A DNA stretch of 49,759 nt, from NCBI GenBank assembly GCA_903874055.1, contig CAIQQR010000038.1, positions 1 to 49,759 of the forward strand, in the 5' to 3' direction. Below the pieces are notes generated by a model. That model was not told the DNA's origin and made no database searches. It was given only the letters and a program-made list of their open reading frames with translations. The DNA comes from an uncultured Bacteroidota bacterium. Its GTDB lineage: Bacteria > Bacteroidota > Bacteroidia > Chitinophagales > Chitinophagaceae. Shown here piece by piece: positions 1 through 49,759 of the stretch. Position 1 is the first letter of the stretch, and each line of letters begins with the position of its first letter. The position numbers were made by a program, and so were the translations under genes.

Positions 1-1
1 C

Positions 2-352
2 TATGTGGGTAGTACAAGATTTTATGATATTCAATTAGGATTTGAAACCACTCAACTAGGATATACTTGGTACAGTAAAAAAGTGTGGAGTACCGGGTTG
101 AATCAACATTGTAAATTTTTATTGTTACAATTTGCTTTTGAACAAATGGGATTTATGCGTGTTGAATTTAGAGCAGATAATGAAAATAAAAGAAGCATTG
201 CAGCCATGCAAAAAATGGGATGTACAGTGGAAGGGGTTTTAAGAAGTCATTTGCCAAAGCCAGATGGTTCACGAAGAGATTCAATTATCCTGAGTATCAC
301 AAAAGAAGAATGGGATAGCTCGGTTAAAAAAATACTGCAAGCGCAACTATAA
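2..352 (+). CDS. GNAT-family N-acetyltransferase, C-terminal part (5' end outside window)
   Basis: The reading frame is open from the window edge, so the true start lies upstream; the GTG at 5-7 is internal. The visible 116 codons match the end of a RimJ/RimL-type GNAT acetyltransferase, which moves an acetyl group from acetyl-CoA to an amine. The GSTRFYDI segment and the acetyl-CoA-loop-like region before the helix with RSIAAMQKMG are typical, as is the G-V-L-R-x-H ... DGSRRDSI..S ending that these proteins use for substrate binding. The substrate cannot be read from the sequence. The stop codon overlaps the convergent mgtE stop by 6 bases, so no terminator separates the two genes. Confidence 0.82.
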   Translation, partial: YVGSTRFYDIQLGFETTQLGYTWYSKKVWSTGLNQHCKFLLLQFAFEQMGFMRVEFRADNENKRSIAAMQKMGCTVEGVLRSHLPKPDGSRRDSIILSITKEEWDSSVKKILQAQL

Positions 353-1744
353 TAAGGTGCCGCGTAAAGTTAACATTGCAATACTGAAATAAATAATAAG
401 TGCAGTTACATCTACAAGTGTGGCAACAAATGGTGCAGAAGAGGCAGCTGGATCGGCGCCTAATTTTTTTAATAATATTGGTAACATAGATCCAGCGATG
501 GTTCCCCATATTACTACACCAACTAAAGTAAATCCAATAGTGAAGGCTACCAAAAATGGGTGATCACCATAAAATCCTGGCTTGATTGCATGCCAAATCA
601 TAATTCTAAAAAATCCAATAATACCCAAGACGCTTCCTAATAAAAGGCCACTTGTTAATTCTCTTTTTAATATTCTCCACCAATCGGCAATCGTAATTTC
701 ACCTACCGACATGGCTTGTATAATGAGTGTTGAAGCCTGTGATCCTGAGTTACCACCACTAGACAAAATTAAAGGAATAAATAAAGTTAGTACTATTGCC
801 TTTGCCATCTCGCCTTCAAAATAACCCATGGCAGTGGCAGTAAACATTTCACCTAAAAATAAAATCACCAACCAGGTAATACGCTTTTTAAAAAGTTTAG
901 TAAGTGAAATATCTAAATACGGTTCGTTCAAAGCTTCGGTACCTCCCATTTTTTGCATATCCTCAGAAAACTCTTCGTTCGCAACCCAAAGAATATCATC
1001 GATAGTTACAATACCTAACAAAACATTATTATCATCCACAACAGGAATCGCAGTTCTGTTATTCATTTTGAAAACCTGACTCGCATGTTCCTGGTCGTCG
1101 TATACATTTAACGCAACATATCTTCCGTCTAAAATATCTTTAATGATGGCTTCAGGTTGTTCAATTAAAACATCTCTAATTCTGATGTCATCGATTAAAC
1201 ATCCATTTTGATCAATGATATAGATTACATCAATGGTCTCGTATTTTTTCCCGTACTTACGAATATTTGCCAATACCTGTGCAACCGTATAATATTCGTA
1301 AACATAAACATAGTCGGGGGTCATCAAACGACCCACACTATCCTCAGGGTAACCAAGTAATGATAAAGTAATTTTACGTTCTTCGGGATCTAATAATTTA
1401 ATTAAATCACGTATGGCCGCTTTGGGTAATTCCTCCAAAAAGTCGGTACGGTCATCTGGAGGTAACTCATTAAGAATCTTAGCCGTTTTACGTGCCGGCA
1501 ATTCTTTAATGATATCCTTTTGTTGGTTAATGTCAAGAATCTTAAAAACACTTACAGCTCGGTGCACAGTCATATGATCAATGATGGTAGCTTCTTGTTC
1601 TGGGAATTCATTCACCAGTTCCACTACATCACTAATATTTTGCTCATCCAAAAATTCTCTTAAAAGTGTTTCCTCATTTTTGGCAAGTACTTCTAAGAAA
1701 GTTTCCGATAAATTAACTTCTTCTATTTTTAATTCATCTGACAT
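347..1744 (-). CDS. mgtE: Magnesium transporter MgtE
   Basis: This is an inner-membrane Mg2+ channel gated by cytosolic Mg2+. The order is complete for the family: an acidic N-terminal helical superhelix domain (LPPDDRTDFLEELP), two CBS domains in the middle (with PVVDDNNVLLGIVTIDDIL), a connecting helix, and about five membrane segments at the C-terminus with the signature pore motif SSGGNSGSQAS. I chose the ATG at 1744 (MSDELKIEE, 465 aa, normal length) over an in-frame TTG three codons upstream. It is divergent from the SET-domain gene across only 46 bases, too short for an M-box riboswitch, and none is visible. A TTG-CACCCC-ATG arrangement precedes the start, resembling that before mtaB. 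Confidence 0.96.
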   Translation of the reverse strand: MSDELKIEEVNLSETFLEVLAKNEETLLREFLDEQNISDVVELVNEFPEQEATIIDHMTVHRAVSVFKILDINQQKDIIKELPARKTAKILNELPPDDRTDFLEELPKAAIRDLIKLLDPEERKITLSLLGYPEDSVGRLMTPDYVYVYEYYTVAQVLANIRKYGKKYETIDVIYIIDQNGCLIDDIRIRDVLIEQPEAIIKDILDGRYVALNVYDDQEHASQVFKMNNRTAIPVVDDNNVLLGIVTIDDILWVANEEFSEDMQKMGGTEALNEPYLDISLTKLFKKRITWLVILFLGEMFTATAMGYFEGEMAKAIVLTLFIPLILSSGGNSGSQASTLIIQAMSVGEITIADWWRILKRELTSGLLLGSVLGIIGFFRIMIWHAIKPGFYGDHPFLVAFTIGFTLVGVVIWGTIAGSMLPILLKKLGADPAASSAPFVATLVDVTALIIYFSIAMLTLRGTLL

Positions 1745-1778
1745 GGGGTGCAAGTTAATAAAAATCCTAAGGATGCCC

Positions 1779-1786
1779 TATATTTA
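1779..1786 (+). promoter_or_regulatory. Possible -7 element for the SET-domain gene
   Basis: TATATTTA matches the Bacteroidota -7 consensus TAnnTTTG except for the last base and lies four bases before the ATG at 1791, the same spacing as at the his leader, rluD-like and lipB genes. No clear -33 TTG sits at 17-23 bases upstream, so this is tentative. Confidence 0.35.
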
Positions 1787-1790
1787 GGTC

Positions 1791-2177
1791 ATGATTCTTC
1801 CATTATTAACAATTGCTTCATCTAAAAATAGGGGTCGTGGGGTGTTTACAACTGAACAAATTCCAGCGCATACGGTCATTGAAATAGCGCCGGTCATTGT
1901 AGTATCTGCAATAGAGCGTGAAAAACTAGAGCAAACTTTATTGTACGATTATATATTTGAATGGGGGGAAGATAGTAAAATGGCAGCAGTTGCATTGGGA
2001 TATATTTCCATATACAATCATTCGAATAATCCTAATTGCACTTATGATATGGATTTTGAACATCAAACCATTACCATTAAAACCTTGCATAAAATTGAAA
2101 TAGGTGCTGAGTTATTTATCAACTATATGTGCCCAGAAGGCCCTTCTGCTGATCCAGTTTGGTTTGAGCAAAAATAA
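1791..2177 (+). CDS. Small SET-domain protein (putative protein-lysine methyltransferase)
   Basis: This 128-aa protein is essentially a bare SET domain. It has the opening GRGVFTTEQIPAHTVIE, the cofactor and knot motif NHSNNPNCTYD around residue 76, and the closing ELFINYMCPEG that supplies the catalytic-tyrosine region (E-L-x-x-N-Y). SET enzymes transfer methyl from S-adenosylmethionine to lysine side chains. Bacterial members of this short type are widespread but mostly without known substrates, so the target is unknown. The Cys-rich post-SET segment of many eukaryotic enzymes is absent. It ends five bases before the convergent lactonase-like gene, with no terminator between them. Confidence 0.85.
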   Translation: MILPLLTIASSKNRGRGVFTTEQIPAHTVIEIAPVIVVSAIEREKLEQTLLYDYIFEWGEDSKMAAVALGYISIYNHSNNPNCTYDMDFEHQTITIKTLHKIEIGAELFINYMCPEGPSADPVWFEQK

Positions 2178-2182
2178 CAGTA

Positions 2183-3289
2183 CTAAAAAAACACTACACA
2201 TACTGGCATGGAAACATGTATGGTATTACCGGTATCTGTTAGGTCACCAGTTTGTTTATTTATTTTAAAGACTGTAATATTATCTGTGTCTTGATTGGCT
2301 GCCAATAGCCAATTTCCATCCTGGCTGATATTAAAATTTCTAGGCCTTTTTCCTAGCGTTGAAAAAAGCTTCATTTGCTTCTCCTCTAATTTTCCATTGG
2401 ATAAAATAGGAAATTTTGCAATATTGTTTTCATCGCCTCTATTACTTACATAAAGGTATTGACCATTTGGAGATACATGAATATCAGCAGTGCCTGGTGC
2501 TCCTTTATAAGTTTCAGGATGCGTGCTTACTTGTTGTAAAAAAATAGGTTGCCCATTGTTAAAATTATATACACTAATACTGCCAGTTAATTCCTCAGAA
2601 ACATATAAGTAGTTGCCTGTTTTTGAAAAAGCCAAATGGCGTGGACCTGCACCAGGGTTAGATTTTATTTTTTTAACATGATGAATATCCAATGGGGTAG
2701 ATGAGGTATTGGAATAAGGATAAATAAAAACTTCATCCGTGCCTAAATCAGGAGTCAATAAATAATCTCCTTTTGGAGAAAAAAAAGCGCCATGTACGTG
2801 TGCTTTATCTTGTCTTGCAGGGTTAATACTTTTTCCTTCGTGTTGAATAAATTGTTGGGCATTTGAAATAAGTCCATCGGCAAAACGATGAAACTGTGTA
2901 ATGCTTCCTCCTGAATAATTAGCTACTATTACATTGTGTTCATCAGGGCTTAAACTTATATAGCAAGGATCGGCACTTTTAGTTGATTTCTGTTGCAATA
3001 AACTAAGCTTATTTCCTTTAAAAGAAAATGCAGTAACCATCCCGTCTTTATTTTCATTTGTTGCGTAAACAAATTGTTTGTCTTTGGTAATAGTAAGAAA
3101 TTCTGGGTTAGATACACTATCTGTATGGCTTAATTCAATTGACTTTCCAGTGGCTGTATCAAAATTAAATACATAAATTCCTTGGCTACCTTGTTTGGTA
3201 TAAGTTCCAATTAACAAATTTGCATTTTGAGCTTGCAATGTATTGTTGGCTAAAAATAAAAAGCCTAAACAGTAAAAATATCTCAACAT
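2183..3289 (-). CDS. Exported lactonase-family beta-propeller (6-phosphogluconolactonase-like)
   Basis: The 368-aa product begins with a hydrophobic signal peptide of about 20 residues ending near LQAQ. The rest is a seven-bladed propeller of the YbhE/Pgl (lactonase, PF10282) family: LLIGTYTKQGSQGIYVFNFD at the start, then repeats such as HVHGAFFSPKGDYLLTPDLG, GAGPRHLAFSKTGNYLYVSEE, DIHVSPNGQYLYVSNRGDE and RPRNFNISQDGNWLLAANQD. Cytosolic relatives hydrolyse 6-phosphogluconolactone. Because this copy is exported, a periplasmic lactone or another sugar derivative is a likelier substrate (inference). It starts 15 bases after the GH16 gene and is probably co-transcribed with it. Confidence 0.88.
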   Translation of the reverse strand: MLRYFYCLGFLFLANNTLQAQNANLLIGTYTKQGSQGIYVFNFDTATGKSIELSHTDSVSNPEFLTITKDKQFVYATNENKDGMVTAFSFKGNKLSLLQQKSTKSADPCYISLSPDEHNVIVANYSGGSITQFHRFADGLISNAQQFIQHEGKSINPARQDKAHVHGAFFSPKGDYLLTPDLGTDEVFIYPYSNTSSTPLDIHHVKKIKSNPGAGPRHLAFSKTGNYLYVSEELTGSISVYNFNNGQPIFLQQVSTHPETYKGAPGTADIHVSPNGQYLYVSNRGDENNIAKFPILSNGKLEEKQMKLFSTLGKRPRNFNISQDGNWLLAANQDTDNITVFKINKQTGDLTDTGNTIHVSMPVCVVFF

Positions 3290-3304
3290 TTTTTTAATTT
3301 ATAG

Positions 3305-4162
3305 TTATTGATACACACGCACATAATCCACTAACATTTTCACTGGGAAAATACTATCATCAATGGTATTCCCTGCCATATTTCCACCAATAGCTAGGTT
3401 TAACAACAAAAATTGTGGTGCTACAAAAGGATAAGCGTCCGTGCCTCTTCCATCATTAGCAACAGTATAGTAAAGAGTGCCGTCAACATAAAATTTTAAT
3501 AAATCCTTACTCCAATCTAAAGTGTAAATATGATAATCATCCGTCACGCCAGGTATTGAAGTTTTATATGTTTTTTGAGTGCCAAGGGTCCAGTTTAATA
3601 ATTTAGAATGTGCAGACCAATTGATAACATCGGCTTCTTTCCAAACTTCTTCCATAATATCTATCTCACCACAAGTTGGCCAACCTACTGTATTAATATT
3701 ATCACCTAACATCCAAATTGCAGGCCATGTGCCTAAACCCTTTGGAAGTTTTGCGCGAATTTCAAATCGGCCATAGGTCCAAGTAGATTTTCCTTGCGTT
3801 AACATACGCGCTGATGTATAAAACTTTCCTCCTTTATTTTCTTTTCTTGCTTCAATTACTAAGCTTCCATTTTCAATACGCGCGTTGGTTGAATCGGAAG
3901 TATAATATTCTGATTCATTGTTTCCCCATCCGCCTTGTCCTGTTCCAATATTATAAGCCCATTTAGTGGTATCTGGTCTTGTGCCGGAATTAAACTCATC
4001 GGACCATACTAATTTTTTTGTGGTATCTGTTACCACAGGAGTAGTTGGTGCGGTTGGTGTTGTTGGGGTAGGTGTAACTGGTGTTGTACTTGGTGCTTCC
4101 TTTTGGGCACAAAAAGACAATAATAATAGTGATAATAGTGAGGTTAGGGTAAGCAAGCGCAT
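3305..4162 (-). CDS. GH16 family beta-glucanase lipoprotein (laminarinase-like)
   Basis: The N-terminus is a lipoprotein signal with lipobox LSFC (Cys18), followed by a Thr/Pro-rich linker of about 25 residues that would tether the enzyme to a membrane surface. The catalytic domain (about 50-285) is GH16: LVWSDEFNSG, the aromatic SARM...YGRFEIRAKLP strand, and the active-site motif GEIDIMEE, in which Glu166 is the expected nucleophile and Glu171 the acid/base with Asp168 between. GH16 enzymes cut beta-1,3 or mixed beta-1,3/1,4 glucans; the sequence looks most like laminarinases. No carbohydrate-binding module or SusC/D pair is next to it, so this is not a full polysaccharide utilisation locus. 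Confidence 0.92.
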   Translation of the reverse strand: MRLLTLTSLLSLLLLSFCAQKEAPSTTPVTPTPTTPTAPTTPVVTDTTKKLVWSDEFNSGTRPDTTKWAYNIGTGQGGWGNNESEYYTSDSTNARIENGSLVIEARKENKGGKFYTSARMLTQGKSTWTYGRFEIRAKLPKGLGTWPAIWMLGDNINTVGWPTCGEIDIMEEVWKEADVINWSAHSKLLNWTLGTQKTYKTSIPGVTDDYHIYTLDWSKDLLKFYVDGTLYYTVANDGRGTDAYPFVAPQFLLLNLAIGGNMAGNTIDDSIFPVKMLVDYVRVYQ

Positions 4163-4230
4163 AAAAACAATTGTTTGTTGAGTAATTGTAATCTTAATTG
4201 CCCCAAATTAGGCAAAATTTCCCTTTTTTG

Positions 4231-4261
4231 TTGGGTATTTTATAAAAGGGTTGTAAATTTG
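4231..4261 (+). promoter_or_regulatory. his operon promoter (TTG-N20-TAAATTTG)
   Basis: The -7 box TAAATTTG at 4254-4261 is a perfect match to TAnnTTTG. TTG at 4231-4233 (with a second TTTG at 4227-4230) gives N20 spacing, identical to the trp promoter. Counting from the -7 and -33 names, transcription would begin at about 4266, on the A of the leader-peptide ATG. Confidence 0.75.
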
Positions 4262-4265
4262 TTGC

Positions 4266-4313
4266 ATGAATTTAAACAACCATATCCATCATCATATGCT
4301 ATCCAAATGGTAA
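4266..4313 (+). CDS. hisL: his operon leader peptide (15 aa, His-rich)
   Basis: A 15-codon ORF runs ATG to TAA and encodes M-N-L-N-N-H-I-H-H-H-M-L-S-K-W. Four of its 15 residues are histidine, three of them consecutive (codons at 4281 and 4287-4295). It lies between the his promoter and an intrinsic terminator just before hisG, which is where a stalling peptide for histidine attenuation belongs. An in-frame TAA at 4254 excludes an upstream start. The ATG is four bases after the -7 box, so the ORF is probably translated from a leaderless or nearly leaderless transcript. The Trp and stop codons (4308-4313) overlap the antiterminator strand. Confidence 0.88.
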   Translation: MNLNNHIHHHMLSKW

Positions 4314-4361
4314 GCTATGGCTTTGTAGGTATGTAACTATATTTAACCAAAGGGCTTACTA
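4308..4361 (+). promoter_or_regulatory. his antiterminator (alternative pairing)
   Basis: TGGTAAGC (4308-4315) can pair with GCTTACTA (4354-4361), and CTTTG (4321-4325) with CAAAG (4348-4352), with a small internal loop. This uses most of the terminator's 5' arm, so it is exclusive with the terminator. A ribosome stalled at the His codons leaves 4308-4315 about free; one reaching the stop codon covers it. This explains how scarce charged tRNA-His would allow read-through into hisG. Confidence 0.7.
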
Positions 4362-4377
4362 AACAGTAAGCCCTTTT
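4349..4377 (+). terminator. his attenuator terminator
   Basis: A perfect 12-bp stem has arms AAAGGGCTTACT (4349-4360) and AGTAAGCCCTTT (4365-4376) and loop AAAC. It is followed by TTTT at 4374-4377 and a further T-rich run. It ends 36 bases before hisG and has no gene before it except the leader peptide, so it acts inside the leader. Confidence 0.88.
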
Positions 4378-4412
4378 AATTTATTTTAAGGCAATTTATA
4401 TAATAAGAAATT

Positions 4413-5267
4413 ATGAGATTAAAGTTAGCGATTCAAAAATCAGGAAGATTAAATGAAGACTCAATGCGTTTGTTGAAGGAATGTGGTATTGATATTGGCA
4501 ATGGAGTAAACAAATTAAAAGCAGATGCGACTAATTTTCCATTAGAACTCTTCTTTTTAAGAGACGATGATATTCCTCAATATGTGGAAGATGGGGTAGC
4601 TGACATTGGATTTGTGGGTGAAAATGTAGTGTATGAAAAAGCAAAGAAAGTAGAAGTAGCTTATGAATTAGGTTTTGGAAAATGTCGCTTGAGTTTTGCA
4701 GTACGTAAAAATGAGGAGTTTACCGGCCCGGCCTTTTTAGAAGGTAAAAAAATAGCAACAAGTTATCCTGTATTGGTTCAAAGGTACTTAGACGAGCATA
4801 AAATAAATGCCGAAGTGCATGAGATTAGCGGTAGTGTAGAAATTGCGCCTGGTATTGGATTGGCTGACGTTGTATGTGATTTAGTAAGCAGTGGCTCTAC
4901 TTTATTTATGAATGGATTGAAAGAAGCGGACACTATTTTAAAATCACAAGCAGTCTTAATAAAACATAAAAATTTCACATCCGAACAACAACAAATATTA
5001 GAGCGATTATTGTTCCGTATGGAGTCTGTTAAAAAGGCAAAGAAAAATAAATATGTTTTATTGAATGCGCCAAATGAACAGTTAGAAAAAATAGTTGCGT
5101 TATTACCAGGTATGAAAAGTCCAACAGTTTTACCCTTGGCTTCACCAGGTTGGAGCAGTGTTCATAGTGTAATTGCAGAGAGTGATTTTTGGGAAATTAT
5201 TGAGCAATTGAAAAATGCAGGAGCAGAAGGAATTTTGGTAATCCCAATTGAAAAAATGATATTATAA
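4413..5267 (+). CDS. hisG: ATP phosphoribosyltransferase, long form
   Basis: HisG catalyses the first committed step of histidine synthesis, joining ATP and PRPP to give phosphoribosyl-ATP. At 284 aa it is the long, hexameric form with a C-terminal ACT-like regulatory domain (about residues 210-284) that binds histidine for feedback inhibition, so it needs no HisZ. Family features are the opening RLKLAIQKSGRL, the DIGFVGENVV segment and the PRPP loop region GIGLADVVCDLVSSGSTL. It is the first enzyme gene after the his attenuator. Its TAA shares a base with the hisD ATG (TAATG), implying translational coupling. Confidence 0.98.
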   Translation: MRLKLAIQKSGRLNEDSMRLLKECGIDIGNGVNKLKADATNFPLELFFLRDDDIPQYVEDGVADIGFVGENVVYEKAKKVEVAYELGFGKCRLSFAVRKNEEFTGPAFLEGKKIATSYPVLVQRYLDEHKINAEVHEISGSVEIAPGIGLADVVCDLVSSGSTLFMNGLKEADTILKSQAVLIKHKNFTSEQQQILERLLFRMESVKKAKKNKYVLLNAPNEQLEKIVALLPGMKSPTVLPLASPGWSSVHSVIAESDFWEIIEQLKNAGAEGILVIPIEKMIL

Positions 5268-6565
5268 TGATTCAAGTTTATAATCAACCTGAACAAAAAG
5301 ATTGGGCTTCACTATTAGCAAGGCCAAGCTTTGATGCGCAAGAATTATTGCCAAGGGTTCAGGCTATTATTGAAGAGGTGCGTTTAAGAGGTGATGCTGC
5401 GGTATTGCAGTACACGAAAGACTTTGATAAAGTGCAATTAAAAACTATTGCATTAAACGAAGCTATTAAGGTAAATGCGGAAACTGCATTGTCTGCAAGT
5501 TTAAAAGCGGCAATACAATTAGCTAAAGGGAATATTGAAAAGTTTCATCAGGCACAGTTACAAAAAATGGAACGTATTGAAACCATGCCGGGTGTTTGGT
5601 GTTGGAGAAAATCGGTAGGAATTGAAACAGTTGGTATTTATATTCCTGGAGGAACAGCTCCTTTATTTTCAACCGTATTAATGTTAGGAATTCCAGCAAA
5701 AATTGCAGGATGTAAAAAAATTATATTGTGCACGCCTCCAAATGATAACGAAGGAAATATACATCCTGCTATCATTTACGCTGCTTCACTTGTAGGCGTC
5801 ACAGATATTTATACCATTGGAGGAGTGCAAGCTATTGCAGCAATGGCTTATGGAACGGATACTATTCCTAAAGTGAATAAAATATTTGGACCAGGTAATC
5901 AGTATGTAACAGCGGCTAAACAATTGGTGCAGCAAACTGGAGTGGCTATTGATATGCCTGCCGGACCAAGTGAGGTATGTGTATGGGCCGATGATGCGGC
6001 TATTCCTTCCTTTGTTGCGGCAGATTTATTATCACAAGCCGAGCATGGCGTAGATAGTCAAGTTTTGTTGGTGGCAAGTAATGAAAAAGTAGTGGAAAAT
6101 GTACAGGTTGAATTAGCGATACAATTGGAGCAACTAAGTAGAAAAGAAGTAGCAGCTAAAGCATTGGCTAATTCAAAAGCCATTATTTTGAACAATACGA
6201 CTGATGCGTTGTTATTAGTGAATCAATATGCACCAGAGCATTTAATATTATCTATTGAAAACGCCGAAATTATTGCTGAAAAAGTAATCAATGCCGGTTC
6301 GGTTTTCATTGGAAATTATTCACCAGAATCAGTAGGTGATTATGCGAGCGGAACGAATCATACCTTACCAACCAATGGTTATGCGCATGCATATAGTGGG
6401 GTAAGTGTTGATAGTTTTGTGAAAAAAATTACCTTCCAACAATTAACTGAGCGTGGATTGATTAATATTGGCCAAGCAGTAATGGAAATGGCCAATGCTG
6501 AAAGTTTGGACGCACATGGAAACGCGGTAGCAGTAAGATTAAATGATATTAAATCAAAAATGTAG
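5267..6565 (+). CDS. hisD: Histidinol dehydrogenase
   Basis: HisD is a zinc enzyme that performs the last two steps, oxidising L-histidinol through histidinal to histidine with two NAD+. The length of 432 aa is normal. Recognised segments are VGIYIPGGTAPLFSTVLM, the GPGNQYVTAAK loop, the AGPSEVCVWAD strand, LLSQAEHG (zinc and substrate ligands), the APEHL motif and the ending region with GNYSPESVGDYASGTNHTLPT. It overlaps hisG by one base and leads into hisC after three bases. Confidence 0.98.
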   Translation: MIQVYNQPEQKDWASLLARPSFDAQELLPRVQAIIEEVRLRGDAAVLQYTKDFDKVQLKTIALNEAIKVNAETALSASLKAAIQLAKGNIEKFHQAQLQKMERIETMPGVWCWRKSVGIETVGIYIPGGTAPLFSTVLMLGIPAKIAGCKKIILCTPPNDNEGNIHPAIIYAASLVGVTDIYTIGGVQAIAAMAYGTDTIPKVNKIFGPGNQYVTAAKQLVQQTGVAIDMPAGPSEVCVWADDAAIPSFVAADLLSQAEHGVDSQVLLVASNEKVVENVQVELAIQLEQLSRKEVAAKALANSKAIILNNTTDALLLVNQYAPEHLILSIENAEIIAEKVINAGSVFIGNYSPESVGDYASGTNHTLPTNGYAHAYSGVSVDSFVKKITFQQLTERGLINIGQAVMEMANAESLDAHGNAVAVRLNDIKSKM

Positions 6566-6568
6566 GAT

Positions 6569-7645
6569 ATGCAATTTGATATAAAAAAAATAGTAAGACC
6601 CATTATAGAAAGCTTGAAGCCATATTCTTCTGCAAAAGATGAATTTAGCGGAGAGGCAAGGATATTATTAGATGCCAATGAGAATAGTTTAGGTTCTCCT
6701 TTAACGAAATGGTATAACAGGTATCCTGATCCCTACCAAAAAGAGATTAAAGAAAAATTATCATTTATAAAAAAAGTATCCGCTTCTCAAATTTTTTTAG
6801 GGAATGGAAGTGATGAAATTATTGATTTATTGTTCCGTGCATTTTGTGAACCAGGCAAGGATAATATCATTATTTGTCCACCCACTTATCCAATGTATGA
6901 AGTGAGTGCCAATATCAATAATGTAGGAATTCAATCGGCACCATTATTGCCCGACTTTCAATTAAATGTTGCACATATTGAGCAATTGGTAAATGAAAAC
7001 ACTAAAATTATTTGGATTTGTTCACCTAATAATCCAACGGGTAATTCATTAGACAGAATTGATATCGAAACTATATTAAATCATTTTAATGGTTTAGTAG
7101 TAGTGGATGAAGCCTATATCAATTTTTCAAAACAAAAATCGTTTGTACAATCATTGGAGGATTATCCCAATTTAGTGGTACTGCAAACTTTAAGTAAAGC
7201 ATGGGGATTGGCCGGATTGAGAGTGGGGATGTGTTTTGCGAATGAATCGATAGTAGGTTATTTAAACAAAGTAAAGGCGCCTTATAATATTAGTTTGGTT
7301 TCGCAGGAGTTGGTTCTAAAAGCCTTGGAGGAAGTGGGCCAAGTAAATGATATGATACAGCACTTGGTAGAAATGCGAATTGCTTTGGCCGAAGTGATTG
7401 CTTCCATGCCTTATGTTGAAAAAGTATATCCATCTGACACGAATTTTCTATTGGTTAAAATTCCGCATGCCACAGATTTATATAAATATTTATGTTCAAA
7501 AGGAATTATTGTAAGAGACCGTTCAAGTTTACCAAATTGTGCTGACAGTGTTCGTATTACAGTGGGTAATGAGCAAGAAAATACAGAACTAGTGGATGCA
7601 ATGGCTGAATGGATAGAAAAAACTTTCACCGCTTCGGAAAACTAA
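6569..7645 (+). CDS. hisC: Histidinol-phosphate aminotransferase
   Basis: This fold-type I PLP enzyme converts imidazole-acetol phosphate and glutamate to histidinol phosphate. It has the family opening around LDANENSLGSP, the NPTGN loop that binds PLP, VVDEAYINF, and the Schiff-base lysine Lys210 in LSKAWGLAGLRVG. At 358 aa it is of standard length. It is third in the his operon and is followed not by hisB, as is common, but by two oxidoreductase genes 43 bases downstream. Confidence 0.97.
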   Translation: MQFDIKKIVRPIIESLKPYSSAKDEFSGEARILLDANENSLGSPLTKWYNRYPDPYQKEIKEKLSFIKKVSASQIFLGNGSDEIIDLLFRAFCEPGKDNIIICPPTYPMYEVSANINNVGIQSAPLLPDFQLNVAHIEQLVNENTKIIWICSPNNPTGNSLDRIDIETILNHFNGLVVVDEAYINFSKQKSFVQSLEDYPNLVVLQTLSKAWGLAGLRVGMCFANESIVGYLNKVKAPYNISLVSQELVLKALEEVGQVNDMIQHLVEMRIALAEVIASMPYVEKVYPSDTNFLLVKIPHATDLYKYLCSKGIIVRDRSSLPNCADSVRITVGNEQENTELVDAMAEWIEKTFTASEN

Positions 7646-7688
7646 TATTAAATTCATCTAATAAATTAACAAACCATATAACGATTTT

Positions 7689-8945
7689 ATGAAAAATCTA
7701 AAACCAATTTTCTTATTTGTAGTAGTAATTTTAGCATTGAACTTGAATGCACAAAGTAATGCAGGATTAAAATTACCAGAAGGATTTAAAGCAACTTTAT
7801 TTGCAGACACTATTGGTAGTGCAAGACATATTGCTGTTACTAAAAGTGGAGTGGTTTTTGCAAAATTAATGTACCCAAATAAAGCAGGAAAAAGTATTAT
7901 CCGTTTGGAGGATGCTAATAAAGATGGTATTGCAGATAAAATTAATGGCTGGGCAAATTACGGAGGTACCGGAATTTTTGTAAAAGGAAAAGATTTATAT
8001 GCAACATCTGATAATGATGTGTATTTATATCAGTTAAATGATAATGATGAAGTTGTTAATCCATCAAGTCCAAAGACCATTGTTAAAGGACTGATTGCAA
8101 AAAATCAACATGCTTCAAAATCAATCACATTGGATGGCGATAATAATGTGTATGTAAATATTGGCGCATATTCAAACGCTTGCCAAGAAAAAGATAGAAC
8201 AGCTGGCTCAAAAGGTATGATGCCTTGTCCAATTTTAGATTCAGCAGGTGGTATTTGGAAATTTAGTGGCACCAAAGAAAATCAAGTATATGGTGATGGT
8301 AAAAGATATGCTACTGGACTACGTAACGTTGTTGGTTTAGATTGGAACACACAATCCAATTCATTATTTGTTATGCAACATGGTCGTGATCAATTAAATA
8401 GTTTTTACCCAACCCTATATAATGATGCTCAAAATGCAGAATTGCCAGCAGAAACTATGTATGAGTTACATGAAGGAGATAATGCAGGATGGCCATATGT
8501 TTACTTTGATCCTTATCAAAAGAAAAAAATATTGGCTCCGGAATATGGTGGTGATGGTAAAAAAGAGGGTGGAGAAAATGCTTTAAATCCAACTGTATTT
8601 TTCCCAGCACATATGGCACCAAACGGTTTGTTATTTTATACTGGCGATCAGTTCCCAGCTAAATATAAAAATGGGGCATTTATTGCATTTCACGGTTCTT
8701 GGAATAGAGCTCCTTTGCCTCAAGAAGGTTATTTTGTTGCCTTTGTACCATTTAAAAATGGAAAACCAAATGGAGAATGGGAAATTTTTGCCAACGGATT
8801 TTCTGGTTTAGCAGACGGTGAAAAAGTAACTAATGTTAGAAAAGTAAAATCAAGACCATGTGGTTTAGCACAAGGACCGGATGGTTCATTGTATGTGAGT
8901 GATGATGCAAGAGGTTCTATTTTTAAAATTAGTTACGCTAAATAA
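7689..8945 (+). CDS. Exported sorbosone-dehydrogenase-like (PQQ-type) beta-propeller oxidoreductase
   Basis: A signal peptide (about 21 residues, ending LNLNAQ) precedes a soluble-glucose-dehydrogenase/L-sorbosone-dehydrogenase fold. Visible motifs include LPEGFKATLFAD, the EF-hand-like DANKDGIAD, YATGLRNVVGLDW, MQHGRDQL, YELHEGDNAGWPYVYFDP, HMAPNGLLFYTGDQFP and FHGSWNRAPLPQEGY. Relatives oxidise sugars or aldoses in the periplasm, and many are assumed to use PQQ; whether this one does is unknown. The next gene is a cytochrome c, a natural electron acceptor. It sits inside the his operon with no promoter of its own that I can see. No PQQ synthesis genes are in the window. Confidence 0.85.
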   Translation: MKNLKPIFLFVVVILALNLNAQSNAGLKLPEGFKATLFADTIGSARHIAVTKSGVVFAKLMYPNKAGKSIIRLEDANKDGIADKINGWANYGGTGIFVKGKDLYATSDNDVYLYQLNDNDEVVNPSSPKTIVKGLIAKNQHASKSITLDGDNNVYVNIGAYSNACQEKDRTAGSKGMMPCPILDSAGGIWKFSGTKENQVYGDGKRYATGLRNVVGLDWNTQSNSLFVMQHGRDQLNSFYPTLYNDAQNAELPAETMYELHEGDNAGWPYVYFDPYQKKKILAPEYGGDGKKEGGENALNPTVFFPAHMAPNGLLFYTGDQFPAKYKNGAFIAFHGSWNRAPLPQEGYFVAFVPFKNGKPNGEWEIFANGFSGLADGEKVTNVRKVKSRPCGLAQGPDGSLYVSDDARGSIFKISYAK

Positions 8946-8994
8946 AGCACAATATTATAATTCAACTTTTTAATAGTTTATTCAACAAAATTTT

Positions 8995-9393
8995 ATGATG
9001 GCAAAGCAATTACCAATTTTATTTTTATCAGTTTTGTTTTTTACTGTTTCAGTTAACGCGCAGGACTTAGTAAAAGGTAAAAAAATATATGAAACTAGGT
9101 GTTTGGCTTGCCATCAAGCGGATGGTGGGGGTGTTCCTAATATGAATGCTCCATTAGACGGATCTAGTAATGTGGTTGGAAATAATATTGCTCGATTGGT
9201 TAAAATAATAAAAGGAGGCTATAGTGAAAAAATAGCTTTGGATGGTTATTATTACAACAATGTGATGACGGCTAATCCTGATTTAAAAGAGGAGGATATT
9301 GCAAATGTGTTAAGTTATGTTAGAACAAGCTGGAGTAATAAAGCTTCAAAAGTGACGGTTGCGCAGGTGCAAGCAGCGCAGCGTAAAAAATAA
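8995..9393 (+). CDS. Exported class I-type cytochrome c
   Basis: This 132-aa protein has a signal peptide (ending near VNAQ) and one haem c site, Cys36-Leu-Ala-Cys39-His40, in a typical KGKKIYETRCLACHQADGGG context. Met91 (NNVMTAN) is the likely distal haem ligand, and a C-terminal helix with EEDIANVLSYVR closes the fold. It would carry electrons in the periplasm, plausibly from the preceding dehydrogenase. Two ATGs are adjacent at 8995 and 8998; either would serve. Its gene is 49 bases after the dehydrogenase and 29 before hisB, so all are probably on one transcript. Confidence 0.9.
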   Translation: MMAKQLPILFLSVLFFTVSVNAQDLVKGKKIYETRCLACHQADGGGVPNMNAPLDGSSNVVGNNIARLVKIIKGGYSEKIALDGYYYNNVMTANPDLKEEDIANVLSYVRTSWSNKASKVTVAQVQAAQRKK

Positions 9394-9422
9394 AAAAAGT
9401 AAAGTTAAATACAAAGCTGAGC

Positions 9423-10553
9423 ATGAAACCAATTCTTTTTATAGATCGTGATGGTGTTATTTTAGAAGAGCCTAAATCGGATTATCAAATTGATAGTATC
9501 GAAAAAACAAGTTTTATTCCAGGTGCTATTAGCTACTTGGGTAAGATTGCTAATGAATTTGGATTTCATAAAGTAATGGTTACGAATCAGGATGGTTTGG
9601 GTACTGAAAGTTATCCAAAATCAAGCTTTGAGCCTTTTCAACAATTAATGTTACGTACGCTAGCTGGGGAGGGATTTGTATTTGATGAAATTTTTATTGA
9701 TGATACATTTGCTGCAGATAATAAACCTACACGTAAGCCAGGTACAGGCATGTTAATGCATCTTTTGAATAATGTTCATTATGATATTCACAATTCATTT
9801 GTGATTGGAGATAGATGGAGTGATATTGCATTGGCAAAAAACATTGGATGTAAAGCAATTTATCTAAAGTCACCTTTACACGAATTAACAGAAGCGCAAG
9901 CATTGGAATTAAGAACAACCATTGCGTTTGAAGCAAATAATTGGGAGGAAATTTATAGTTTTTTAAAATTGGGTTTAAGAAAGGTATCCCATACTCGTAA
10001 TACCAAGGAAACTAAAATTAGTGTGGAATTGAATTTAGATGGGAAAGGAGATGCAAAAATCGAAACTGGTTTGGGCTTCTTTGATCATATGTTAGAACAA
10101 ATTGCACGACATGGTGCATTGGATTTAATTATTAAATGTGATGGCGATTTGCATATTGATGAGCATCATACTATTGAAGATGTGGGTATTGCTTTGGGAG
10201 AAGCCTTTGCTTTAGGTTTAATGGATAAAAGAGGGATGGAGCGCTATGGATATGCTTTACCAATGGACGAAGCAGAAGCAAAAGTATTAATTGATTTTGG
10301 AGGAAGAAATTGGATAGTTTGGGATGCCGAATTTAAACGTGAAAAAATAGGAGAAATGCCTACCGAAATGTTCTTCCATTTTTTCAAGTCTTTTAGTGAT
10401 GCTGCTAAAGCCAATTTAAATATTAGTTGTAAAGGAGACAATGAACACCATAAAATAGAAGCAATTTTCAAAGCATTTGCTAAATCTATAAAAATGGCAG
10501 TTAGACGTAATCCAGACAGCGATGCGTTGCCTAGCACAAAAGGTGTTTTATAA
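9423..10553 (+). CDS. hisB: Bifunctional histidinol-phosphatase / imidazoleglycerol-phosphate dehydratase
   Basis: This is a fusion of two his activities. Residues 1 to about 170 form a HAD-type histidinol-phosphate phosphatase with the DxD nucleophile pair Asp8/Asp10 (FIDRDGV) and GDRWSDIALAKNIG. Residues about 185-376 are imidazoleglycerol-phosphate dehydratase with the metal-binding GFFDHMLEQIARHG and DEHHTIEDVGIALGEA motifs and the second histidine cluster NEHHKIEA. The fused form occurs in enterobacteria and is common in Bacteroidota. It is the last his gene before the trp leader, and the his genes resume at hisH nearly 7 kb later. Confidence 0.97.
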   Translation: MKPILFIDRDGVILEEPKSDYQIDSIEKTSFIPGAISYLGKIANEFGFHKVMVTNQDGLGTESYPKSSFEPFQQLMLRTLAGEGFVFDEIFIDDTFAADNKPTRKPGTGMLMHLLNNVHYDIHNSFVIGDRWSDIALAKNIGCKAIYLKSPLHELTEAQALELRTTIAFEANNWEEIYSFLKLGLRKVSHTRNTKETKISVELNLDGKGDAKIETGLGFFDHMLEQIARHGALDLIIKCDGDLHIDEHHTIEDVGIALGEAFALGLMDKRGMERYGYALPMDEAEAKVLIDFGGRNWIVWDAEFKREKIGEMPTEMFFHFFKSFSDAAKANLNISCKGDNEHHKIEAIFKAFAKSIKMAVRRNPDSDALPSTKGVL

Positions 10554-10607
10554 GTTACTAACAAATGATAGCATTTGGCCTAATATTTGTGAATTTAAAT
10601 AGAATTT

Positions 10608-10639
10608 TTTGGCAAGGAAAGCGCAAAACTGTAATTTTG
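10608..10639 (+). promoter_or_regulatory. trp operon promoter (TTTG-N20-TAATTTTG)
   Basis: TTTG at 10608-10611 (end of a TTTTTTG run) is followed after 20 bases by TAATTTTG at 10632-10639, a perfect TAnnTTTG box. Predicted transcription start is about 10644, seven bases before the leader-peptide ATG. It lies in the 97-base gap after hisB, so trp has its own promoter in addition to any read-through from his. Confidence 0.75.
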
Positions 10640-10650
10640 CCTTAGAATAA

Positions 10651-10713
10651 ATGATAATGAAAAAGACAAACAATATTTGGTGGTGGCATACAAACTCCGT
10701 TGGGGTATTGTAG
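10651..10713 (+). CDS. trpL: trp operon leader peptide (20 aa, three consecutive Trp)
   Basis: A 20-codon ORF from ATG (10651) to TAG (10711-10713) encodes M-I-M-K-K-T-N-N-I-W-W-W-H-T-N-S-V-G-V-L. The three Trp codons at 10678-10686 are the stalling site. Trp is rare in proteins, so three in a row directly before a terminator and trpE is strong evidence. A second ATG at 10657 could be the real start; the stalling site is the same. The codons GTT GGG GT after the Trp run (10699-10706) are the antiterminator strand. Confidence 0.92.
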   Translation: MIMKKTNNIWWWHTNSVGVL

Positions 10714-10753
10714 TGACATAACTATTATTGTCAAAATATACATAAACCCCGAC
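10699..10753 (+). promoter_or_regulatory. trp antiterminator (alternative pairing)
   Basis: GTTGGGGT (10699-10706) can pair with ACCCCGAC (10746-10753), eight pairs with one G-U, which removes the core of the terminator's 5' arm. A small TGACA/TGTCA hairpin (10714-10718 with 10729-10733) fits inside. The strand starts 12 bases after the last Trp codon, so a ribosome stalled on Trp leaves it about free, while one at the TAG covers it. Confidence 0.7.
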
Positions 10754-10778
10754 ATCCAATGTCGGGGTTTATTTTTTT
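10743..10778 (+). terminator. trp attenuator terminator
   Basis: A perfect 13-bp stem has arms TAAACCCCGACAT (10743-10755) and ATGTCGGGGTTTA (10759-10771), with a closing three-base loop or two fewer pairs and a wider one. Seven T residues (10772-10778) follow directly. It lies 53 bases before trpE. Confidence 0.93.
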
Positions 10779-10831
10779 CCATTATCGCTCCGCAAAAAAA
10801 AATATTAAAACGAAAGAATTTAAAATAGGAC

Positions 10832-12244
10832 ATGCAAAAGAAGCAAATTACAACTACTGTATCAAGAATGCTTGCGGATACATATACTCCAGTGGGTATT
10901 TATCTGCGATTAAGAGATAGGTTTAGAGATACTATTTTATTAGAAAGCACGGATTCTCATGCTTCTGAAAATAGTTATTCTTTTATTGGGGTGAATGCGA
11001 TTGGTGGAATTGAAATCTCCTCTTTAAATCAGATTGAATATAAATATCCAAATCAGGATCCTGAAAAAGAAACTATTCAAAATGTACATGCCGCACCAGA
11101 TCGTATTTGGGCTTATATGCAACAATATGAAATGAAAGGGCAGGAAGTAAAAGAGGCCGCTTTTGCACAAGGTTTATATGGTTATACAGCCTATGATGCC
11201 ATTCCATTTTTTGATACGATTGAATTTAAAAATGGAGCTGATGCAGTGCCTTTAATGCGTTATCGTCTTTATCAATATGTTATTGCCTTTAATCATTTCA
11301 AAGACGAAATTTTTATTTGTGAAAATAAATTAGAAGGGATTGCTTCCGAATATGATGCTTTAGTTTCTTTTATTAAAAGTAAGGATGTTCCTCAGTATCC
11401 ATTTAGTTTACAAGGCGGTGAAAGTTCAAATTTAACAGATGAAGAATATCGTGAGGCTGTGAAAAAAGGAATTCAGCATTGTATGCGTGGAGATGTTTTT
11501 CAAATTGTATTAAGTAGACGCTTTCAACAATCTTTTCAAGGGGATGAATTTAATGTATACCGTACTTTAAGAAATATCAACCCTTCTCCTTATTTATTTT
11601 TCTTTGATTACGGTGATTATAAATTAATGGGGTCATCACCAGAGGCGCAAATTATAATCAATAATGGGAAAGCAGTCGTGCATCCAATAGCCGGTACCTT
11701 TAAAAGAACAGGGGACGCAATAGTGGATGCGAATATGACACAAAAATTGTTAGATGATCCAAAGGAAAATGCAGAACATGTGATGTTAGTGGATTTAGCG
11801 CGAAACGATTTAAGTAGAGTATGTACCGAAGTACGTGTTAAGCAATATCGTCAAGTACATTATTATAGTCATGTGATTCATTTGGTAAGCGAGGTAGAAG
11901 GGAAGGTTGCTGAAGGATCGAATCCATTTCATTTGATTGCAAAAACTTTTCCTGCAGGTACATTAAGTGGTGCACCTAAGTTTAAAGCCATGCAAATTAT
12001 TGATACCATCGAGCCTACAAAACGTTCCTATTATGGGGGATGTATTGGGTTTGTTGGTTTTAATGGCACTTGTAATCAAGCTATTATGATTCGTACATTC
12101 TTAAGTCAACAAAACACTTTGACTTATCAAGCTGGTGCTGGGGTAGTAGCTGCATCCGTTCCTGAAAGTGAATTGCAGGAAGTAAATAATAAATTGAATG
12201 CTTTAAAAACAGCAATGGTATTGGCAGAAAAAATTCACGATTAA
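10832..12244 (+). CDS. trpE: Anthranilate synthase component I
   Basis: TrpE uses chorismate and ammonia supplied by TrpG to make anthranilate, the first tryptophan step. Residues 36-39 are LLES, the tryptophan-binding feedback motif, so the enzyme should be Trp-inhibited. The chorismate-binding core includes GSSPEAQI, HPIAGTFKRTGD, MLVDLARNDLSRV, FPAGTLSGAPKFKAMQIID and the closing GAGVVAASVPESE. The length is 470 aa. It is the first structural gene after the trp attenuator. The core could also suggest PabB, but LLES and the neighbours settle it as TrpE. Confidence 0.98.
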   Translation: MQKKQITTTVSRMLADTYTPVGIYLRLRDRFRDTILLESTDSHASENSYSFIGVNAIGGIEISSLNQIEYKYPNQDPEKETIQNVHAAPDRIWAYMQQYEMKGQEVKEAAFAQGLYGYTAYDAIPFFDTIEFKNGADAVPLMRYRLYQYVIAFNHFKDEIFICENKLEGIASEYDALVSFIKSKDVPQYPFSLQGGESSNLTDEEYREAVKKGIQHCMRGDVFQIVLSRRFQQSFQGDEFNVYRTLRNINPSPYLFFFDYGDYKLMGSSPEAQIIINNGKAVVHPIAGTFKRTGDAIVDANMTQKLLDDPKENAEHVMLVDLARNDLSRVCTEVRVKQYRQVHYYSHVIHLVSEVEGKVAEGSNPFHLIAKTFPAGTLSGAPKFKAMQIIDTIEPTKRSYYGGCIGFVGFNGTCNQAIMIRTFLSQQNTLTYQAGAGVVAASVPESELQEVNNKLNALKTAMVLAEKIHD

Positions 12245-12276
12245 ACTTTAGAGTTTTAAAAGATAAAAGAGCGCAA

Positions 12277-12846
12277 ATGAAAATATTAGTTTTTGATAAT
12301 TACGATTCATTTACTTACAACTTAGTGCAGTTGATTAAAGAGATTGCAACAGATGCTAAAGTGGAAGTGCATAGAAACGATGAAATTCCATTGGAGGACG
12401 TAAACAGGTTTGATAAAATATTATTATCACCAGGGCCAGGTATACCCTCAGAATCTGGTTTATTATTGCCATTGATTAAAGAATATGCAGCTACTAAATC
12501 TATTTTTGGAGTGTGCCTTGGTCAGCAAGCAATAGGTGAATCCTTTGGTGGGAGCTTGAGTAATTTGAGCAAGGTATATCATGGGATAGCTACTCCAGTG
12601 CATTTGACTACACCATCTATATTATTTGAAGGATTGCCAAATTCATTTAGTGTTGGTCGTTATCACAGCTGGGTGGTAAATGAAAATGATTTGCCAAGCG
12701 ATTTAATAATTACTTCTAAGGACGATGATGGCTATATTATGTCATTAGAACATAAAACCTATGATGTAAAAGGAGTGCAATATCATCCTGAAAGTGTGTT
12801 AACTCCGGAGGGTGCAAAAATCATCGCAAATTGGTTGAAACATTAA
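12277..12846 (+). CDS. trpG: Anthranilate synthase component II (glutamine amidotransferase)
   Basis: A class I glutamine amidotransferase of 189 aa, it releases ammonia from glutamine for TrpE. The oxyanion-hole motif SPGPGIPSESG, the nucleophile Cys80 (FGVCLGQQ) and the His170/Glu172 pair (YHPES) complete the triad. It is not fused to TrpE or TrpD. It starts 32 bases after trpE. Some bacteria share this subunit with folate synthesis as PabA; nothing here excludes that. Confidence 0.96.
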   Translation: MKILVFDNYDSFTYNLVQLIKEIATDAKVEVHRNDEIPLEDVNRFDKILLSPGPGIPSESGLLLPLIKEYAATKSIFGVCLGQQAIGESFGGSLSNLSKVYHGIATPVHLTTPSILFEGLPNSFSVGRYHSWVVNENDLPSDLIITSKDDDGYIMSLEHKTYDVKGVQYHPESVLTPEGAKIIANWLKH

Positions 12847-12888
12847 TATAAATGAGCGTAACTATTTTTTAATGAATGTATTAAAAAC

Positions 12889-13881
12889 ATGAAAAAACTA
12901 TTACAATATTTATTTGAACATAAAACCTTAACCAGGGAACAGGCTAAGGAAGTATTGGTTCAAATTTCGCAGGGTGCTTATAATGAGCATGAAGTAACTT
13001 CCTTTGTGACAGTATTTTTAATGCGTAGTATCACCATTGAAGAATTGATGGGTTTTAGAGATGCTTTATTATCACTTGCTGTTAAAGTGGATTTGGGAGT
13101 AGACAATGCAATGGATATAGTAGGCACGGGTGGTGATGGAAAAGACACCTTTAATATTTCTACTTTAGCTTGTTTTATAGTGGCGGGTGCTGGGCAACCT
13201 ATTGTGAAGCATGGTAATTATGGGGCTTCAAGTGTGAGCGGTTCTTCCAATGTAATGGAGCAGTTGGGGTATACCTTTAAAAATGATCAAGCGCAATTAT
13301 CAAAAGAAGTTAAAGAGGCTGGTATTTGTTTTTTACATGCTCCTTTGTTTCATCCAGCTTTAAAAACGGTGGGTCCCATTCGTCGTAACATTGGGGTACG
13401 CACTTTCTTTAACATGTTAGGACCCATTGTAAATCCTGCTCAACCTAAGTATCAATTAATTGGTGTATATAATTTAGAGATGGCGCGTATCTATAATTAT
13501 GTTTTACAGTCCTTGGGAAAAGAGTTTACCGTAATTAATAGTTTGGATGGCTATGATGAAATTTCTTTAACGGCAGATACCAAAATTGTAACCAATAAAG
13601 GGGAATTTACTTTGTCACCTTACGAGTTAGGCAAAAAACGTGTTATGCAAGAAGAGCTAGCAGGTGGCGCAACAGTGGAAGAAGCAGCAACCATCTTTAG
13701 AAATATTATTCAGGGTAAAGGGACTTGGTCACAAAATGCAGTGGTGTTGGCAAATGCTGCAATGGCTTTAAACTTAACAGGCAAGTATGAAAATTACGAG
13801 CAGGCTTATCAAGCTGCTGTAACTAGTTTAGAATCAGGTGCTGCATATAATTGTTTACAAAAATTAATAAGTCTGCAATAA
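12889..13881 (+). CDS. trpD: Anthranilate phosphoribosyltransferase
   Basis: TrpD joins anthranilate to PRPP to give phosphoribosylanthranilate. At 330 aa it has the glycine-rich pyrophosphate-binding loop GTGGDG (79-84) in DIVGTGGDGKDTFNISTLA, then KHGNYGASS (from 107), and the anthranilate-site region around RRNIGVRTFFNMLGPIVNPA. Its last base overlaps the trpC ATG (TAATG), a coupling arrangement like that of hisG/hisD. Confidence 0.97.
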   Translation: MKKLLQYLFEHKTLTREQAKEVLVQISQGAYNEHEVTSFVTVFLMRSITIEELMGFRDALLSLAVKVDLGVDNAMDIVGTGGDGKDTFNISTLACFIVAGAGQPIVKHGNYGASSVSGSSNVMEQLGYTFKNDQAQLSKEVKEAGICFLHAPLFHPALKTVGPIRRNIGVRTFFNMLGPIVNPAQPKYQLIGVYNLEMARIYNYVLQSLGKEFTVINSLDGYDEISLTADTKIVTNKGEFTLSPYELGKKRVMQEELAGGATVEEAATIFRNIIQGKGTWSQNAVVLANAAMALNLTGKYENYEQAYQAAVTSLESGAAYNCLQKLISLQ

Positions 13882-14666
13882 TGAGTACCAATATTTTAGC
13901 AAAAATTGTAGAGACTAAGTTTGGCGAAGTAGCTGAAAGAAAAAAGCAAATAAGTATTGCACAATTGCAAGCTATGCCTTTGTTTGAAAAACCAGGTAAC
14001 TCTTTAAAAACTAATATACTAGATACCACTAAAAACGGCATTATTGCTGAATTTAAAAGACAATCCCCATCAAAAGGAATTATCAATGCTATGGCTAACG
14101 TTGAAGATGTTGCAAAAGCATATACTCAGTTTGGTGCTTCTGGAATATCTGTTTTAACGGATGAAACTTATTTTGGAGGAAGCCTGGCTGATTTAAGTAT
14201 AGCAGTACAAAATGCTATCCCCGTTTTGCGCAAAGAATTTATCATTGATGAATTTCAAATTATTGAAGCCAAAGCTTATGGTGCTTCTGTAATTTTATTA
14301 ATAGCATCTTGTTTAACTCCAGCTGAAACTAAAATTTTAGCGAGTGTAGCAAAAGGTTTAGGTTTAGAAGTTTTATTGGAATTGCATGACGCATCAGAAT
14401 TAGGCCATGTGTGTGAGGATGTTGATTTAGTAGGGATCAATAATAGGAGTTTAAAATCCTTTGAAGTAAATATTGAACATTCTTTACAATTGAAAAATTT
14501 GTTGCCTAAGGGAAAGCTAAGTATAGCGGAGAGTGGTATTTATGATTTGGCTACTTTTCAATTATTGAAAAAAGAAGGCTTTGACGGATTTTTGATGGGT
14601 GAATATTTTATGAAACAAGAAAATCCTGCAAAAGCATTTCAGGAATTTAGTCAACAAATAAAATAA
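13881..14666 (+). CDS. trpC: Indole-3-glycerol-phosphate synthase
   Basis: TrpC closes the indole ring from carboxyphenylamino-deoxyribulose phosphate in a TIM barrel. Motifs include IIAEFKRQSPSKG (Glu57, Lys59), FGASGISVLTDETYFGGS, VLRKEFIIDEFQI, LLIASCLTP, GINNRSLKSFEV and AESGI. I set the start at the ATG at 13881 (261 aa), which overlaps the trpD stop as TAATG; a longer frame from a TTG at 13851 would run 30 bases into trpD and adds nothing conserved. The enzyme is separate from TrpF, unlike the fused E. coli protein. Confidence 0.96.
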   Translation: MSTNILAKIVETKFGEVAERKKQISIAQLQAMPLFEKPGNSLKTNILDTTKNGIIAEFKRQSPSKGIINAMANVEDVAKAYTQFGASGISVLTDETYFGGSLADLSIAVQNAIPVLRKEFIIDEFQIIEAKAYGASVILLIASCLTPAETKILASVAKGLGLEVLLELHDASELGHVCEDVDLVGINNRSLKSFEVNIEHSLQLKNLLPKGKLSIAESGIYDLATFQLLKKEGFDGFLMGEYFMKQENPAKAFQEFSQQIK

Positions 14667-14693
14667 AATTGAATTTTTAGAAATTATAATAAA

Positions 14694-15353
14694 ATGAGGT
14701 CATTAAAAATTAAAGTTTGCGGAATCACGGATATAAATCAAGCCATTGCATTGGAAGCAATGGGCGTGGACTTTATTGGCTTTATTTTTTATGTACCATC
14801 TAAAAGATATGTATTAAATGGTTTACAGTTGAGTGATATTAAAAATTTTACTCCAATAAATGCTAAAAAAGTAGGGGTCTTTGTAAATGAACCTGTTGAG
14901 CATGTAATAAATATTGTAACAAATGCAGGCTTGGATATGGTGCAATTACATGGGGATGAGGATTTGGAATATTACACACAATTAAGGGCACAATTATTGG
15001 AAGCGTCTTTACAATACGTTCAATTGATAAAAGTATTTAGAGTAGGTGATAAAATGCCCGATTTAGCACCATTTGAAAATAGTGCCGATTATTTTTTATT
15101 TGACACAGACAGTAAAATGTATGGCGGAACAGGTGCTCATTTTAATTGGGAGCTTATAAAAGGAAATGCCATTAGTAAGCCTTATTTTTTAAGTGGAGGC
15201 ATTGGTCCCAATGATTTAGGGGGCATTGAAGTAATGAAAAAAACAAAAGCAGGCATGGATTTGTTTGCTTTGGATGTAAATAGTCAATTTGAACTAGCGC
15301 CAGGTTATAAAAATGTAGAAAAAATTAAATCCTTTATAGATGCACTCATTTAA
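14694..15353 (+). CDS. trpF: Phosphoribosylanthranilate isomerase
   Basis: TrpF performs the Amadori rearrangement of phosphoribosylanthranilate, chemically the same as HisA's reaction. The expected general base Cys9 (KVCGITD) and general acid Asp137 (LFDTDS) are present, with GGTGAHFNW and [11 protein letters not shown] phosphate-binding loops. The length is 219 aa. A true trpF next to a true hisA excludes the shared PriA enzyme known from actinobacteria. The 3' end overlaps trpB by 14 bases. Confidence 0.96.
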
Positions 15354-16551
15354 CAAGTCAATCAATTATCAAGACCCTAGTGCCGAAGGTTACTATGGTG
15401 ATTTTGGAGGTGCGTACATTCCAGAAATGTTGTACAGCAATGTAGAGACTTTAAAAACGCAGTACTTGCAAATTATGCAGGATCCTGAATTTCAAAAAGA
15501 GTTTCATGCTTTGTTAAAAGATTATGTTGGAAGACCCACTCCTTTGTTTTACGCTGAAAGATTAAGCAAGGAAATTGGTACCCAAATTTATTTGAAGCGT
15601 GAAGACCTTTGTCATACCGGTGCACATAAAATAAATAATACCATTGGTCAAATTTTGTTAGCACATCGTTTAGGTAAAACAAAAATTATTGCAGAAACAG
15701 GTGCCGGTCAACATGGTGTGGCAACAGCAACAGTTTGCGCTTTGAAAGGATTAGAGTGTGTTGTGTATATGGGGGAGAAAGATATTGAGCGACAGGCGCC
15801 CAATGTAGCCCGAATGAAAATGTTAGGCGCGAAAGTAGTACCTGCAACAAGCGGAAGTAAAACCTTGAAAGATGCTACCAATGAAGCTATTCGTGCATGG
15901 ATTAATGAACCTAATGAAACACATTATATTATTGGCAGCGTTGTAGGGCCTCACCCTTATCCAGATATGGTAGCTCGTTTTCAAAGTGTAATAAGTGATG
16001 AGATTCGCAAGCAGTTAAAAGAAAAAACTGGTTCGGAATTGCCAACGCATGTAGTGGCTTGTGTGGGTGGAGGATCAAATGCAGCTGGCGCTTTTTATCA
16101 TTTTTTAAATGAAGAGACAGTGGATTTAGTAGCAGTAGAAGCCGCTGGTCATGGAGTTAATTCTGGATTGAGTGCGGCAACTACACAATTGGGTAAGCCG
16201 GGTATTTTGCATGGAAGTAAAAGTATATTAATGCAAACTGCGGACGGCCAAGTGGTGGAGCCTCACAGTATCAGTGCCGGATTGGATTATCCTGGTATTG
16301 GTCCATTGCATGCATTTTTATATGAAAGCAAGCGAGGAACATTCACTAGTGCCACTGATGAAGAAGCATTACAATGGGCTTTTCATTTATCAGAGATTGA
16401 AGGGATTATTCCTGCATTAGAAACAGCACATGCTTTTGCTATTTTGCCAAAAATGAATTTTAAACCCAATGATGTGGTGGTAGTTTGTTTAAGTGGAAGA
16501 GGGGATAAGGATTTGGCTACTTATATGCAAGTAATGGATATGAAAAAATAA
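15340..16551 (+). CDS. trpB: Tryptophan synthase beta chain
   Basis: TrpB condenses indole with serine using PLP. It has the canonical opening [16 protein letters not shown], the PLP lysine Lys97 in [20 protein letters not shown], the phosphate loop [10 protein letters not shown] and the C-terminal [11 protein letters not shown]. It is the TrpB1 type that pairs with TrpA. The ATG at 15340 lies inside trpF; the next in-frame ATG would remove conserved residues, so the 14-base overlap is real and suggests coupled translation. Confidence 0.97.
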
Positions 16552-16599
16552 ATTAAACATCAATCAATATCCTTAACCGGATTTTTTAAAGAATAGTAT

Positions 16600-17370
16600 A
16601 TGTCAAGGTTATCTGAATTATTTAAGAAACAAAATAAACGTGTATTGAATGTGTATTGCACTGCTGGTTTTCCGCAGCTCAATAGTACTTTGCAAGTAAT
16701 GGAAAGTTTGCAAGCAAATGGTGCAAATATTATTGAATTAGGAATGCCTTATAGTGACCCTTTGGCAGATGGGGAAGTAATACAATCAAGTGGCAATGTA
16801 GCATTAGCAAACGGAATGACTATTGAAACCTTATTTGAGCAATTATCAACAATGCGCAATAGCATTCATATCCCAGTAGTATTAATGGGTTATATGAATC
16901 CTATTTTACAATATGGTTTTGAAGCATTTTGTAAAAAAGCAAAGGCAGTAGGTGTGGACGGTTTAATTTTGCCCGACCTTCCTTTGTTTGAGTTTGAACA
17001 TTTATATGGAAAAACCATTCAAGATAATAGTTTAGATTTTATTTTTTTAGTGACGCCAGAAACACCTGAAGATAGATTAAGAAAATTAGATGCTTTAAGT
17101 AGTGGATTTTTATATGCAGTAAGTTCATCGGCAACTACTGGTAAGGATAAAGATTTTTCAAAAGTGGCAGGGTACTTGCAAAAGTTACAAGCCATGAATT
17201 TAAAAAATCCTGTATTAGTTGGTTTTGGAATAAAGGATAAAGAAACTTTTGAAGCAGTATGTGCTTACTCCAATGGTGCTATCATTGGCTCTGCTTATAT
17301 CAATGCCTTGTCAAAAGGGACTGATGTAAATGAAACTACCGAACAATTTTTAAAAGCTGTTTTAAACTAA
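16600..17370 (+). CDS. trpA: Tryptophan synthase alpha chain
   Basis: TrpA splits indole-glycerol phosphate to indole, which is channelled to TrpB. The catalytic Glu46 (IELGMPYSDPLADG) and Asp57 are in place. FLVTPETPEDR and VSSSATTGKD carry the usual loop region, and GFGIKDKETF supplies the phosphate-binding turn. The length is 256 aa. It is the last trp gene; only 36 A/T-rich bases separate it from hisH, and I find no terminator or promoter box in them. Confidence 0.96.
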   Translation: MSRLSELFKKQNKRVLNVYCTAGFPQLNSTLQVMESLQANGANIIELGMPYSDPLADGEVIQSSGNVALANGMTIETLFEQLSTMRNSIHIPVVLMGYMNPILQYGFEAFCKKAKAVGVDGLILPDLPLFEFEHLYGKTIQDNSLDFIFLVTPETPEDRLRKLDALSSGFLYAVSSSATTGKDKDFSKVAGYLQKLQAMNLKNPVLVGFGIKDKETFEAVCAYSNGAIIGSAYINALSKGTDVNETTEQFLKAVLN

Positions 17371-17406
17371 TTAAAAAAAATTTGATTTAGTAATTTAAAA
17401 GAATAA

Positions 17407-17997
17407 ATGAGTTTAGTAATTATACAATATAATGCGGGTAACATTCAGTCAGTGCTATATGCATTGGAGCGATTAGGTGTGCAGGCAACTGTTACAGATA
17501 ATTTGGATGCAATACAAACAGCAGACAAAGTGATATTTCCAGGAGTGGGAGAAGCTAGTACAGCCATGGAATATTTACAAGAAAGAGGGTTGGATAAAAT
17601 AATCAAAAATTTAAAACAACCGGTATTAGGTATTTGTTTAGGGATGCAATTAATGTGTACTTATTCAGAGGAAAATGATACGAATTGTTTAGGCATATTT
17701 GAAGAACAGGTAAAATTATTTAAGCCCAATGAAGCAACAATAAAGGTTCCTCAAATAGGATGGAATACAATTACTAACTTAAAATCTAATTTATTTAAAG
17801 GAGTAAGTGATGAAATCTTTACTTATTTTGTACATGGCTATTATGCAGCATTAGGCGAACATACCATTGCTACTACCAATTATATTCAACCTTATAGTAG
17901 TGCATTGCATAAGGATAATTTTTATGGGGTACAGTTTCATCCAGAAAAATCTGCGAAAGTAGGTGAGCAAATTCTTCAAAACTTTTTAAGCTTATAG
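17407..17997 (+). CDS. hisH: Imidazole glycerol phosphate synthase, glutaminase subunit
   Basis: HisH supplies ammonia from glutamine to HisF. The triad is Cys77 (LGICLGMQ), His178 and Glu180 (FHPEKS), and FPGVGEASTAM is the oxyanion region. The length of 196 aa is typical. This gene resumes the his operon after the trp block. Because the trp operon runs straight into it with no visible promoter, its expression should depend on the trp promoter and attenuator and on whatever his transcription passes the trp terminator. It is two bases from hisA. Confidence 0.96.
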   Translation: MSLVIIQYNAGNIQSVLYALERLGVQATVTDNLDAIQTADKVIFPGVGEASTAMEYLQERGLDKIIKNLKQPVLGICLGMQLMCTYSEENDTNCLGIFEEQVKLFKPNEATIKVPQIGWNTITNLKSNLFKGVSDEIFTYFVHGYYAALGEHTIATTNYIQPYSSALHKDNFYGVQFHPEKSAKVGEQILQNFLSL

Positions 17998-17999
17998 TA

Positions 18000-18713
18000 A
18001 TGCAAATAATTCCAGCAATAGATTTAATAGAAGGCAAATGCGTACGCTTAACGGAAGGGGACTATGCGCAAAAGAAAATATACAATGAAGATCCTTTGGA
18101 AGTAGCAAAAGCTTTTGAAGGTATTGGCCTCATGCGTTTACATTTGGTAGACTTAGATGGCGCCAAAGCTGGCGAAGTAGTGAATTGGAAAGTGCTAGAA
18201 AAAATCGCCAATCAAACAAGTTTGAAAATTGATTTTGGGGGAGGAATTAAAAAAGAAAGCACCTTAAAATCAGTATTGGATTCGGGAGCAGCTTATGCAA
18301 CTATTGGTAGCTTGGCGGTGAAAAATAGAAATTTGTTTGAAGAATGGATAGCGCGTTTTGGTGCGGCGGTTTTTATGCTAGGTGCGGATGTATTTGAAGA
18401 AAAAATTGCAATTGGGGGTTGGTTGGAAAAAACAGATATCGACGTATATACATTTATGCAATCGTACCTAAATAAAGGTTTGATGCAAATGTTTTGTACG
18501 GATATTCAAAAGGACGGAAAGTTGCAAGGTCCTTCAATTAATTTGTATAAAAAAATCATTGCTAAATTTCCACCCTTGCAATTAATAGCAAGTGGTGGTG
18601 TTAGTAATTTGCAGGATTTAATAGACCTCCGAGAAATAGGATGTGCTGCAGCCATCGTGGGTAAGGCCATTTATGAAAACAGAATTAGTTTAGACGAATT
18701 AAGTAAATTTTAA
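18000..18713 (+). CDS. hisA: ProFAR isomerase
   Basis: HisA isomerises the ProFAR aminoaldose to the ketose PRFAR. It is a two-fold repeated beta/alpha barrel with catalytic Asp8 (IPAIDLIEGKCVRL) and Asp130 (MLGADV), plus phosphate loops FGGGIKKEST and ASGGVSNLQDL. The length of 237 aa is normal. It is separated from hisH by two bases and from hisF by 22. Confidence 0.96.
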   Translation: MQIIPAIDLIEGKCVRLTEGDYAQKKIYNEDPLEVAKAFEGIGLMRLHLVDLDGAKAGEVVNWKVLEKIANQTSLKIDFGGGIKKESTLKSVLDSGAAYATIGSLAVKNRNLFEEWIARFGAAVFMLGADVFEEKIAIGGWLEKTDIDVYTFMQSYLNKGLMQMFCTDIQKDGKLQGPSINLYKKIIAKFPPLQLIASGGVSNLQDLIDLREIGCAAAIVGKAIYENRISLDELSKF

Positions 18714-18735
18714 AAGTCTTTTTTAAAAGTAAATC

Positions 18736-19494
18736 ATGTTAACAAAAAGAATCATACCCTGCTTAGATATCAAAGACGGCCGAACGGTGAAGGGTGTTAA
18801 TTTTGAGCAAATCCGAGATGCGGGTGATCCTATTGAATTGGGTGCTTTTTATGCGGAGCAAGGAGCAGATGAATTGGTATTTTTAGATATTACAGCTACC
18901 GTTGAAAAACGTAAAACATTAAGTGAGTTAGTTAATAAAATTGCACATAAAATAAATATTCCTTTTACTGTGGGCGGTGGTATAAAAACCGAAGAAGATG
19001 TGCGTATTCTTTTGCAAAGTGGGGCGGATAAAATTTCAGTGAACACTGCTGCATTTCTAGACCCTACTATTATCAATCGATTTGCAAAAAATTTTGGTAG
19101 TCAATGTGTAGTATTAGCTATTGATGCTAAATGTGAAGAGGACAATAATTGGTATGTATATTTAAATGGAGGGCGTAATAAAACGAATAAGTTAGTTACC
19201 GAATGGGCAAAAGAAGCAGTTGATTTGGGGATAGGTGAAATATTGTTAACCTCTATGAATCATGATGGAACTAAACAAGGTTTTGCTTTGGATATTACAG
19301 CGCAATTAGGGGAAACATTGCCCGTTCCTATCATTGCTTCGGGTGGTGGTGGAAATGAGCAACATTTTTATGATGTTTTTACAAAGGGAAAAGCGGATGC
19401 TGCCTTGGCTGCAAGTATTTTCCATTATAAGGAAGTTGCGATACCTGATTTAAAACAATACCTACATCAAAAAGGCATTGCCATAAGATTATAA
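18736..19494 (+). CDS. hisF: Imidazole glycerol phosphate synthase, cyclase subunit
   Basis: HisF uses HisH's ammonia to turn PRFAR into imidazole glycerol phosphate and AICAR, the latter recycled to purines. The two catalytic aspartates are Asp11 ([16 protein letters not shown]) and Asp130 (VLAIDAK). The phosphate loops [11 protein letters not shown] and [13 protein letters not shown] are both present. The length is 252 aa. It follows hisA as in most his operons. Confidence 0.97.
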
Positions 19495-19513
19495 ACATTT
19501 ATTAATTTCAATT

Positions 19514-20122
19514 ATGAATATCAATTTTTCAAAATACGCGGATGGTCTAGTGCCTGCTATTGTACAGGATGCCAATACAAAAGCCGTATTAATGATGGGC
19601 TTTATGAATCAAGAGGCAGTGGATGCTACTTTGTCTCAACAAAAAGTTACTTTTTATAGCAGGTTAAAATCAAGATTATGGACCAAAGGAGAAGAGAGCG
19701 GTAACTTTTTAAGTTTCGTGAGTATGTCCATAGATTGTGACAATGATACTTTGTTAATTCAAGCCAATCCACTTGGACCTGTTTGCCATAATGGTACAGA
19801 TACTTGTTGGGGAAGCTCCAATATACCATCCAACACTAATTTTTTAAATACGTTGGAAGGGGTTATTGCACAAAGAAAATCAGCAGCAGCAGATACCTCT
19901 TATGTGGCTAGTTTATTTGCCAAAGGCATTAATAAAATTGCACAAAAAGTAGGAGAGGAAGCAGTGGAAGTAGTAATTGAAGCAAAGGATAATAATGAAG
20001 AGCTATTTCTTGACGAATCTGCCGATTTATTATTCCATTACCTAATATTATTACAAGCTAAGGGGTACACTTTAAGCGATGTTGTAAAGGTATTGTCAGA
20101 TAGACATGCTTCAAAAGAGTAA
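19514..20122 (+). CDS. hisI: Bifunctional phosphoribosyl-AMP cyclohydrolase / phosphoribosyl-ATP pyrophosphatase
   Basis: This is the fused HisIE protein, steps two and three of the pathway. Residues 1 to about 105 are the zinc- and magnesium-dependent cyclohydrolase, with ligand cysteines Cys75, Cys91 and Cys98 (DCDND, CHNGTDTCWG). Residues about 112-202 are the MazG-like pyrophosphatase with KVGEEAVEVVIEA and the acidic DESADLLFHYLILL helix. With it, every histidine enzyme from HisG to HisD is encoded in the window. It ends the supraoperon; no strong terminator follows, only a poor bulged GTACTA/TAGTAC hairpin (20126-20151). Confidence 0.97.
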   Translation: MNINFSKYADGLVPAIVQDANTKAVLMMGFMNQEAVDATLSQQKVTFYSRLKSRLWTKGEESGNFLSFVSMSIDCDNDTLLIQANPLGPVCHNGTDTCWGSSNIPSNTNFLNTLEGVIAQRKSAAADTSYVASLFAKGINKIAQKVGEEAVEVVIEAKDNNEELFLDESADLLFHYLILLQAKGYTLSDVVKVLSDRHASKE

Positions 20123-20152
20123 TTGGTACTATTAAAAATGGCTTTTAGTACT

Positions 20153-20160
20153 TATATTTG
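20153..20160 (+). promoter_or_regulatory. -7 element for the TlpA-like gene
   Basis: TATATTTG is a perfect TAnnTTTG box 55 bases before the ATG at 20216. No TTG lies at the ideal 17-23 bases upstream (the nearest is 27 bases away), so the match rests on the -7 box alone. Confidence 0.45.
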
Positions 20161-20215
20161 AATTATACTTGTGTTGATTTGGTAACTCAAACGCACAAAA
20201 ACATAAATACAAAAC

Positions 20216-21307
20216 ATGAAAAAAATAACACTAGGATTTTTCGCATTGTTGTCTATTGGACAGTTGAGTGCACAGAAATTAAGCATAAATGGTAATTTAA
20301 AAAACTTACCAGATGGAACGTCCATTAAATTAATTGACGGTATGGCGAATAAGCCCGTTGACTCGGCTAAATCAGTTGACGGAAAATTTACTATTGGTGC
20401 AAAAGTTGAAAATCCAAGCATTTATGTTTTACTATTTACGCCCGCAAATGGACAGCCTGCGCAAATACCTGTATTTGTTGGAAATGATCAATTGGATATT
20501 CAAGGAGATTTAAGAGAGGCACCATCCATGCAGTTTAAGGGTTCAGCAACTCAGGATTTATACCTTACTTACATGAAAATTTTGACTCCTAAAATTCAAA
20601 GTTTAATGTTAGATAAATCAATGACAGGATCTCCAGCAAGTGCAGTGGCAAAGGATTCTCTAATGAAAGAAGTAACATCAAAAGAGACTGATTTAACTAA
20701 TACTTTAACAGGTTTATTAAAAGCTAACAATCAATCTCAGGTTTCAACTTTATTTTTAATACAATGCACTAATTTTGTTCCTTATGTCAAGGATCATCTT
20801 GGTGATTTATATGCATTGTTAGATGGCCCAGCTAAAAAAGGACCATTTGCAGATTTAATTGAAAAATCAGTACAATCTGCTGGGTTGGGTAAAGTGGGTT
20901 CGGTTTTGCCAGAGTTCAAACAAAATGACGTAAATGGAAAATCTGTAAGCTTAAGTTCGTTAAAAGGCAAATATGTATTGATTGATTTTTGGGCTAGTTG
21001 GTGTGGACCATGTAGAGCAGAAAATCCTAATGTTGTAAAAGCATTTAATGCATATAAGGCAAAAGGCTTTACGGTGTTAGGTGTTTCATTGGATCAGGAT
21101 AAGTCTAAGTGGTTAGAAGCAATCAAGAAAGACGGCTTAGCTTGGACGCATGTAAGTGATTTAAAATATTGGAACAATGAAGTGGCTGTTAAATTTGGTA
21201 TTCAAAGTATCCCTGCTAATTTTTTGATTGATCCAAATGGAGTAGTAATTGGAAAAGATTTAAGAGGAGAGGACTTGGAGAAAATTTTAGCTGCTAATAT
21301 TAAATAG
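20216..21307 (+). CDS. Exported TlpA-like thioredoxin-fold protein with N-terminal DUF4369-like domain
   Basis: A signal peptide (ending LSAQ, residue 20) precedes a beta-rich domain of about 100 residues of the DUF4369 type (NGNLKNLPDGTSIKLIDG...), a helical middle and a C-terminal TlpA/ResA thioredoxin domain from about 227. The redox motif is Trp-Cys263-Gly-Pro-Cys266. Such proteins reduce or exchange disulfides in the periplasm, often for cytochrome c maturation or general protein quality control; the partner is unknown. This architecture is very common in Bacteroidota. It appears to have its own promoter after the his genes and ends at a shared terminator. Confidence 0.9.
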   Translation: MKKITLGFFALLSIGQLSAQKLSINGNLKNLPDGTSIKLIDGMANKPVDSAKSVDGKFTIGAKVENPSIYVLLFTPANGQPAQIPVFVGNDQLDIQGDLREAPSMQFKGSATQDLYLTYMKILTPKIQSLMLDKSMTGSPASAVAKDSLMKEVTSKETDLTNTLTGLLKANNQSQVSTLFLIQCTNFVPYVKDHLGDLYALLDGPAKKGPFADLIEKSVQSAGLGKVGSVLPEFKQNDVNGKSVSLSSLKGKYVLIDFWASWCGPCRAENPNVVKAFNAYKAKGFTVLGVSLDQDKSKWLEAIKKDGLAWTHVSDLKYWNNEVAVKFGIQSIPANFLIDPNGVVIGKDLRGEDLEKILAANIK

Positions 21308-21338
21308 TATTTATCAAGTTTAGCAAATTCATAGCATT

Positions 21339-21370
21339 AAAAAAGCCCTAAATTATTTTAGGGCTTTTTT
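21339..21370. terminator. Bidirectional terminator between the TlpA-like and Spx-like genes
   Basis: A 14-bp perfect stem has arms AAAAAAGCCCTAAA (21339-21352) and TTTAGGGCTTTTTT (21357-21370). Both strands carry a terminal T run. The stop codon of the minus-strand gene (21353-21355) lies in the loop. Confidence 0.9.
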
Positions 21371-21703
21371 ATATTCAGTTTCATCAAAACCAATTACTAG
21401 TACTTTTCCTCCCTCTTCTATTAATGGCCTACGAATTACAGATGTTTTTTCCATCATTAAATCAATGGCTGCTTTTTGATTGGTAATAGTTTCTTGAAGC
21501 TCTTTAGGTAATTGCTTCCAAGTAGTCCCTTTCTTATTAATTAAAGCTTCCCATCCAATTTGTTTTGACCATGTAGTAAGTTGAGTAGTTGTAATGCCTT
21601 TCTTTTTATAATCGTGAAATTCAAATGCCACTTTATTGGCTTTTAACCAATCTAATGCTTTTTTAACGGTATTGCAGTTAGGTATTGCGTAAACAGTTTT
21701 CAT
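21353..21703 (-). CDS. Spx/ArsC-like thioredoxin-fold protein (YffB type)
   Basis: A 116-aa member of the ArsC/Spx/YffB family. The single N-terminal cysteine motif PNCNTVKKALDWLK corresponds to the YffB CDTIKKA site, and the family RRPLIEEGGKVLVIGFDE segment follows. Arsenate reductases need further cysteines or an Arg triad in a different arrangement, and Spx regulators usually have CxxC, so neither function should be assigned. YffB-like proteins have been linked to glutathione-dependent chemistry, unproven here. It is the last of four minus-strand genes, 16 bases after its neighbour. Confidence 0.85.
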   Translation of the reverse strand: MKTVYAIPNCNTVKKALDWLKANKVAFEFHDYKKKGITTTQLTTWSKQIGWEALINKKGTTWKQLPKELQETITNQKAAIDLMMEKTSVIRRPLIEEGGKVLVIGFDETEYKKALK

Positions 21704-21719
21704 AAAAATTTCTAATATT

Positions 21720-22223
21720 TTATTTGATATATTTTTTCCCTAACCAACTTTCGCTAATAGGTTGCATCCATTTTGTTTCCATCTCGGCTTTATTTGCGAC
21801 TAAGTTGTTAAAGTATAAAGTATCTTTTTGTAATATGCCATTTTCCAATGCATAAGCTACCTGTGCCATGGGGATTGTTTGCACTTTGTCTTTTACCCAG
21901 AAAGCCAATAGCTCTCTGTTAAACATTTGCACCCCCGTCATTTTTTCAATATCCTTTATTACATGTACCGAACTATCTGTACTACATCCGCCCACTGTTG
22001 TGTATGATTCATCAGCCATTAAAACAATAAATTGACCATATAAAGCGGTTCCAAATCCTTTTACTGGAGCGCCATGACTTTTCCAGATAGCCGTAAAATT
22101 CTCAAGCAATGATTCTATTTGAAAAATCTCACTCATCGTAAAGGTTCGGTTGGCTTGATATATCCACAATTTAGATTGAGGATGAAAATTGGAAGGCAAA
22201 ATGTTTGCTAATTCTACAGTCAT
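21720..22223 (-). CDS. Conserved Bacteroidota protein of unknown function
   Basis: This 167-aa soluble protein has no signal peptide or membrane segment. From memory it resembles a family widely labelled ABC transporter ATPase in Bacteroidota genomes, with the pattern LWIYQANRTFT, W...HG.P, QFIVLMADES and GCSTDSSVHVIKDIE. No Walker A, Walker B or ABC signature is visible, so that label looks wrong and I give no function. The strict GCSTDSS cysteine/serine motif around residue 80 could be a functional site. It sits between the CCG-domain Fe-S protein and the Spx-like protein, suggesting a link to redox metabolism (inference). Confidence 0.72.
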   Translation of the reverse strand: MTVELANILPSNFHPQSKLWIYQANRTFTMSEIFQIESLLENFTAIWKSHGAPVKGFGTALYGQFIVLMADESYTTVGGCSTDSSVHVIKDIEKMTGVQMFNRELLAFWVKDKVQTIPMAQVAYALENGILQKDTLYFNNLVANKAEMETKWMQPISESWLGKKYIK

Positions 22224-22245
22224 TTGATAAAAATTTAATTGTTAT

Positions 22246-23025
22246 TTATGCTATTGCTTTTGCTATTATTTCGGCAATATCTAAAACTTCCATGTTTACT
22301 TGTTCTTCTCTATTTTTGATTCCATCGCTTAGCATTGTGTTACAAAAAGGGCAAGCACTTGCTACAAAATCGGCTTTGGTTTCAATGGCTTCATCTGCAC
22401 GTTCGGCATTGATTCTTTTTTCTCCTTTTTCTTCTTCTTTAAACATTTGCGCACCTCCTGCTCCACAACATAATCCCTTGGATTTACATCTTTTCATTTC
22501 GCGTAATTCCATGTCTAAACTTTCTAGTACTTTTCGAGGTGCTTCGTAAATTTCATTCGCTCTCCCTAAATAACAACTGTCATGATAACTTATGGATTTT
22601 CCTTTCCACTCATTACTATCCGTGAATTTAATTTTCCCTTGTTCAATCAATTCTTGTAAAAAGGTGGTATGGTGAATTACATCATAGACGCCCCCAAGTA
22701 CGGGGTATTCATTTTTTAAAGTGTTAAAACAATGCGGGCAAGTAGTTACAATTTTTTTGATTCCGTACCCATTTAATATTTGAATATTTTGGTAGGCCAT
22801 CATTTGAAACATAAATTCATTGCCAGCTCTACGTGCAGGATCTCCTGTACAAGCTTCCTCTTTACCTAAAATGGCATAGGATACACCTGCTTTATCTAAA
22901 ATGGTCGCAAAAGCACGGGTTATTTTTTGAGCTCTTTGGTCAAAACTACCAGCACAACCCACCCAAAACAAAACCTCGGGTTGTTCGCCTCTTGCCATGA
23001 ATTCAGCCATTGTATTTACTTTCAT
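22246..23025 (-). CDS. CCG-domain (Fe-S)-binding protein, HdrB/GlpC/LldE-like
   Basis: The 259-aa protein carries two cysteine-rich CCG domains like those of heterodisulfide reductase subunit B, GlpC and LldE. The first has Cys24, Cys59 and Cys96-x-x-Cys99 (TTCPHC); the second has Cys151, Cys186-Cys187-Gly (LCCGAGG) and Cys225-x-x-Cys228 (ACPFC). These domains bind an iron-sulfur cluster at which electrons meet the substrate. The preceding gene encodes a membrane protein with two 4Fe-4S clusters, a natural partner. The actual electron donor and acceptor cannot be told from sequence. Confidence 0.88.
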   Translation of the reverse strand: MKVNTMAEFMARGEQPEVLFWVGCAGSFDQRAQKITRAFATILDKAGVSYAILGKEEACTGDPARRAGNEFMFQMMAYQNIQILNGYGIKKIVTTCPHCFNTLKNEYPVLGGVYDVIHHTTFLQELIEQGKIKFTDSNEWKGKSISYHDSCYLGRANEIYEAPRKVLESLDMELREMKRCKSKGLCCGAGGAQMFKEEEKGEKRINAERADEAIETKADFVASACPFCNTMLSDGIKNREEQVNMEVLDIAEIIAKAIA

Positions 23026-23068
23026 AATTTCTTTTTTATACTACCGTATGATAATATTTTTCTAGATA

Positions 23069-24343
23069 TTAGCTTTGAGCTGTCCAAGCATCTCTGTCAT
23101 CAGGAGCAAATTTCCAAGGAGCAAAATTATTTTCAATATTACTAAACATTCCATTCCATTCGGAAGGAGCATTGCTTTCTTCCATGATCAATGATCTTCT
23201 TAATTCAATGATAATATCTAAAGGAGAAATGCTCACTGGGCATTCTTCCACACATGCATTACAAGTAGTACAGGCTCTTAGTTCTTCAACACTAATATAG
23301 TCGTGTAACAATGATTTTCCGTCGTCTAAAAATGTGTTGTTCTTATCAATATTTTTACCCACTTCTTCCAATCTATCTCTTGTAGCCATCATTATTTTAC
23401 GAGGGCTTAATAATTTTCCAGTTGTATTCGAAGGGCAAGCTTCACTGCATCTCCCACACTCGGTACAACTATAAGCGTCCATTAAATTTTTCCAGCTTAA
23501 ATCCATTACATCTTTGGCACCAAATTTTTCAGGAGCTGCTGCGTTGGTAGGAGCTAATGCTGGCTGCATGGCGTACAATACCTCGTTTTGAATAGACACC
23601 ATATTATGCATTTGTCCTTTTGGCAATAAGGATGCATAATAAGCATTAGGGAAAGCCAAAATAATATGTAAATGTTTTGAATAAGGCAGGTAATTCATAA
23701 AGGCATAAATACCTAAAATATGAAGCCACCATGCCGAATGTTCAATAATACTTAATTGGGTTTCCGAAAATTCTTTTAGCAATGGTTGGATATGCGAGGA
23801 AATGATGAAGCTACTTTTTGTATCCGCCGCATTCATAATTAAAAATAAACTCATTAAAACAATTTCGGCTATTAAAATAGCATTGGCATCGGAGCGTGGC
23901 CAGCCTTTCAAATCCTTGCTGATAAATCTTTTTAATCGAACAATATTTCTTCTTGAAAAAAATACAATACAAGCAATTAATACTAGGGCTGCTAAAATTT
24001 CAAAACTATTAATTAGGAAGTCATAAAATGAACCTAGGAAATGGGAAAATAATCTGTGGTTGCCTGTTATGCCGTCAACAATAATTTCAAGTAATTCAAT
24101 ATTGATAATGATGAATCCTACGTAAACAATGATATGTAAAATTGCTACCAAAGGATTACGGAACATTTTCTTTTGGCCTAGGGCTAAAAACAAAACATGC
24201 TTCCACCTTTTGCCTGGCTGGTCGCTAAGGTTCACCTCTTTTCCTATTGCAATATTTCGTTTTATCGCTAGCAATTGCTTGCTAAATAAGAATAATGCAA
24301 TAATGGTTACTACGCTAAATAAAAGCTCCGAAATGATGGCCAT
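23069..24343 (-). CDS. Membrane-bound 4Fe-4S dicluster protein, HdrE/HdrC-like fusion
   Basis: The N-terminal half (about residues 1-240 from the chosen ATG) has several membrane segments resembling the b-type-haem NarI/HdrE fold. The C-terminal half has two ferredoxin-type sites, CTECGRCSEACP (about 292-303) and CTTCNACVEECP (about 352-365), as in HdrC. It probably moves electrons between the quinone pool and the CCG-domain protein encoded 43 bases downstream. I chose the ATG at 24343 (424 aa); the longer frame starts with a TTG at 24379 that falls inside the -7 promoter box, so it cannot be on the mRNA. It heads a four-gene operon. Confidence 0.87.
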   Translation of the reverse strand: MAIISELLFSVVTIIALFLFSKQLLAIKRNIAIGKEVNLSDQPGKRWKHVLFLALGQKKMFRNPLVAILHIIVYVGFIIINIELLEIIVDGITGNHRLFSHFLGSFYDFLINSFEILAALVLIACIVFFSRRNIVRLKRFISKDLKGWPRSDANAILIAEIVLMSLFLIMNAADTKSSFIISSHIQPLLKEFSETQLSIIEHSAWWLHILGIYAFMNYLPYSKHLHIILAFPNAYYASLLPKGQMHNMVSIQNEVLYAMQPALAPTNAAAPEKFGAKDVMDLSWKNLMDAYSCTECGRCSEACPSNTTGKLLSPRKIMMATRDRLEEVGKNIDKNNTFLDDGKSLLHDYISVEELRACTTCNACVEECPVSISPLDIIIELRRSLIMEESNAPSEWNGMFSNIENNFAPWKFAPDDRDAWTAQS

Positions 24344-24376
24344 ATTGTTTGTTTGAAATTGCTTTAGGTTTCCATA

Positions 24377-24384
24377 CAAATTTA
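24377..24384 (-). promoter_or_regulatory. -7 element of the Fe-S redox operon
   Basis: Read on the minus strand, 24384-24377 is TAAATTTG, a perfect TAnnTTTG. It predicts a transcript start near 24372 and a 5' UTR of about 30 bases before the ATG at 24343. No good -33 TTG is seen. Confidence 0.5.
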
Positions 24385-24519
24385 TACCATTTAGAACTTG
24401 AATGCCTCTAATTTTTTATTAATTAATACACATTAAAACTAATGGGTATTTTAGTCGATATTTTAAGGGGAATTATTTAATTTGCCATGTATTCCCAATA
24501 AGTATTAAATAGTTCTAAA

Positions 24520-26247
24520 ATGAGTCAGTCAATAGATCAAAAAGTAGCTACATGGTTAGCAGGTAATTATGATGAAGCAACAAAAGCGGCTATCCGTGAT
24601 TTGCAAACTAATATGCCCGCTGAATTAGAGGAGTCTTTTTATAGAAATTTGGAATTCGGAACAGGCGGGTTAAGAGGTATTATGGGAGTGGGAACGAATA
24701 GAATAAATAAGTACACAATAGGAATGGCTACACAGGGATTTGCTAACTATTTAGCAAAAGCATATCCAGGAGAAAAAATTAGTGTTGCTATTGGTCACGA
24801 TAGCAGAAATAATTCAAGATTTTTTGCCGAAACCACCGCGCAGGTATTTGCTGCCAATGGTTTTAGTGTATATTTATTTGAGGCATTAAGACCAACACCT
24901 GAATTAAGTTTTGCCATAAGAAATTTAGGCTGCAAAGCGGGTGTAGTATGTACCGCCTCGCACAATCCTAAAGAGTATAATGGGTACAAAGCATATTGGA
25001 ATGATGGTGGACAATTAGTGCCCCCTCACGATAAAAATGTAATTACGGAAGTAGAAGCAATTCAATCGGTTGATGACGTAAAATGGTCAGGCGGTGAATC
25101 TAATATTATTTTGATGGGAAACAATATGGACGAAGCCTATATTAAAATGGTGAAATCTTTAAGTGTTTATCCAGAAGTAATTGCTGCGCAAAAAGATTTA
25201 AAAATTGTGTACACCCCAATACATGGTACTGGTATTACTTTGGTGCCAAAAGTGTTGGAATCATTTGGGTTTTCAAATGTTCATGTAGTTGAAGAGCAAT
25301 CCACTCCGGATGGCAATTTCCCAACGGTTAAATATCCCAATCCTGAGGAGAGCGAAACGATGAGTATTGGTTTGGCAAAGGCAAAAGCATTGGATGCAGA
25401 TATTTTATTGGGTACCGATCCAGATGCAGACAGAGTTGGCGTAGGTGTAAAAAATCATAAAGGTGAATGGGTGTTGATGAATGGAAATCAAACTGCTGTT
25501 TTAGCATTTGCCTATATGATGGAAGCCCGTCGTGCAAAAGGAATTGCCAACGCCAATGACATGGTGATTACCACCATTGTTACCACCGAAATGATTAATG
25601 AAGTAGCCAAACAAAACAATGTCGCATGTTATAATGTATTGACTGGTTTTAAATGGATTGCAGAATTGATTAAAGAAAAAGAAGGCAAAGAAAACTATGT
25701 GATTGGTGGAGAAGAAAGTTTTGGGTTAATGATTGGAGATCAAATTAGAGATAAAGATGCGGTTAGTGCAGTGGCATTGCTTTGTGAGATGGCTGCGTAT
25801 GAAAAAAGCAAAGGGAAAAGCTTGTTTGATAAAATGATTGAATTGTATGTTCAATATGGTTTTTATTATGAAAATCTTATTAGCATTACAAAAAAAGGAA
25901 TGAATGGTCAACAAGAAATTGCACAAATGATGGAAGGATATCGCCAATCGCCACCTTCAACAATTAATGGTTCAAAAGTAGCAACCTTATTGGATTATGA
26001 ATTACAAAAAGGGACTAATTTAATTACAGGCGAAACCTGGAATATTAGTTTGCCAAAAAGCAATGTATTGCAATTTGTTACCGAAGATGGAAGTAAAATT
26101 TCTGCAAGACCAAGTGGTACAGAGCCTAAAATTAAATTCTATTTTAGTGTTAATACCCAATTAGCCAATGCAGCTGATTTTGATGAAAAATACGCCTTAT
26201 TGCAAAACAAAATAAATGGCATCATAGCGGATATGAAGTTAAATTAA
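24520..26247 (+). CDS. Phosphoglucomutase/phosphomannomutase (phospho-sugar mutase)
   Basis: A 575-aa alpha-D-phosphohexomutase that moves phosphate between C1 and C6 of glucose or mannose phosphate through a phosphoserine. The active Ser147 is in CTASHNPKEYNGYK, the metal loop is GTDPDADRVGV (about residue 306), the sugar-binding loop is GGEESFG, and the phosphate-binding loop is RPSGTEPKIKF near the end. Its length and the early FGTGGLRGIMG motif match the PgcA/PGM2-like subgroup rather than GlmM, which is encoded separately in this window. It is followed eight bases later by pcm. Confidence 0.94.
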   Translation: MSQSIDQKVATWLAGNYDEATKAAIRDLQTNMPAELEESFYRNLEFGTGGLRGIMGVGTNRINKYTIGMATQGFANYLAKAYPGEKISVAIGHDSRNNSRFFAETTAQVFAANGFSVYLFEALRPTPELSFAIRNLGCKAGVVCTASHNPKEYNGYKAYWNDGGQLVPPHDKNVITEVEAIQSVDDVKWSGGESNIILMGNNMDEAYIKMVKSLSVYPEVIAAQKDLKIVYTPIHGTGITLVPKVLESFGFSNVHVVEEQSTPDGNFPTVKYPNPEESETMSIGLAKAKALDADILLGTDPDADRVGVGVKNHKGEWVLMNGNQTAVLAFAYMMEARRAKGIANANDMVITTIVTTEMINEVAKQNNVACYNVLTGFKWIAELIKEKEGKENYVIGGEESFGLMIGDQIRDKDAVSAVALLCEMAAYEKSKGKSLFDKMIELYVQYGFYYENLISITKKGMNGQQEIAQMMEGYRQSPPSTINGSKVATLLDYELQKGTNLITGETWNISLPKSNVLQFVTEDGSKISARPSGTEPKIKFYFSVNTQLANAADFDEKYALLQNKINGIIADMKLN

Positions 26248-26255
26248 TCAAGTCT

Positions 26256-26918
26256 ATGAGAAACACCAAGGATGAGTTTTTACACAAAGGGCTTAGAAAC
26301 AAATTAGTGATTCAATTAAGGGAAAAGGGCATTAAAGATGAAAATGTATTAGAGGCCATCGGAAAAATACCAAGACATTTTTTTCTTGATTCTGCTTTTG
26401 ATAAAATTGCTTATGAGGATAGGGCTTTCCCAATTGATGCGGATCAAACAATTTCGCAACCCTATACGGTAGCTTATCAATCGGAGCTTTTAAAGATCAA
26501 AAAAGGGGATAAGGTTTTAGAAATTGGTACTGGTAGCATGTATCAAACCACTATTTTGGCAGCTTTAGGTGCTAAAGTGTATACTATTGAAAGGCAACAG
26601 GCACTGGCTAGTAAAACCAAAAGTTTTATTTTTAGGGAGCAGTTCCCAGAGGTGTTTTTCTTTTTTGGAGATGGATTTTTAGGCTTACCCAATGAAGCGC
26701 CTTTCGACAAAATTATCATAACTGCTGCTGCCCCCAACGTTCCTGAAAAATTATGGGAACAATTAAAAGTAAGAGGAATAATGGTAATCCCAGTGGATGA
26801 GTCGGATGGAGTGCAAAGAATGTTAAGACTTACCAAGAAAAAAGATGGAATGGCTAAGAAAGAATCCTTTGAAGCATTCTCATTTGTTCCCATGTTAGGC
26901 GGCAAAGAAACAAAGTAA
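26256..26918 (+). CDS. pcm: Protein-L-isoaspartate O-methyltransferase
   Basis: Pcm repairs damaged proteins by methylating L-isoaspartyl residues with S-adenosylmethionine. At 220 aa it is normal in size. It has the substrate-site sequence ADQTISQPYTVAYQSELL, the SAM-binding motif VLEIGTGSMYQTTILAALG, IERQQALA, and the later DKIIITAAAPNVPEKL motif. One deviation is Ser-Met-Tyr where many homologs have GSGYQ. It is eight bases after the phosphomutase, likely in one transcript that ends at the hairpin at 26933. Confidence 0.94.
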   Translation: MRNTKDEFLHKGLRNKLVIQLREKGIKDENVLEAIGKIPRHFFLDSAFDKIAYEDRAFPIDADQTISQPYTVAYQSELLKIKKGDKVLEIGTGSMYQTTILAALGAKVYTIERQQALASKTKSFIFREQFPEVFFFFGDGFLGLPNEAPFDKIIITAAAPNVPEKLWEQLKVRGIMVIPVDESDGVQRMLRLTKKKDGMAKKESFEAFSFVPMLGGKETK

Positions 26919-26932
26919 AATATTAAATAATT

Positions 26933-26964
26933 AAAAAGCCCAACTCATCGAGTTGGGCTTTTTT
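26933..26964. terminator. Bidirectional terminator between pcm and the TonB-dependent receptor
   Basis: A 14-bp perfect stem with arms 26933-26946 (AAAAAGCCCAACTC) and 26950-26963 (GAGTTGGGCTTTTT) has loop ATC. Six T residues end the plus-strand side and the A run gives T residues on the other strand. Confidence 0.92.
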
Positions 26965-26985
26965 GGATAATGACTTTTACGTCGA

Positions 26986-29595
26986 TTATTGTGGAGGCAT
27001 TGAATCCATTCCGCCACCTTCATCGCCTTTAGTACTTTTTCTTCTTAACAAGTTAACATCAAACTTTCCAAAACGGTAACTAAAGTTCAATCTGAACATT
27101 TGCTGGTCTCTTACGCGCGAAACAGTTTGAATAAAGTATTGACTTGCAGAATATGTTTTATTCACTCTTGATTTAAATACATCATTTACACTCAATGATA
27201 AACTTGCTGTTTTACCGCCTTTTAATGTCCAATCTTTTTTAAGCGCCATATCAAAATCATAAGAAGGGAAGTTGTAACCTTGAGCAGTTGATTGAGGACC
27301 TCCAAATCCACCACCCATTGGGCCACCACGACCACCACCAGCACTACTACCACCTGGAGGTAAAATTGTTTTAGCCTGATATTGACCACTAAACTGATAA
27401 CTAAATCCTCCTGGTAATTTAAATGTACTGTTCATTTTGCTAAACCAACTGGTTAAGTCATTGTTTACATTTTGTCCAGGAATTGCTGCAGTAACAGCAG
27501 ATTTAAATAAGTTGAAACTTAAGTTCAAATCCCACCATTTAGTAATGGCCGTTTTATTGCTTAATTCCAAACCATAAACAGTCGCCGTATTTGCATTAAT
27601 GGAAGAACTAAAATAAGCGCTATCTAAATTGCTAGAAGCTCTATTAATATCTCTATACACATAGCTCGTAATTAAATCAGTGCTGTATTTATAATAAGCA
27701 GTTGCTAAAAAGTTAGATCCTTTTGCATAGGCGTTATTATATGCCATTTCAAATGAATGTGTGAACTGAGGTTTTAAGCCTGGGTTACCCACTGTGATAT
27801 TTTGAGGGTCACTATAATCAGGGAAAGGCAATAATTGAAAGAAGTTAGGTGGGCTAATTCTTTTTGAATAGTTGAATTGTAAGTCTTGTTTATCATTTAC
27901 CTTATAGTTGATAAATGCGCTAGGGAATAATGAAATGGGGTAGCTTGTATGGAATGGCAAAGAATCTAAACCTCTTTTATTCAAGATATTTCCATCATAA
28001 GCCCTACTTTCAGCTCTTAATCCCAATTGAAAACTCCACTTATCTTTTTTCATATTAAAATTAGAATAAGCTGCATATACCTTTTCTCCATATTGGTATT
28101 GACTACTAATGGCGTCAATTAAGATATCATTTCTAAATTGGTCTCTTTTATTGTATTCGCTTCGATCGCTATATTTTAATCCTGCTTCAAATTTTGCTTC
28201 GTTTTTTAATTCGCGCGCGTAATCAATATTGAAAGTGTAATTTTTATTATTACCATTTCCAGCACTGCGTTGATTTAATAAAGAAGATTTAATGATGGAC
28301 CAGTTATTGTTATCAGCTTCATTGTAATTAAAGTCTGCAGAAAGTTCATGCCCTTTGTCTGCAAATAAGTGCTTGTAACTTAATTGACCACCCTTATTAA
28401 GGAAGTTAAATTTTGATGTATTAAGTAAGCTATAATCATTTCCGGAATTGAAAGGGTTTACTCTACCATTGATTGTAGAATCAATTTGTTGTGTACCATC
28501 ATTTGCAAATTCCCCTTGCATGATATTTGTATACAATGAAAAAGTATTTCTATTGTCCGCAAAGTAGTCAACACCAGCGCGGTAAAAATCAAATGAGCCG
28601 CTGCCTGTACTATTGTTGATGGTTCTTACACTTGTTGGCAAGGCACTTCCCAATATTTGACGGTCATTTGTTGAGGTGCTAATTGATTTTCTGCCGTTTA
28701 CATTCGCATTTAAAGAGAAGTTAAATTTGCTATCTCTTAGGTTCATATCTCCACCGCCATTAAATTTTCCACGCATATCAACACCTGCTCTTACACCACC
28801 GTTGTAGCCGTTTTTTCTATTCTTTTTCAATACAATATTTAAAATACCTGCATTGCCTCCTGTTGCATCATACTTAGCCGAAGGGTTAGTGATAATTTCA
28901 ACACGATCAATAATGTCTGCAGGAATTTGATCCATAGTTAATGTAGTAGGGCGATTGTCAATTAACAAAGTAGGTGCAGCATTTCTTAAAGTAACATTAC
29001 CATCAATATCAACATTTAAATTAGGGATACTTTTCATTACCTCCACCGCAGTTTGACCTTGGCTGGTTAAATTCTTTTCTACATTAAAAACTTTTCGGTC
29101 AATGCCCATTTCAAATTGCGGTTTAGCCGAACTTGATACAGTCACTGTTTTAAGATCTTCTGTTGAGGTTTCAATTTTAATATTGCCTAAATCTTTGTCC
29201 ACCATCGCCAACATATCTTGCATGTTTTGGCCTGCTCCCATTTTTAAATTAAAACTTAACGGCTTTTCTAATTTTTTGTAACCAACGCCTGATACAATTA
29301 ATTTAAAATTGCCCATTACAGGTAAATTTTCAAAACTAAAATCACCATTCGCGGCACTAAACATCGTACCTAAAATGGACTCCGAACTTTTTTTGGTTGC
29401 GGGATCAAATTTGGTGCCTTTTAGTTGTAGCGTAATGCCGTCTACACCTTTATTACTAGCGTCTACAATTTTACCGTAAAAGTGGCCCATATTATTAGCG
29501 CCAGCACCCATTCCTCTTGCTCCTGCTCCAGGATATTGGGCGAATGAATTGATTTGTAGTAAGAAAGTGAAAACTAAGATGGATATATATTTCAT
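26986..29595 (-). CDS. TonB-dependent receptor-like outer membrane beta-barrel protein
   Basis: This 869-aa protein has a signal peptide (ending SFAQ), an N-terminal CarboxypepD_reg-like domain (GKIVDASNKGVDGITLQLKG ... NFKLIVSGVGYKKLEKPL), a plug domain (TVEVMKSIPNLNVDIDGNVTLRN, IPADIIDRVEIITNPSAKYDATGGNAGILNIVLKKN) and a long barrel of the outer-membrane beta-barrel family 14 type. No SusD partner is adjacent, so the cargo is unknown and it may be a small-molecule or metal transporter. Gly-rich patches occur right after the signal peptide (GAGARGMGAGANN) and in a barrel loop (GGGRGGPMGGGFGG, about 27300-27350). A C-terminal tail of charged and Gly residues follows the last strand. Confidence 0.93.
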   Translation of the reverse strand: MKYISILVFTFLLQINSFAQYPGAGARGMGAGANNMGHFYGKIVDASNKGVDGITLQLKGTKFDPATKKSSESILGTMFSAANGDFSFENLPVMGNFKLIVSGVGYKKLEKPLSFNLKMGAGQNMQDMLAMVDKDLGNIKIETSTEDLKTVTVSSSAKPQFEMGIDRKVFNVEKNLTSQGQTAVEVMKSIPNLNVDIDGNVTLRNAAPTLLIDNRPTTLTMDQIPADIIDRVEIITNPSAKYDATGGNAGILNIVLKKNRKNGYNGGVRAGVDMRGKFNGGGDMNLRDSKFNFSLNANVNGRKSISTSTNDRQILGSALPTSVRTINNSTGSGSFDFYRAGVDYFADNRNTFSLYTNIMQGEFANDGTQQIDSTINGRVNPFNSGNDYSLLNTSKFNFLNKGGQLSYKHLFADKGHELSADFNYNEADNNNWSIIKSSLLNQRSAGNGNNKNYTFNIDYARELKNEAKFEAGLKYSDRSEYNKRDQFRNDILIDAISSQYQYGEKVYAAYSNFNMKKDKWSFQLGLRAESRAYDGNILNKRGLDSLPFHTSYPISLFPSAFINYKVNDKQDLQFNYSKRISPPNFFQLLPFPDYSDPQNITVGNPGLKPQFTHSFEMAYNNAYAKGSNFLATAYYKYSTDLITSYVYRDINRASSNLDSAYFSSSINANTATVYGLELSNKTAITKWWDLNLSFNLFKSAVTAAIPGQNVNNDLTSWFSKMNSTFKLPGGFSYQFSGQYQAKTILPPGGSSAGGGRGGPMGGGFGGPQSTAQGYNFPSYDFDMALKKDWTLKGGKTASLSLSVNDVFKSRVNKTYSASQYFIQTVSRVRDQQMFRLNFSYRFGKFDVNLLRRKSTKGDEGGGMDSMPPQ

Positions 29596-29690
29596 AATTT
29601 ATTAGATACGATTTGTTTGTTTTGGTTTATGCCAACTGCAAATATCATTTATATTATCTAAGGCTGGTTGTAGGTTTATATAAACGGCAA

Positions 29691-30188
29691 TTAAAGTAGA
29701 TGAATAAGCAAAAGGGTGACAATTCCCCACATTAATCCAATTGCAAATGCAATAATTCGATATTTTCTGGTGGCCTTTAATAATATAGGCTCTAAAATAA
29801 AGCGCCATTTTGAACGAATGTTATTTGCAAAATCATCCTTTGCGTTGTTTAAAAATGAATTTAGAACCTCAGGGAATATAAATTGTAATTCATCCAGGAA
29901 TATTGACTTTAATTGAGTAACGGTTTTGTCTCCAATAAACATAGAAATCATGGGCATTTTTTCGCCTAATTTTTGTTTAAAAAATTGGTCAAATTTTTCA
30001 TCTATTAAGGGTAAAATAGCTTCAAATTGAGCCTTACTTGAGGAAGCAGGGACAATGGATTCTAATGGTAAATTTTGAATGAAATTTTTCAAACTATTAT
30101 TCCAATTGGCAAAGAGGATTTTAATAAAAAGCCAAGCAATAAACCATCCTAACATGCCGCTCATTAAGGGAATAAGAATTAATTGCAT
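29691..30188 (-). CDS. DUF445-family membrane protein
   Basis: At 165 aa this is a short DUF445 (YheB-type) protein. A hydrophobic helix at the N-terminus (LIPLMSGMLGWFIAWLFIKILF) and another at the C-terminus (IIAFAIGLMWGIVTLLLIHLL) enclose a cytosolic or periplasmic helical part with the family's P-L-I-D-E-K-F-D-Q-F-F-K-Q-K-L pattern. Function is unknown in the family as a whole. It lies between tRNA-His upstream (separated by a terminator) and the TonB receptor 95 bases downstream. Confidence 0.78.
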   Translation of the reverse strand: MQLILIPLMSGMLGWFIAWLFIKILFANWNNSLKNFIQNLPLESIVPASSSKAQFEAILPLIDEKFDQFFKQKLGEKMPMISMFIGDKTVTQLKSIFLDELQFIFPEVLNSFLNNAKDDFANNIRSKWRFILEPILLKATRKYRIIAFAIGLMWGIVTLLLIHLL

Positions 30189-30203
30189 AGTTTAATGTTT
30201 ACA

Positions 30204-30235
30204 AAAAAACCTACCCCAATTGGGATAGGTTTTTT
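30204..30235 (-). terminator. Terminator of tRNA-His
   Basis: Outer arms AAAAAACCTA (about 30204-30213) and TAGGTTTTTT (30226-30235) are extended by CCC/GGG with a bulged A. On the minus strand it follows the tRNA directly and ends in a run of T. The hairpin also touches the CCA end of the tRNA, so its exact limits are approximate. Confidence 0.7.
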
Positions 30236-30312
30236 GGGGAGAACGATGGGTCTCGAACCCACGACCTACAGTGCCACAAACTGTCGCTCTAACCTACTGA
30301 GCTACGCCCTCC
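30235..30312 (-). tRNA. tRNA-His (GTG anticodon), CCA encoded
   Basis: The minus strand folds as a complete cloverleaf: acceptor GAGGGCG with CGTTCTC (two G-U pairs), D arm GCTC...GAGC, anticodon arm ACAGT-TTGTGGC-ACTGT, and T arm GTGGG-TTCGAGA-CCCAT. The loop centre is GTG, which reads CAC and CAU. The extra 5' G (G-1, complement of base 30312) pairs with discriminator C73, the identity element of bacterial tRNA-His. CCA is encoded (30237-30235). This is the tRNA whose charging the his leader at 4266 should sense. A plus-strand ORF across it is spurious. Confidence 0.97.
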
Positions 30313-30436
30313 ATTTAGGGTCGCAAAAATACACTAATTCCTCAATCAATAAAAGTAGTTTTGCATCTTTTTATAAAATTATGGTAAAAAAGAGCCTCTT
30401 TGATGCTATTTGTATGCTTGAATAGGCAATTTGCGC

Positions 30437-30444
30437 TATTTTTG
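30437..30444 (+). promoter_or_regulatory. -7 element for the S41 protease gene
   Basis: TATTTTTG is a perfect TAnnTTTG. A transcript start near 30449 would put the ATG at 30466 about 17 bases into the mRNA and the ATG at 30454 only about 5 bases in. TTTG at 30409-30412 is 24 bases upstream, just outside the usual range. Confidence 0.5.
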
Positions 30445-30465
30445 AAATACTTCATGCACGCAATT

Positions 30466-32670
30466 ATGACATATGTACAAAAAAACAAGTGGAAATTTTT
30501 AACCACTGTAGTATTAATAGGTGGATTGTTTTTTGCTTTTAATACTTTTCAAACAAGTTCTAGTGAAACACCTGAATTAAGACATCGAAAATTACTTTCT
30601 ACTATTGGACATTTATTAGAGAGTGAACATTATAATCCACGTAAAATAGATGATCAATTTTCATCAGAAGTTTTTGATGCTTATTTGAAAGCGTTGGATC
30701 CAGAGAAAAATATATTCTTGAAATCTGATATCGAAGCATTAACAGTTTACAGAAAAACTATTGATGATGAAATTCATGGTGCTAAAATTGAATTTGAACC
30801 TGCTGTAAATAAAATATTTGATATTAGATATAATGAGTCTAAATTGATTGTTGACTCTGTCGTAAAATCTCCATTTAATTTTAATATTGATGATTCAATA
30901 AAAATTGAAACAGACAGTATTGTTTATCCAGCAAATCAAAAAGAGCGATTTGATAGATGGTATAAGATTATAAAATATAAAACATTAGAGCGTTATGTTG
31001 CATTAATTGAGGATAGAGATGCGCATAAAAAATTAGCAGAAAAAACCAATGAAACAAATGACGCTGCAAAAGCAGGAGATTCTTCAAAAGTAAAAGCAGA
31101 AGACAAGTTTATATATAAATCTGATGCAGTGCTTGAAGCAGAAGCGCGCAATTTAATTGCAAAGTCCCATCGTAAGCGATTCGATCAACAGGATAAAACA
31201 TTTAATGAAGAGAAAAAATTTGATTTATTTTTAAATGCAATTACTGGGTTAATGGATCCACATACCGATTATTTTGCACCAGTTGAAAAGCGTTCTTTTA
31301 CGGAACAAATGAGTGGGGTCATTTATGGTATTGGAGCACAATTAGGCGCAGATGATAACGGAGTTAAAATTGCTGCTATTACGCCAGGTGGGCCGGCATG
31401 GAAGTCGGGACAATTAGTAGTAAATGATGTTATTACTAAAATTGCGCAAGGTGCTGAGGAGCCAGTTGATATTGCAGGTTATGAAGTAACAGATGCTGTT
31501 AAATTAATTCGCGGTGATTTGGGAACTGAAGTGAGATTGACCGTTAAAAAACCGGATGGCAGTATTAAAATTGTGATTCTAAAAAGAGAGAAAGTGGTTT
31601 TGGATGAAGGCTATGCACGTAGCGCTATCATCAATAAAGGCAGTGAAAAAATCGGCTACATTTTGCTTCCTGATTTTTATGCTGATTTTGATAGAGAGGA
31701 AGGTGCAAGATGTTCTAAAGATATCGCCAATGAGGTTAAAAAATTAAAAGCAGAAAACGTAAGCGGAATTATTATTGATGTAAGGTATAATGGCGGCGGA
31801 TCTTTATATGAAGTAGTTCAAATGGTGGGATTGTTTATTGATAAAGGGCCCGTTGTTCAAATTAGAGATAAAGAGGGAAGATCACAAATATTGGCCGACG
31901 AAACTCCAGGAACTTTGTATGATGGTCCATTAGTAGTAATGGTGAATGAATTTAGTGCTTCGGCAAGTGAAATTTTTGCAGGAGCAATTCAAGATTATAA
32001 AAGAGGTTTAATTGTAGGCAGTACGTCTACTTATGGTAAAGGTACCGTGCAAAGAAACGTGGCATTTGGAAAACCATTAGATAGTTTGGGAATTCAAACA
32101 GAATATGGTGCGGTAAAATTAACTTTCCAAAAATTCTACCGTGTAACAGGAAGTTCAACGCAAAGAAAAGGTGTGGAGTCTGATGTGGTATTGCCTGACG
32201 AATATGAGTTTTTGAAATATCGAGAAAAAGACAATCCATCTGCTTTAAGTTGGGACGTAATTCAAAAAGCTAAATTCCAGCCTTACGAAACTGGTTATAG
32301 TTTGGATAAAATTGCCGCTGCTGCAAAACAAAAAATTGAATTAGACACCAATACCATCAAGTTTAAGAAAAATTTAAAATGGGTTTCGGCACAAATGGAG
32401 CATCCTGTGTATTTAAAAATGGATAAATATTTGCAATACAAAAAACAAGTTCAAGCGGTGATTCAACAAAATGAAAACATTTTGAAATTAAAAGATACCA
32501 TGCAAGTGGCTGCATTAAAAGCAGATCATGATAAGTTCTATAATAATCCAGATAAAACAAAGCAAGATAGATATCAGGCTTGGTTAAAGCTAGTTGCTAA
32601 GGATAATCAAATCAATGAGTCAACTAAATTATTAAGTAGCATTAAACATTCGTCCCCCGCGATTAAATAA
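30466..32670 (+). CDS. Carboxy-terminal processing (S41) protease, Prc/Tsp-like
   Basis: This periplasmic, membrane-anchored serine protease resembles E. coli Prc, which degrades tagged or misfolded proteins and trims envelope proteins. It has one N-terminal membrane anchor (KFLTTVVLIGGLFFAFNTF), a long helical N-domain, a PDZ domain (about 280-375, GIGAQLG...ITPGGPAWKSGQL) and the S41 core with the Ser/Lys dyad Ser499 (FSASASE) and Lys525 (YGKGTVQ), followed by a Prc-type C-terminal region. I prefer the ATG at 30466 because the -7 box at 30437-30444 makes longer frames from 30400 untranscribed; 30454 is the alternative. The UpxY-like gene follows after 24 bases. Confidence 0.93.
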   Translation: MTYVQKNKWKFLTTVVLIGGLFFAFNTFQTSSSETPELRHRKLLSTIGHLLESEHYNPRKIDDQFSSEVFDAYLKALDPEKNIFLKSDIEALTVYRKTIDDEIHGAKIEFEPAVNKIFDIRYNESKLIVDSVVKSPFNFNIDDSIKIETDSIVYPANQKERFDRWYKIIKYKTLERYVALIEDRDAHKKLAEKTNETNDAAKAGDSSKVKAEDKFIYKSDAVLEAEARNLIAKSHRKRFDQQDKTFNEEKKFDLFLNAITGLMDPHTDYFAPVEKRSFTEQMSGVIYGIGAQLGADDNGVKIAAITPGGPAWKSGQLVVNDVITKIAQGAEEPVDIAGYEVTDAVKLIRGDLGTEVRLTVKKPDGSIKIVILKREKVVLDEGYARSAIINKGSEKIGYILLPDFYADFDREEGARCSKDIANEVKKLKAENVSGIIIDVRYNGGGSLYEVVQMVGLFIDKGPVVQIRDKEGRSQILADETPGTLYDGPLVVMVNEFSASASEIFAGAIQDYKRGLIVGSTSTYGKGTVQRNVAFGKPLDSLGIQTEYGAVKLTFQKFYRVTGSSTQRKGVESDVVLPDEYEFLKYREKDNPSALSWDVIQKAKFQPYETGYSLDKIAAAAKQKIELDTNTIKFKKNLKWVSAQMEHPVYLKMDKYLQYKKQVQAVIQQNENILKLKDTMQVAALKADHDKFYNNPDKTKQDRYQAWLKLVAKDNQINESTKLLSSIKHSSPAIK

Positions 32671-32694
32671 TTAAGAGGAGTAAAGTAAAATAAA

Positions 32695-33219
32695 ATGGAG
32701 GAGATGAATAAAAAGCCAGAAGAAAAAAAGTGGCATGTAATATATACAAAGTCGAAGTGGGAAAAAAAAGTAGACGAGTTACTTATGCAAAGTGGTTTTG
32801 AAAGTTGGTGTCCGGTAAAAATGGAGGAACGTAGGTGGACGGACAGAAAAAAAATAATTTACACTCCACTTTTTAGATCTTATGTATTTGTTAAGGCTTC
32901 CAAGGAAGATTACACAAAAATTCTTTCAACAATTGGGGTGGTTAATTTTTTGTATTTTGAAAAAAAACCAGCCATTATTCGAGACAATGAGATAGTAGAA
33001 ATTCGAAAATATCTTGGCTTATCAACTAATACATTAATTGAAATTATTGATATGTCTAATTTGTCTGCACAAACTAAAGTAGAAATCAACCAAGGATTAT
33101 TTATGGGACGAAGAGGAGAGGTAATTAAGGCCAATAAAAATACTGTGTTTGTAAAAATAGAAAGCCTTAATATGTTGATGATTGTTGAGTTTAAGGCAAA
33201 TGACTTAACGCCTATTTAG
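32695..33219 (+). CDS. UpxY-family NusG-like transcription antiterminator
   Basis: The 174-aa protein has a NusG N-terminal domain (about 12-110: KWHVIYTKSKWEKKVDELL, the ERRWTDRKKIIYTPLFRSYVFV signature of the UpxY group) and a C-terminal KOW domain (GLFMGRRGEVIKANKNTVFV). UpxY proteins ride on RNA polymerase to allow read-through of long surface-polysaccharide operons and are normally the first gene of such a locus. Here no polysaccharide cluster follows: the gene is 24 bases downstream of an S41 protease and faces mtaB. It therefore probably acts in trans or on something nearby (inference). A general NusG is unlikely because that gene normally sits with secE and rplK. Confidence 0.88.
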   Translation: MEEMNKKPEEKKWHVIYTKSKWEKKVDELLMQSGFESWCPVKMEERRWTDRKKIIYTPLFRSYVFVKASKEDYTKILSTIGVVNFLYFEKKPAIIRDNEIVEIRKYLGLSTNTLIEIIDMSNLSAQTKVEINQGLFMGRRGEVIKANKNTVFVKIESLNMLMIVEFKANDLTPI

Positions 33220-33222
33220 CAC

Positions 33223-34515
33223 CTAATTAATTTTCCAGTCTACAATTTTATTACTCCATTCTTCTCTAAAAGGAGTGTTGATTCTAATGTAGTTATCGGT
33301 ATAGCCTTCGAGCATCGCAATGTCATTGGGATCCTTTTGTTTCACAGATTCAAATAAAACTGGTCTTGTTTCCCCCAAATGTTGTGCATTAAAATATTGC
33401 TGTTTTTGGTAGGATAAATTGCGTAACAATTTATTTCGCTCATTACGAACCGAAATGGGAACAACAGGTTTTATGTCCAATGCTTTTGTCATTGCACGCT
33501 CGGAATAAGTAAAAACATGTAGATAAGAAATATCCAAGGAATGTATAAAATCAAAACTCTCTTTAAAATAAGCTTCCGTTTCTCCAGGGGAGCCAACAAT
33601 TACATCTACTCCAATACATGCGTGAGGCATCACTTTCTTTATGCTATTAATTCTGTCTGCATACAATTCACTATTGTATCTTCTTTGCATTAATTTAAGT
33701 ACGGTATCTGAGCCACTTTGTAATGGGATATGAAAATGAGGCATAAAACTTTTGCTTTGTGCAACCCATTCAATTATTTCATTCGTCAATAAATTAGGTT
33801 CGATGGATGAAATTCGATATCGAGGAATATTGGTTTCTTGGTCTAATGCCTTGACTAGCTCAAAGAAATTTTCGTTGTGCTTTTTACCGCCGTCACCACC
33901 TTTGCCAAAATCGCCTAAATTAATACCTGTTAAAACAATTTCTTGCACTCCATGGGATGCCAAATCCTGGGCTTGCTTCACTACATTTTCAATACTATCG
34001 CTTCTGCTTTTCCCCCTAGCCATTGGAATGGTACAAAAGGAGCAACTATAATCACAACCATCCTGCACTTTTAAAAAGGTACGGGTACGATCGTTTACCG
34101 AAAATGAGGCATTAAAACCTGATACTGTTTCAATATCACAACTGCATATTTTAGCTTCATCTCCCTTTGTTAAAGTGGAAAGATGTTGAATCAAGTTGAA
34201 TTTTTCTGCTGCACCCAGTACCAAATCCACTCCTGGAATATCAGCTATCTCTTTGGGTTTTAGCTGTGCATAACATCCTGTAATGACTACAAAACTTTCA
34301 GGGGCACGTCTTTGAATACGTCTTACCAGCTGCCTACATTCCTTATCTGCGTTTTCAGTCACTGAGCAAGTATTAATAACATATACATCCGCTTTGTCTG
34401 TAAATGCCTTTTTTTCAAATCCTTCCTGTTCTAGTTGTCTAGATAGGGTAGAAGTCTCTGAAAAGTTAAGTTTACAGCCAAGTGTATGGAATGCAACTGA
34501 TCGGTTATTGCTCAT
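33223..34515 (-). CDS. mtaB: tRNA t6A37 methylthiotransferase
   Basis: MtaB is a radical-SAM methylthiotransferase that converts t6A to ms2t6A at position 37 of tRNAs reading ANN codons. The N-terminal UPF0004 domain has Cys14, Cys50 and Cys81 for one 4Fe-4S cluster. The radical-SAM site is Cys154-x3-Cys158-x2-Cys161 (DGCDYSCSFC), followed by PMARGKSRSDS and HIPLQSGSDTVLKLMQRRY. A C-terminal TRAM-like region with GYTDNYIRI closes the 430-aa protein. The ATG at 34515 is preferred over a TTG at 34524 because that TTG falls inside a perfect -7 promoter box. The assignment over MiaB or RimO rests on the overall sequence and is good but not certain. Confidence 0.93.
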   Translation of the reverse strand: MSNNRSVAFHTLGCKLNFSETSTLSRQLEQEGFEKKAFTDKADVYVINTCSVTENADKECRQLVRRIQRRAPESFVVITGCYAQLKPKEIADIPGVDLVLGAAEKFNLIQHLSTLTKGDEAKICSCDIETVSGFNASFSVNDRTRTFLKVQDGCDYSCSFCTIPMARGKSRSDSIENVVKQAQDLASHGVQEIVLTGINLGDFGKGGDGGKKHNENFFELVKALDQETNIPRYRISSIEPNLLTNEIIEWVAQSKSFMPHFHIPLQSGSDTVLKLMQRRYNSELYADRINSIKKVMPHACIGVDVIVGSPGETEAYFKESFDFIHSLDISYLHVFTYSERAMTKALDIKPVVPISVRNERNKLLRNLSYQKQQYFNAQHLGETRPVLFESVKQKDPNDIAMLEGYTDNYIRINTPFREEWSNKIVDWKIN

Positions 34516-34521
34516 GGGGCA

Positions 34522-34529
34522 CAAAGATA
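34522..34529 (-). promoter_or_regulatory. -7 element for mtaB
   Basis: Minus-strand TATCTTTG (34529-34522) is a perfect TAnnTTTG and is six bases from the ATG at 34515, which predicts a leaderless or two-base-leader mRNA. No TTG partner stands out upstream. Confidence 0.5.
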
Positions 34530-34606
34530 AAAAACCTTAGGGGAACCTCGAAATCTTAAAATATTCTTAATTAACCCCTTAATTTCCAATTTTGCTTAGA
34601 TTAAGT

Positions 34607-34614
34607 TAAGTTTG
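34607..34614 (+). promoter_or_regulatory. -7 element for the GT117 gene
   Basis: TAAGTTTG is a perfect TAnnTTTG box 20 bases before the ATG at 34635. TTTG at 34591-34594 is nearer than normal (12 bases), so the -33 partner is unclear. Confidence 0.5.
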
Positions 34615-34634
34615 CACCTACTAAAAATGTCAAA

Positions 34635-37600
34635 ATGGACTTTAAAAAAGTGAATAATTGGACGGGTTGGATTGTGGCCCTTATTGCTTGTACTGTTTAT
34701 GTAATGACCACCGAAGCTACTGGTAGTTTCTGGGATTGCGGTGAATTCATCAGTAGTGCATATAAATTACAAATTCCACATCCGCCGGGAGCACCTATGT
34801 TTGTACTTTTAGGTCGTTTATTTATTATTTTGTTTGGAGACAATCCATTGACAGCGGCAAAGGCGGTGAATATTATGAGTGCCTTGGCTAGTGGCTTTAC
34901 TATCTTGTTCTTATTTTGGAGCATTACTCACTTTGCAAAAAGATTGGTTCAAAAAGGAACTGAAGCCTTAAGTAGTGCACAAATAATTGTAATTATGGGT
35001 GCAGGTATTGTAGGCGCGTTGGCTTACACATTTACAGATTCATTCTGGTATAGTGCTGTGGAAGGGGAAGTATATGCATTAAGTTCATTTTTTACTGCAT
35101 TGGTTTTTTGGGCCATTTTAAAGTGGGAACAAAAAGCAGATCAACCTGGTTCAGACAAGTGGGTTATTTTTATATTTTACATGATGGGTATTTCCATTGG
35201 AGTACACTTATTAAACTTGTTAACGATTCCAGCAATTGTAATGGTGTATTATTTCCGTAATTATAAGGCAAGTTTAAAAGGCGGATTAGTTGCATTTTTT
35301 ATTGGCGTAGTGATTACTGGATTTATTCAAGTATTCTTAATTCAATATACAATTAAGTGGGCGGGTGCATTTGACGTTGCATTTGTAAACTCATTTGGGT
35401 TACCATTTTTTAGTGGCTTCATCTTCTTTTTTGTTTTGGTTGCAGCCATTCTTTCATTCGGTATTTATTTTGCAAATAAAAAAGGGTTCTACTTTTTAAA
35501 GTTGGGAATATGGGCAACTGTATTTTTCATGTTGGGGTATACCAGTTATTTAACTACTATGGTTCGATCTAATGCAGATCCTTCCGTAGATATGTACAAT
35601 GTAGATAATCCTGTAACATTGGTTGGTTATTTAAGTAGAGAGCAATATGGAGATTGGCCAATTTTGTACGGGCCTGATTTTGTTGATAAAGTGGATAATA
35701 TTGAAGGAAGTGATCAGTATGTAAAAGGGCCAACTAATTATGATTTAGCTGGAAAAAATTATAGAAGAGACTGGGGTTCAGCTCCATCTTCACATTTGTT
35801 CCCAAGAATGTGGGATGCAGAAAACGATCGTGGTCAATTGGATAGTTACAAAGCATTTGGTGGCGTAGTGGATGGAGAGGCGCCAACTTTAGCCAATAAC
35901 ATAAAGTACTTTACCAATTATCAATTTGGATTTATGTACCTCCGTTATTTCCTTTGGAATTTTGCTGGAAAGCAAAATGACTTACAAGGTTTTGGCAATG
36001 TACGTGACGGTAATTTTATTACAGGCATTTCATTTGTTGACAATGCATTGTTTGGAGATCAATCTAAATTGCCGGATTCTATTAAAAATCAAAACAAGGC
36101 GCATAATACTTTATTTATGTTGCCATTTATCTTAGGTATCATCGGATTTATTTATCAGGCACAAAAAGCTAAAAATGATTTTGTGGTGACTGGCCTATTA
36201 TTCTTCTTTACTGGTATTGCCATTGTATTATATTTAAACCAAGTAAGTTTACAACCACGCGAACGTGATTATGCTTATGTGGGTTCATTTTATGCTTTCG
36301 CAATTTGGATTGGATTAGGTGTATTGCAAATTATGGAATGGTTTACTAAGTTTATGAATCAACGTGTTGCAGCAATTACGGCAACATTGGTTTGTTTATT
36401 AGCAGTACCTACCTTAATGGCTCAACAAGAGTGGGATGATCATGACAGAAGCCAAAAAACCTTGCCTCGTGATTTAGCTAGAGACTATTTAGAAAGTTGT
36501 CCTCCAAATGCTATATTATTTTCATTTGGAGATAATGACACCTACCCATTGTGGTATGCACAGGAAGTGGAAGGGATTCGTCCTGACGTTAGAGTAGTTG
36601 TTAATAGTTTATTAGGTTCTGATTGGTACATGAAAGAGCTTAGATACAAGGTGAATCAAAGTGATAAGTTTGACGTTATATTTAGTGAAGAGCAAGTGGC
36701 AGGTAACAAATTAAATGTTGCTTACTATAATGCATTACCTGATTTTGGTGAAAAAACTTACTATAATTTAGATTCAGTATTGCGTTATATAGTGGCAGAT
36801 CCTTCAGGTAAATACCAGGCATCAACACAAGAGGGGCCAGTAAATATTTTTCCTACACATAAATTTAAAGTGCCAGTAAATAAAGCAAATGCCATTGCTG
36901 CAGGTATCGCAAAGCCAACTGATAATATTGTGGACGAATTATTAATTGACTTTAATCCGAATCGCCAATACATGGTAAAAAATGAAATGGCGATGTTTGC
37001 GATTATTGCAACTTCTCAATTTAAGCGCCCAGTATGTTTCACATCATTACAGGAGTTAAAAGAATTAGGGCTTGATAAATATGTACGTCAAACAGGGATG
37101 TCTTATCAATTGGTACCAGTTTTAGGGGATGGCGCAAGTGTTGATACAGATGCAGCCTATAAAAATATCATGACTAAGTTTGCATTTGGTAATGCTAAAA
37201 ATCCAAATGTTTATTATGACGAAGAAAATAGACGCCATTTAAATTCAATTAGATATAGTGTAGCACAAGTGGCTGCCGCTTTAGCTTTAGAAGGCAAAAA
37301 AGACAAGGCTAGAGATATCTTGAGAAAAATGGATAGTGAAACTAGTCAACAAAGCTTCCCTTATGCAATGACTTCAAACAGAGGCAATCAACACGATTAC
37401 TTCTCGTTTGTATTTTTACAATCTTGTTATGCAGCAGAAGACGAGGCTTTAGCTAAAAAAATTGCTGGCTTGTTGACAAAGGATTTAAAACAACAAATTG
37501 TATACTATCGATCATTAGGTGATAATATGACCGAAGATCAGTTCTTGCAAAATTGTGAGTTAGCTTATCAAGGTAAACCAAACTCACTTTCAAATAAACA

Positions 37601-37700
37601 AATGTCATTTGTTCAAGAGGCTTTAAGCTCTTATCAATTGACGAATACCATTGAGAAAATGGGTGAGGAGTATGCTAAGCTAAAAGCTGCGAATAAATAG
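34635..37700 (+). CDS. GT117/DUF2723-family membrane glycosyltransferase-like protein
   Basis: This 1021-aa protein starts with the DUF2723 signature TTEATGSFWDCGEFISSAYKLQIPHPPGAP, whose Asp and Glu lie in a first extracytoplasmic loop as in GT-C enzymes. About ten or more membrane segments follow to residue 600, then a C-terminal soluble part with LESCPPNAILFSFGDNDTYPLWYAQEVEGIRPDVRVV. DUF2723 is the domain of eukaryotic TMEM260, a protein O-mannosyltransferase, so a role in O-glycosylating exported proteins from a lipid-linked sugar is a reasonable inference, not shown here. It ends at a pair of hairpins. Two more cell-envelope genes (PAP2 and ArnT-like) lie 3 kb downstream. Confidence 0.87.
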   Translation: MDFKKVNNWTGWIVALIACTVYVMTTEATGSFWDCGEFISSAYKLQIPHPPGAPMFVLLGRLFIILFGDNPLTAAKAVNIMSALASGFTILFLFWSITHFAKRLVQKGTEALSSAQIIVIMGAGIVGALAYTFTDSFWYSAVEGEVYALSSFFTALVFWAILKWEQKADQPGSDKWVIFIFYMMGISIGVHLLNLLTIPAIVMVYYFRNYKASLKGGLVAFFIGVVITGFIQVFLIQYTIKWAGAFDVAFVNSFGLPFFSGFIFFFVLVAAILSFGIYFANKKGFYFLKLGIWATVFFMLGYTSYLTTMVRSNADPSVDMYNVDNPVTLVGYLSREQYGDWPILYGPDFVDKVDNIEGSDQYVKGPTNYDLAGKNYRRDWGSAPSSHLFPRMWDAENDRGQLDSYKAFGGVVDGEAPTLANNIKYFTNYQFGFMYLRYFLWNFAGKQNDLQGFGNVRDGNFITGISFVDNALFGDQSKLPDSIKNQNKAHNTLFMLPFILGIIGFIYQAQKAKNDFVVTGLLFFFTGIAIVLYLNQVSLQPRERDYAYVGSFYAFAIWIGLGVLQIMEWFTKFMNQRVAAITATLVCLLAVPTLMAQQEWDDHDRSQKTLPRDLARDYLESCPPNAILFSFGDNDTYPLWYAQEVEGIRPDVRVVVNSLLGSDWYMKELRYKVNQSDKFDVIFSEEQVAGNKLNVAYYNALPDFGEKTYYNLDSVLRYIVADPSGKYQASTQEGPVNIFPTHKFKVPVNKANAIAAGIAKPTDNIVDELLIDFNPNRQYMVKNEMAMFAIIATSQFKRPVCFTSLQELKELGLDKYVRQTGMSYQLVPVLGDGASVDTDAAYKNIMTKFAFGNAKNPNVYYDEENRRHLNSIRYSVAQVAAALALEGKKDKARDILRKMDSETSQQSFPYAMTSNRGNQHDYFSFVFLQSCYAAEDEALAKKIAGLLTKDLKQQIVYYRSLGDNMTEDQFLQNCELAYQGKPNSLSNKQMSFVQEALSSYQLTNTIEKMGEEYAKLKAANK

Positions 37701-37757
37701 TAGAAATTTTTTCTACTGCAAACAGATCGGCCCGCATTTGCGGGCCGATCTGTTTGT
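37699..37757. terminator. Tandem hairpins after the GT117 gene
   Basis: The first hairpin has arms AGTAGAAA (37699-37706) and TTTCTACT (37710-37717). The second is a perfect 17-bp GC-rich stem, 37719-37735 with 37740-37756, loop ATTT. No classic T run follows on either strand, yet the place between convergent genes fits a transcription end or a mRNA-stabilising structure. Confidence 0.6.
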
Positions 37758-37795
37758 ATATATGTTCAACTTGAAAATATCCATTCAAGATTAAA

Positions 37796-38923
37796 TCAAA
37801 CTAAATCTTTCAAGGTCTCTATCACTTTATCAATTTCCTGTGTAGTATTGTTTTTTGAAAAAGAAAAACGAATGGTTGCAATATCATCTCCTTTTTTTAA
37901 TGCACTAATAACATGTGATCCTTGTTGCGCCCCACTTGAGCAGGCGCTGCCCCCGCTTGCACAAATATGATGAATGTCTAAATTGAATAACATCATTTCA
38001 GACTTTTCATTTTTTGGAAAATTTACACTTAGCAAGGTATATAGGCTGTTTCCAAAAGTATCTCCATTAAAACTTACGCCAGGTATTTGCGCAATCAATT
38101 GATCATGCATGTATTTGCGCAAAGAATTAATATAAGCGCTATCCTTTTCGTAATGTTCAGTAGCTAATTCAAGGGCTTTTGCGAATCCTACAATGCCATA
38201 TAGATTTTCAGTACCCGCACGCATATTACGTTCTTGTGCACCCCCATGGACCAAGGGGCTAATTTTTATATTTTCATTTATATATAAAATTCCAACGCCT
38301 TTTGGCCCATGAAATTTATGACCAGCACCCGTAATAAAATCTACTGGGGTTTCACTTAATTTAAATGGAAAATGACCAACTGTTTGTACAGTATCGCTAT
38401 GGAAATAGGCGTTGTTTTTTTTACAAATTTCACCAACCGCCTGTAAGTCAATCATATTTCCAATTTCATTATTAGCATGCATGATGCTTACAATGGTTTT
38501 ATTGGAATTGGCTGCTAATAATTGCGCTAAATGTACAAGATCGATATGTCCATTAGGTAAAATATTTACATAGTCCAAACTTACACCAGCCGTTTTAGAT
38601 AAATGCTCCACTGAATGTAAGGTAGCATGGTGTTCGATAGGAGAGCTTATAATATGCTTGCATCCTAAATCGTAAATGGCACCATGTAAAATGGTATTAC
38701 TACTTTCAGTGCCTCCACTTGTAAAAAATATTTCTGCGGGTTTTGCACCTAAATGTTTTGCTACCGATTTGCGGGCCTGTTCCACAGCCATTCTAGACTC
38801 TCTCCCATAGCTGTAAATGGATGAAGGGTTACCAAATTTTTCAGTTAAATAAGGCATCATGGCTTCTAAAACCTGTGGGTCTAAGGAAGTGGTTGCTGCA
38901 TTGTCTAAATATATTCTCTCCAT
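37796..38923 (-). CDS. Cysteine desulfurase (NifS/IscS-like)
   Basis: This PLP enzyme takes sulfur from cysteine for Fe-S cluster or thio-modification pathways. Motifs are IYLDNAATTSLDPQV, the Schiff-base Lys203 (GAGHKFHGPKGVG), GGAQERNMRAGTEN, and the active-site Cys328 in the flexible loop ASGGSACSSGA that receives the sulfur. I chose the ATG at 38923 (375 aa), because a longer frame to 38974 would overlap the glmM stop. The start is 10 bases after glmM. No iscU or sufBCD is adjacent, so it could serve tRNA thiolation or general sulfur transfer; mtaB nearby is a possible beneficiary only by proximity. Confidence 0.93.
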   Translation of the reverse strand: MERIYLDNAATTSLDPQVLEAMMPYLTEKFGNPSSIYSYGRESRMAVEQARKSVAKHLGAKPAEIFFTSGGTESSNTILHGAIYDLGCKHIISSPIEHHATLHSVEHLSKTAGVSLDYVNILPNGHIDLVHLAQLLAANSNKTIVSIMHANNEIGNMIDLQAVGEICKKNNAYFHSDTVQTVGHFPFKLSETPVDFITGAGHKFHGPKGVGILYINENIKISPLVHGGAQERNMRAGTENLYGIVGFAKALELATEHYEKDSAYINSLRKYMHDQLIAQIPGVSFNGDTFGNSLYTLLSVNFPKNEKSEMMLFNLDIHHICASGGSACSSGAQQGSHVISALKKGDDIATIRFSFSKNNTTQEIDKVIETLKDLV

Positions 38924-38933
38924 ATTCGCTAAA

Positions 38934-40316
38934 TTACTTAATTGTGCCAATAATAGCAATGATCTCATCAGCAAGTTGGTCAGCTTCCACTTGTGAAGGG
39001 GCTTCTGTATATATGCGAATGATTGGTTCTGTGTTACTTGATCTTAAATGCACCCATTTATTGTCAAAATCAATTTTAAATCCATCTACTCTGTTAATTG
39101 CATATTGCTCGAATTTTGATTCAAGTGTAGCAAAAATTTTATCTAAAGAGATATTACCATCCAAATCCATTTTTTTCTTACTCATGAAATATGAAGGATA
39201 ACTAGCTCTTAATGCGGATGTGGTCATTTTTGATTTTGCTAAATGTGTCAAAAATAATGCGATACCTATCAACGCGTCTCTTCCATAATGAAGGTCTGGA
39301 ACAATAATACCTCCATTGCCTTCTCCACCTATTACTGCTTGTTGATTTTTCATCATCGTAACCACATTCACTTCACCCACGGCACTTGCAAAATATTGAC
39401 ATCCGTACTTTTCAGTTACATCGCGCAAGGCTCTTGTAGAGGATAAGTTACTAACGGTGGCTCCTTTATTGTTTTGTAAAATATAATCAGCAACAGCCAC
39501 TAAAGTGTATTCTTCTCCAAACAATGCTCCATCCTCGCTCACAAAACATAATCTATCTACATCGGGATCCACTGCAATACCCAAATGCGCTTTTTGGTTT
39601 ACAACAGTAGCACATAATTCAGTTAGATGCTCTTTTAATGGTTCAGGATTGTGTGCGAAATTGCCTGTCATTGCTGAATTCAATACTTTAATATTTTTCA
39701 CACCAATTGCGTTTAATAAAGCAGGAACGGTGAAAGCCCCTGAACTATTTATAGCATCAACCACTACCGAAAAATTAGCTGCTTTAATAGCAGCAATATC
39801 TACCAACGGATATTCAACAATTGCTTTGATATGTTTTTCTAAACTTGTTTCATTAGCAATTAGTTTACCCATTGCGTCCACTGAAGCGTAATTAAAATCT
39901 TCATTAGCAGCTAAGGTTAAAATTATTTTACCTTCCGCTCCACTTACAAATTCTCCTTTTTCATTTAATAATTTTAATGCGTTCCATTCTTTTGGATTAT
40001 GGCTGGCAGTTAAAATAATACCTCCATCAGCACCTTCAAAAACCACGGCCATTTCAACGGTTGGAGTAGTGCTTAATCCCAAGTGAATCACATCAATCCC
40101 TAAGGCTAATAAGCTTTGTTCCACCAGGGCTTCCACCATTTCGCCACTCATTCTACCATCTCTTCCTACTACCACTTTTTTAGGGCCTGGAGACTTGCTT
40201 TTTAGCCAAGTTCCATATGCTGATGCAAATTTTACAATATCAATTGGCGTAAGGTTGTCATTGGGCTTGCCGCCAATAGTACCTCTAAATCCAGAAATGC
40301 TTTTTATGAGAGACAT
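38934..40316 (-). CDS. glmM: Phosphoglucosamine mutase
   Basis: GlmM interconverts glucosamine-6- and -1-phosphate on the way to UDP-GlcNAc for peptidoglycan and lipid A. The 460-aa protein has the phosphoserine Ser105 in LTASHNPKEWNALK, the metal loop DPDVDRLCF, GGEGNGGIIVPD as sugar loop and the C-terminal RSSNTEPIIRIY. The NALK ending of the active-site motif and SGFRGTIGGKP near the start favour GlmM over phosphomannomutase. GlmM is essential in most bacteria. It is transcribed with the cysteine desulfurase downstream. Confidence 0.92.
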   Translation of the reverse strand: MSLIKSISGFRGTIGGKPNDNLTPIDIVKFASAYGTWLKSKSPGPKKVVVGRDGRMSGEMVEALVEQSLLALGIDVIHLGLSTTPTVEMAVVFEGADGGIILTASHNPKEWNALKLLNEKGEFVSGAEGKIILTLAANEDFNYASVDAMGKLIANETSLEKHIKAIVEYPLVDIAAIKAANFSVVVDAINSSGAFTVPALLNAIGVKNIKVLNSAMTGNFAHNPEPLKEHLTELCATVVNQKAHLGIAVDPDVDRLCFVSEDGALFGEEYTLVAVADYILQNNKGATVSNLSSTRALRDVTEKYGCQYFASAVGEVNVVTMMKNQQAVIGGEGNGGIIVPDLHYGRDALIGIALFLTHLAKSKMTTSALRASYPSYFMSKKKMDLDGNISLDKIFATLESKFEQYAINRVDGFKIDFDNKWVHLRSSNTEPIIRIYTEAPSQVEADQLADEIIAIIGTIK

Positions 40317-40391
40317 AATGCTTGTTTTTACTTTTTAAAAAGGATTTACAAATTTACTTTAAATTTTTGCACTTCTTGGTATCTTTATCAA

Positions 40392-40970
40392 ATGATGCAA
40401 GACTTTTGGAACGATATATTGGCAAAAGATAAAGCTGTTTTTGCTGTTTTAAATGGCAAATGGACAAACTCTTTTTTCGATATCTTAATGCCTTGGTGTA
40501 GAGATTCCAAAAATTGGGTCCCTTTATACCTTGTTATTTTGGCTTTTTTATTTTACAAATGGGGTAATAAAGCATGGAAATGGTTACTAATGGTTGTTAT
40601 TAATGTTGCTTTAACTGATCAAATTAGCAGTAGTTTTTTCAAGCCATTTTTTCATAGACTAAGACCTTGTGCCGATTCAACTATTATGCATCAAACAAGA
40701 TTATTGTTAGATCATTGTTCTGGTGGATTTAGTTTTACTTCATCGCATGCTGCAAATCATTTTGGACTTGCTATGTTTATTGTAATGACATTGCAACCCT
40801 TATTAAAAAACTATCGATATCTATTTTTAATTTGGGCTACCATTATTTCCTATGCACAGGTATATGTAGGAGTGCATTTTCCATTAGATGTATTTGCTGG
40901 TGCCATTATTGGCATAGCTGTTGGATACCTTAATAGTAAATTGTATTACAAAATAGCAGGCCTTAAATAA
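40392..40970 (+). CDS. PAP2-family membrane phosphatase
   Basis: This 192-aa integral membrane protein carries the acid-phosphatase signature in three parts: K-x6-RP (about FFHRLRPC), SSHAANHFG and the YAQVYVGVHFPLDVFAG motif with the catalytic His and Asp. Relatives remove phosphate from undecaprenyl pyrophosphate or from lipid A (LpxE/LpxF). The next gene, 19 bases on, is an ArnT-like transferase, which would use an undecaprenyl-phosphate sugar, so recycling of that carrier or lipid A remodelling are both plausible. ATG codons at 40392 and 40395 are adjacent; TATCTTTA lies four bases before the first. Confidence 0.88.
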   Translation: MMQDFWNDILAKDKAVFAVLNGKWTNSFFDILMPWCRDSKNWVPLYLVILAFLFYKWGNKAWKWLLMVVINVALTDQISSSFFKPFFHRLRPCADSTIMHQTRLLLDHCSGGFSFTSSHAANHFGLAMFIVMTLQPLLKNYRYLFLIWATIISYAQVYVGVHFPLDVFAGAIIGIAVGYLNSKLYYKIAGLK

Positions 40971-40989
40971 ATACACATAAAATTTCAAC

Positions 40990-42672
40990 ATGAATAAAAA
41001 CACTTTCATTCTTTTATTAGCTGCTTGCATTGGTTTGTATGTAATTGGAAGTTTTATGATCCCACTAATGGATATTGATGCTTCTCAATATGCATCAATT
41101 AGCAGAGAGATGTTAGCGCGCAATAGTTTTTTACAAGTGTTTGATTTAGGGAAAGATTATTTAGATAAACCGCCGATGTTATTTTGGTTATCGGCATTGT
41201 CAATGAAAATTTTTGGAGTGTATGACTGGGCTTATAGATTACCCTCTTTATTATTTTTAGGAATCGCGCTTTATTCCACTTTTAAATTTGCTGAATTATA
41301 TTATGGAAAATTGACTGCACGCCTTGCTACCATTATATTAGCAAGTTGTCAAGCATTTTTCTTAATTGCACATGATGTAAGAACCGATACCATGTTGGTA
41401 GGTTGGGTGATGCTTAGTATTTATTTATTAGCAAAATGGTCTGAACAAGAGAAAGCAAAGCTTTCGATGTCAAATAATGCAACTTTTTTCATGGCCATTG
41501 TTGCTATTGCTGGAGGTATGATGACTAAGGGGCCCATTGCATTGGTAGTACCTGTTTTAGCAATGGCGCCAAATTGGATTAGTCAAAAAAAGTGGGCCTA
41601 TTTTTATAAACCTATTTATATTCCTGGGATTATTTTATTGGCAATATTGTTATTCCCAATGAGTTGGGGGCTCTATCAACAATATGATTTGCATCCTGGT
41701 AAATTAATTAATGATCGACCTATAAAATCGGGGTTGGAATTTTATTATTGGACGCAAAGTTTTGGAAGGTATACTGGTCAAAACTATTACAAGGAGATGG
41801 GGTATTTTACTTTCTTGTTGGAGAATATGTTTTGGAGTTTCTTACCTTGGATTTTTGTTTTTTTATGGGCCCTTTTCGCAAAAGGGTTTGCTATAATTAA
41901 AACAGGTTTTTTTAAATCATCAAACGAGCTTATTTCATTTTTTGGATTTGTGCTTACCTATTTGGTGCTTTCAAGAAGTCAAGCACAATTGCCTCATTAT
42001 ATATTTGTTGTATTCCCTTTAGCAGCGGTTTTAACTGCTAATCATTGGCAAAGCATTCTTTGGAATAATAATGCGTTGTCTAAAATCGTAAAAGGTTTTT
42101 ACGGGTTTCACCTTTTTATATTTGCTGTATTAGTCATTGCAGCCACTATAATTGCGTTAGTACCATTTGGATTTATAGGGAGGGCAGGCATAATGGAAGG
42201 GGTGCTTATTATGTCCGCAATTGTAATGCAATTGACTTCGAAAAAAACAATTGGGCAAAAATGGTTTTACATGTCTGTACTATTAATGGTTGGTGTGAAT
42301 GCTTTTATGAATACACACTTTTACCCTAATTTATTAAATTATCAATGGGGAAATCAGCTGGCAAGTGTGATTGAAAAAAAAGGGTGGGATAAGGATAAAA
42401 TGGTATTGTATAAAATACCTAACAGTAATGCGTTTCACTATTATGGGCAACATATTTTCCCAAATACTAAAGATAGCTTACAATTAAAAGAGGGTAGTTG
42501 GGTGGTTACCGATGCAGTTAATGACGCAAGCTTAAAACTGCAATTCCCTAAAAGTATTCAACATTATAAATCCAATCGATTTCATGTTACCATGTTAAGC
42601 CTGCCTTTTTTAAATCCGAATATAAGGCTGCAGGAAACCACACCATTTGAATTACTTGAATTAAAACGCTAA
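40990..42672 (+). CDS. ArnT-like GT-C glycosyltransferase (GT39/GT83 type)
   Basis: The 560-aa protein has the GT-C hallmark in its first periplasmic loop, DIDASQYASISREML followed by DYLDKPPMLFWLSALSMKIFG, and about 11-12 membrane segments. ArnT moves aminoarabinose from undecaprenyl phosphate to lipid A; family members transfer many sugars, so the donor here is unknown. The middle TKGPIAL and RSQAQLPHYIFVVFPLAA segments fit the family. It is paired with the PAP2 phosphatase in one transcript, which supports a joint role in modifying an envelope lipid or glycan (inference). It ends ten bases before a convergent gene. Confidence 0.88.
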   Translation: MNKNTFILLLAACIGLYVIGSFMIPLMDIDASQYASISREMLARNSFLQVFDLGKDYLDKPPMLFWLSALSMKIFGVYDWAYRLPSLLFLGIALYSTFKFAELYYGKLTARLATIILASCQAFFLIAHDVRTDTMLVGWVMLSIYLLAKWSEQEKAKLSMSNNATFFMAIVAIAGGMMTKGPIALVVPVLAMAPNWISQKKWAYFYKPIYIPGIILLAILLFPMSWGLYQQYDLHPGKLINDRPIKSGLEFYYWTQSFGRYTGQNYYKEMGYFTFLLENMFWSFLPWIFVFLWALFAKGFAIIKTGFFKSSNELISFFGFVLTYLVLSRSQAQLPHYIFVVFPLAAVLTANHWQSILWNNNALSKIVKGFYGFHLFIFAVLVIAATIIALVPFGFIGRAGIMEGVLIMSAIVMQLTSKKTIGQKWFYMSVLLMVGVNAFMNTHFYPNLLNYQWGNQLASVIEKKGWDKDKMVLYKIPNSNAFHYYGQHIFPNTKDSLQLKEGSWVVTDAVNDASLKLQFPKSIQHYKSNRFHVTMLSLPFLNPNIRLQETTPFELLELKR

Positions 42673-42691
42673 TACTTTTTATTAAAAAGTA
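42673..42691. terminator. Weak AT-rich hairpin between convergent genes
   Basis: TACTTTTT (42673-42680), loop ATT, AAAAAGTA (42684-42691) forms an 8-bp stem across the stops of the ArnT-like and DUF6702 genes. It is AT-rich, so termination here is uncertain. Confidence 0.35.
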
Positions 42692-43170
42692 AATTGGGTT
42701 TTATTTTTTGGCGCGCTTAATTCAAAGCTTTTTCTTTGTCCATTTGCTTTTGCATGAATAATATTAATTTGAGAAGCATCAATGCCAAACAAAATTTCAC
42801 AAAAAACTTCTAACTGTTTTAGTTGTTTTATGTTTTTGATTTCAAAGTAACTCCATGTGCTCTCTTTTTGAATTTCAAATCCAATAAAATCCATATTGTA
42901 TCTTGCGCCATTTGAACTAAGGGCTAATCTCTTTTGAACATATAAATTAATGTATTGCTCTGCTTTTGCTTTTTGCTTTGGGTCATCTAAGTCTAATTTC
43001 ACATGGTATTCTTCTTGTAATCTAGTTTCCAGATCGGTAGTAAAAGTGCGCACACTTATTTCAATACTTGCTTCCTTTTCATTGTGATTAATATCAATTA
43101 CTGATACATAAAATGGATGTAGCAATGCGAATAAAAGGGTAGTTAGTGGTTTGATACCAATCCAGCTCAT
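42682..43170 (-). CDS. DUF6702-like exported protein of unknown function
   Basis: The 162-aa product has a hydrophobic start (IGIKPLTTLLFALLHPFYVSVIDI), then a mixed alpha/beta domain with EASIEISVRTFTTDLETRLQEEY, a conserved HPFYVS opening and the motif VQKRLALSSNGARYNMDFIGFEIQKE. This matches, from memory, the DUF6702 family of Bacteroidota. Such proteins are often next to HupE/UreJ-like proteins and M1 peptidases, as here, but their function is not known. It is divergent from the hupE-like gene and shares a 61-base control region with it. Confidence 0.75.
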   Translation of the reverse strand: MSWIGIKPLTTLLFALLHPFYVSVIDINHNEKEASIEISVRTFTTDLETRLQEEYHVKLDLDDPKQKAKAEQYINLYVQKRLALSSNGARYNMDFIGFEIQKESTWSYFEIKNIKQLKQLEVFCEILFGIDASQINIIHAKANGQRKSFELSAPKNKTQFTF

Positions 43171-43184
43171 AATGCTTATATTTG
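43150..43184 (+). promoter_or_regulatory. Promoter of the hupE-like/M1 peptidase operon
   Basis: TTTG at 43150-43153 is followed after 23 bases by TATATTTG at 43177-43184, a perfect -7 box. Predicted start is about 43189, giving a 5' UTR of about 43 bases before the ATG at 43232. The -33 part lies inside the 5' end of the divergent DUF6702 gene. Confidence 0.6.
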
Positions 43185-43231
43185 TCTACTACAAATGTCT
43201 TGATTAATTGTCGAGACTAAAAATTTGATTT

Positions 43232-43822
43232 ATGGACGAAATCGGTATGTATTTACATTTAGGATTTAGGCATATTATGGACTGGGAGGCATGGGACCAT
43301 GTACTTTTTGTATTGGTTTTAACCATTAGATACCAATGGGCAGACTGGAAAAAATTGCTGGTATTGATTACCGCTTTTACCATTGGGCATTCTGTAACCC
43401 TAGCTTTAAGTACCCTCAATTGGATCAATTTCCCAACAGCCTTAATTGAATTCTTGATTCCAGTGACAATTGTTTTTACTGCGACATCCAATTTTTGGGT
43501 AAAAAACTTCGATTTTAAGTCAAAATACCCGCTAATTTACTTTTTGGCCCTATTTTTTGGTCTAATTCATGGTTTAGGCTTTAGCACTTTCTTAAAAAGC
43601 ATGCTTGGAAAGGAAGCATTCATTTTAGCCCCTTTATTCACATTTAATTTGGGTTTAGAGCTAGGACAGCTACTTATCGTTAGCATAATTTTAATTATTT
43701 CGTTTATATTCGTATCCGTATTAAAAGTGAAAAGACTGAGCTATGTTCAGATTGGTTCAGGAATAGCAATGGCTTTTGCTTTAAGTATAGTTTTTGAAAG
43801 AATTGTTCCTTTATTAAAATAG
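43232..43822 (+). CDS. HupE/UreJ-family membrane protein
   Basis: A 196-aa protein with about five to six membrane segments. It has the family motifs LHLGFRHIMDWEAWDHVLFVL near the N-terminus, FTIGHSVTLAL, and GLIHGLGFSTFL, all placing His, Asp and Glu in or near the membrane as in metal carriers. HupE and UreJ members move nickel or cobalt; no urease or hydrogenase is nearby, so the metal is uncertain. The downstream gene 13 bases away is a zinc metallopeptidase, and a link by zinc or nickel supply is possible but unproven. Confidence 0.85.
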   Translation: MDEIGMYLHLGFRHIMDWEAWDHVLFVLVLTIRYQWADWKKLLVLITAFTIGHSVTLALSTLNWINFPTALIEFLIPVTIVFTATSNFWVKNFDFKSKYPLIYFLALFFGLIHGLGFSTFLKSMLGKEAFILAPLFTFNLGLELGQLLIVSIILIISFIFVSVLKVKRLSYVQIGSGIAMAFALSIVFERIVPLLK

Positions 43823-43835
43823 AAAAAAATCACAA

Positions 43836-46232
43836 ATGAAGAAAATTTTAACACTCGGATTTCTTTTAATGAGTACCATCTCTGTACTTGTTGCGCAGGA
43901 TATCCGCAACAACCCGACTTCAAATCACGGAAACAAGTTTGAACAATTGGGTACTATTTTACCAACGCCTAATGAATATAGAACGGCAAGTGGTGCACCT
44001 GGTCCTAAGTATTGGCAACAACGTGCCGACTATGATATCAAAGCAACATTAGATGAGAAAAAATTATTGTTAACAGGTGCTGAAACAGTTACCTACTTCA
44101 ATAACTCTCCTGATGTGTTAACTTATTTATGGCTACAATTAGACGAGAACGAACATAGCTCTACAAAGAATGCAGGTTATCCTGAGTCTAGTTCTTTGGG
44201 AAGAGGAATGTCTCCAGCAACAATTGATAAATTAGCGGAAGAAAAAACGGATAATGGTTTAGGCGATAATATCATCAAAGTAACAGATGTATTAGGTGCT
44301 AAGTTAAAATACACTGTGAACAAGACAATGATGCGAATTGAATTACCAACTGCATTAAAGCCAGGTCAAAAATTTGCTTTCAAAATTGATTGGAATTATA
44401 AAATCACCGATCGTATGACTATTGGTGGTCGTGGTGGATATGAGTTTTTCCCAGAAGATGGTAACTACATTTTTACAATGACGCAGTGGTATCCACGTTT
44501 GTGTGTTTACTCTGATTTCCAAGGATGGCAACATCATCAATTTACAGGAAGAGGAGAGTTTGCTTTGACATTTGGAAACTATAAAGTGGCAATCACTGTT
44601 CCTGGTGACCATGTTGTAATGGCAACAGGACAAGGCCAAAACTATCCAGCGGTATTGAGTGCAGCTCAATTGGCTAGATGGAATAAAGCACAAACTTCTT
44701 TTACTGAACCGGTTGAAGTGGTAACTTTAGAAGAAGCTAAAAAAGCCGAAAAAAATCCAGTATCAACAACAAAAACTTGGGTATTCAATGCTGAAAATGT
44801 GCGTGACTTTGCTTTTGGAAGCAGCCGTAAATTTGTTTGGGACGCATTGGCAACGAATGTAGAAGGCAAGAAAGTAATGAGCATGAGTGCTTATGGAAAA
44901 GAAGCTTACGGTTTATACCGTAAATTCTCTTCAAAAGCAGTTGCGCATACGATTAAAACTTATTCTAAATTTTCTATTCCTTATCCATACCCAGTGGCTC
45001 AAAGTATTGAAGCTGCCAATGGTATGGAATATCCTATGATTTGCTTTAACTATGGTCGTACTGAAAAAGATGGCACTTATACTGAGGCAACTAAAAATGG
45101 AATGTTGGGTGTAGTAATTCACGAAGTGGGTCATAACTTTTTCCCAATGATTGTTAACTCTGATGAGCGTCAATGGTCATGGATGGATGAGGGGTTAAAT
45201 TCTTTCGTTCAATATTTAACTCAAGAATTATACGATAATAAATTCCCTTCTCGTGGTGGTCCAGCTTGGTCAATTGTTGATTACATGAAATTGCCAAAAG
45301 ATCAGTTAGAGCCTATCATGACGAATAGTGAAAACATTATTGGTTTTGGTCCTAATGCGTATACAAAGCCAGCAACTGGTTTAAATATTTTACGTGAAAC
45401 CATTATGGGACGCGAATTATTTGATTACTCATTTAAAGAATATGCAAGAAGATGGGCATTTAAACATCCAACTCCAGCTGATTTATTCAGAACAATGGAA
45501 GATGCAAGTGCCGAAGATTTAGATTGGTTCTGGAGAGGATGGTTCTACAGTATTGATCCATGTGATATTGCTATTGACACCGTTAAGCATGCAGTATATG
45601 ACGCAAGTGCAGCTGCTCCTGCGGCTGGCATGGGTGGTCGTGGTGGAATGATGAATGCTGGTGGTCGTGGTTTAGACAAGCCTGCAGTAAATGCTTTTGA
45701 GGATATTTCTAAAATCAGAAACAAGCAAGATAAATCAATTGTATTCTTGACAGATTCAGATACAACATTACGTGATTTTTATTGGAGATATGATCGCGGA
45801 TTAGAGCCTTATGATTCTGTTACAAAACAACCAGCTCCATCATTTGGTGCACCAACTGTTTTGAGTGATGAAGAAAAGGCAAAATATGCAGATGCTAATT
45901 TGTATGAAATTACTTTCTTAAATAAAGGTGGATTAGTAATGCCAATTATTGTAGAATTTACTTTTGCAGATGGAACTAAAGAAATAAAACGCTTACCTGC
46001 ACAAATTTGGAGAAAGAATGAAAATAAGGTTACAAAAGTATTCTTGACCAATAAAAAAGCGGTTTCTATTAAATTAGATCCAATGCGTGAGACTGCAGAT
46101 ATTGATGAGTCAAACAACAGTTGGCCAAATATTACAGAGCCAAGTAAGTTTACTTTGTTCAAAACGAAATCTATTGGTCGTGGTCAATCAATTGGATTGT
46201 CTCCAATGCAAGCGGCAGCCGGTAATAAGTAA
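43836..46232 (+). CDS. Exported M1-family metallopeptidase (first of two)
   Basis: This 798-aa protein has a signal peptide (ending LVAQ) and the M1 aminopeptidase fold. The zinc site is complete: His429-Glu430-x-x-His433 (VIHEVGHNFFP) and Glu452 18 residues on (WMDEGLNS). The substrate-binding GxMEN motif is altered to GMEYP, so the N-terminal-amine-binding residues differ from classical aminopeptidases. Near residues 596-613 there is a Gly-rich insertion (GMGGRGGMMNAGGRG) not present in the paralog downstream. A C-terminal domain with FTFADGTKEIKRLPAQIW follows. It is 13 bases after the hupE-like gene and ends before a terminator. Confidence 0.93.
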   Translation: MKKILTLGFLLMSTISVLVAQDIRNNPTSNHGNKFEQLGTILPTPNEYRTASGAPGPKYWQQRADYDIKATLDEKKLLLTGAETVTYFNNSPDVLTYLWLQLDENEHSSTKNAGYPESSSLGRGMSPATIDKLAEEKTDNGLGDNIIKVTDVLGAKLKYTVNKTMMRIELPTALKPGQKFAFKIDWNYKITDRMTIGGRGGYEFFPEDGNYIFTMTQWYPRLCVYSDFQGWQHHQFTGRGEFALTFGNYKVAITVPGDHVVMATGQGQNYPAVLSAAQLARWNKAQTSFTEPVEVVTLEEAKKAEKNPVSTTKTWVFNAENVRDFAFGSSRKFVWDALATNVEGKKVMSMSAYGKEAYGLYRKFSSKAVAHTIKTYSKFSIPYPYPVAQSIEAANGMEYPMICFNYGRTEKDGTYTEATKNGMLGVVIHEVGHNFFPMIVNSDERQWSWMDEGLNSFVQYLTQELYDNKFPSRGGPAWSIVDYMKLPKDQLEPIMTNSENIIGFGPNAYTKPATGLNILRETIMGRELFDYSFKEYARRWAFKHPTPADLFRTMEDASAEDLDWFWRGWFYSIDPCDIAIDTVKHAVYDASAAAPAAGMGGRGGMMNAGGRGLDKPAVNAFEDISKIRNKQDKSIVFLTDSDTTLRDFYWRYDRGLEPYDSVTKQPAPSFGAPTVLSDEEKAKYADANLYEITFLNKGGLVMPIIVEFTFADGTKEIKRLPAQIWRKNENKVTKVFLTNKKAVSIKLDPMRETADIDESNNSWPNITEPSKFTLFKTKSIGRGQSIGLSPMQAAAGNK

Positions 46233-46254
46233 TTGTAAGTACTGGATATAAATG

Positions 46255-46286
46255 AAAGGCCTCTGTGTAAAAACAGGGGCTTTTTT
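46255..46286 (+). terminator. Terminator after the first M1 peptidase
   Basis: AAAGGCCTCTG (46255-46265) pairs with CAGGGGCTTT with one bulge and one G-U, and a T run ends it (TTTTTT, 46281-46286). It lies between the two M1 genes, so they have separate transcripts at least in part. Confidence 0.7.
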
Positions 46287-46337
46287 ATTAATTTAAATTA
46301 TATTCGTAAAAGCTATTAATTATAAATAATAAAAAAT

Positions 46338-48341
46338 ATGAAAAGAGTACAACTTGCTTTATTGATACTGTTAAGTTTTTTTGCAAATTTTACAATGGCA
46401 CAACGTAGGCCTGTTGAATTAGTAGATCCTAATGCGCCAAATACTAAGTATGATTATCATGATTTGTTCGCGCCTTTTTTTTATACTAAAAATGGCAATG
46501 ACCAACGAGCTGCGACTGGTGAGCCAGGGCCAGGTTATTGGCAAAATAGAGCTGATTACAATTTAGATGCTAAATTAAATGAGCAAACAAATGAAATTAC
46601 TGGAACCGAAGTATTGACTTATACAAATAATAGTCCTTTAAAGATGAATTTCATTTGGATGCAGTTAGATCAGAATTTATTTAATTTAAATTCTAGAGGT
46701 TCTGCAATTGTTCCAACGGTGGGAAGTCGTAATGCAGGTAAGGGAGAGGATTTTGATGCAGGGTATAAAATTAAATCAGTGCAAATTTTAAGTGGGGAAA
46801 AAAGTGAGAAGGCAATTGATGTTAAATATTTAATTGAAGATACACGAATGCAGGTTTTCTTACCAACGGAATTGCAGGCTAAAGGAGGTAGATTGAAATT
46901 AAAAATTGAATATGCGTTTGTATCCCCTCAATATGGTTCTGATAGAATGGGTTATGTAGCAACTAAAAATGGTAAAGTGTATACTATTGCACAATGGTAT
47001 CCTAGGGTGTGTGTTTTTGATGATGTGATGGGATGGAATACTGTTCCATATACTGGACCAGGCGAATTTTATTTAGAATATGGTGACTTTAATTTAAATA
47101 TTACTGCAGCAGCTAATATTATTGTTGTAGGATCTGGTGAATTGCAAAATCCATCTGAAGTATATACTCCTGAGCAATTAAAAAGATGGGAGTTAGCAAA
47201 GAAATCTGAAAAAACAGTTGTCATTCGTTCTGCGGATGAAGTAACGAATCCAACATCAAGACCAGCAAAAAAAGAATTGACTTGGAAGTTTAAAATTACC
47301 AATGCGCGTGATGCTTCATGGGGGGCTTCCTCTGCCTTTATTATTGATGCAGCAAAAATGAATTTGCCTTCAGGTAAACCTTCATTAGCCATTTCTGCTT
47401 ATCCAATTGAAAGTAATGGCGATTCTGCATGGGGGCGTTCAACTGAGTATGTAAAAAAATCAATTGAATATAATTCGAAACATTGGTATGAGTATCCTTA
47501 TCCTGCTGCAACAGCAGTAGCAGGTGGTCCAGGAGGAATGGAATATCCAGGTATTGTATTTTGTGGATTAGGTGCTCAAAGAGCTGGTTTAATGGGTGTA
47601 AATGATCATGAATTTGGACATACTTGGTTCCCAATGATTGTAGGATCCAATGAGCGATTATATGGTTGGATGGATGAAGGATTTAATACTTTCATTAATT
47701 CTTTATCTACTGCTGACTTTAATAATGGTGAGTATAAGTCAAAGTATGCACCTGATATGCATCGCATTGGCGCATATTATACAGCACCAGGATTGGAGCC
47801 AATCTTAACCTATGTTGACAATTACAAAGAAAGAAATAATGGTACTTTGTCTTATAGTAAACCAGGCGAAGGGCTTACTTTGTTAAGAGAGCAAATTTTA
47901 GGAAAAGAACGTTTTGATTATGCCTTTCAAACTTATATCAAAAGATGGGCGTTTAAACATCCTACACCCGACGACTTTTTTAGAACTATGGAAAATGTAG
48001 CTGGGGAAAGTTTGCAATGGTTTTGGAGAGGGTGGTATGTCAACAATTGGAGATTAGATGTGGGCGTACGAAATGTGAAATATGTTGATAGTGCGGATTA
48101 TTCAAAAGGTGCATTTATTACTTTAGACAATTTGGAGAAAATGGCAATGCCTGTAATTTTAGAAATCAAAACGGTGAGCGGAAAAACAAGCCGTGTTAAA
48201 TTGCCGGTAGAAGTGTGGGAAAGAAATGTGTACTGGACATTTAAAGTGCCGACAACCGAAGCCATTGAATCAGTAACCTATGATCCAGACAAAGTGTTAC
48301 CAGATTTCAATCCAACTAATAACGTTTGGAAAAAGCCTTAG
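46338..48341 (+). CDS. Exported M1-family metallopeptidase (second of two)
   Basis: A 667-aa paralog of the preceding gene. Signal peptide ends near TMAQ. The zinc ligands are His424-Glu425-x-x-His428 ([10 protein letters not shown]) and Glu447 (WMDEGFNT). It too has GGMEYPG in place of GAMEN. Both proteins share the opening [18 protein letters not shown] and the ending WFWRGW; this copy is shorter by about 130 residues, mostly after the peptidase domain. The pair looks like a tandem duplication followed by divergence. It has no clear -7 box of its own in the 105-base gap, and ends at a strong bidirectional terminator. Confidence 0.93.
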
Positions 48342-48356
48342 GTTAATCTAAATAAT

Positions 48357-48389
48357 AAAAAAGCCCTTGAGTTCATAAAGGGCTTTTTT
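48357..48389. terminator. Bidirectional terminator between M1 peptidase and pseudouridine synthase genes
   Basis: Arms AAAAAAGCCCTT (48357-48368) and AAGGGCTTTTTT (48378-48389) form a 12-bp stem with a nine-base loop, with T runs on both strands. It serves the two convergent genes. Confidence 0.9.
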
Positions 48390-48390
48390 A

Positions 48391-49446
48391 TTATTTTTCG
48401 AGACTATGTGCTGCTGATTTATAGTTTTTCCATTTTGTAATGGCGGCTTCCATATCACTTGGAAGTGCACTATCAAAACGCATCATTTCATTGGTAATTG
48501 GATGTACGAAACCTAATGTAGCGGCATGCAATGCACATCTTGAACAGGCTTCGAAACAATTGTCTACGAATTGTTTGTACTTCGTATAAATAGTTCCTTT
48601 TAAGATTCTATCTCCGCCATATTCGCTGTCATTAAATAAAGTGTGGCCAATATGTTTCATATGCACGCGAATTTGATGGGTACGCCCTGTTTCTAAAATA
48701 CAAGAAACCAACGTAGTGTAATTATATCTTTCTATTACTTTATAATGTGTAATAGCATGTTTACCTACTTCGCCTTCGGGATAGGCGTCAAACATTTTTC
48801 TGAATGTTTTATGGCGTGCAATATGTGCAACAACAGTATCTTCATCTTTTTCCATATCTCCCCAAACTAAAGCCACATATTTTCTTTCAACAGTATGGTT
48901 AAAAAATTGTTTCGCTAAATGACTTGCCGCTTCGGCAGTTTTAGCTAACACAATTAATCCTGTTGTATTTTTATCTATTCGATGCACCAATCCAAAACGA
49001 GGTAATACTTCTTCGTTTAATGTTGGATTTTGTGAAAGCAAATGATATGCCACCCCGTTTAATAATGTACCAGTGTAATTTCCAATACCAGGGTGTACTA
49101 CCATATTTGCCGGCTTATTAATTACCATGACAGCATCATCCTCATAGACAATGTCTAAATCCATTTTTTCGGGCTTTAGTTCGGTATATTCTGGATTTAC
49201 ATAGCTCATATAAGTGACTTCATCACCCGGACGTGTACGGTAATTACTTTTCACAACTTTTCCATTCACCGTTAAAAATCCACCTTCTATTCCGTTTTGT
49301 AATTTACTGCGGGTCATTCCTTCAATACGCATTTGAACCCATTTATCTATGCGCATGGGCTCTTGACCTTTATCTACCATAAAAGTCAGTTTTTCGTAAA
49401 CTTCTTCACTGTTTTCGTCCTGTATTAAATCTTGTTCGGTTGACAT
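48391..49446 (-). CDS. RluA-family (RluD-like) pseudouridine synthase
   Basis: The 351-aa protein has an N-terminal S4 RNA-binding domain (about 30-90: MRIDKWVQMRIEGMTRSKLQNGI, with GKVVKSNYRTRPGDEV) and an RluA catalytic domain with the active Asp158 in FGLVHRIDKNTTGLIVLAKT. The presence of S4 and the length favour RluD, which modifies 23S rRNA helix 69, over RluA, but other RluC/D-type targets cannot be excluded. It is divergent from lipB over 44 bases. Its -7 box is four bases before the ATG. Confidence 0.9.
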   Translation of the reverse strand: MSTEQDLIQDENSEEVYEKLTFMVDKGQEPMRIDKWVQMRIEGMTRSKLQNGIEGGFLTVNGKVVKSNYRTRPGDEVTYMSYVNPEYTELKPEKMDLDIVYEDDAVMVINKPANMVVHPGIGNYTGTLLNGVAYHLLSQNPTLNEEVLPRFGLVHRIDKNTTGLIVLAKTAEAASHLAKQFFNHTVERKYVALVWGDMEKDEDTVVAHIARHKTFRKMFDAYPEGEVGKHAITHYKVIERYNYTTLVSCILETGRTHQIRVHMKHIGHTLFNDSEYGGDRILKGTIYTKYKQFVDNCFEACSRCALHAATLGFVHPITNEMMRFDSALPSDMEAAITKWKNYKSAAHSLEK

Positions 49447-49450
49447 GTTG

Positions 49451-49458
49451 CAAAAGTA
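49451..49458 (-). promoter_or_regulatory. -7 element for the RluD-like gene
   Basis: Minus-strand TACTTTTG (49458-49451) matches TAnnTTTG exactly, and the ATG at 49446 follows after four bases (CAAC), which predicts a leaderless mRNA. No TTG partner is seen at the right distance. Confidence 0.5.
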
Positions 49459-49478
49459 GGATATTGCTGCTTAGTTTG

Positions 49479-49486
49479 TAACTTTG
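49479..49486 (+). promoter_or_regulatory. -7 element for lipB
   Basis: TAACTTTG matches TAnnTTTG exactly and is four bases (TTGT) before the lipB ATG at 49491. Together with the box for the RluD-like gene, two outward -7 boxes fit in 44 bases. Confidence 0.5.
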
Positions 49487-49490
49487 TTGT

Positions 49491-49759
49491 ATGCGCCAAC
49501 AAGTATATTTTGAAGATTTAGGTATAAGATCATATCAGCCCACTTGGGATTATCAGGAGGTATTATTGGCAAAAAATACACTAATCAAATCAATTGCAAG
49601 GGAAAAAGAGGAGGATGTTACCATTTCTGCTACAGAACATAGATTGTTATTTGTGGAACATCCACCTGTTTTCACATTGGGGAAAAATGGAAAAAGAGAG
49701 CATGTTTTAGTTTCTGAGGAACATTTACAAAAGTTAGGGATTGAGTTTTTTCATATCAA
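49491..49759 (+). CDS. lipB: Lipoyl(octanoyl) transferase, N-terminal part (3' end outside window)
   Basis: The frame opens at the ATG at 49491 and remains open to the window edge (about 89 codons of an expected 210-240). LipB moves octanoyl from acyl carrier protein to the E2 or H proteins of lipoate-dependent complexes. Visible motifs are VYFEDLGIRSYQPTWDYQEVLL and EHPPVFTLGKNGKREHVLV, the family's H-x-P-V-[FY]-T-x-G-[KR] segment. The catalytic Cys and Lys are beyond the edge. Confidence 0.92.
   Translation, partial: MRQQVYFEDLGIRSYQPTWDYQEVLLAKNTLIKSIAREKEEDVTISATEHRLLFVEHPPVFTLGKNGKREHVLVSEEHLQKLGIEFFHI

Follow-up and report, generated by a model that had tools for sequence, protein, structure and literature searches.

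The window, by which we mean the whole 49,759-nt stretch of DNA analysed here (contig CAIQQR010000038.1, from an uncultured member of the Chitinophagaceae), carries on its + strand, in this order, a his leader, hisG-D-C, two oxidoreductase genes, hisB, a trp leader, trpE-G-D-C-F-B-A and hisH-A-F-IE. The genes of the his and trp blocks were identified by Pfam:

4413-5267, + strand, hisG
5267-6565, + strand, hisD
6569-7645, + strand, hisC
7689-8945, + strand, glucose/sorbosone-dehydrogenase-like gene, inside the his block
8995-9393, + strand, cytochrome c gene, inside the his block
9423-10553, + strand, hisB, bifunctional (HAD-like and IGPD)
10832-12244, + strand, trpE
10832-17370, + strand, trpE-to-trpA block, with trpG, trpD, trpC, trpF and trpB between trpE and trpA
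16600-17370, + strand, trpA
17407-17997, + strand, hisH
17407-20122, + strand, hisH-to-hisIE block, with hisA and hisF between hisH and hisIE
19514-20122, + strand, hisIE

An initial annotation, made from the sequence alone, had described a complete trp operon nested in a complete his operon on a single strand. Pfam confirmed this, with every gene in the order given; the genome, which consists of 131 contigs, contains one HisH match. The nested gene order, with a leader at each block, is real, and the leaders are not chance occurrences, since both recur across the genus and the trp leader folds better than shuffled sequences.

Leaders and putative attenuators of the his and trp blocks

The following elements lie upstream of hisG:

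4254..4261, + strand, predicted Bacteroidetes-type -7 promoter box of the his block, TAAATTTG (consensus match)
4266..4313, + strand, his leader peptide ORF MNLNNHIHHHMLSKW (sequence; genus comparison)
4309..4315, + strand, his antiterminator arm GGUAAGC, which overlaps the stop codon of the leader (duplex with the terminator 5' arm)
4349..4376, + strand, his attenuator terminator (12-pair stem, then a U-rich tail)

The consensus of the Bacteroidetes-type -7 promoter box is TAnnTTTG; 17 of 18 loci have a match 5' of the his leader, against 1.7 expected in shuffled sequence. The his leader, recognised by its run of His codons, is present in 19 of 20 same-genus loci, window counted, and the terminator in 18 of 20; by our calling rule the leader is absent in L049, and the terminator is absent in L059. 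The antiterminator pairing exists, with 1551 of 5000 swaps as good as the native combination in a swap test.

Upstream of trpE, the elements are:

10632..10639, + strand, predicted -7 promoter box of the trp block, TAATTTTG (consensus match)
10651..10713, + strand, trp leader peptide ORF MIMKKTNNIWWWHTNSVGVL, with a second ATG at 10657 (sequence; genus comparison)
10670..10731, + strand, protector (1:2) hairpin, enclosing the control codons and the antiterminator arm (predicted fold)
10678..10689, + strand, control codons UGG UGG UGG CAU (Trp Trp Trp His) (sequence; genus comparison)
10699..10706, + strand, trp antiterminator arm GUUGGGGU, which pairs with ACCCCGAC of the terminator (pairing and swap test)
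10742..10772, + strand, trp attenuator terminator (stem of at least 12 pairs; genus comparison)

The exact trp box recurs in 17 of 30 loci, with 2.2 expected from shuffles. Among the 30 callable same-genus trp leaders, window counted, the control run is WWWH in 29 and WWGH in one, and all 30 loci have a terminator 3' of the leader. None of 200 shuffles of the trp leader (10668-10778) folded as well as the native sequence (z -4.57). A long hairpin around the control codons appears in all 30 single folds, and the alignment consensus is weak (-7.7 kcal/mol). The antiterminator and terminator co-vary: native combinations have a mean of -13.03 kcal/mol versus -11.93 kcal/mol for swapped ones, and only 2 of 5000 permutations were as good. 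No Rfam trp or his leader family matched at the gathering score; the sole Rfam match in the window is a tRNA. With its codon run, terminator and co-varying, mutually exclusive pairing, the trp leader has the sequence hallmarks of a ribosome-mediated transcription attenuator.

On the + strand between 4100 and 20400, the only terminator-like sites of at least 12 pairs are those of the his and trp leaders; all others have at most 8 pairs. Thus, a terminator of this size is missing at both junctions, from hisB to the trp leader and from trpA to hisH. The latter junction is a single short gap:

17371..17406, + strand, trpA-hisH gap of 36 nt, without terminator or TAnnTTTG box (motif and terminator scan)

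These scans bear out the earlier observation that the gap lacks a promoter box and a terminator. The proposal of two attenuators in series agrees with the sequence, in which both leaders are followed by terminators with no comparable site elsewhere on that strand.

Conservation of the nested order

The initial annotation had suggested gene order in relatives as a check. We searched 60 same-genus genomes and fetched the 54 loci with a full-length HisH match. In all 54, trpA lies directly 5' of hisH, with a gap of 2-51 nt in 53 and of 99 nt in one. Of the 28 loci with more than 900 nt upstream of trpE, 25 have hisB in front of trpE; the hisB-trpE gap is 691-2316 nt in eight of these 25. Where the hisC-hisB interval could be seen, it contains the sorbosone-dehydrogenase-like gene (23/23) and the cytochrome c gene (22/23). 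Three same-genus loci (G008, G051 and G053) show no his front block over the 5.4-8.1 kb that precedes trpE and still have trp joined to hisHAFIE, which there stands behind the trp leader alone; in G008 and G051, hisG-D-C-B is on another contig with its own His leader. We examined the hisB-hisH joint in 18 of the 23 Chitinophagaceae rows whose trp operon lacks his genes ("unlinked"), and in 17 of these 18 genomes hisB is the nearest detected gene upstream of hisH, which fits trp having been inserted at, or removed from, that joint.

Proposed mechanism

We propose, with a probability of roughly 0.75, that a complete trp operon with its own promoter and attenuator sits within the his operon, separating hisB from hisH and giving two ribosome-mediated attenuators in series. 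The standard order, hisG-D-C-B-H-A-F-IE, would thus be interrupted at hisB/hisH, and the attenuators would be serial because the nested operon has kept an attenuator and promoter of its own. The his attenuator would control hisG-D-C, the two additional genes and hisB; the trp attenuator would control trpEGDCFBA and hisHAFIE, both for transcripts starting at the trp promoter and for read-through from the his promoter. A ribosome stalled at the control codons would break the protector hairpin and free GUUGGGGU, which could then pair with the CCCCGAC arm of the terminator, allowing transcription to continue; a ribosome at the leader stop codon would cover the antiterminator arm, allowing the terminator to form. 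We infer the promoters, the stalling and the cotranscription from these sequence features. The cross-control predicted in the initial annotation, in which Trp starvation would raise hisHAFIE, is plausible.

The His codon of the trp leader

Since a His codon follows the Trp codons of the trp leader, His starvation may also open the trp attenuator directly, with His scarcity sensed through the fourth control codon; this would amend the cross-control scheme of the initial annotation. In the Chitinophagaceae, retention of this codon (H) accompanies linkage, i.e. the presence of his genes in the trp operon, which suggests a two-amino-acid attenuator: H is found in 53 of 56 linked and 11 of 23 unlinked genomes (dependence p 0.002). 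The family-level counts set aside 21 ambiguous genomes (fragmented, unsearched or unfetched), uncalled leaders, and L165, L174 and L200. Extended family-level counts, which add 15 ambiguous genomes as unlinked together with those three rows, give 54/57 linked versus 20/32 unlinked for the Chitinophagaceae (p 0.002). The single WWGH row (L070) was scored as H in the family-level tests and not in the wider-set table. Two batches of the comparison took in 80 of 97 and 80 of 88 entries. Estimated loss of H is faster when unlinked (2.05 vs 0.08, or 0.65 vs 0.12 with ambiguous rows). Among four Chitinophagaceae in which HisF was not found, H is kept in two (L173, L179) and not in the other two (L161, G387). 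The trp leader of Carboxylicivirga, which has hisHAFIE behind trp, reads NWHWHH.

One possible explanation, which we hold tentatively, is that the trp attenuator is bivalent, reading the charging of both Trp and His because half of the his pathway is encoded in the trp operon, with the codon decaying after hisHAFIE leaves. The absence of an association in the Cyclobacteriaceae and the position of the codon within a conserved RNA stem argue against this, as do the linked Chitinophagaceae genomes that have Gln instead of His and the mixed picture in the four genomes without HisF. In the Cyclobacteriaceae, H is found in 24/31 linked versus 19/35 unlinked genomes (Fisher p 0.07, Pagel p 0.78), or 24/31 versus 27/43 with ambiguous rows (p 0.21, Pagel p 0.82). 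All 15 ambiguous genomes added in the extended counts carry H, which led us to lower our estimate for the bivalent attenuator slightly.

A second explanation, to which we give somewhat better than even odds, is that RNA pairing or mere descent, rather than sensing of His, accounts for the retention of the His codon. In the predicted protector hairpin, the CA of the codon pairs with a UG behind the stop codon, and at least two of the three His-codon bases are paired in the predicted folds of 48 of the 53 linked Chitinophagaceae leaders with His. Eleven of the 15 non-His Chitinophagaceae leaders have Gln, which retains CA, including three linked genomes (G370, G408 and G311), and the next codon, ACA, is kept at the nucleotide level in 46 of 64 leaders. 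H is also frequent without linkage, both in the Cyclobacteriaceae and in a wider set (19 of 83 unlinked rows); this set left out 25 rows (leader not called or linkage unknown) and duplicate loci, and of the 30 same-genus leaders it kept 12; the remaining 18 are linked and all have H. Against this explanation, linkage accompanies His over Gln in the Chitinophagaceae (53:3 linked vs 11:8 unlinked; Fisher p 0.0005, ignoring kinship). Of the 64 leaders with H, 10 use CAC, five of them with no third-base partner in the predicted fold, and the faster loss of H in unlinked genomes likewise speaks against retention for pairing or by descent.

Pair tests on supported branches gave, for the Chitinophagaceae, 2 pairs with 1.5 the same way and 0 opposite (6 pairs, 1.4 and 0.5, with ambiguous rows) and, for the Cyclobacteriaceae, 7 pairs with 1.3 the same way and 1.1 opposite (10 pairs, 1.1 and 1.8, with ambiguous rows). 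The wider set gave 3 pairs, 1.1 the same way and 0.0 opposite, and in all, the independent contrasts were too few to decide. We rejected the His codon as a phylum-wide marker of his genes in the trp operon: in Cyclobacteriaceae the codon is common whether linked or unlinked, and H also occurs in unlinked Roseivirga, Adhaeribacter and most Mucilaginibacter rows.

Other explanations for the nested order

It is unlikely, in our view, that hisHAFIE has its own start inside trpA, constitutive or His-controlled, such that nesting has no regulatory effect. Internal promoters do exist in the his operons of E. coli and S. enterica (PMC10138114), and a TAnnTTTG box lies inside trpA, 128-145 nt 5' of hisH, in 8 of 52 genus loci (3.9 expected), all eight with an upstream TTG (0.9 expected); some relatives may therefore have an internal trpA promoter. 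The window itself has no TAnnTTTG box within 150 nt 5' of hisH. Sigma-70-like matches, including weak ones in trpA, number 60 over 4100-20400, versus 71.5 expected in shuffles, and the narrow range of the trpA-hisH gap across the genus also argues against a separate start. Lastly, the possibility that assembly or binning errors in a single metagenome bin produced the interleaving, a concern raised by the 131 contigs of the genome, is refuted by the same order in 25 of the 28 informative same-genus loci, including G010 and G017 (genomes listed with one contig each), and by published trp genes within the his operon of two other species (PMC8305728).

Discussion

Attenuators are textbook devices, usually found one per operon. 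Filimonas lacunae and Thermoflavifilum thermophilum belong to the Chitinophagaceae or their near kin. As in the window, the his operon of both is broken by tryptophan biosynthetic genes, and the short gaps there were read as the mark of one operon (Del Duca 2021, PMC8305728). The main text of that paper does not use the word "leader", and has "attenuat" once, on enterobacteria. The initial annotation knew of no described system of this kind; that holds for serial attenuators, of which we found no report in the literature searched, and not for the trp-interrupted his operon, published in 2021 (PMC8305728). Hence, the two serial switches and the His codon in the trp leader look like new detail on an interleaving already known in relatives.

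The E. coli ilvGMEDA and thr leaders are multivalent, one leader answering more than one amino acid, and the amino acids sensed are products of linked pathways; in the window, by contrast, it is gene order that joins Trp and His, and sensing of His is putative. Control of trp in Bacillus subtilis is by TRAP rather than by a leader peptide. The B. subtilis aro supraoperon similarly has a trp operon inserted in another amino-acid operon, beside the aminotransferase gene hisHb, but lacks a complete his operon (PMC1173090). The E. coli and Salmonella trp and his attenuators share with those of the window a control-codon leader peptide and protector, antiterminator and terminator hairpins (PMC1183508), but precede two separate operons, whereas the two in the window stand in series in one gene run. 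In the E. coli trp leader, control extends to an Arg codon that, like the His codon of the window, is a non-Trp codon directly following the Trp codons (PMC1183508).

With two attenuators in series, the first response of half the his pathway would be to an amino acid other than its own product. Gene-order variation across the Chitinophagaceae provides a natural experiment on how leader codons track the genes they control, and the role of the His codon is approachable by point changes in a short leader. If the codon is functional, it would exemplify a regulatory code that adapted when operons fused. If the trp attenuator is indeed bivalent, Carboxylicivirga would be a second, independent case, and the leader peptide would have been adapted by evolution to foreign genes placed downstream.

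Organization of the his-trp locus

The gene order claimed in the initial annotation, a complete trp operon nested within a complete his operon, is exact in the window. Each block is preceded by a leader ORF, encoding MNLNNHIHHHMLSKW ahead of his and MIMKKTNNIWWWHTNSVGVL ahead of trp, with a long hairpin and T-rich tail 3' of the ORF; these are the only two terminator-like sites with at least 12 pairs on the + strand between 4100 and 20400. Both leaders are preceded by a TAnnTTTG box and, farther upstream, a TTG, an arrangement typical of Bacteroidetes promoters. Within the genus, the exact box is present in 17 of 18 his leader regions and 17 of 30 trp leader regions (shuffled expectation 1.7 and 2.2). 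The trpA-hisH gap of the window contains neither a TAnnTTTG box nor a terminator, and HisH has a single match in the genome. Two further features of the window are:

7689-9393: sorbosone-dehydrogenase-like gene and cytochrome c gene, between hisC and hisB
30235-30311, minus strand: tRNA-His (GTG) gene, ~10 kb downstream of hisIE

In the 23 same-genus loci showing the hisC-hisB interval, it holds the sorbosone-dehydrogenase-like gene in all and the cytochrome c gene in 22. Both genes are placed before trpE in L173, another Chitinophagaceae locus, where no HisF was found.

A HisH search covered 100 relatives (60 same-genus), and 60 loci were fetched, 54 from the genus. In 54/54 same-genus loci trpA precedes hisH; 53 of the gaps measure 2-51 nt and one measures 99 nt. 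hisB precedes trpE in 25 of the 28 same-genus loci with >900 nt upstream of trpE; 17 of these hisB-trpE gaps span 183-302 nt and the other 8 span 691-2316 nt. The 99-nt gap, in locus L085, contains an antisense tRNA-Gly (CCC) gene (14392-14465). The three genomes without hisB before trpE (G008, G051 and G053) retain a joined trp-hisHAFIE; in G008 and G051 a separate contig carries the hisG-D-C-..-hisB block together with a His leader of its own, and G053 shows only a truncated hisG, with a His leader, at a contig end.

Nested or trp-hisH joined arrangements also occur in other Chitinophagaceae (e.g. G134, L160, L169, L174), in the family containing Cecembia and Algoriphagus, which we take from matching records and general taxonomy to be Cyclobacteriaceae, in g72 (G210, G241) and in Carboxylicivirga. 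In the cases inspected beyond Chitinophagaceae, one or two genes separate trpA from hisH: a DAHP synthase gene in Cecembia and G210 (Pfam), ORFs of similar size in L150, L216, L246 and L254, and two genes other than DAHP synthase in Carboxylicivirga. Individual loci include:

L191 (Cecembia), 16782-18756: DAHP synthase and biopterin-dependent aromatic amino acid hydroxylase genes between trpA and hisH
L251, 7402-8418: trpA and hisH separated by a DAHP synthase gene
L194 (Carboxylicivirga), upstream of trpE at 10001: alternating Trp and His codons in the trp leader, MNLNSRHNWHWHHSNLSARS; hisHAFIE begins ~1.6 kb downstream of trpA
L218 (Flavobacteriaceae Ga0077528), 2775-16401: complete his operon followed directly by a trp operon (tandem, not nested); trp leader NWWHMTNS

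The block is broken in G078, from another family, with trpE-G-D-C behind hisB on one contig and trpF-B-A-hisH on another; the trp leader of G078 has WWWN. In Chitinophagaceae genomes whose trp operon is not followed by hisH, the nearest gene detected on the upstream side of hisH is hisB in 17 of 18 cases; the 18th, Limnovirga (G362), has trpB-trpA-hisH apart from trpE. The trp genes therefore lie where hisB and hisH meet in an ordinary his operon.

The predicted leader switches

The trp leader of the window folds (z -4.57; 0/200 shuffles as good) into a long protector hairpin, which encloses the arm GUUGGGGU together with the control codons, and a terminator behind it; the protector hairpin rests on single folds, because the alignment consensus is weak (-7.7 kcal/mol). 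Across 23 distinct genus leaders, pairing of this arm with the terminator 5' arm averages -13.03 kcal/mol for native and -11.93 kcal/mol for swapped combinations, with 2/5000 permutations as good. These features are those of the three-way switch known from classic attenuation. The his leader has a corresponding arm, GGUAAGC, which overlaps the stop codon and can pair with the terminator's GCUUAC; for this leader the arm-swap test did not discriminate native from swapped arms. The stop codon of genus trp leaders often overlaps a start-like triplet (UAAUG or UAGUG), whose UG pairs with the CA of the His codon.

A His codon in the trp leader

A His codon directly follows the Trp run in all 30 callable trp leaders of the genus (WWGH in one). 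Scoring genomes as linked when hisH or hisF lies co-directionally behind the trp genes, we found it in 26/27 linked (the 27th has WWGH) versus 19/83 unlinked rows of a wider set of 110 genomes (Pagel p 9e-5). Among 79 Chitinophagaceae genomes, it is present in 53/56 linked versus 11/23 unlinked (Fisher p 7e-6), and dependence is supported by a Pagel-type test on the TrpE tree (LR 17.1, p 0.0018), in which unlinked lineages lose His at 2.05 and linked ones at 0.08. With ambiguous genomes set as unlinked and omitted rows restored (89 genomes), the counts are 54/57 versus 20/32 (Fisher p 0.0002; Pagel p 0.0016; loss 0.65 versus 0.12). Cyclobacteriaceae show no association in 66 genomes (24/31 linked versus 19/35 unlinked, p 0.07; Pagel p 0.78) or in 74 (p 0.21; Pagel p 0.82). 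In none of these sets did pair tests on well-supported branches decide the matter, and Pagel tests can mislead when events are few and the tree is weakly supported.

We consider it possible, with a probability of about 0.36, that the trp attenuator is bivalent, reading both Trp and His. Given the usual ribosome footprint, a ribosome stalled at the His codon would leave the trp antiterminator arm largely exposed. In E. coli, an Arg codon directly after the two Trp codons of the trp leader is also a control codon (PMC1183508). The E. coli trp operon is not known to contain Arg genes, and such a codon thus need not match the products of the operon. A serious rival is that the His codon is kept by RNA structure, since it sits at a paired position of the protector hairpin, where Gln codons retain the same two bases. 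Pairing alone would, however, fit less well with the ratio of His to Gln in Chitinophagaceae, 53:3 in linked versus 11:8 in unlinked genomes (p 0.0005, uncorrected for kinship), or with synonymous CAC in 10 of 64 Chitinophagaceae leaders with His, the third base having no partner in five of these.

Implications

The his-trp arrangement is already known in outline: according to Del Duca et al. (2021; PMC8305728), tryptophan biosynthetic genes interrupt the his operon of Thermoflavifilum thermophilum and Filimonas lacunae, possibly as one operon, and the word "leader" is absent from the main text of that study. Transcriptome studies report clues for leader-peptide attenuation ahead of amino-acid operons in Flavobacterium (PMC9723704) and note possible leader ORFs in Bacteroides (PMC7366714). 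Of the serial his and trp attenuators we found no description in the literature searched, with few subscription journals within reach. The His codon in the trp leader appears to be new, and its His-sensing role is putative.

The initial observation is confirmed; its interpretation is supported in part, by the two predicted attenuators in series and by a trpA-hisH gap without box or terminator. Because of this anatomy, it is plausible that hisHAFIE expression would depend on Trp supply, a prediction sharpened by G008 and G051. The companion prediction, under which the trp attenuator limits what His starvation alone can do, may have to be revised, since that attenuator may itself read His.
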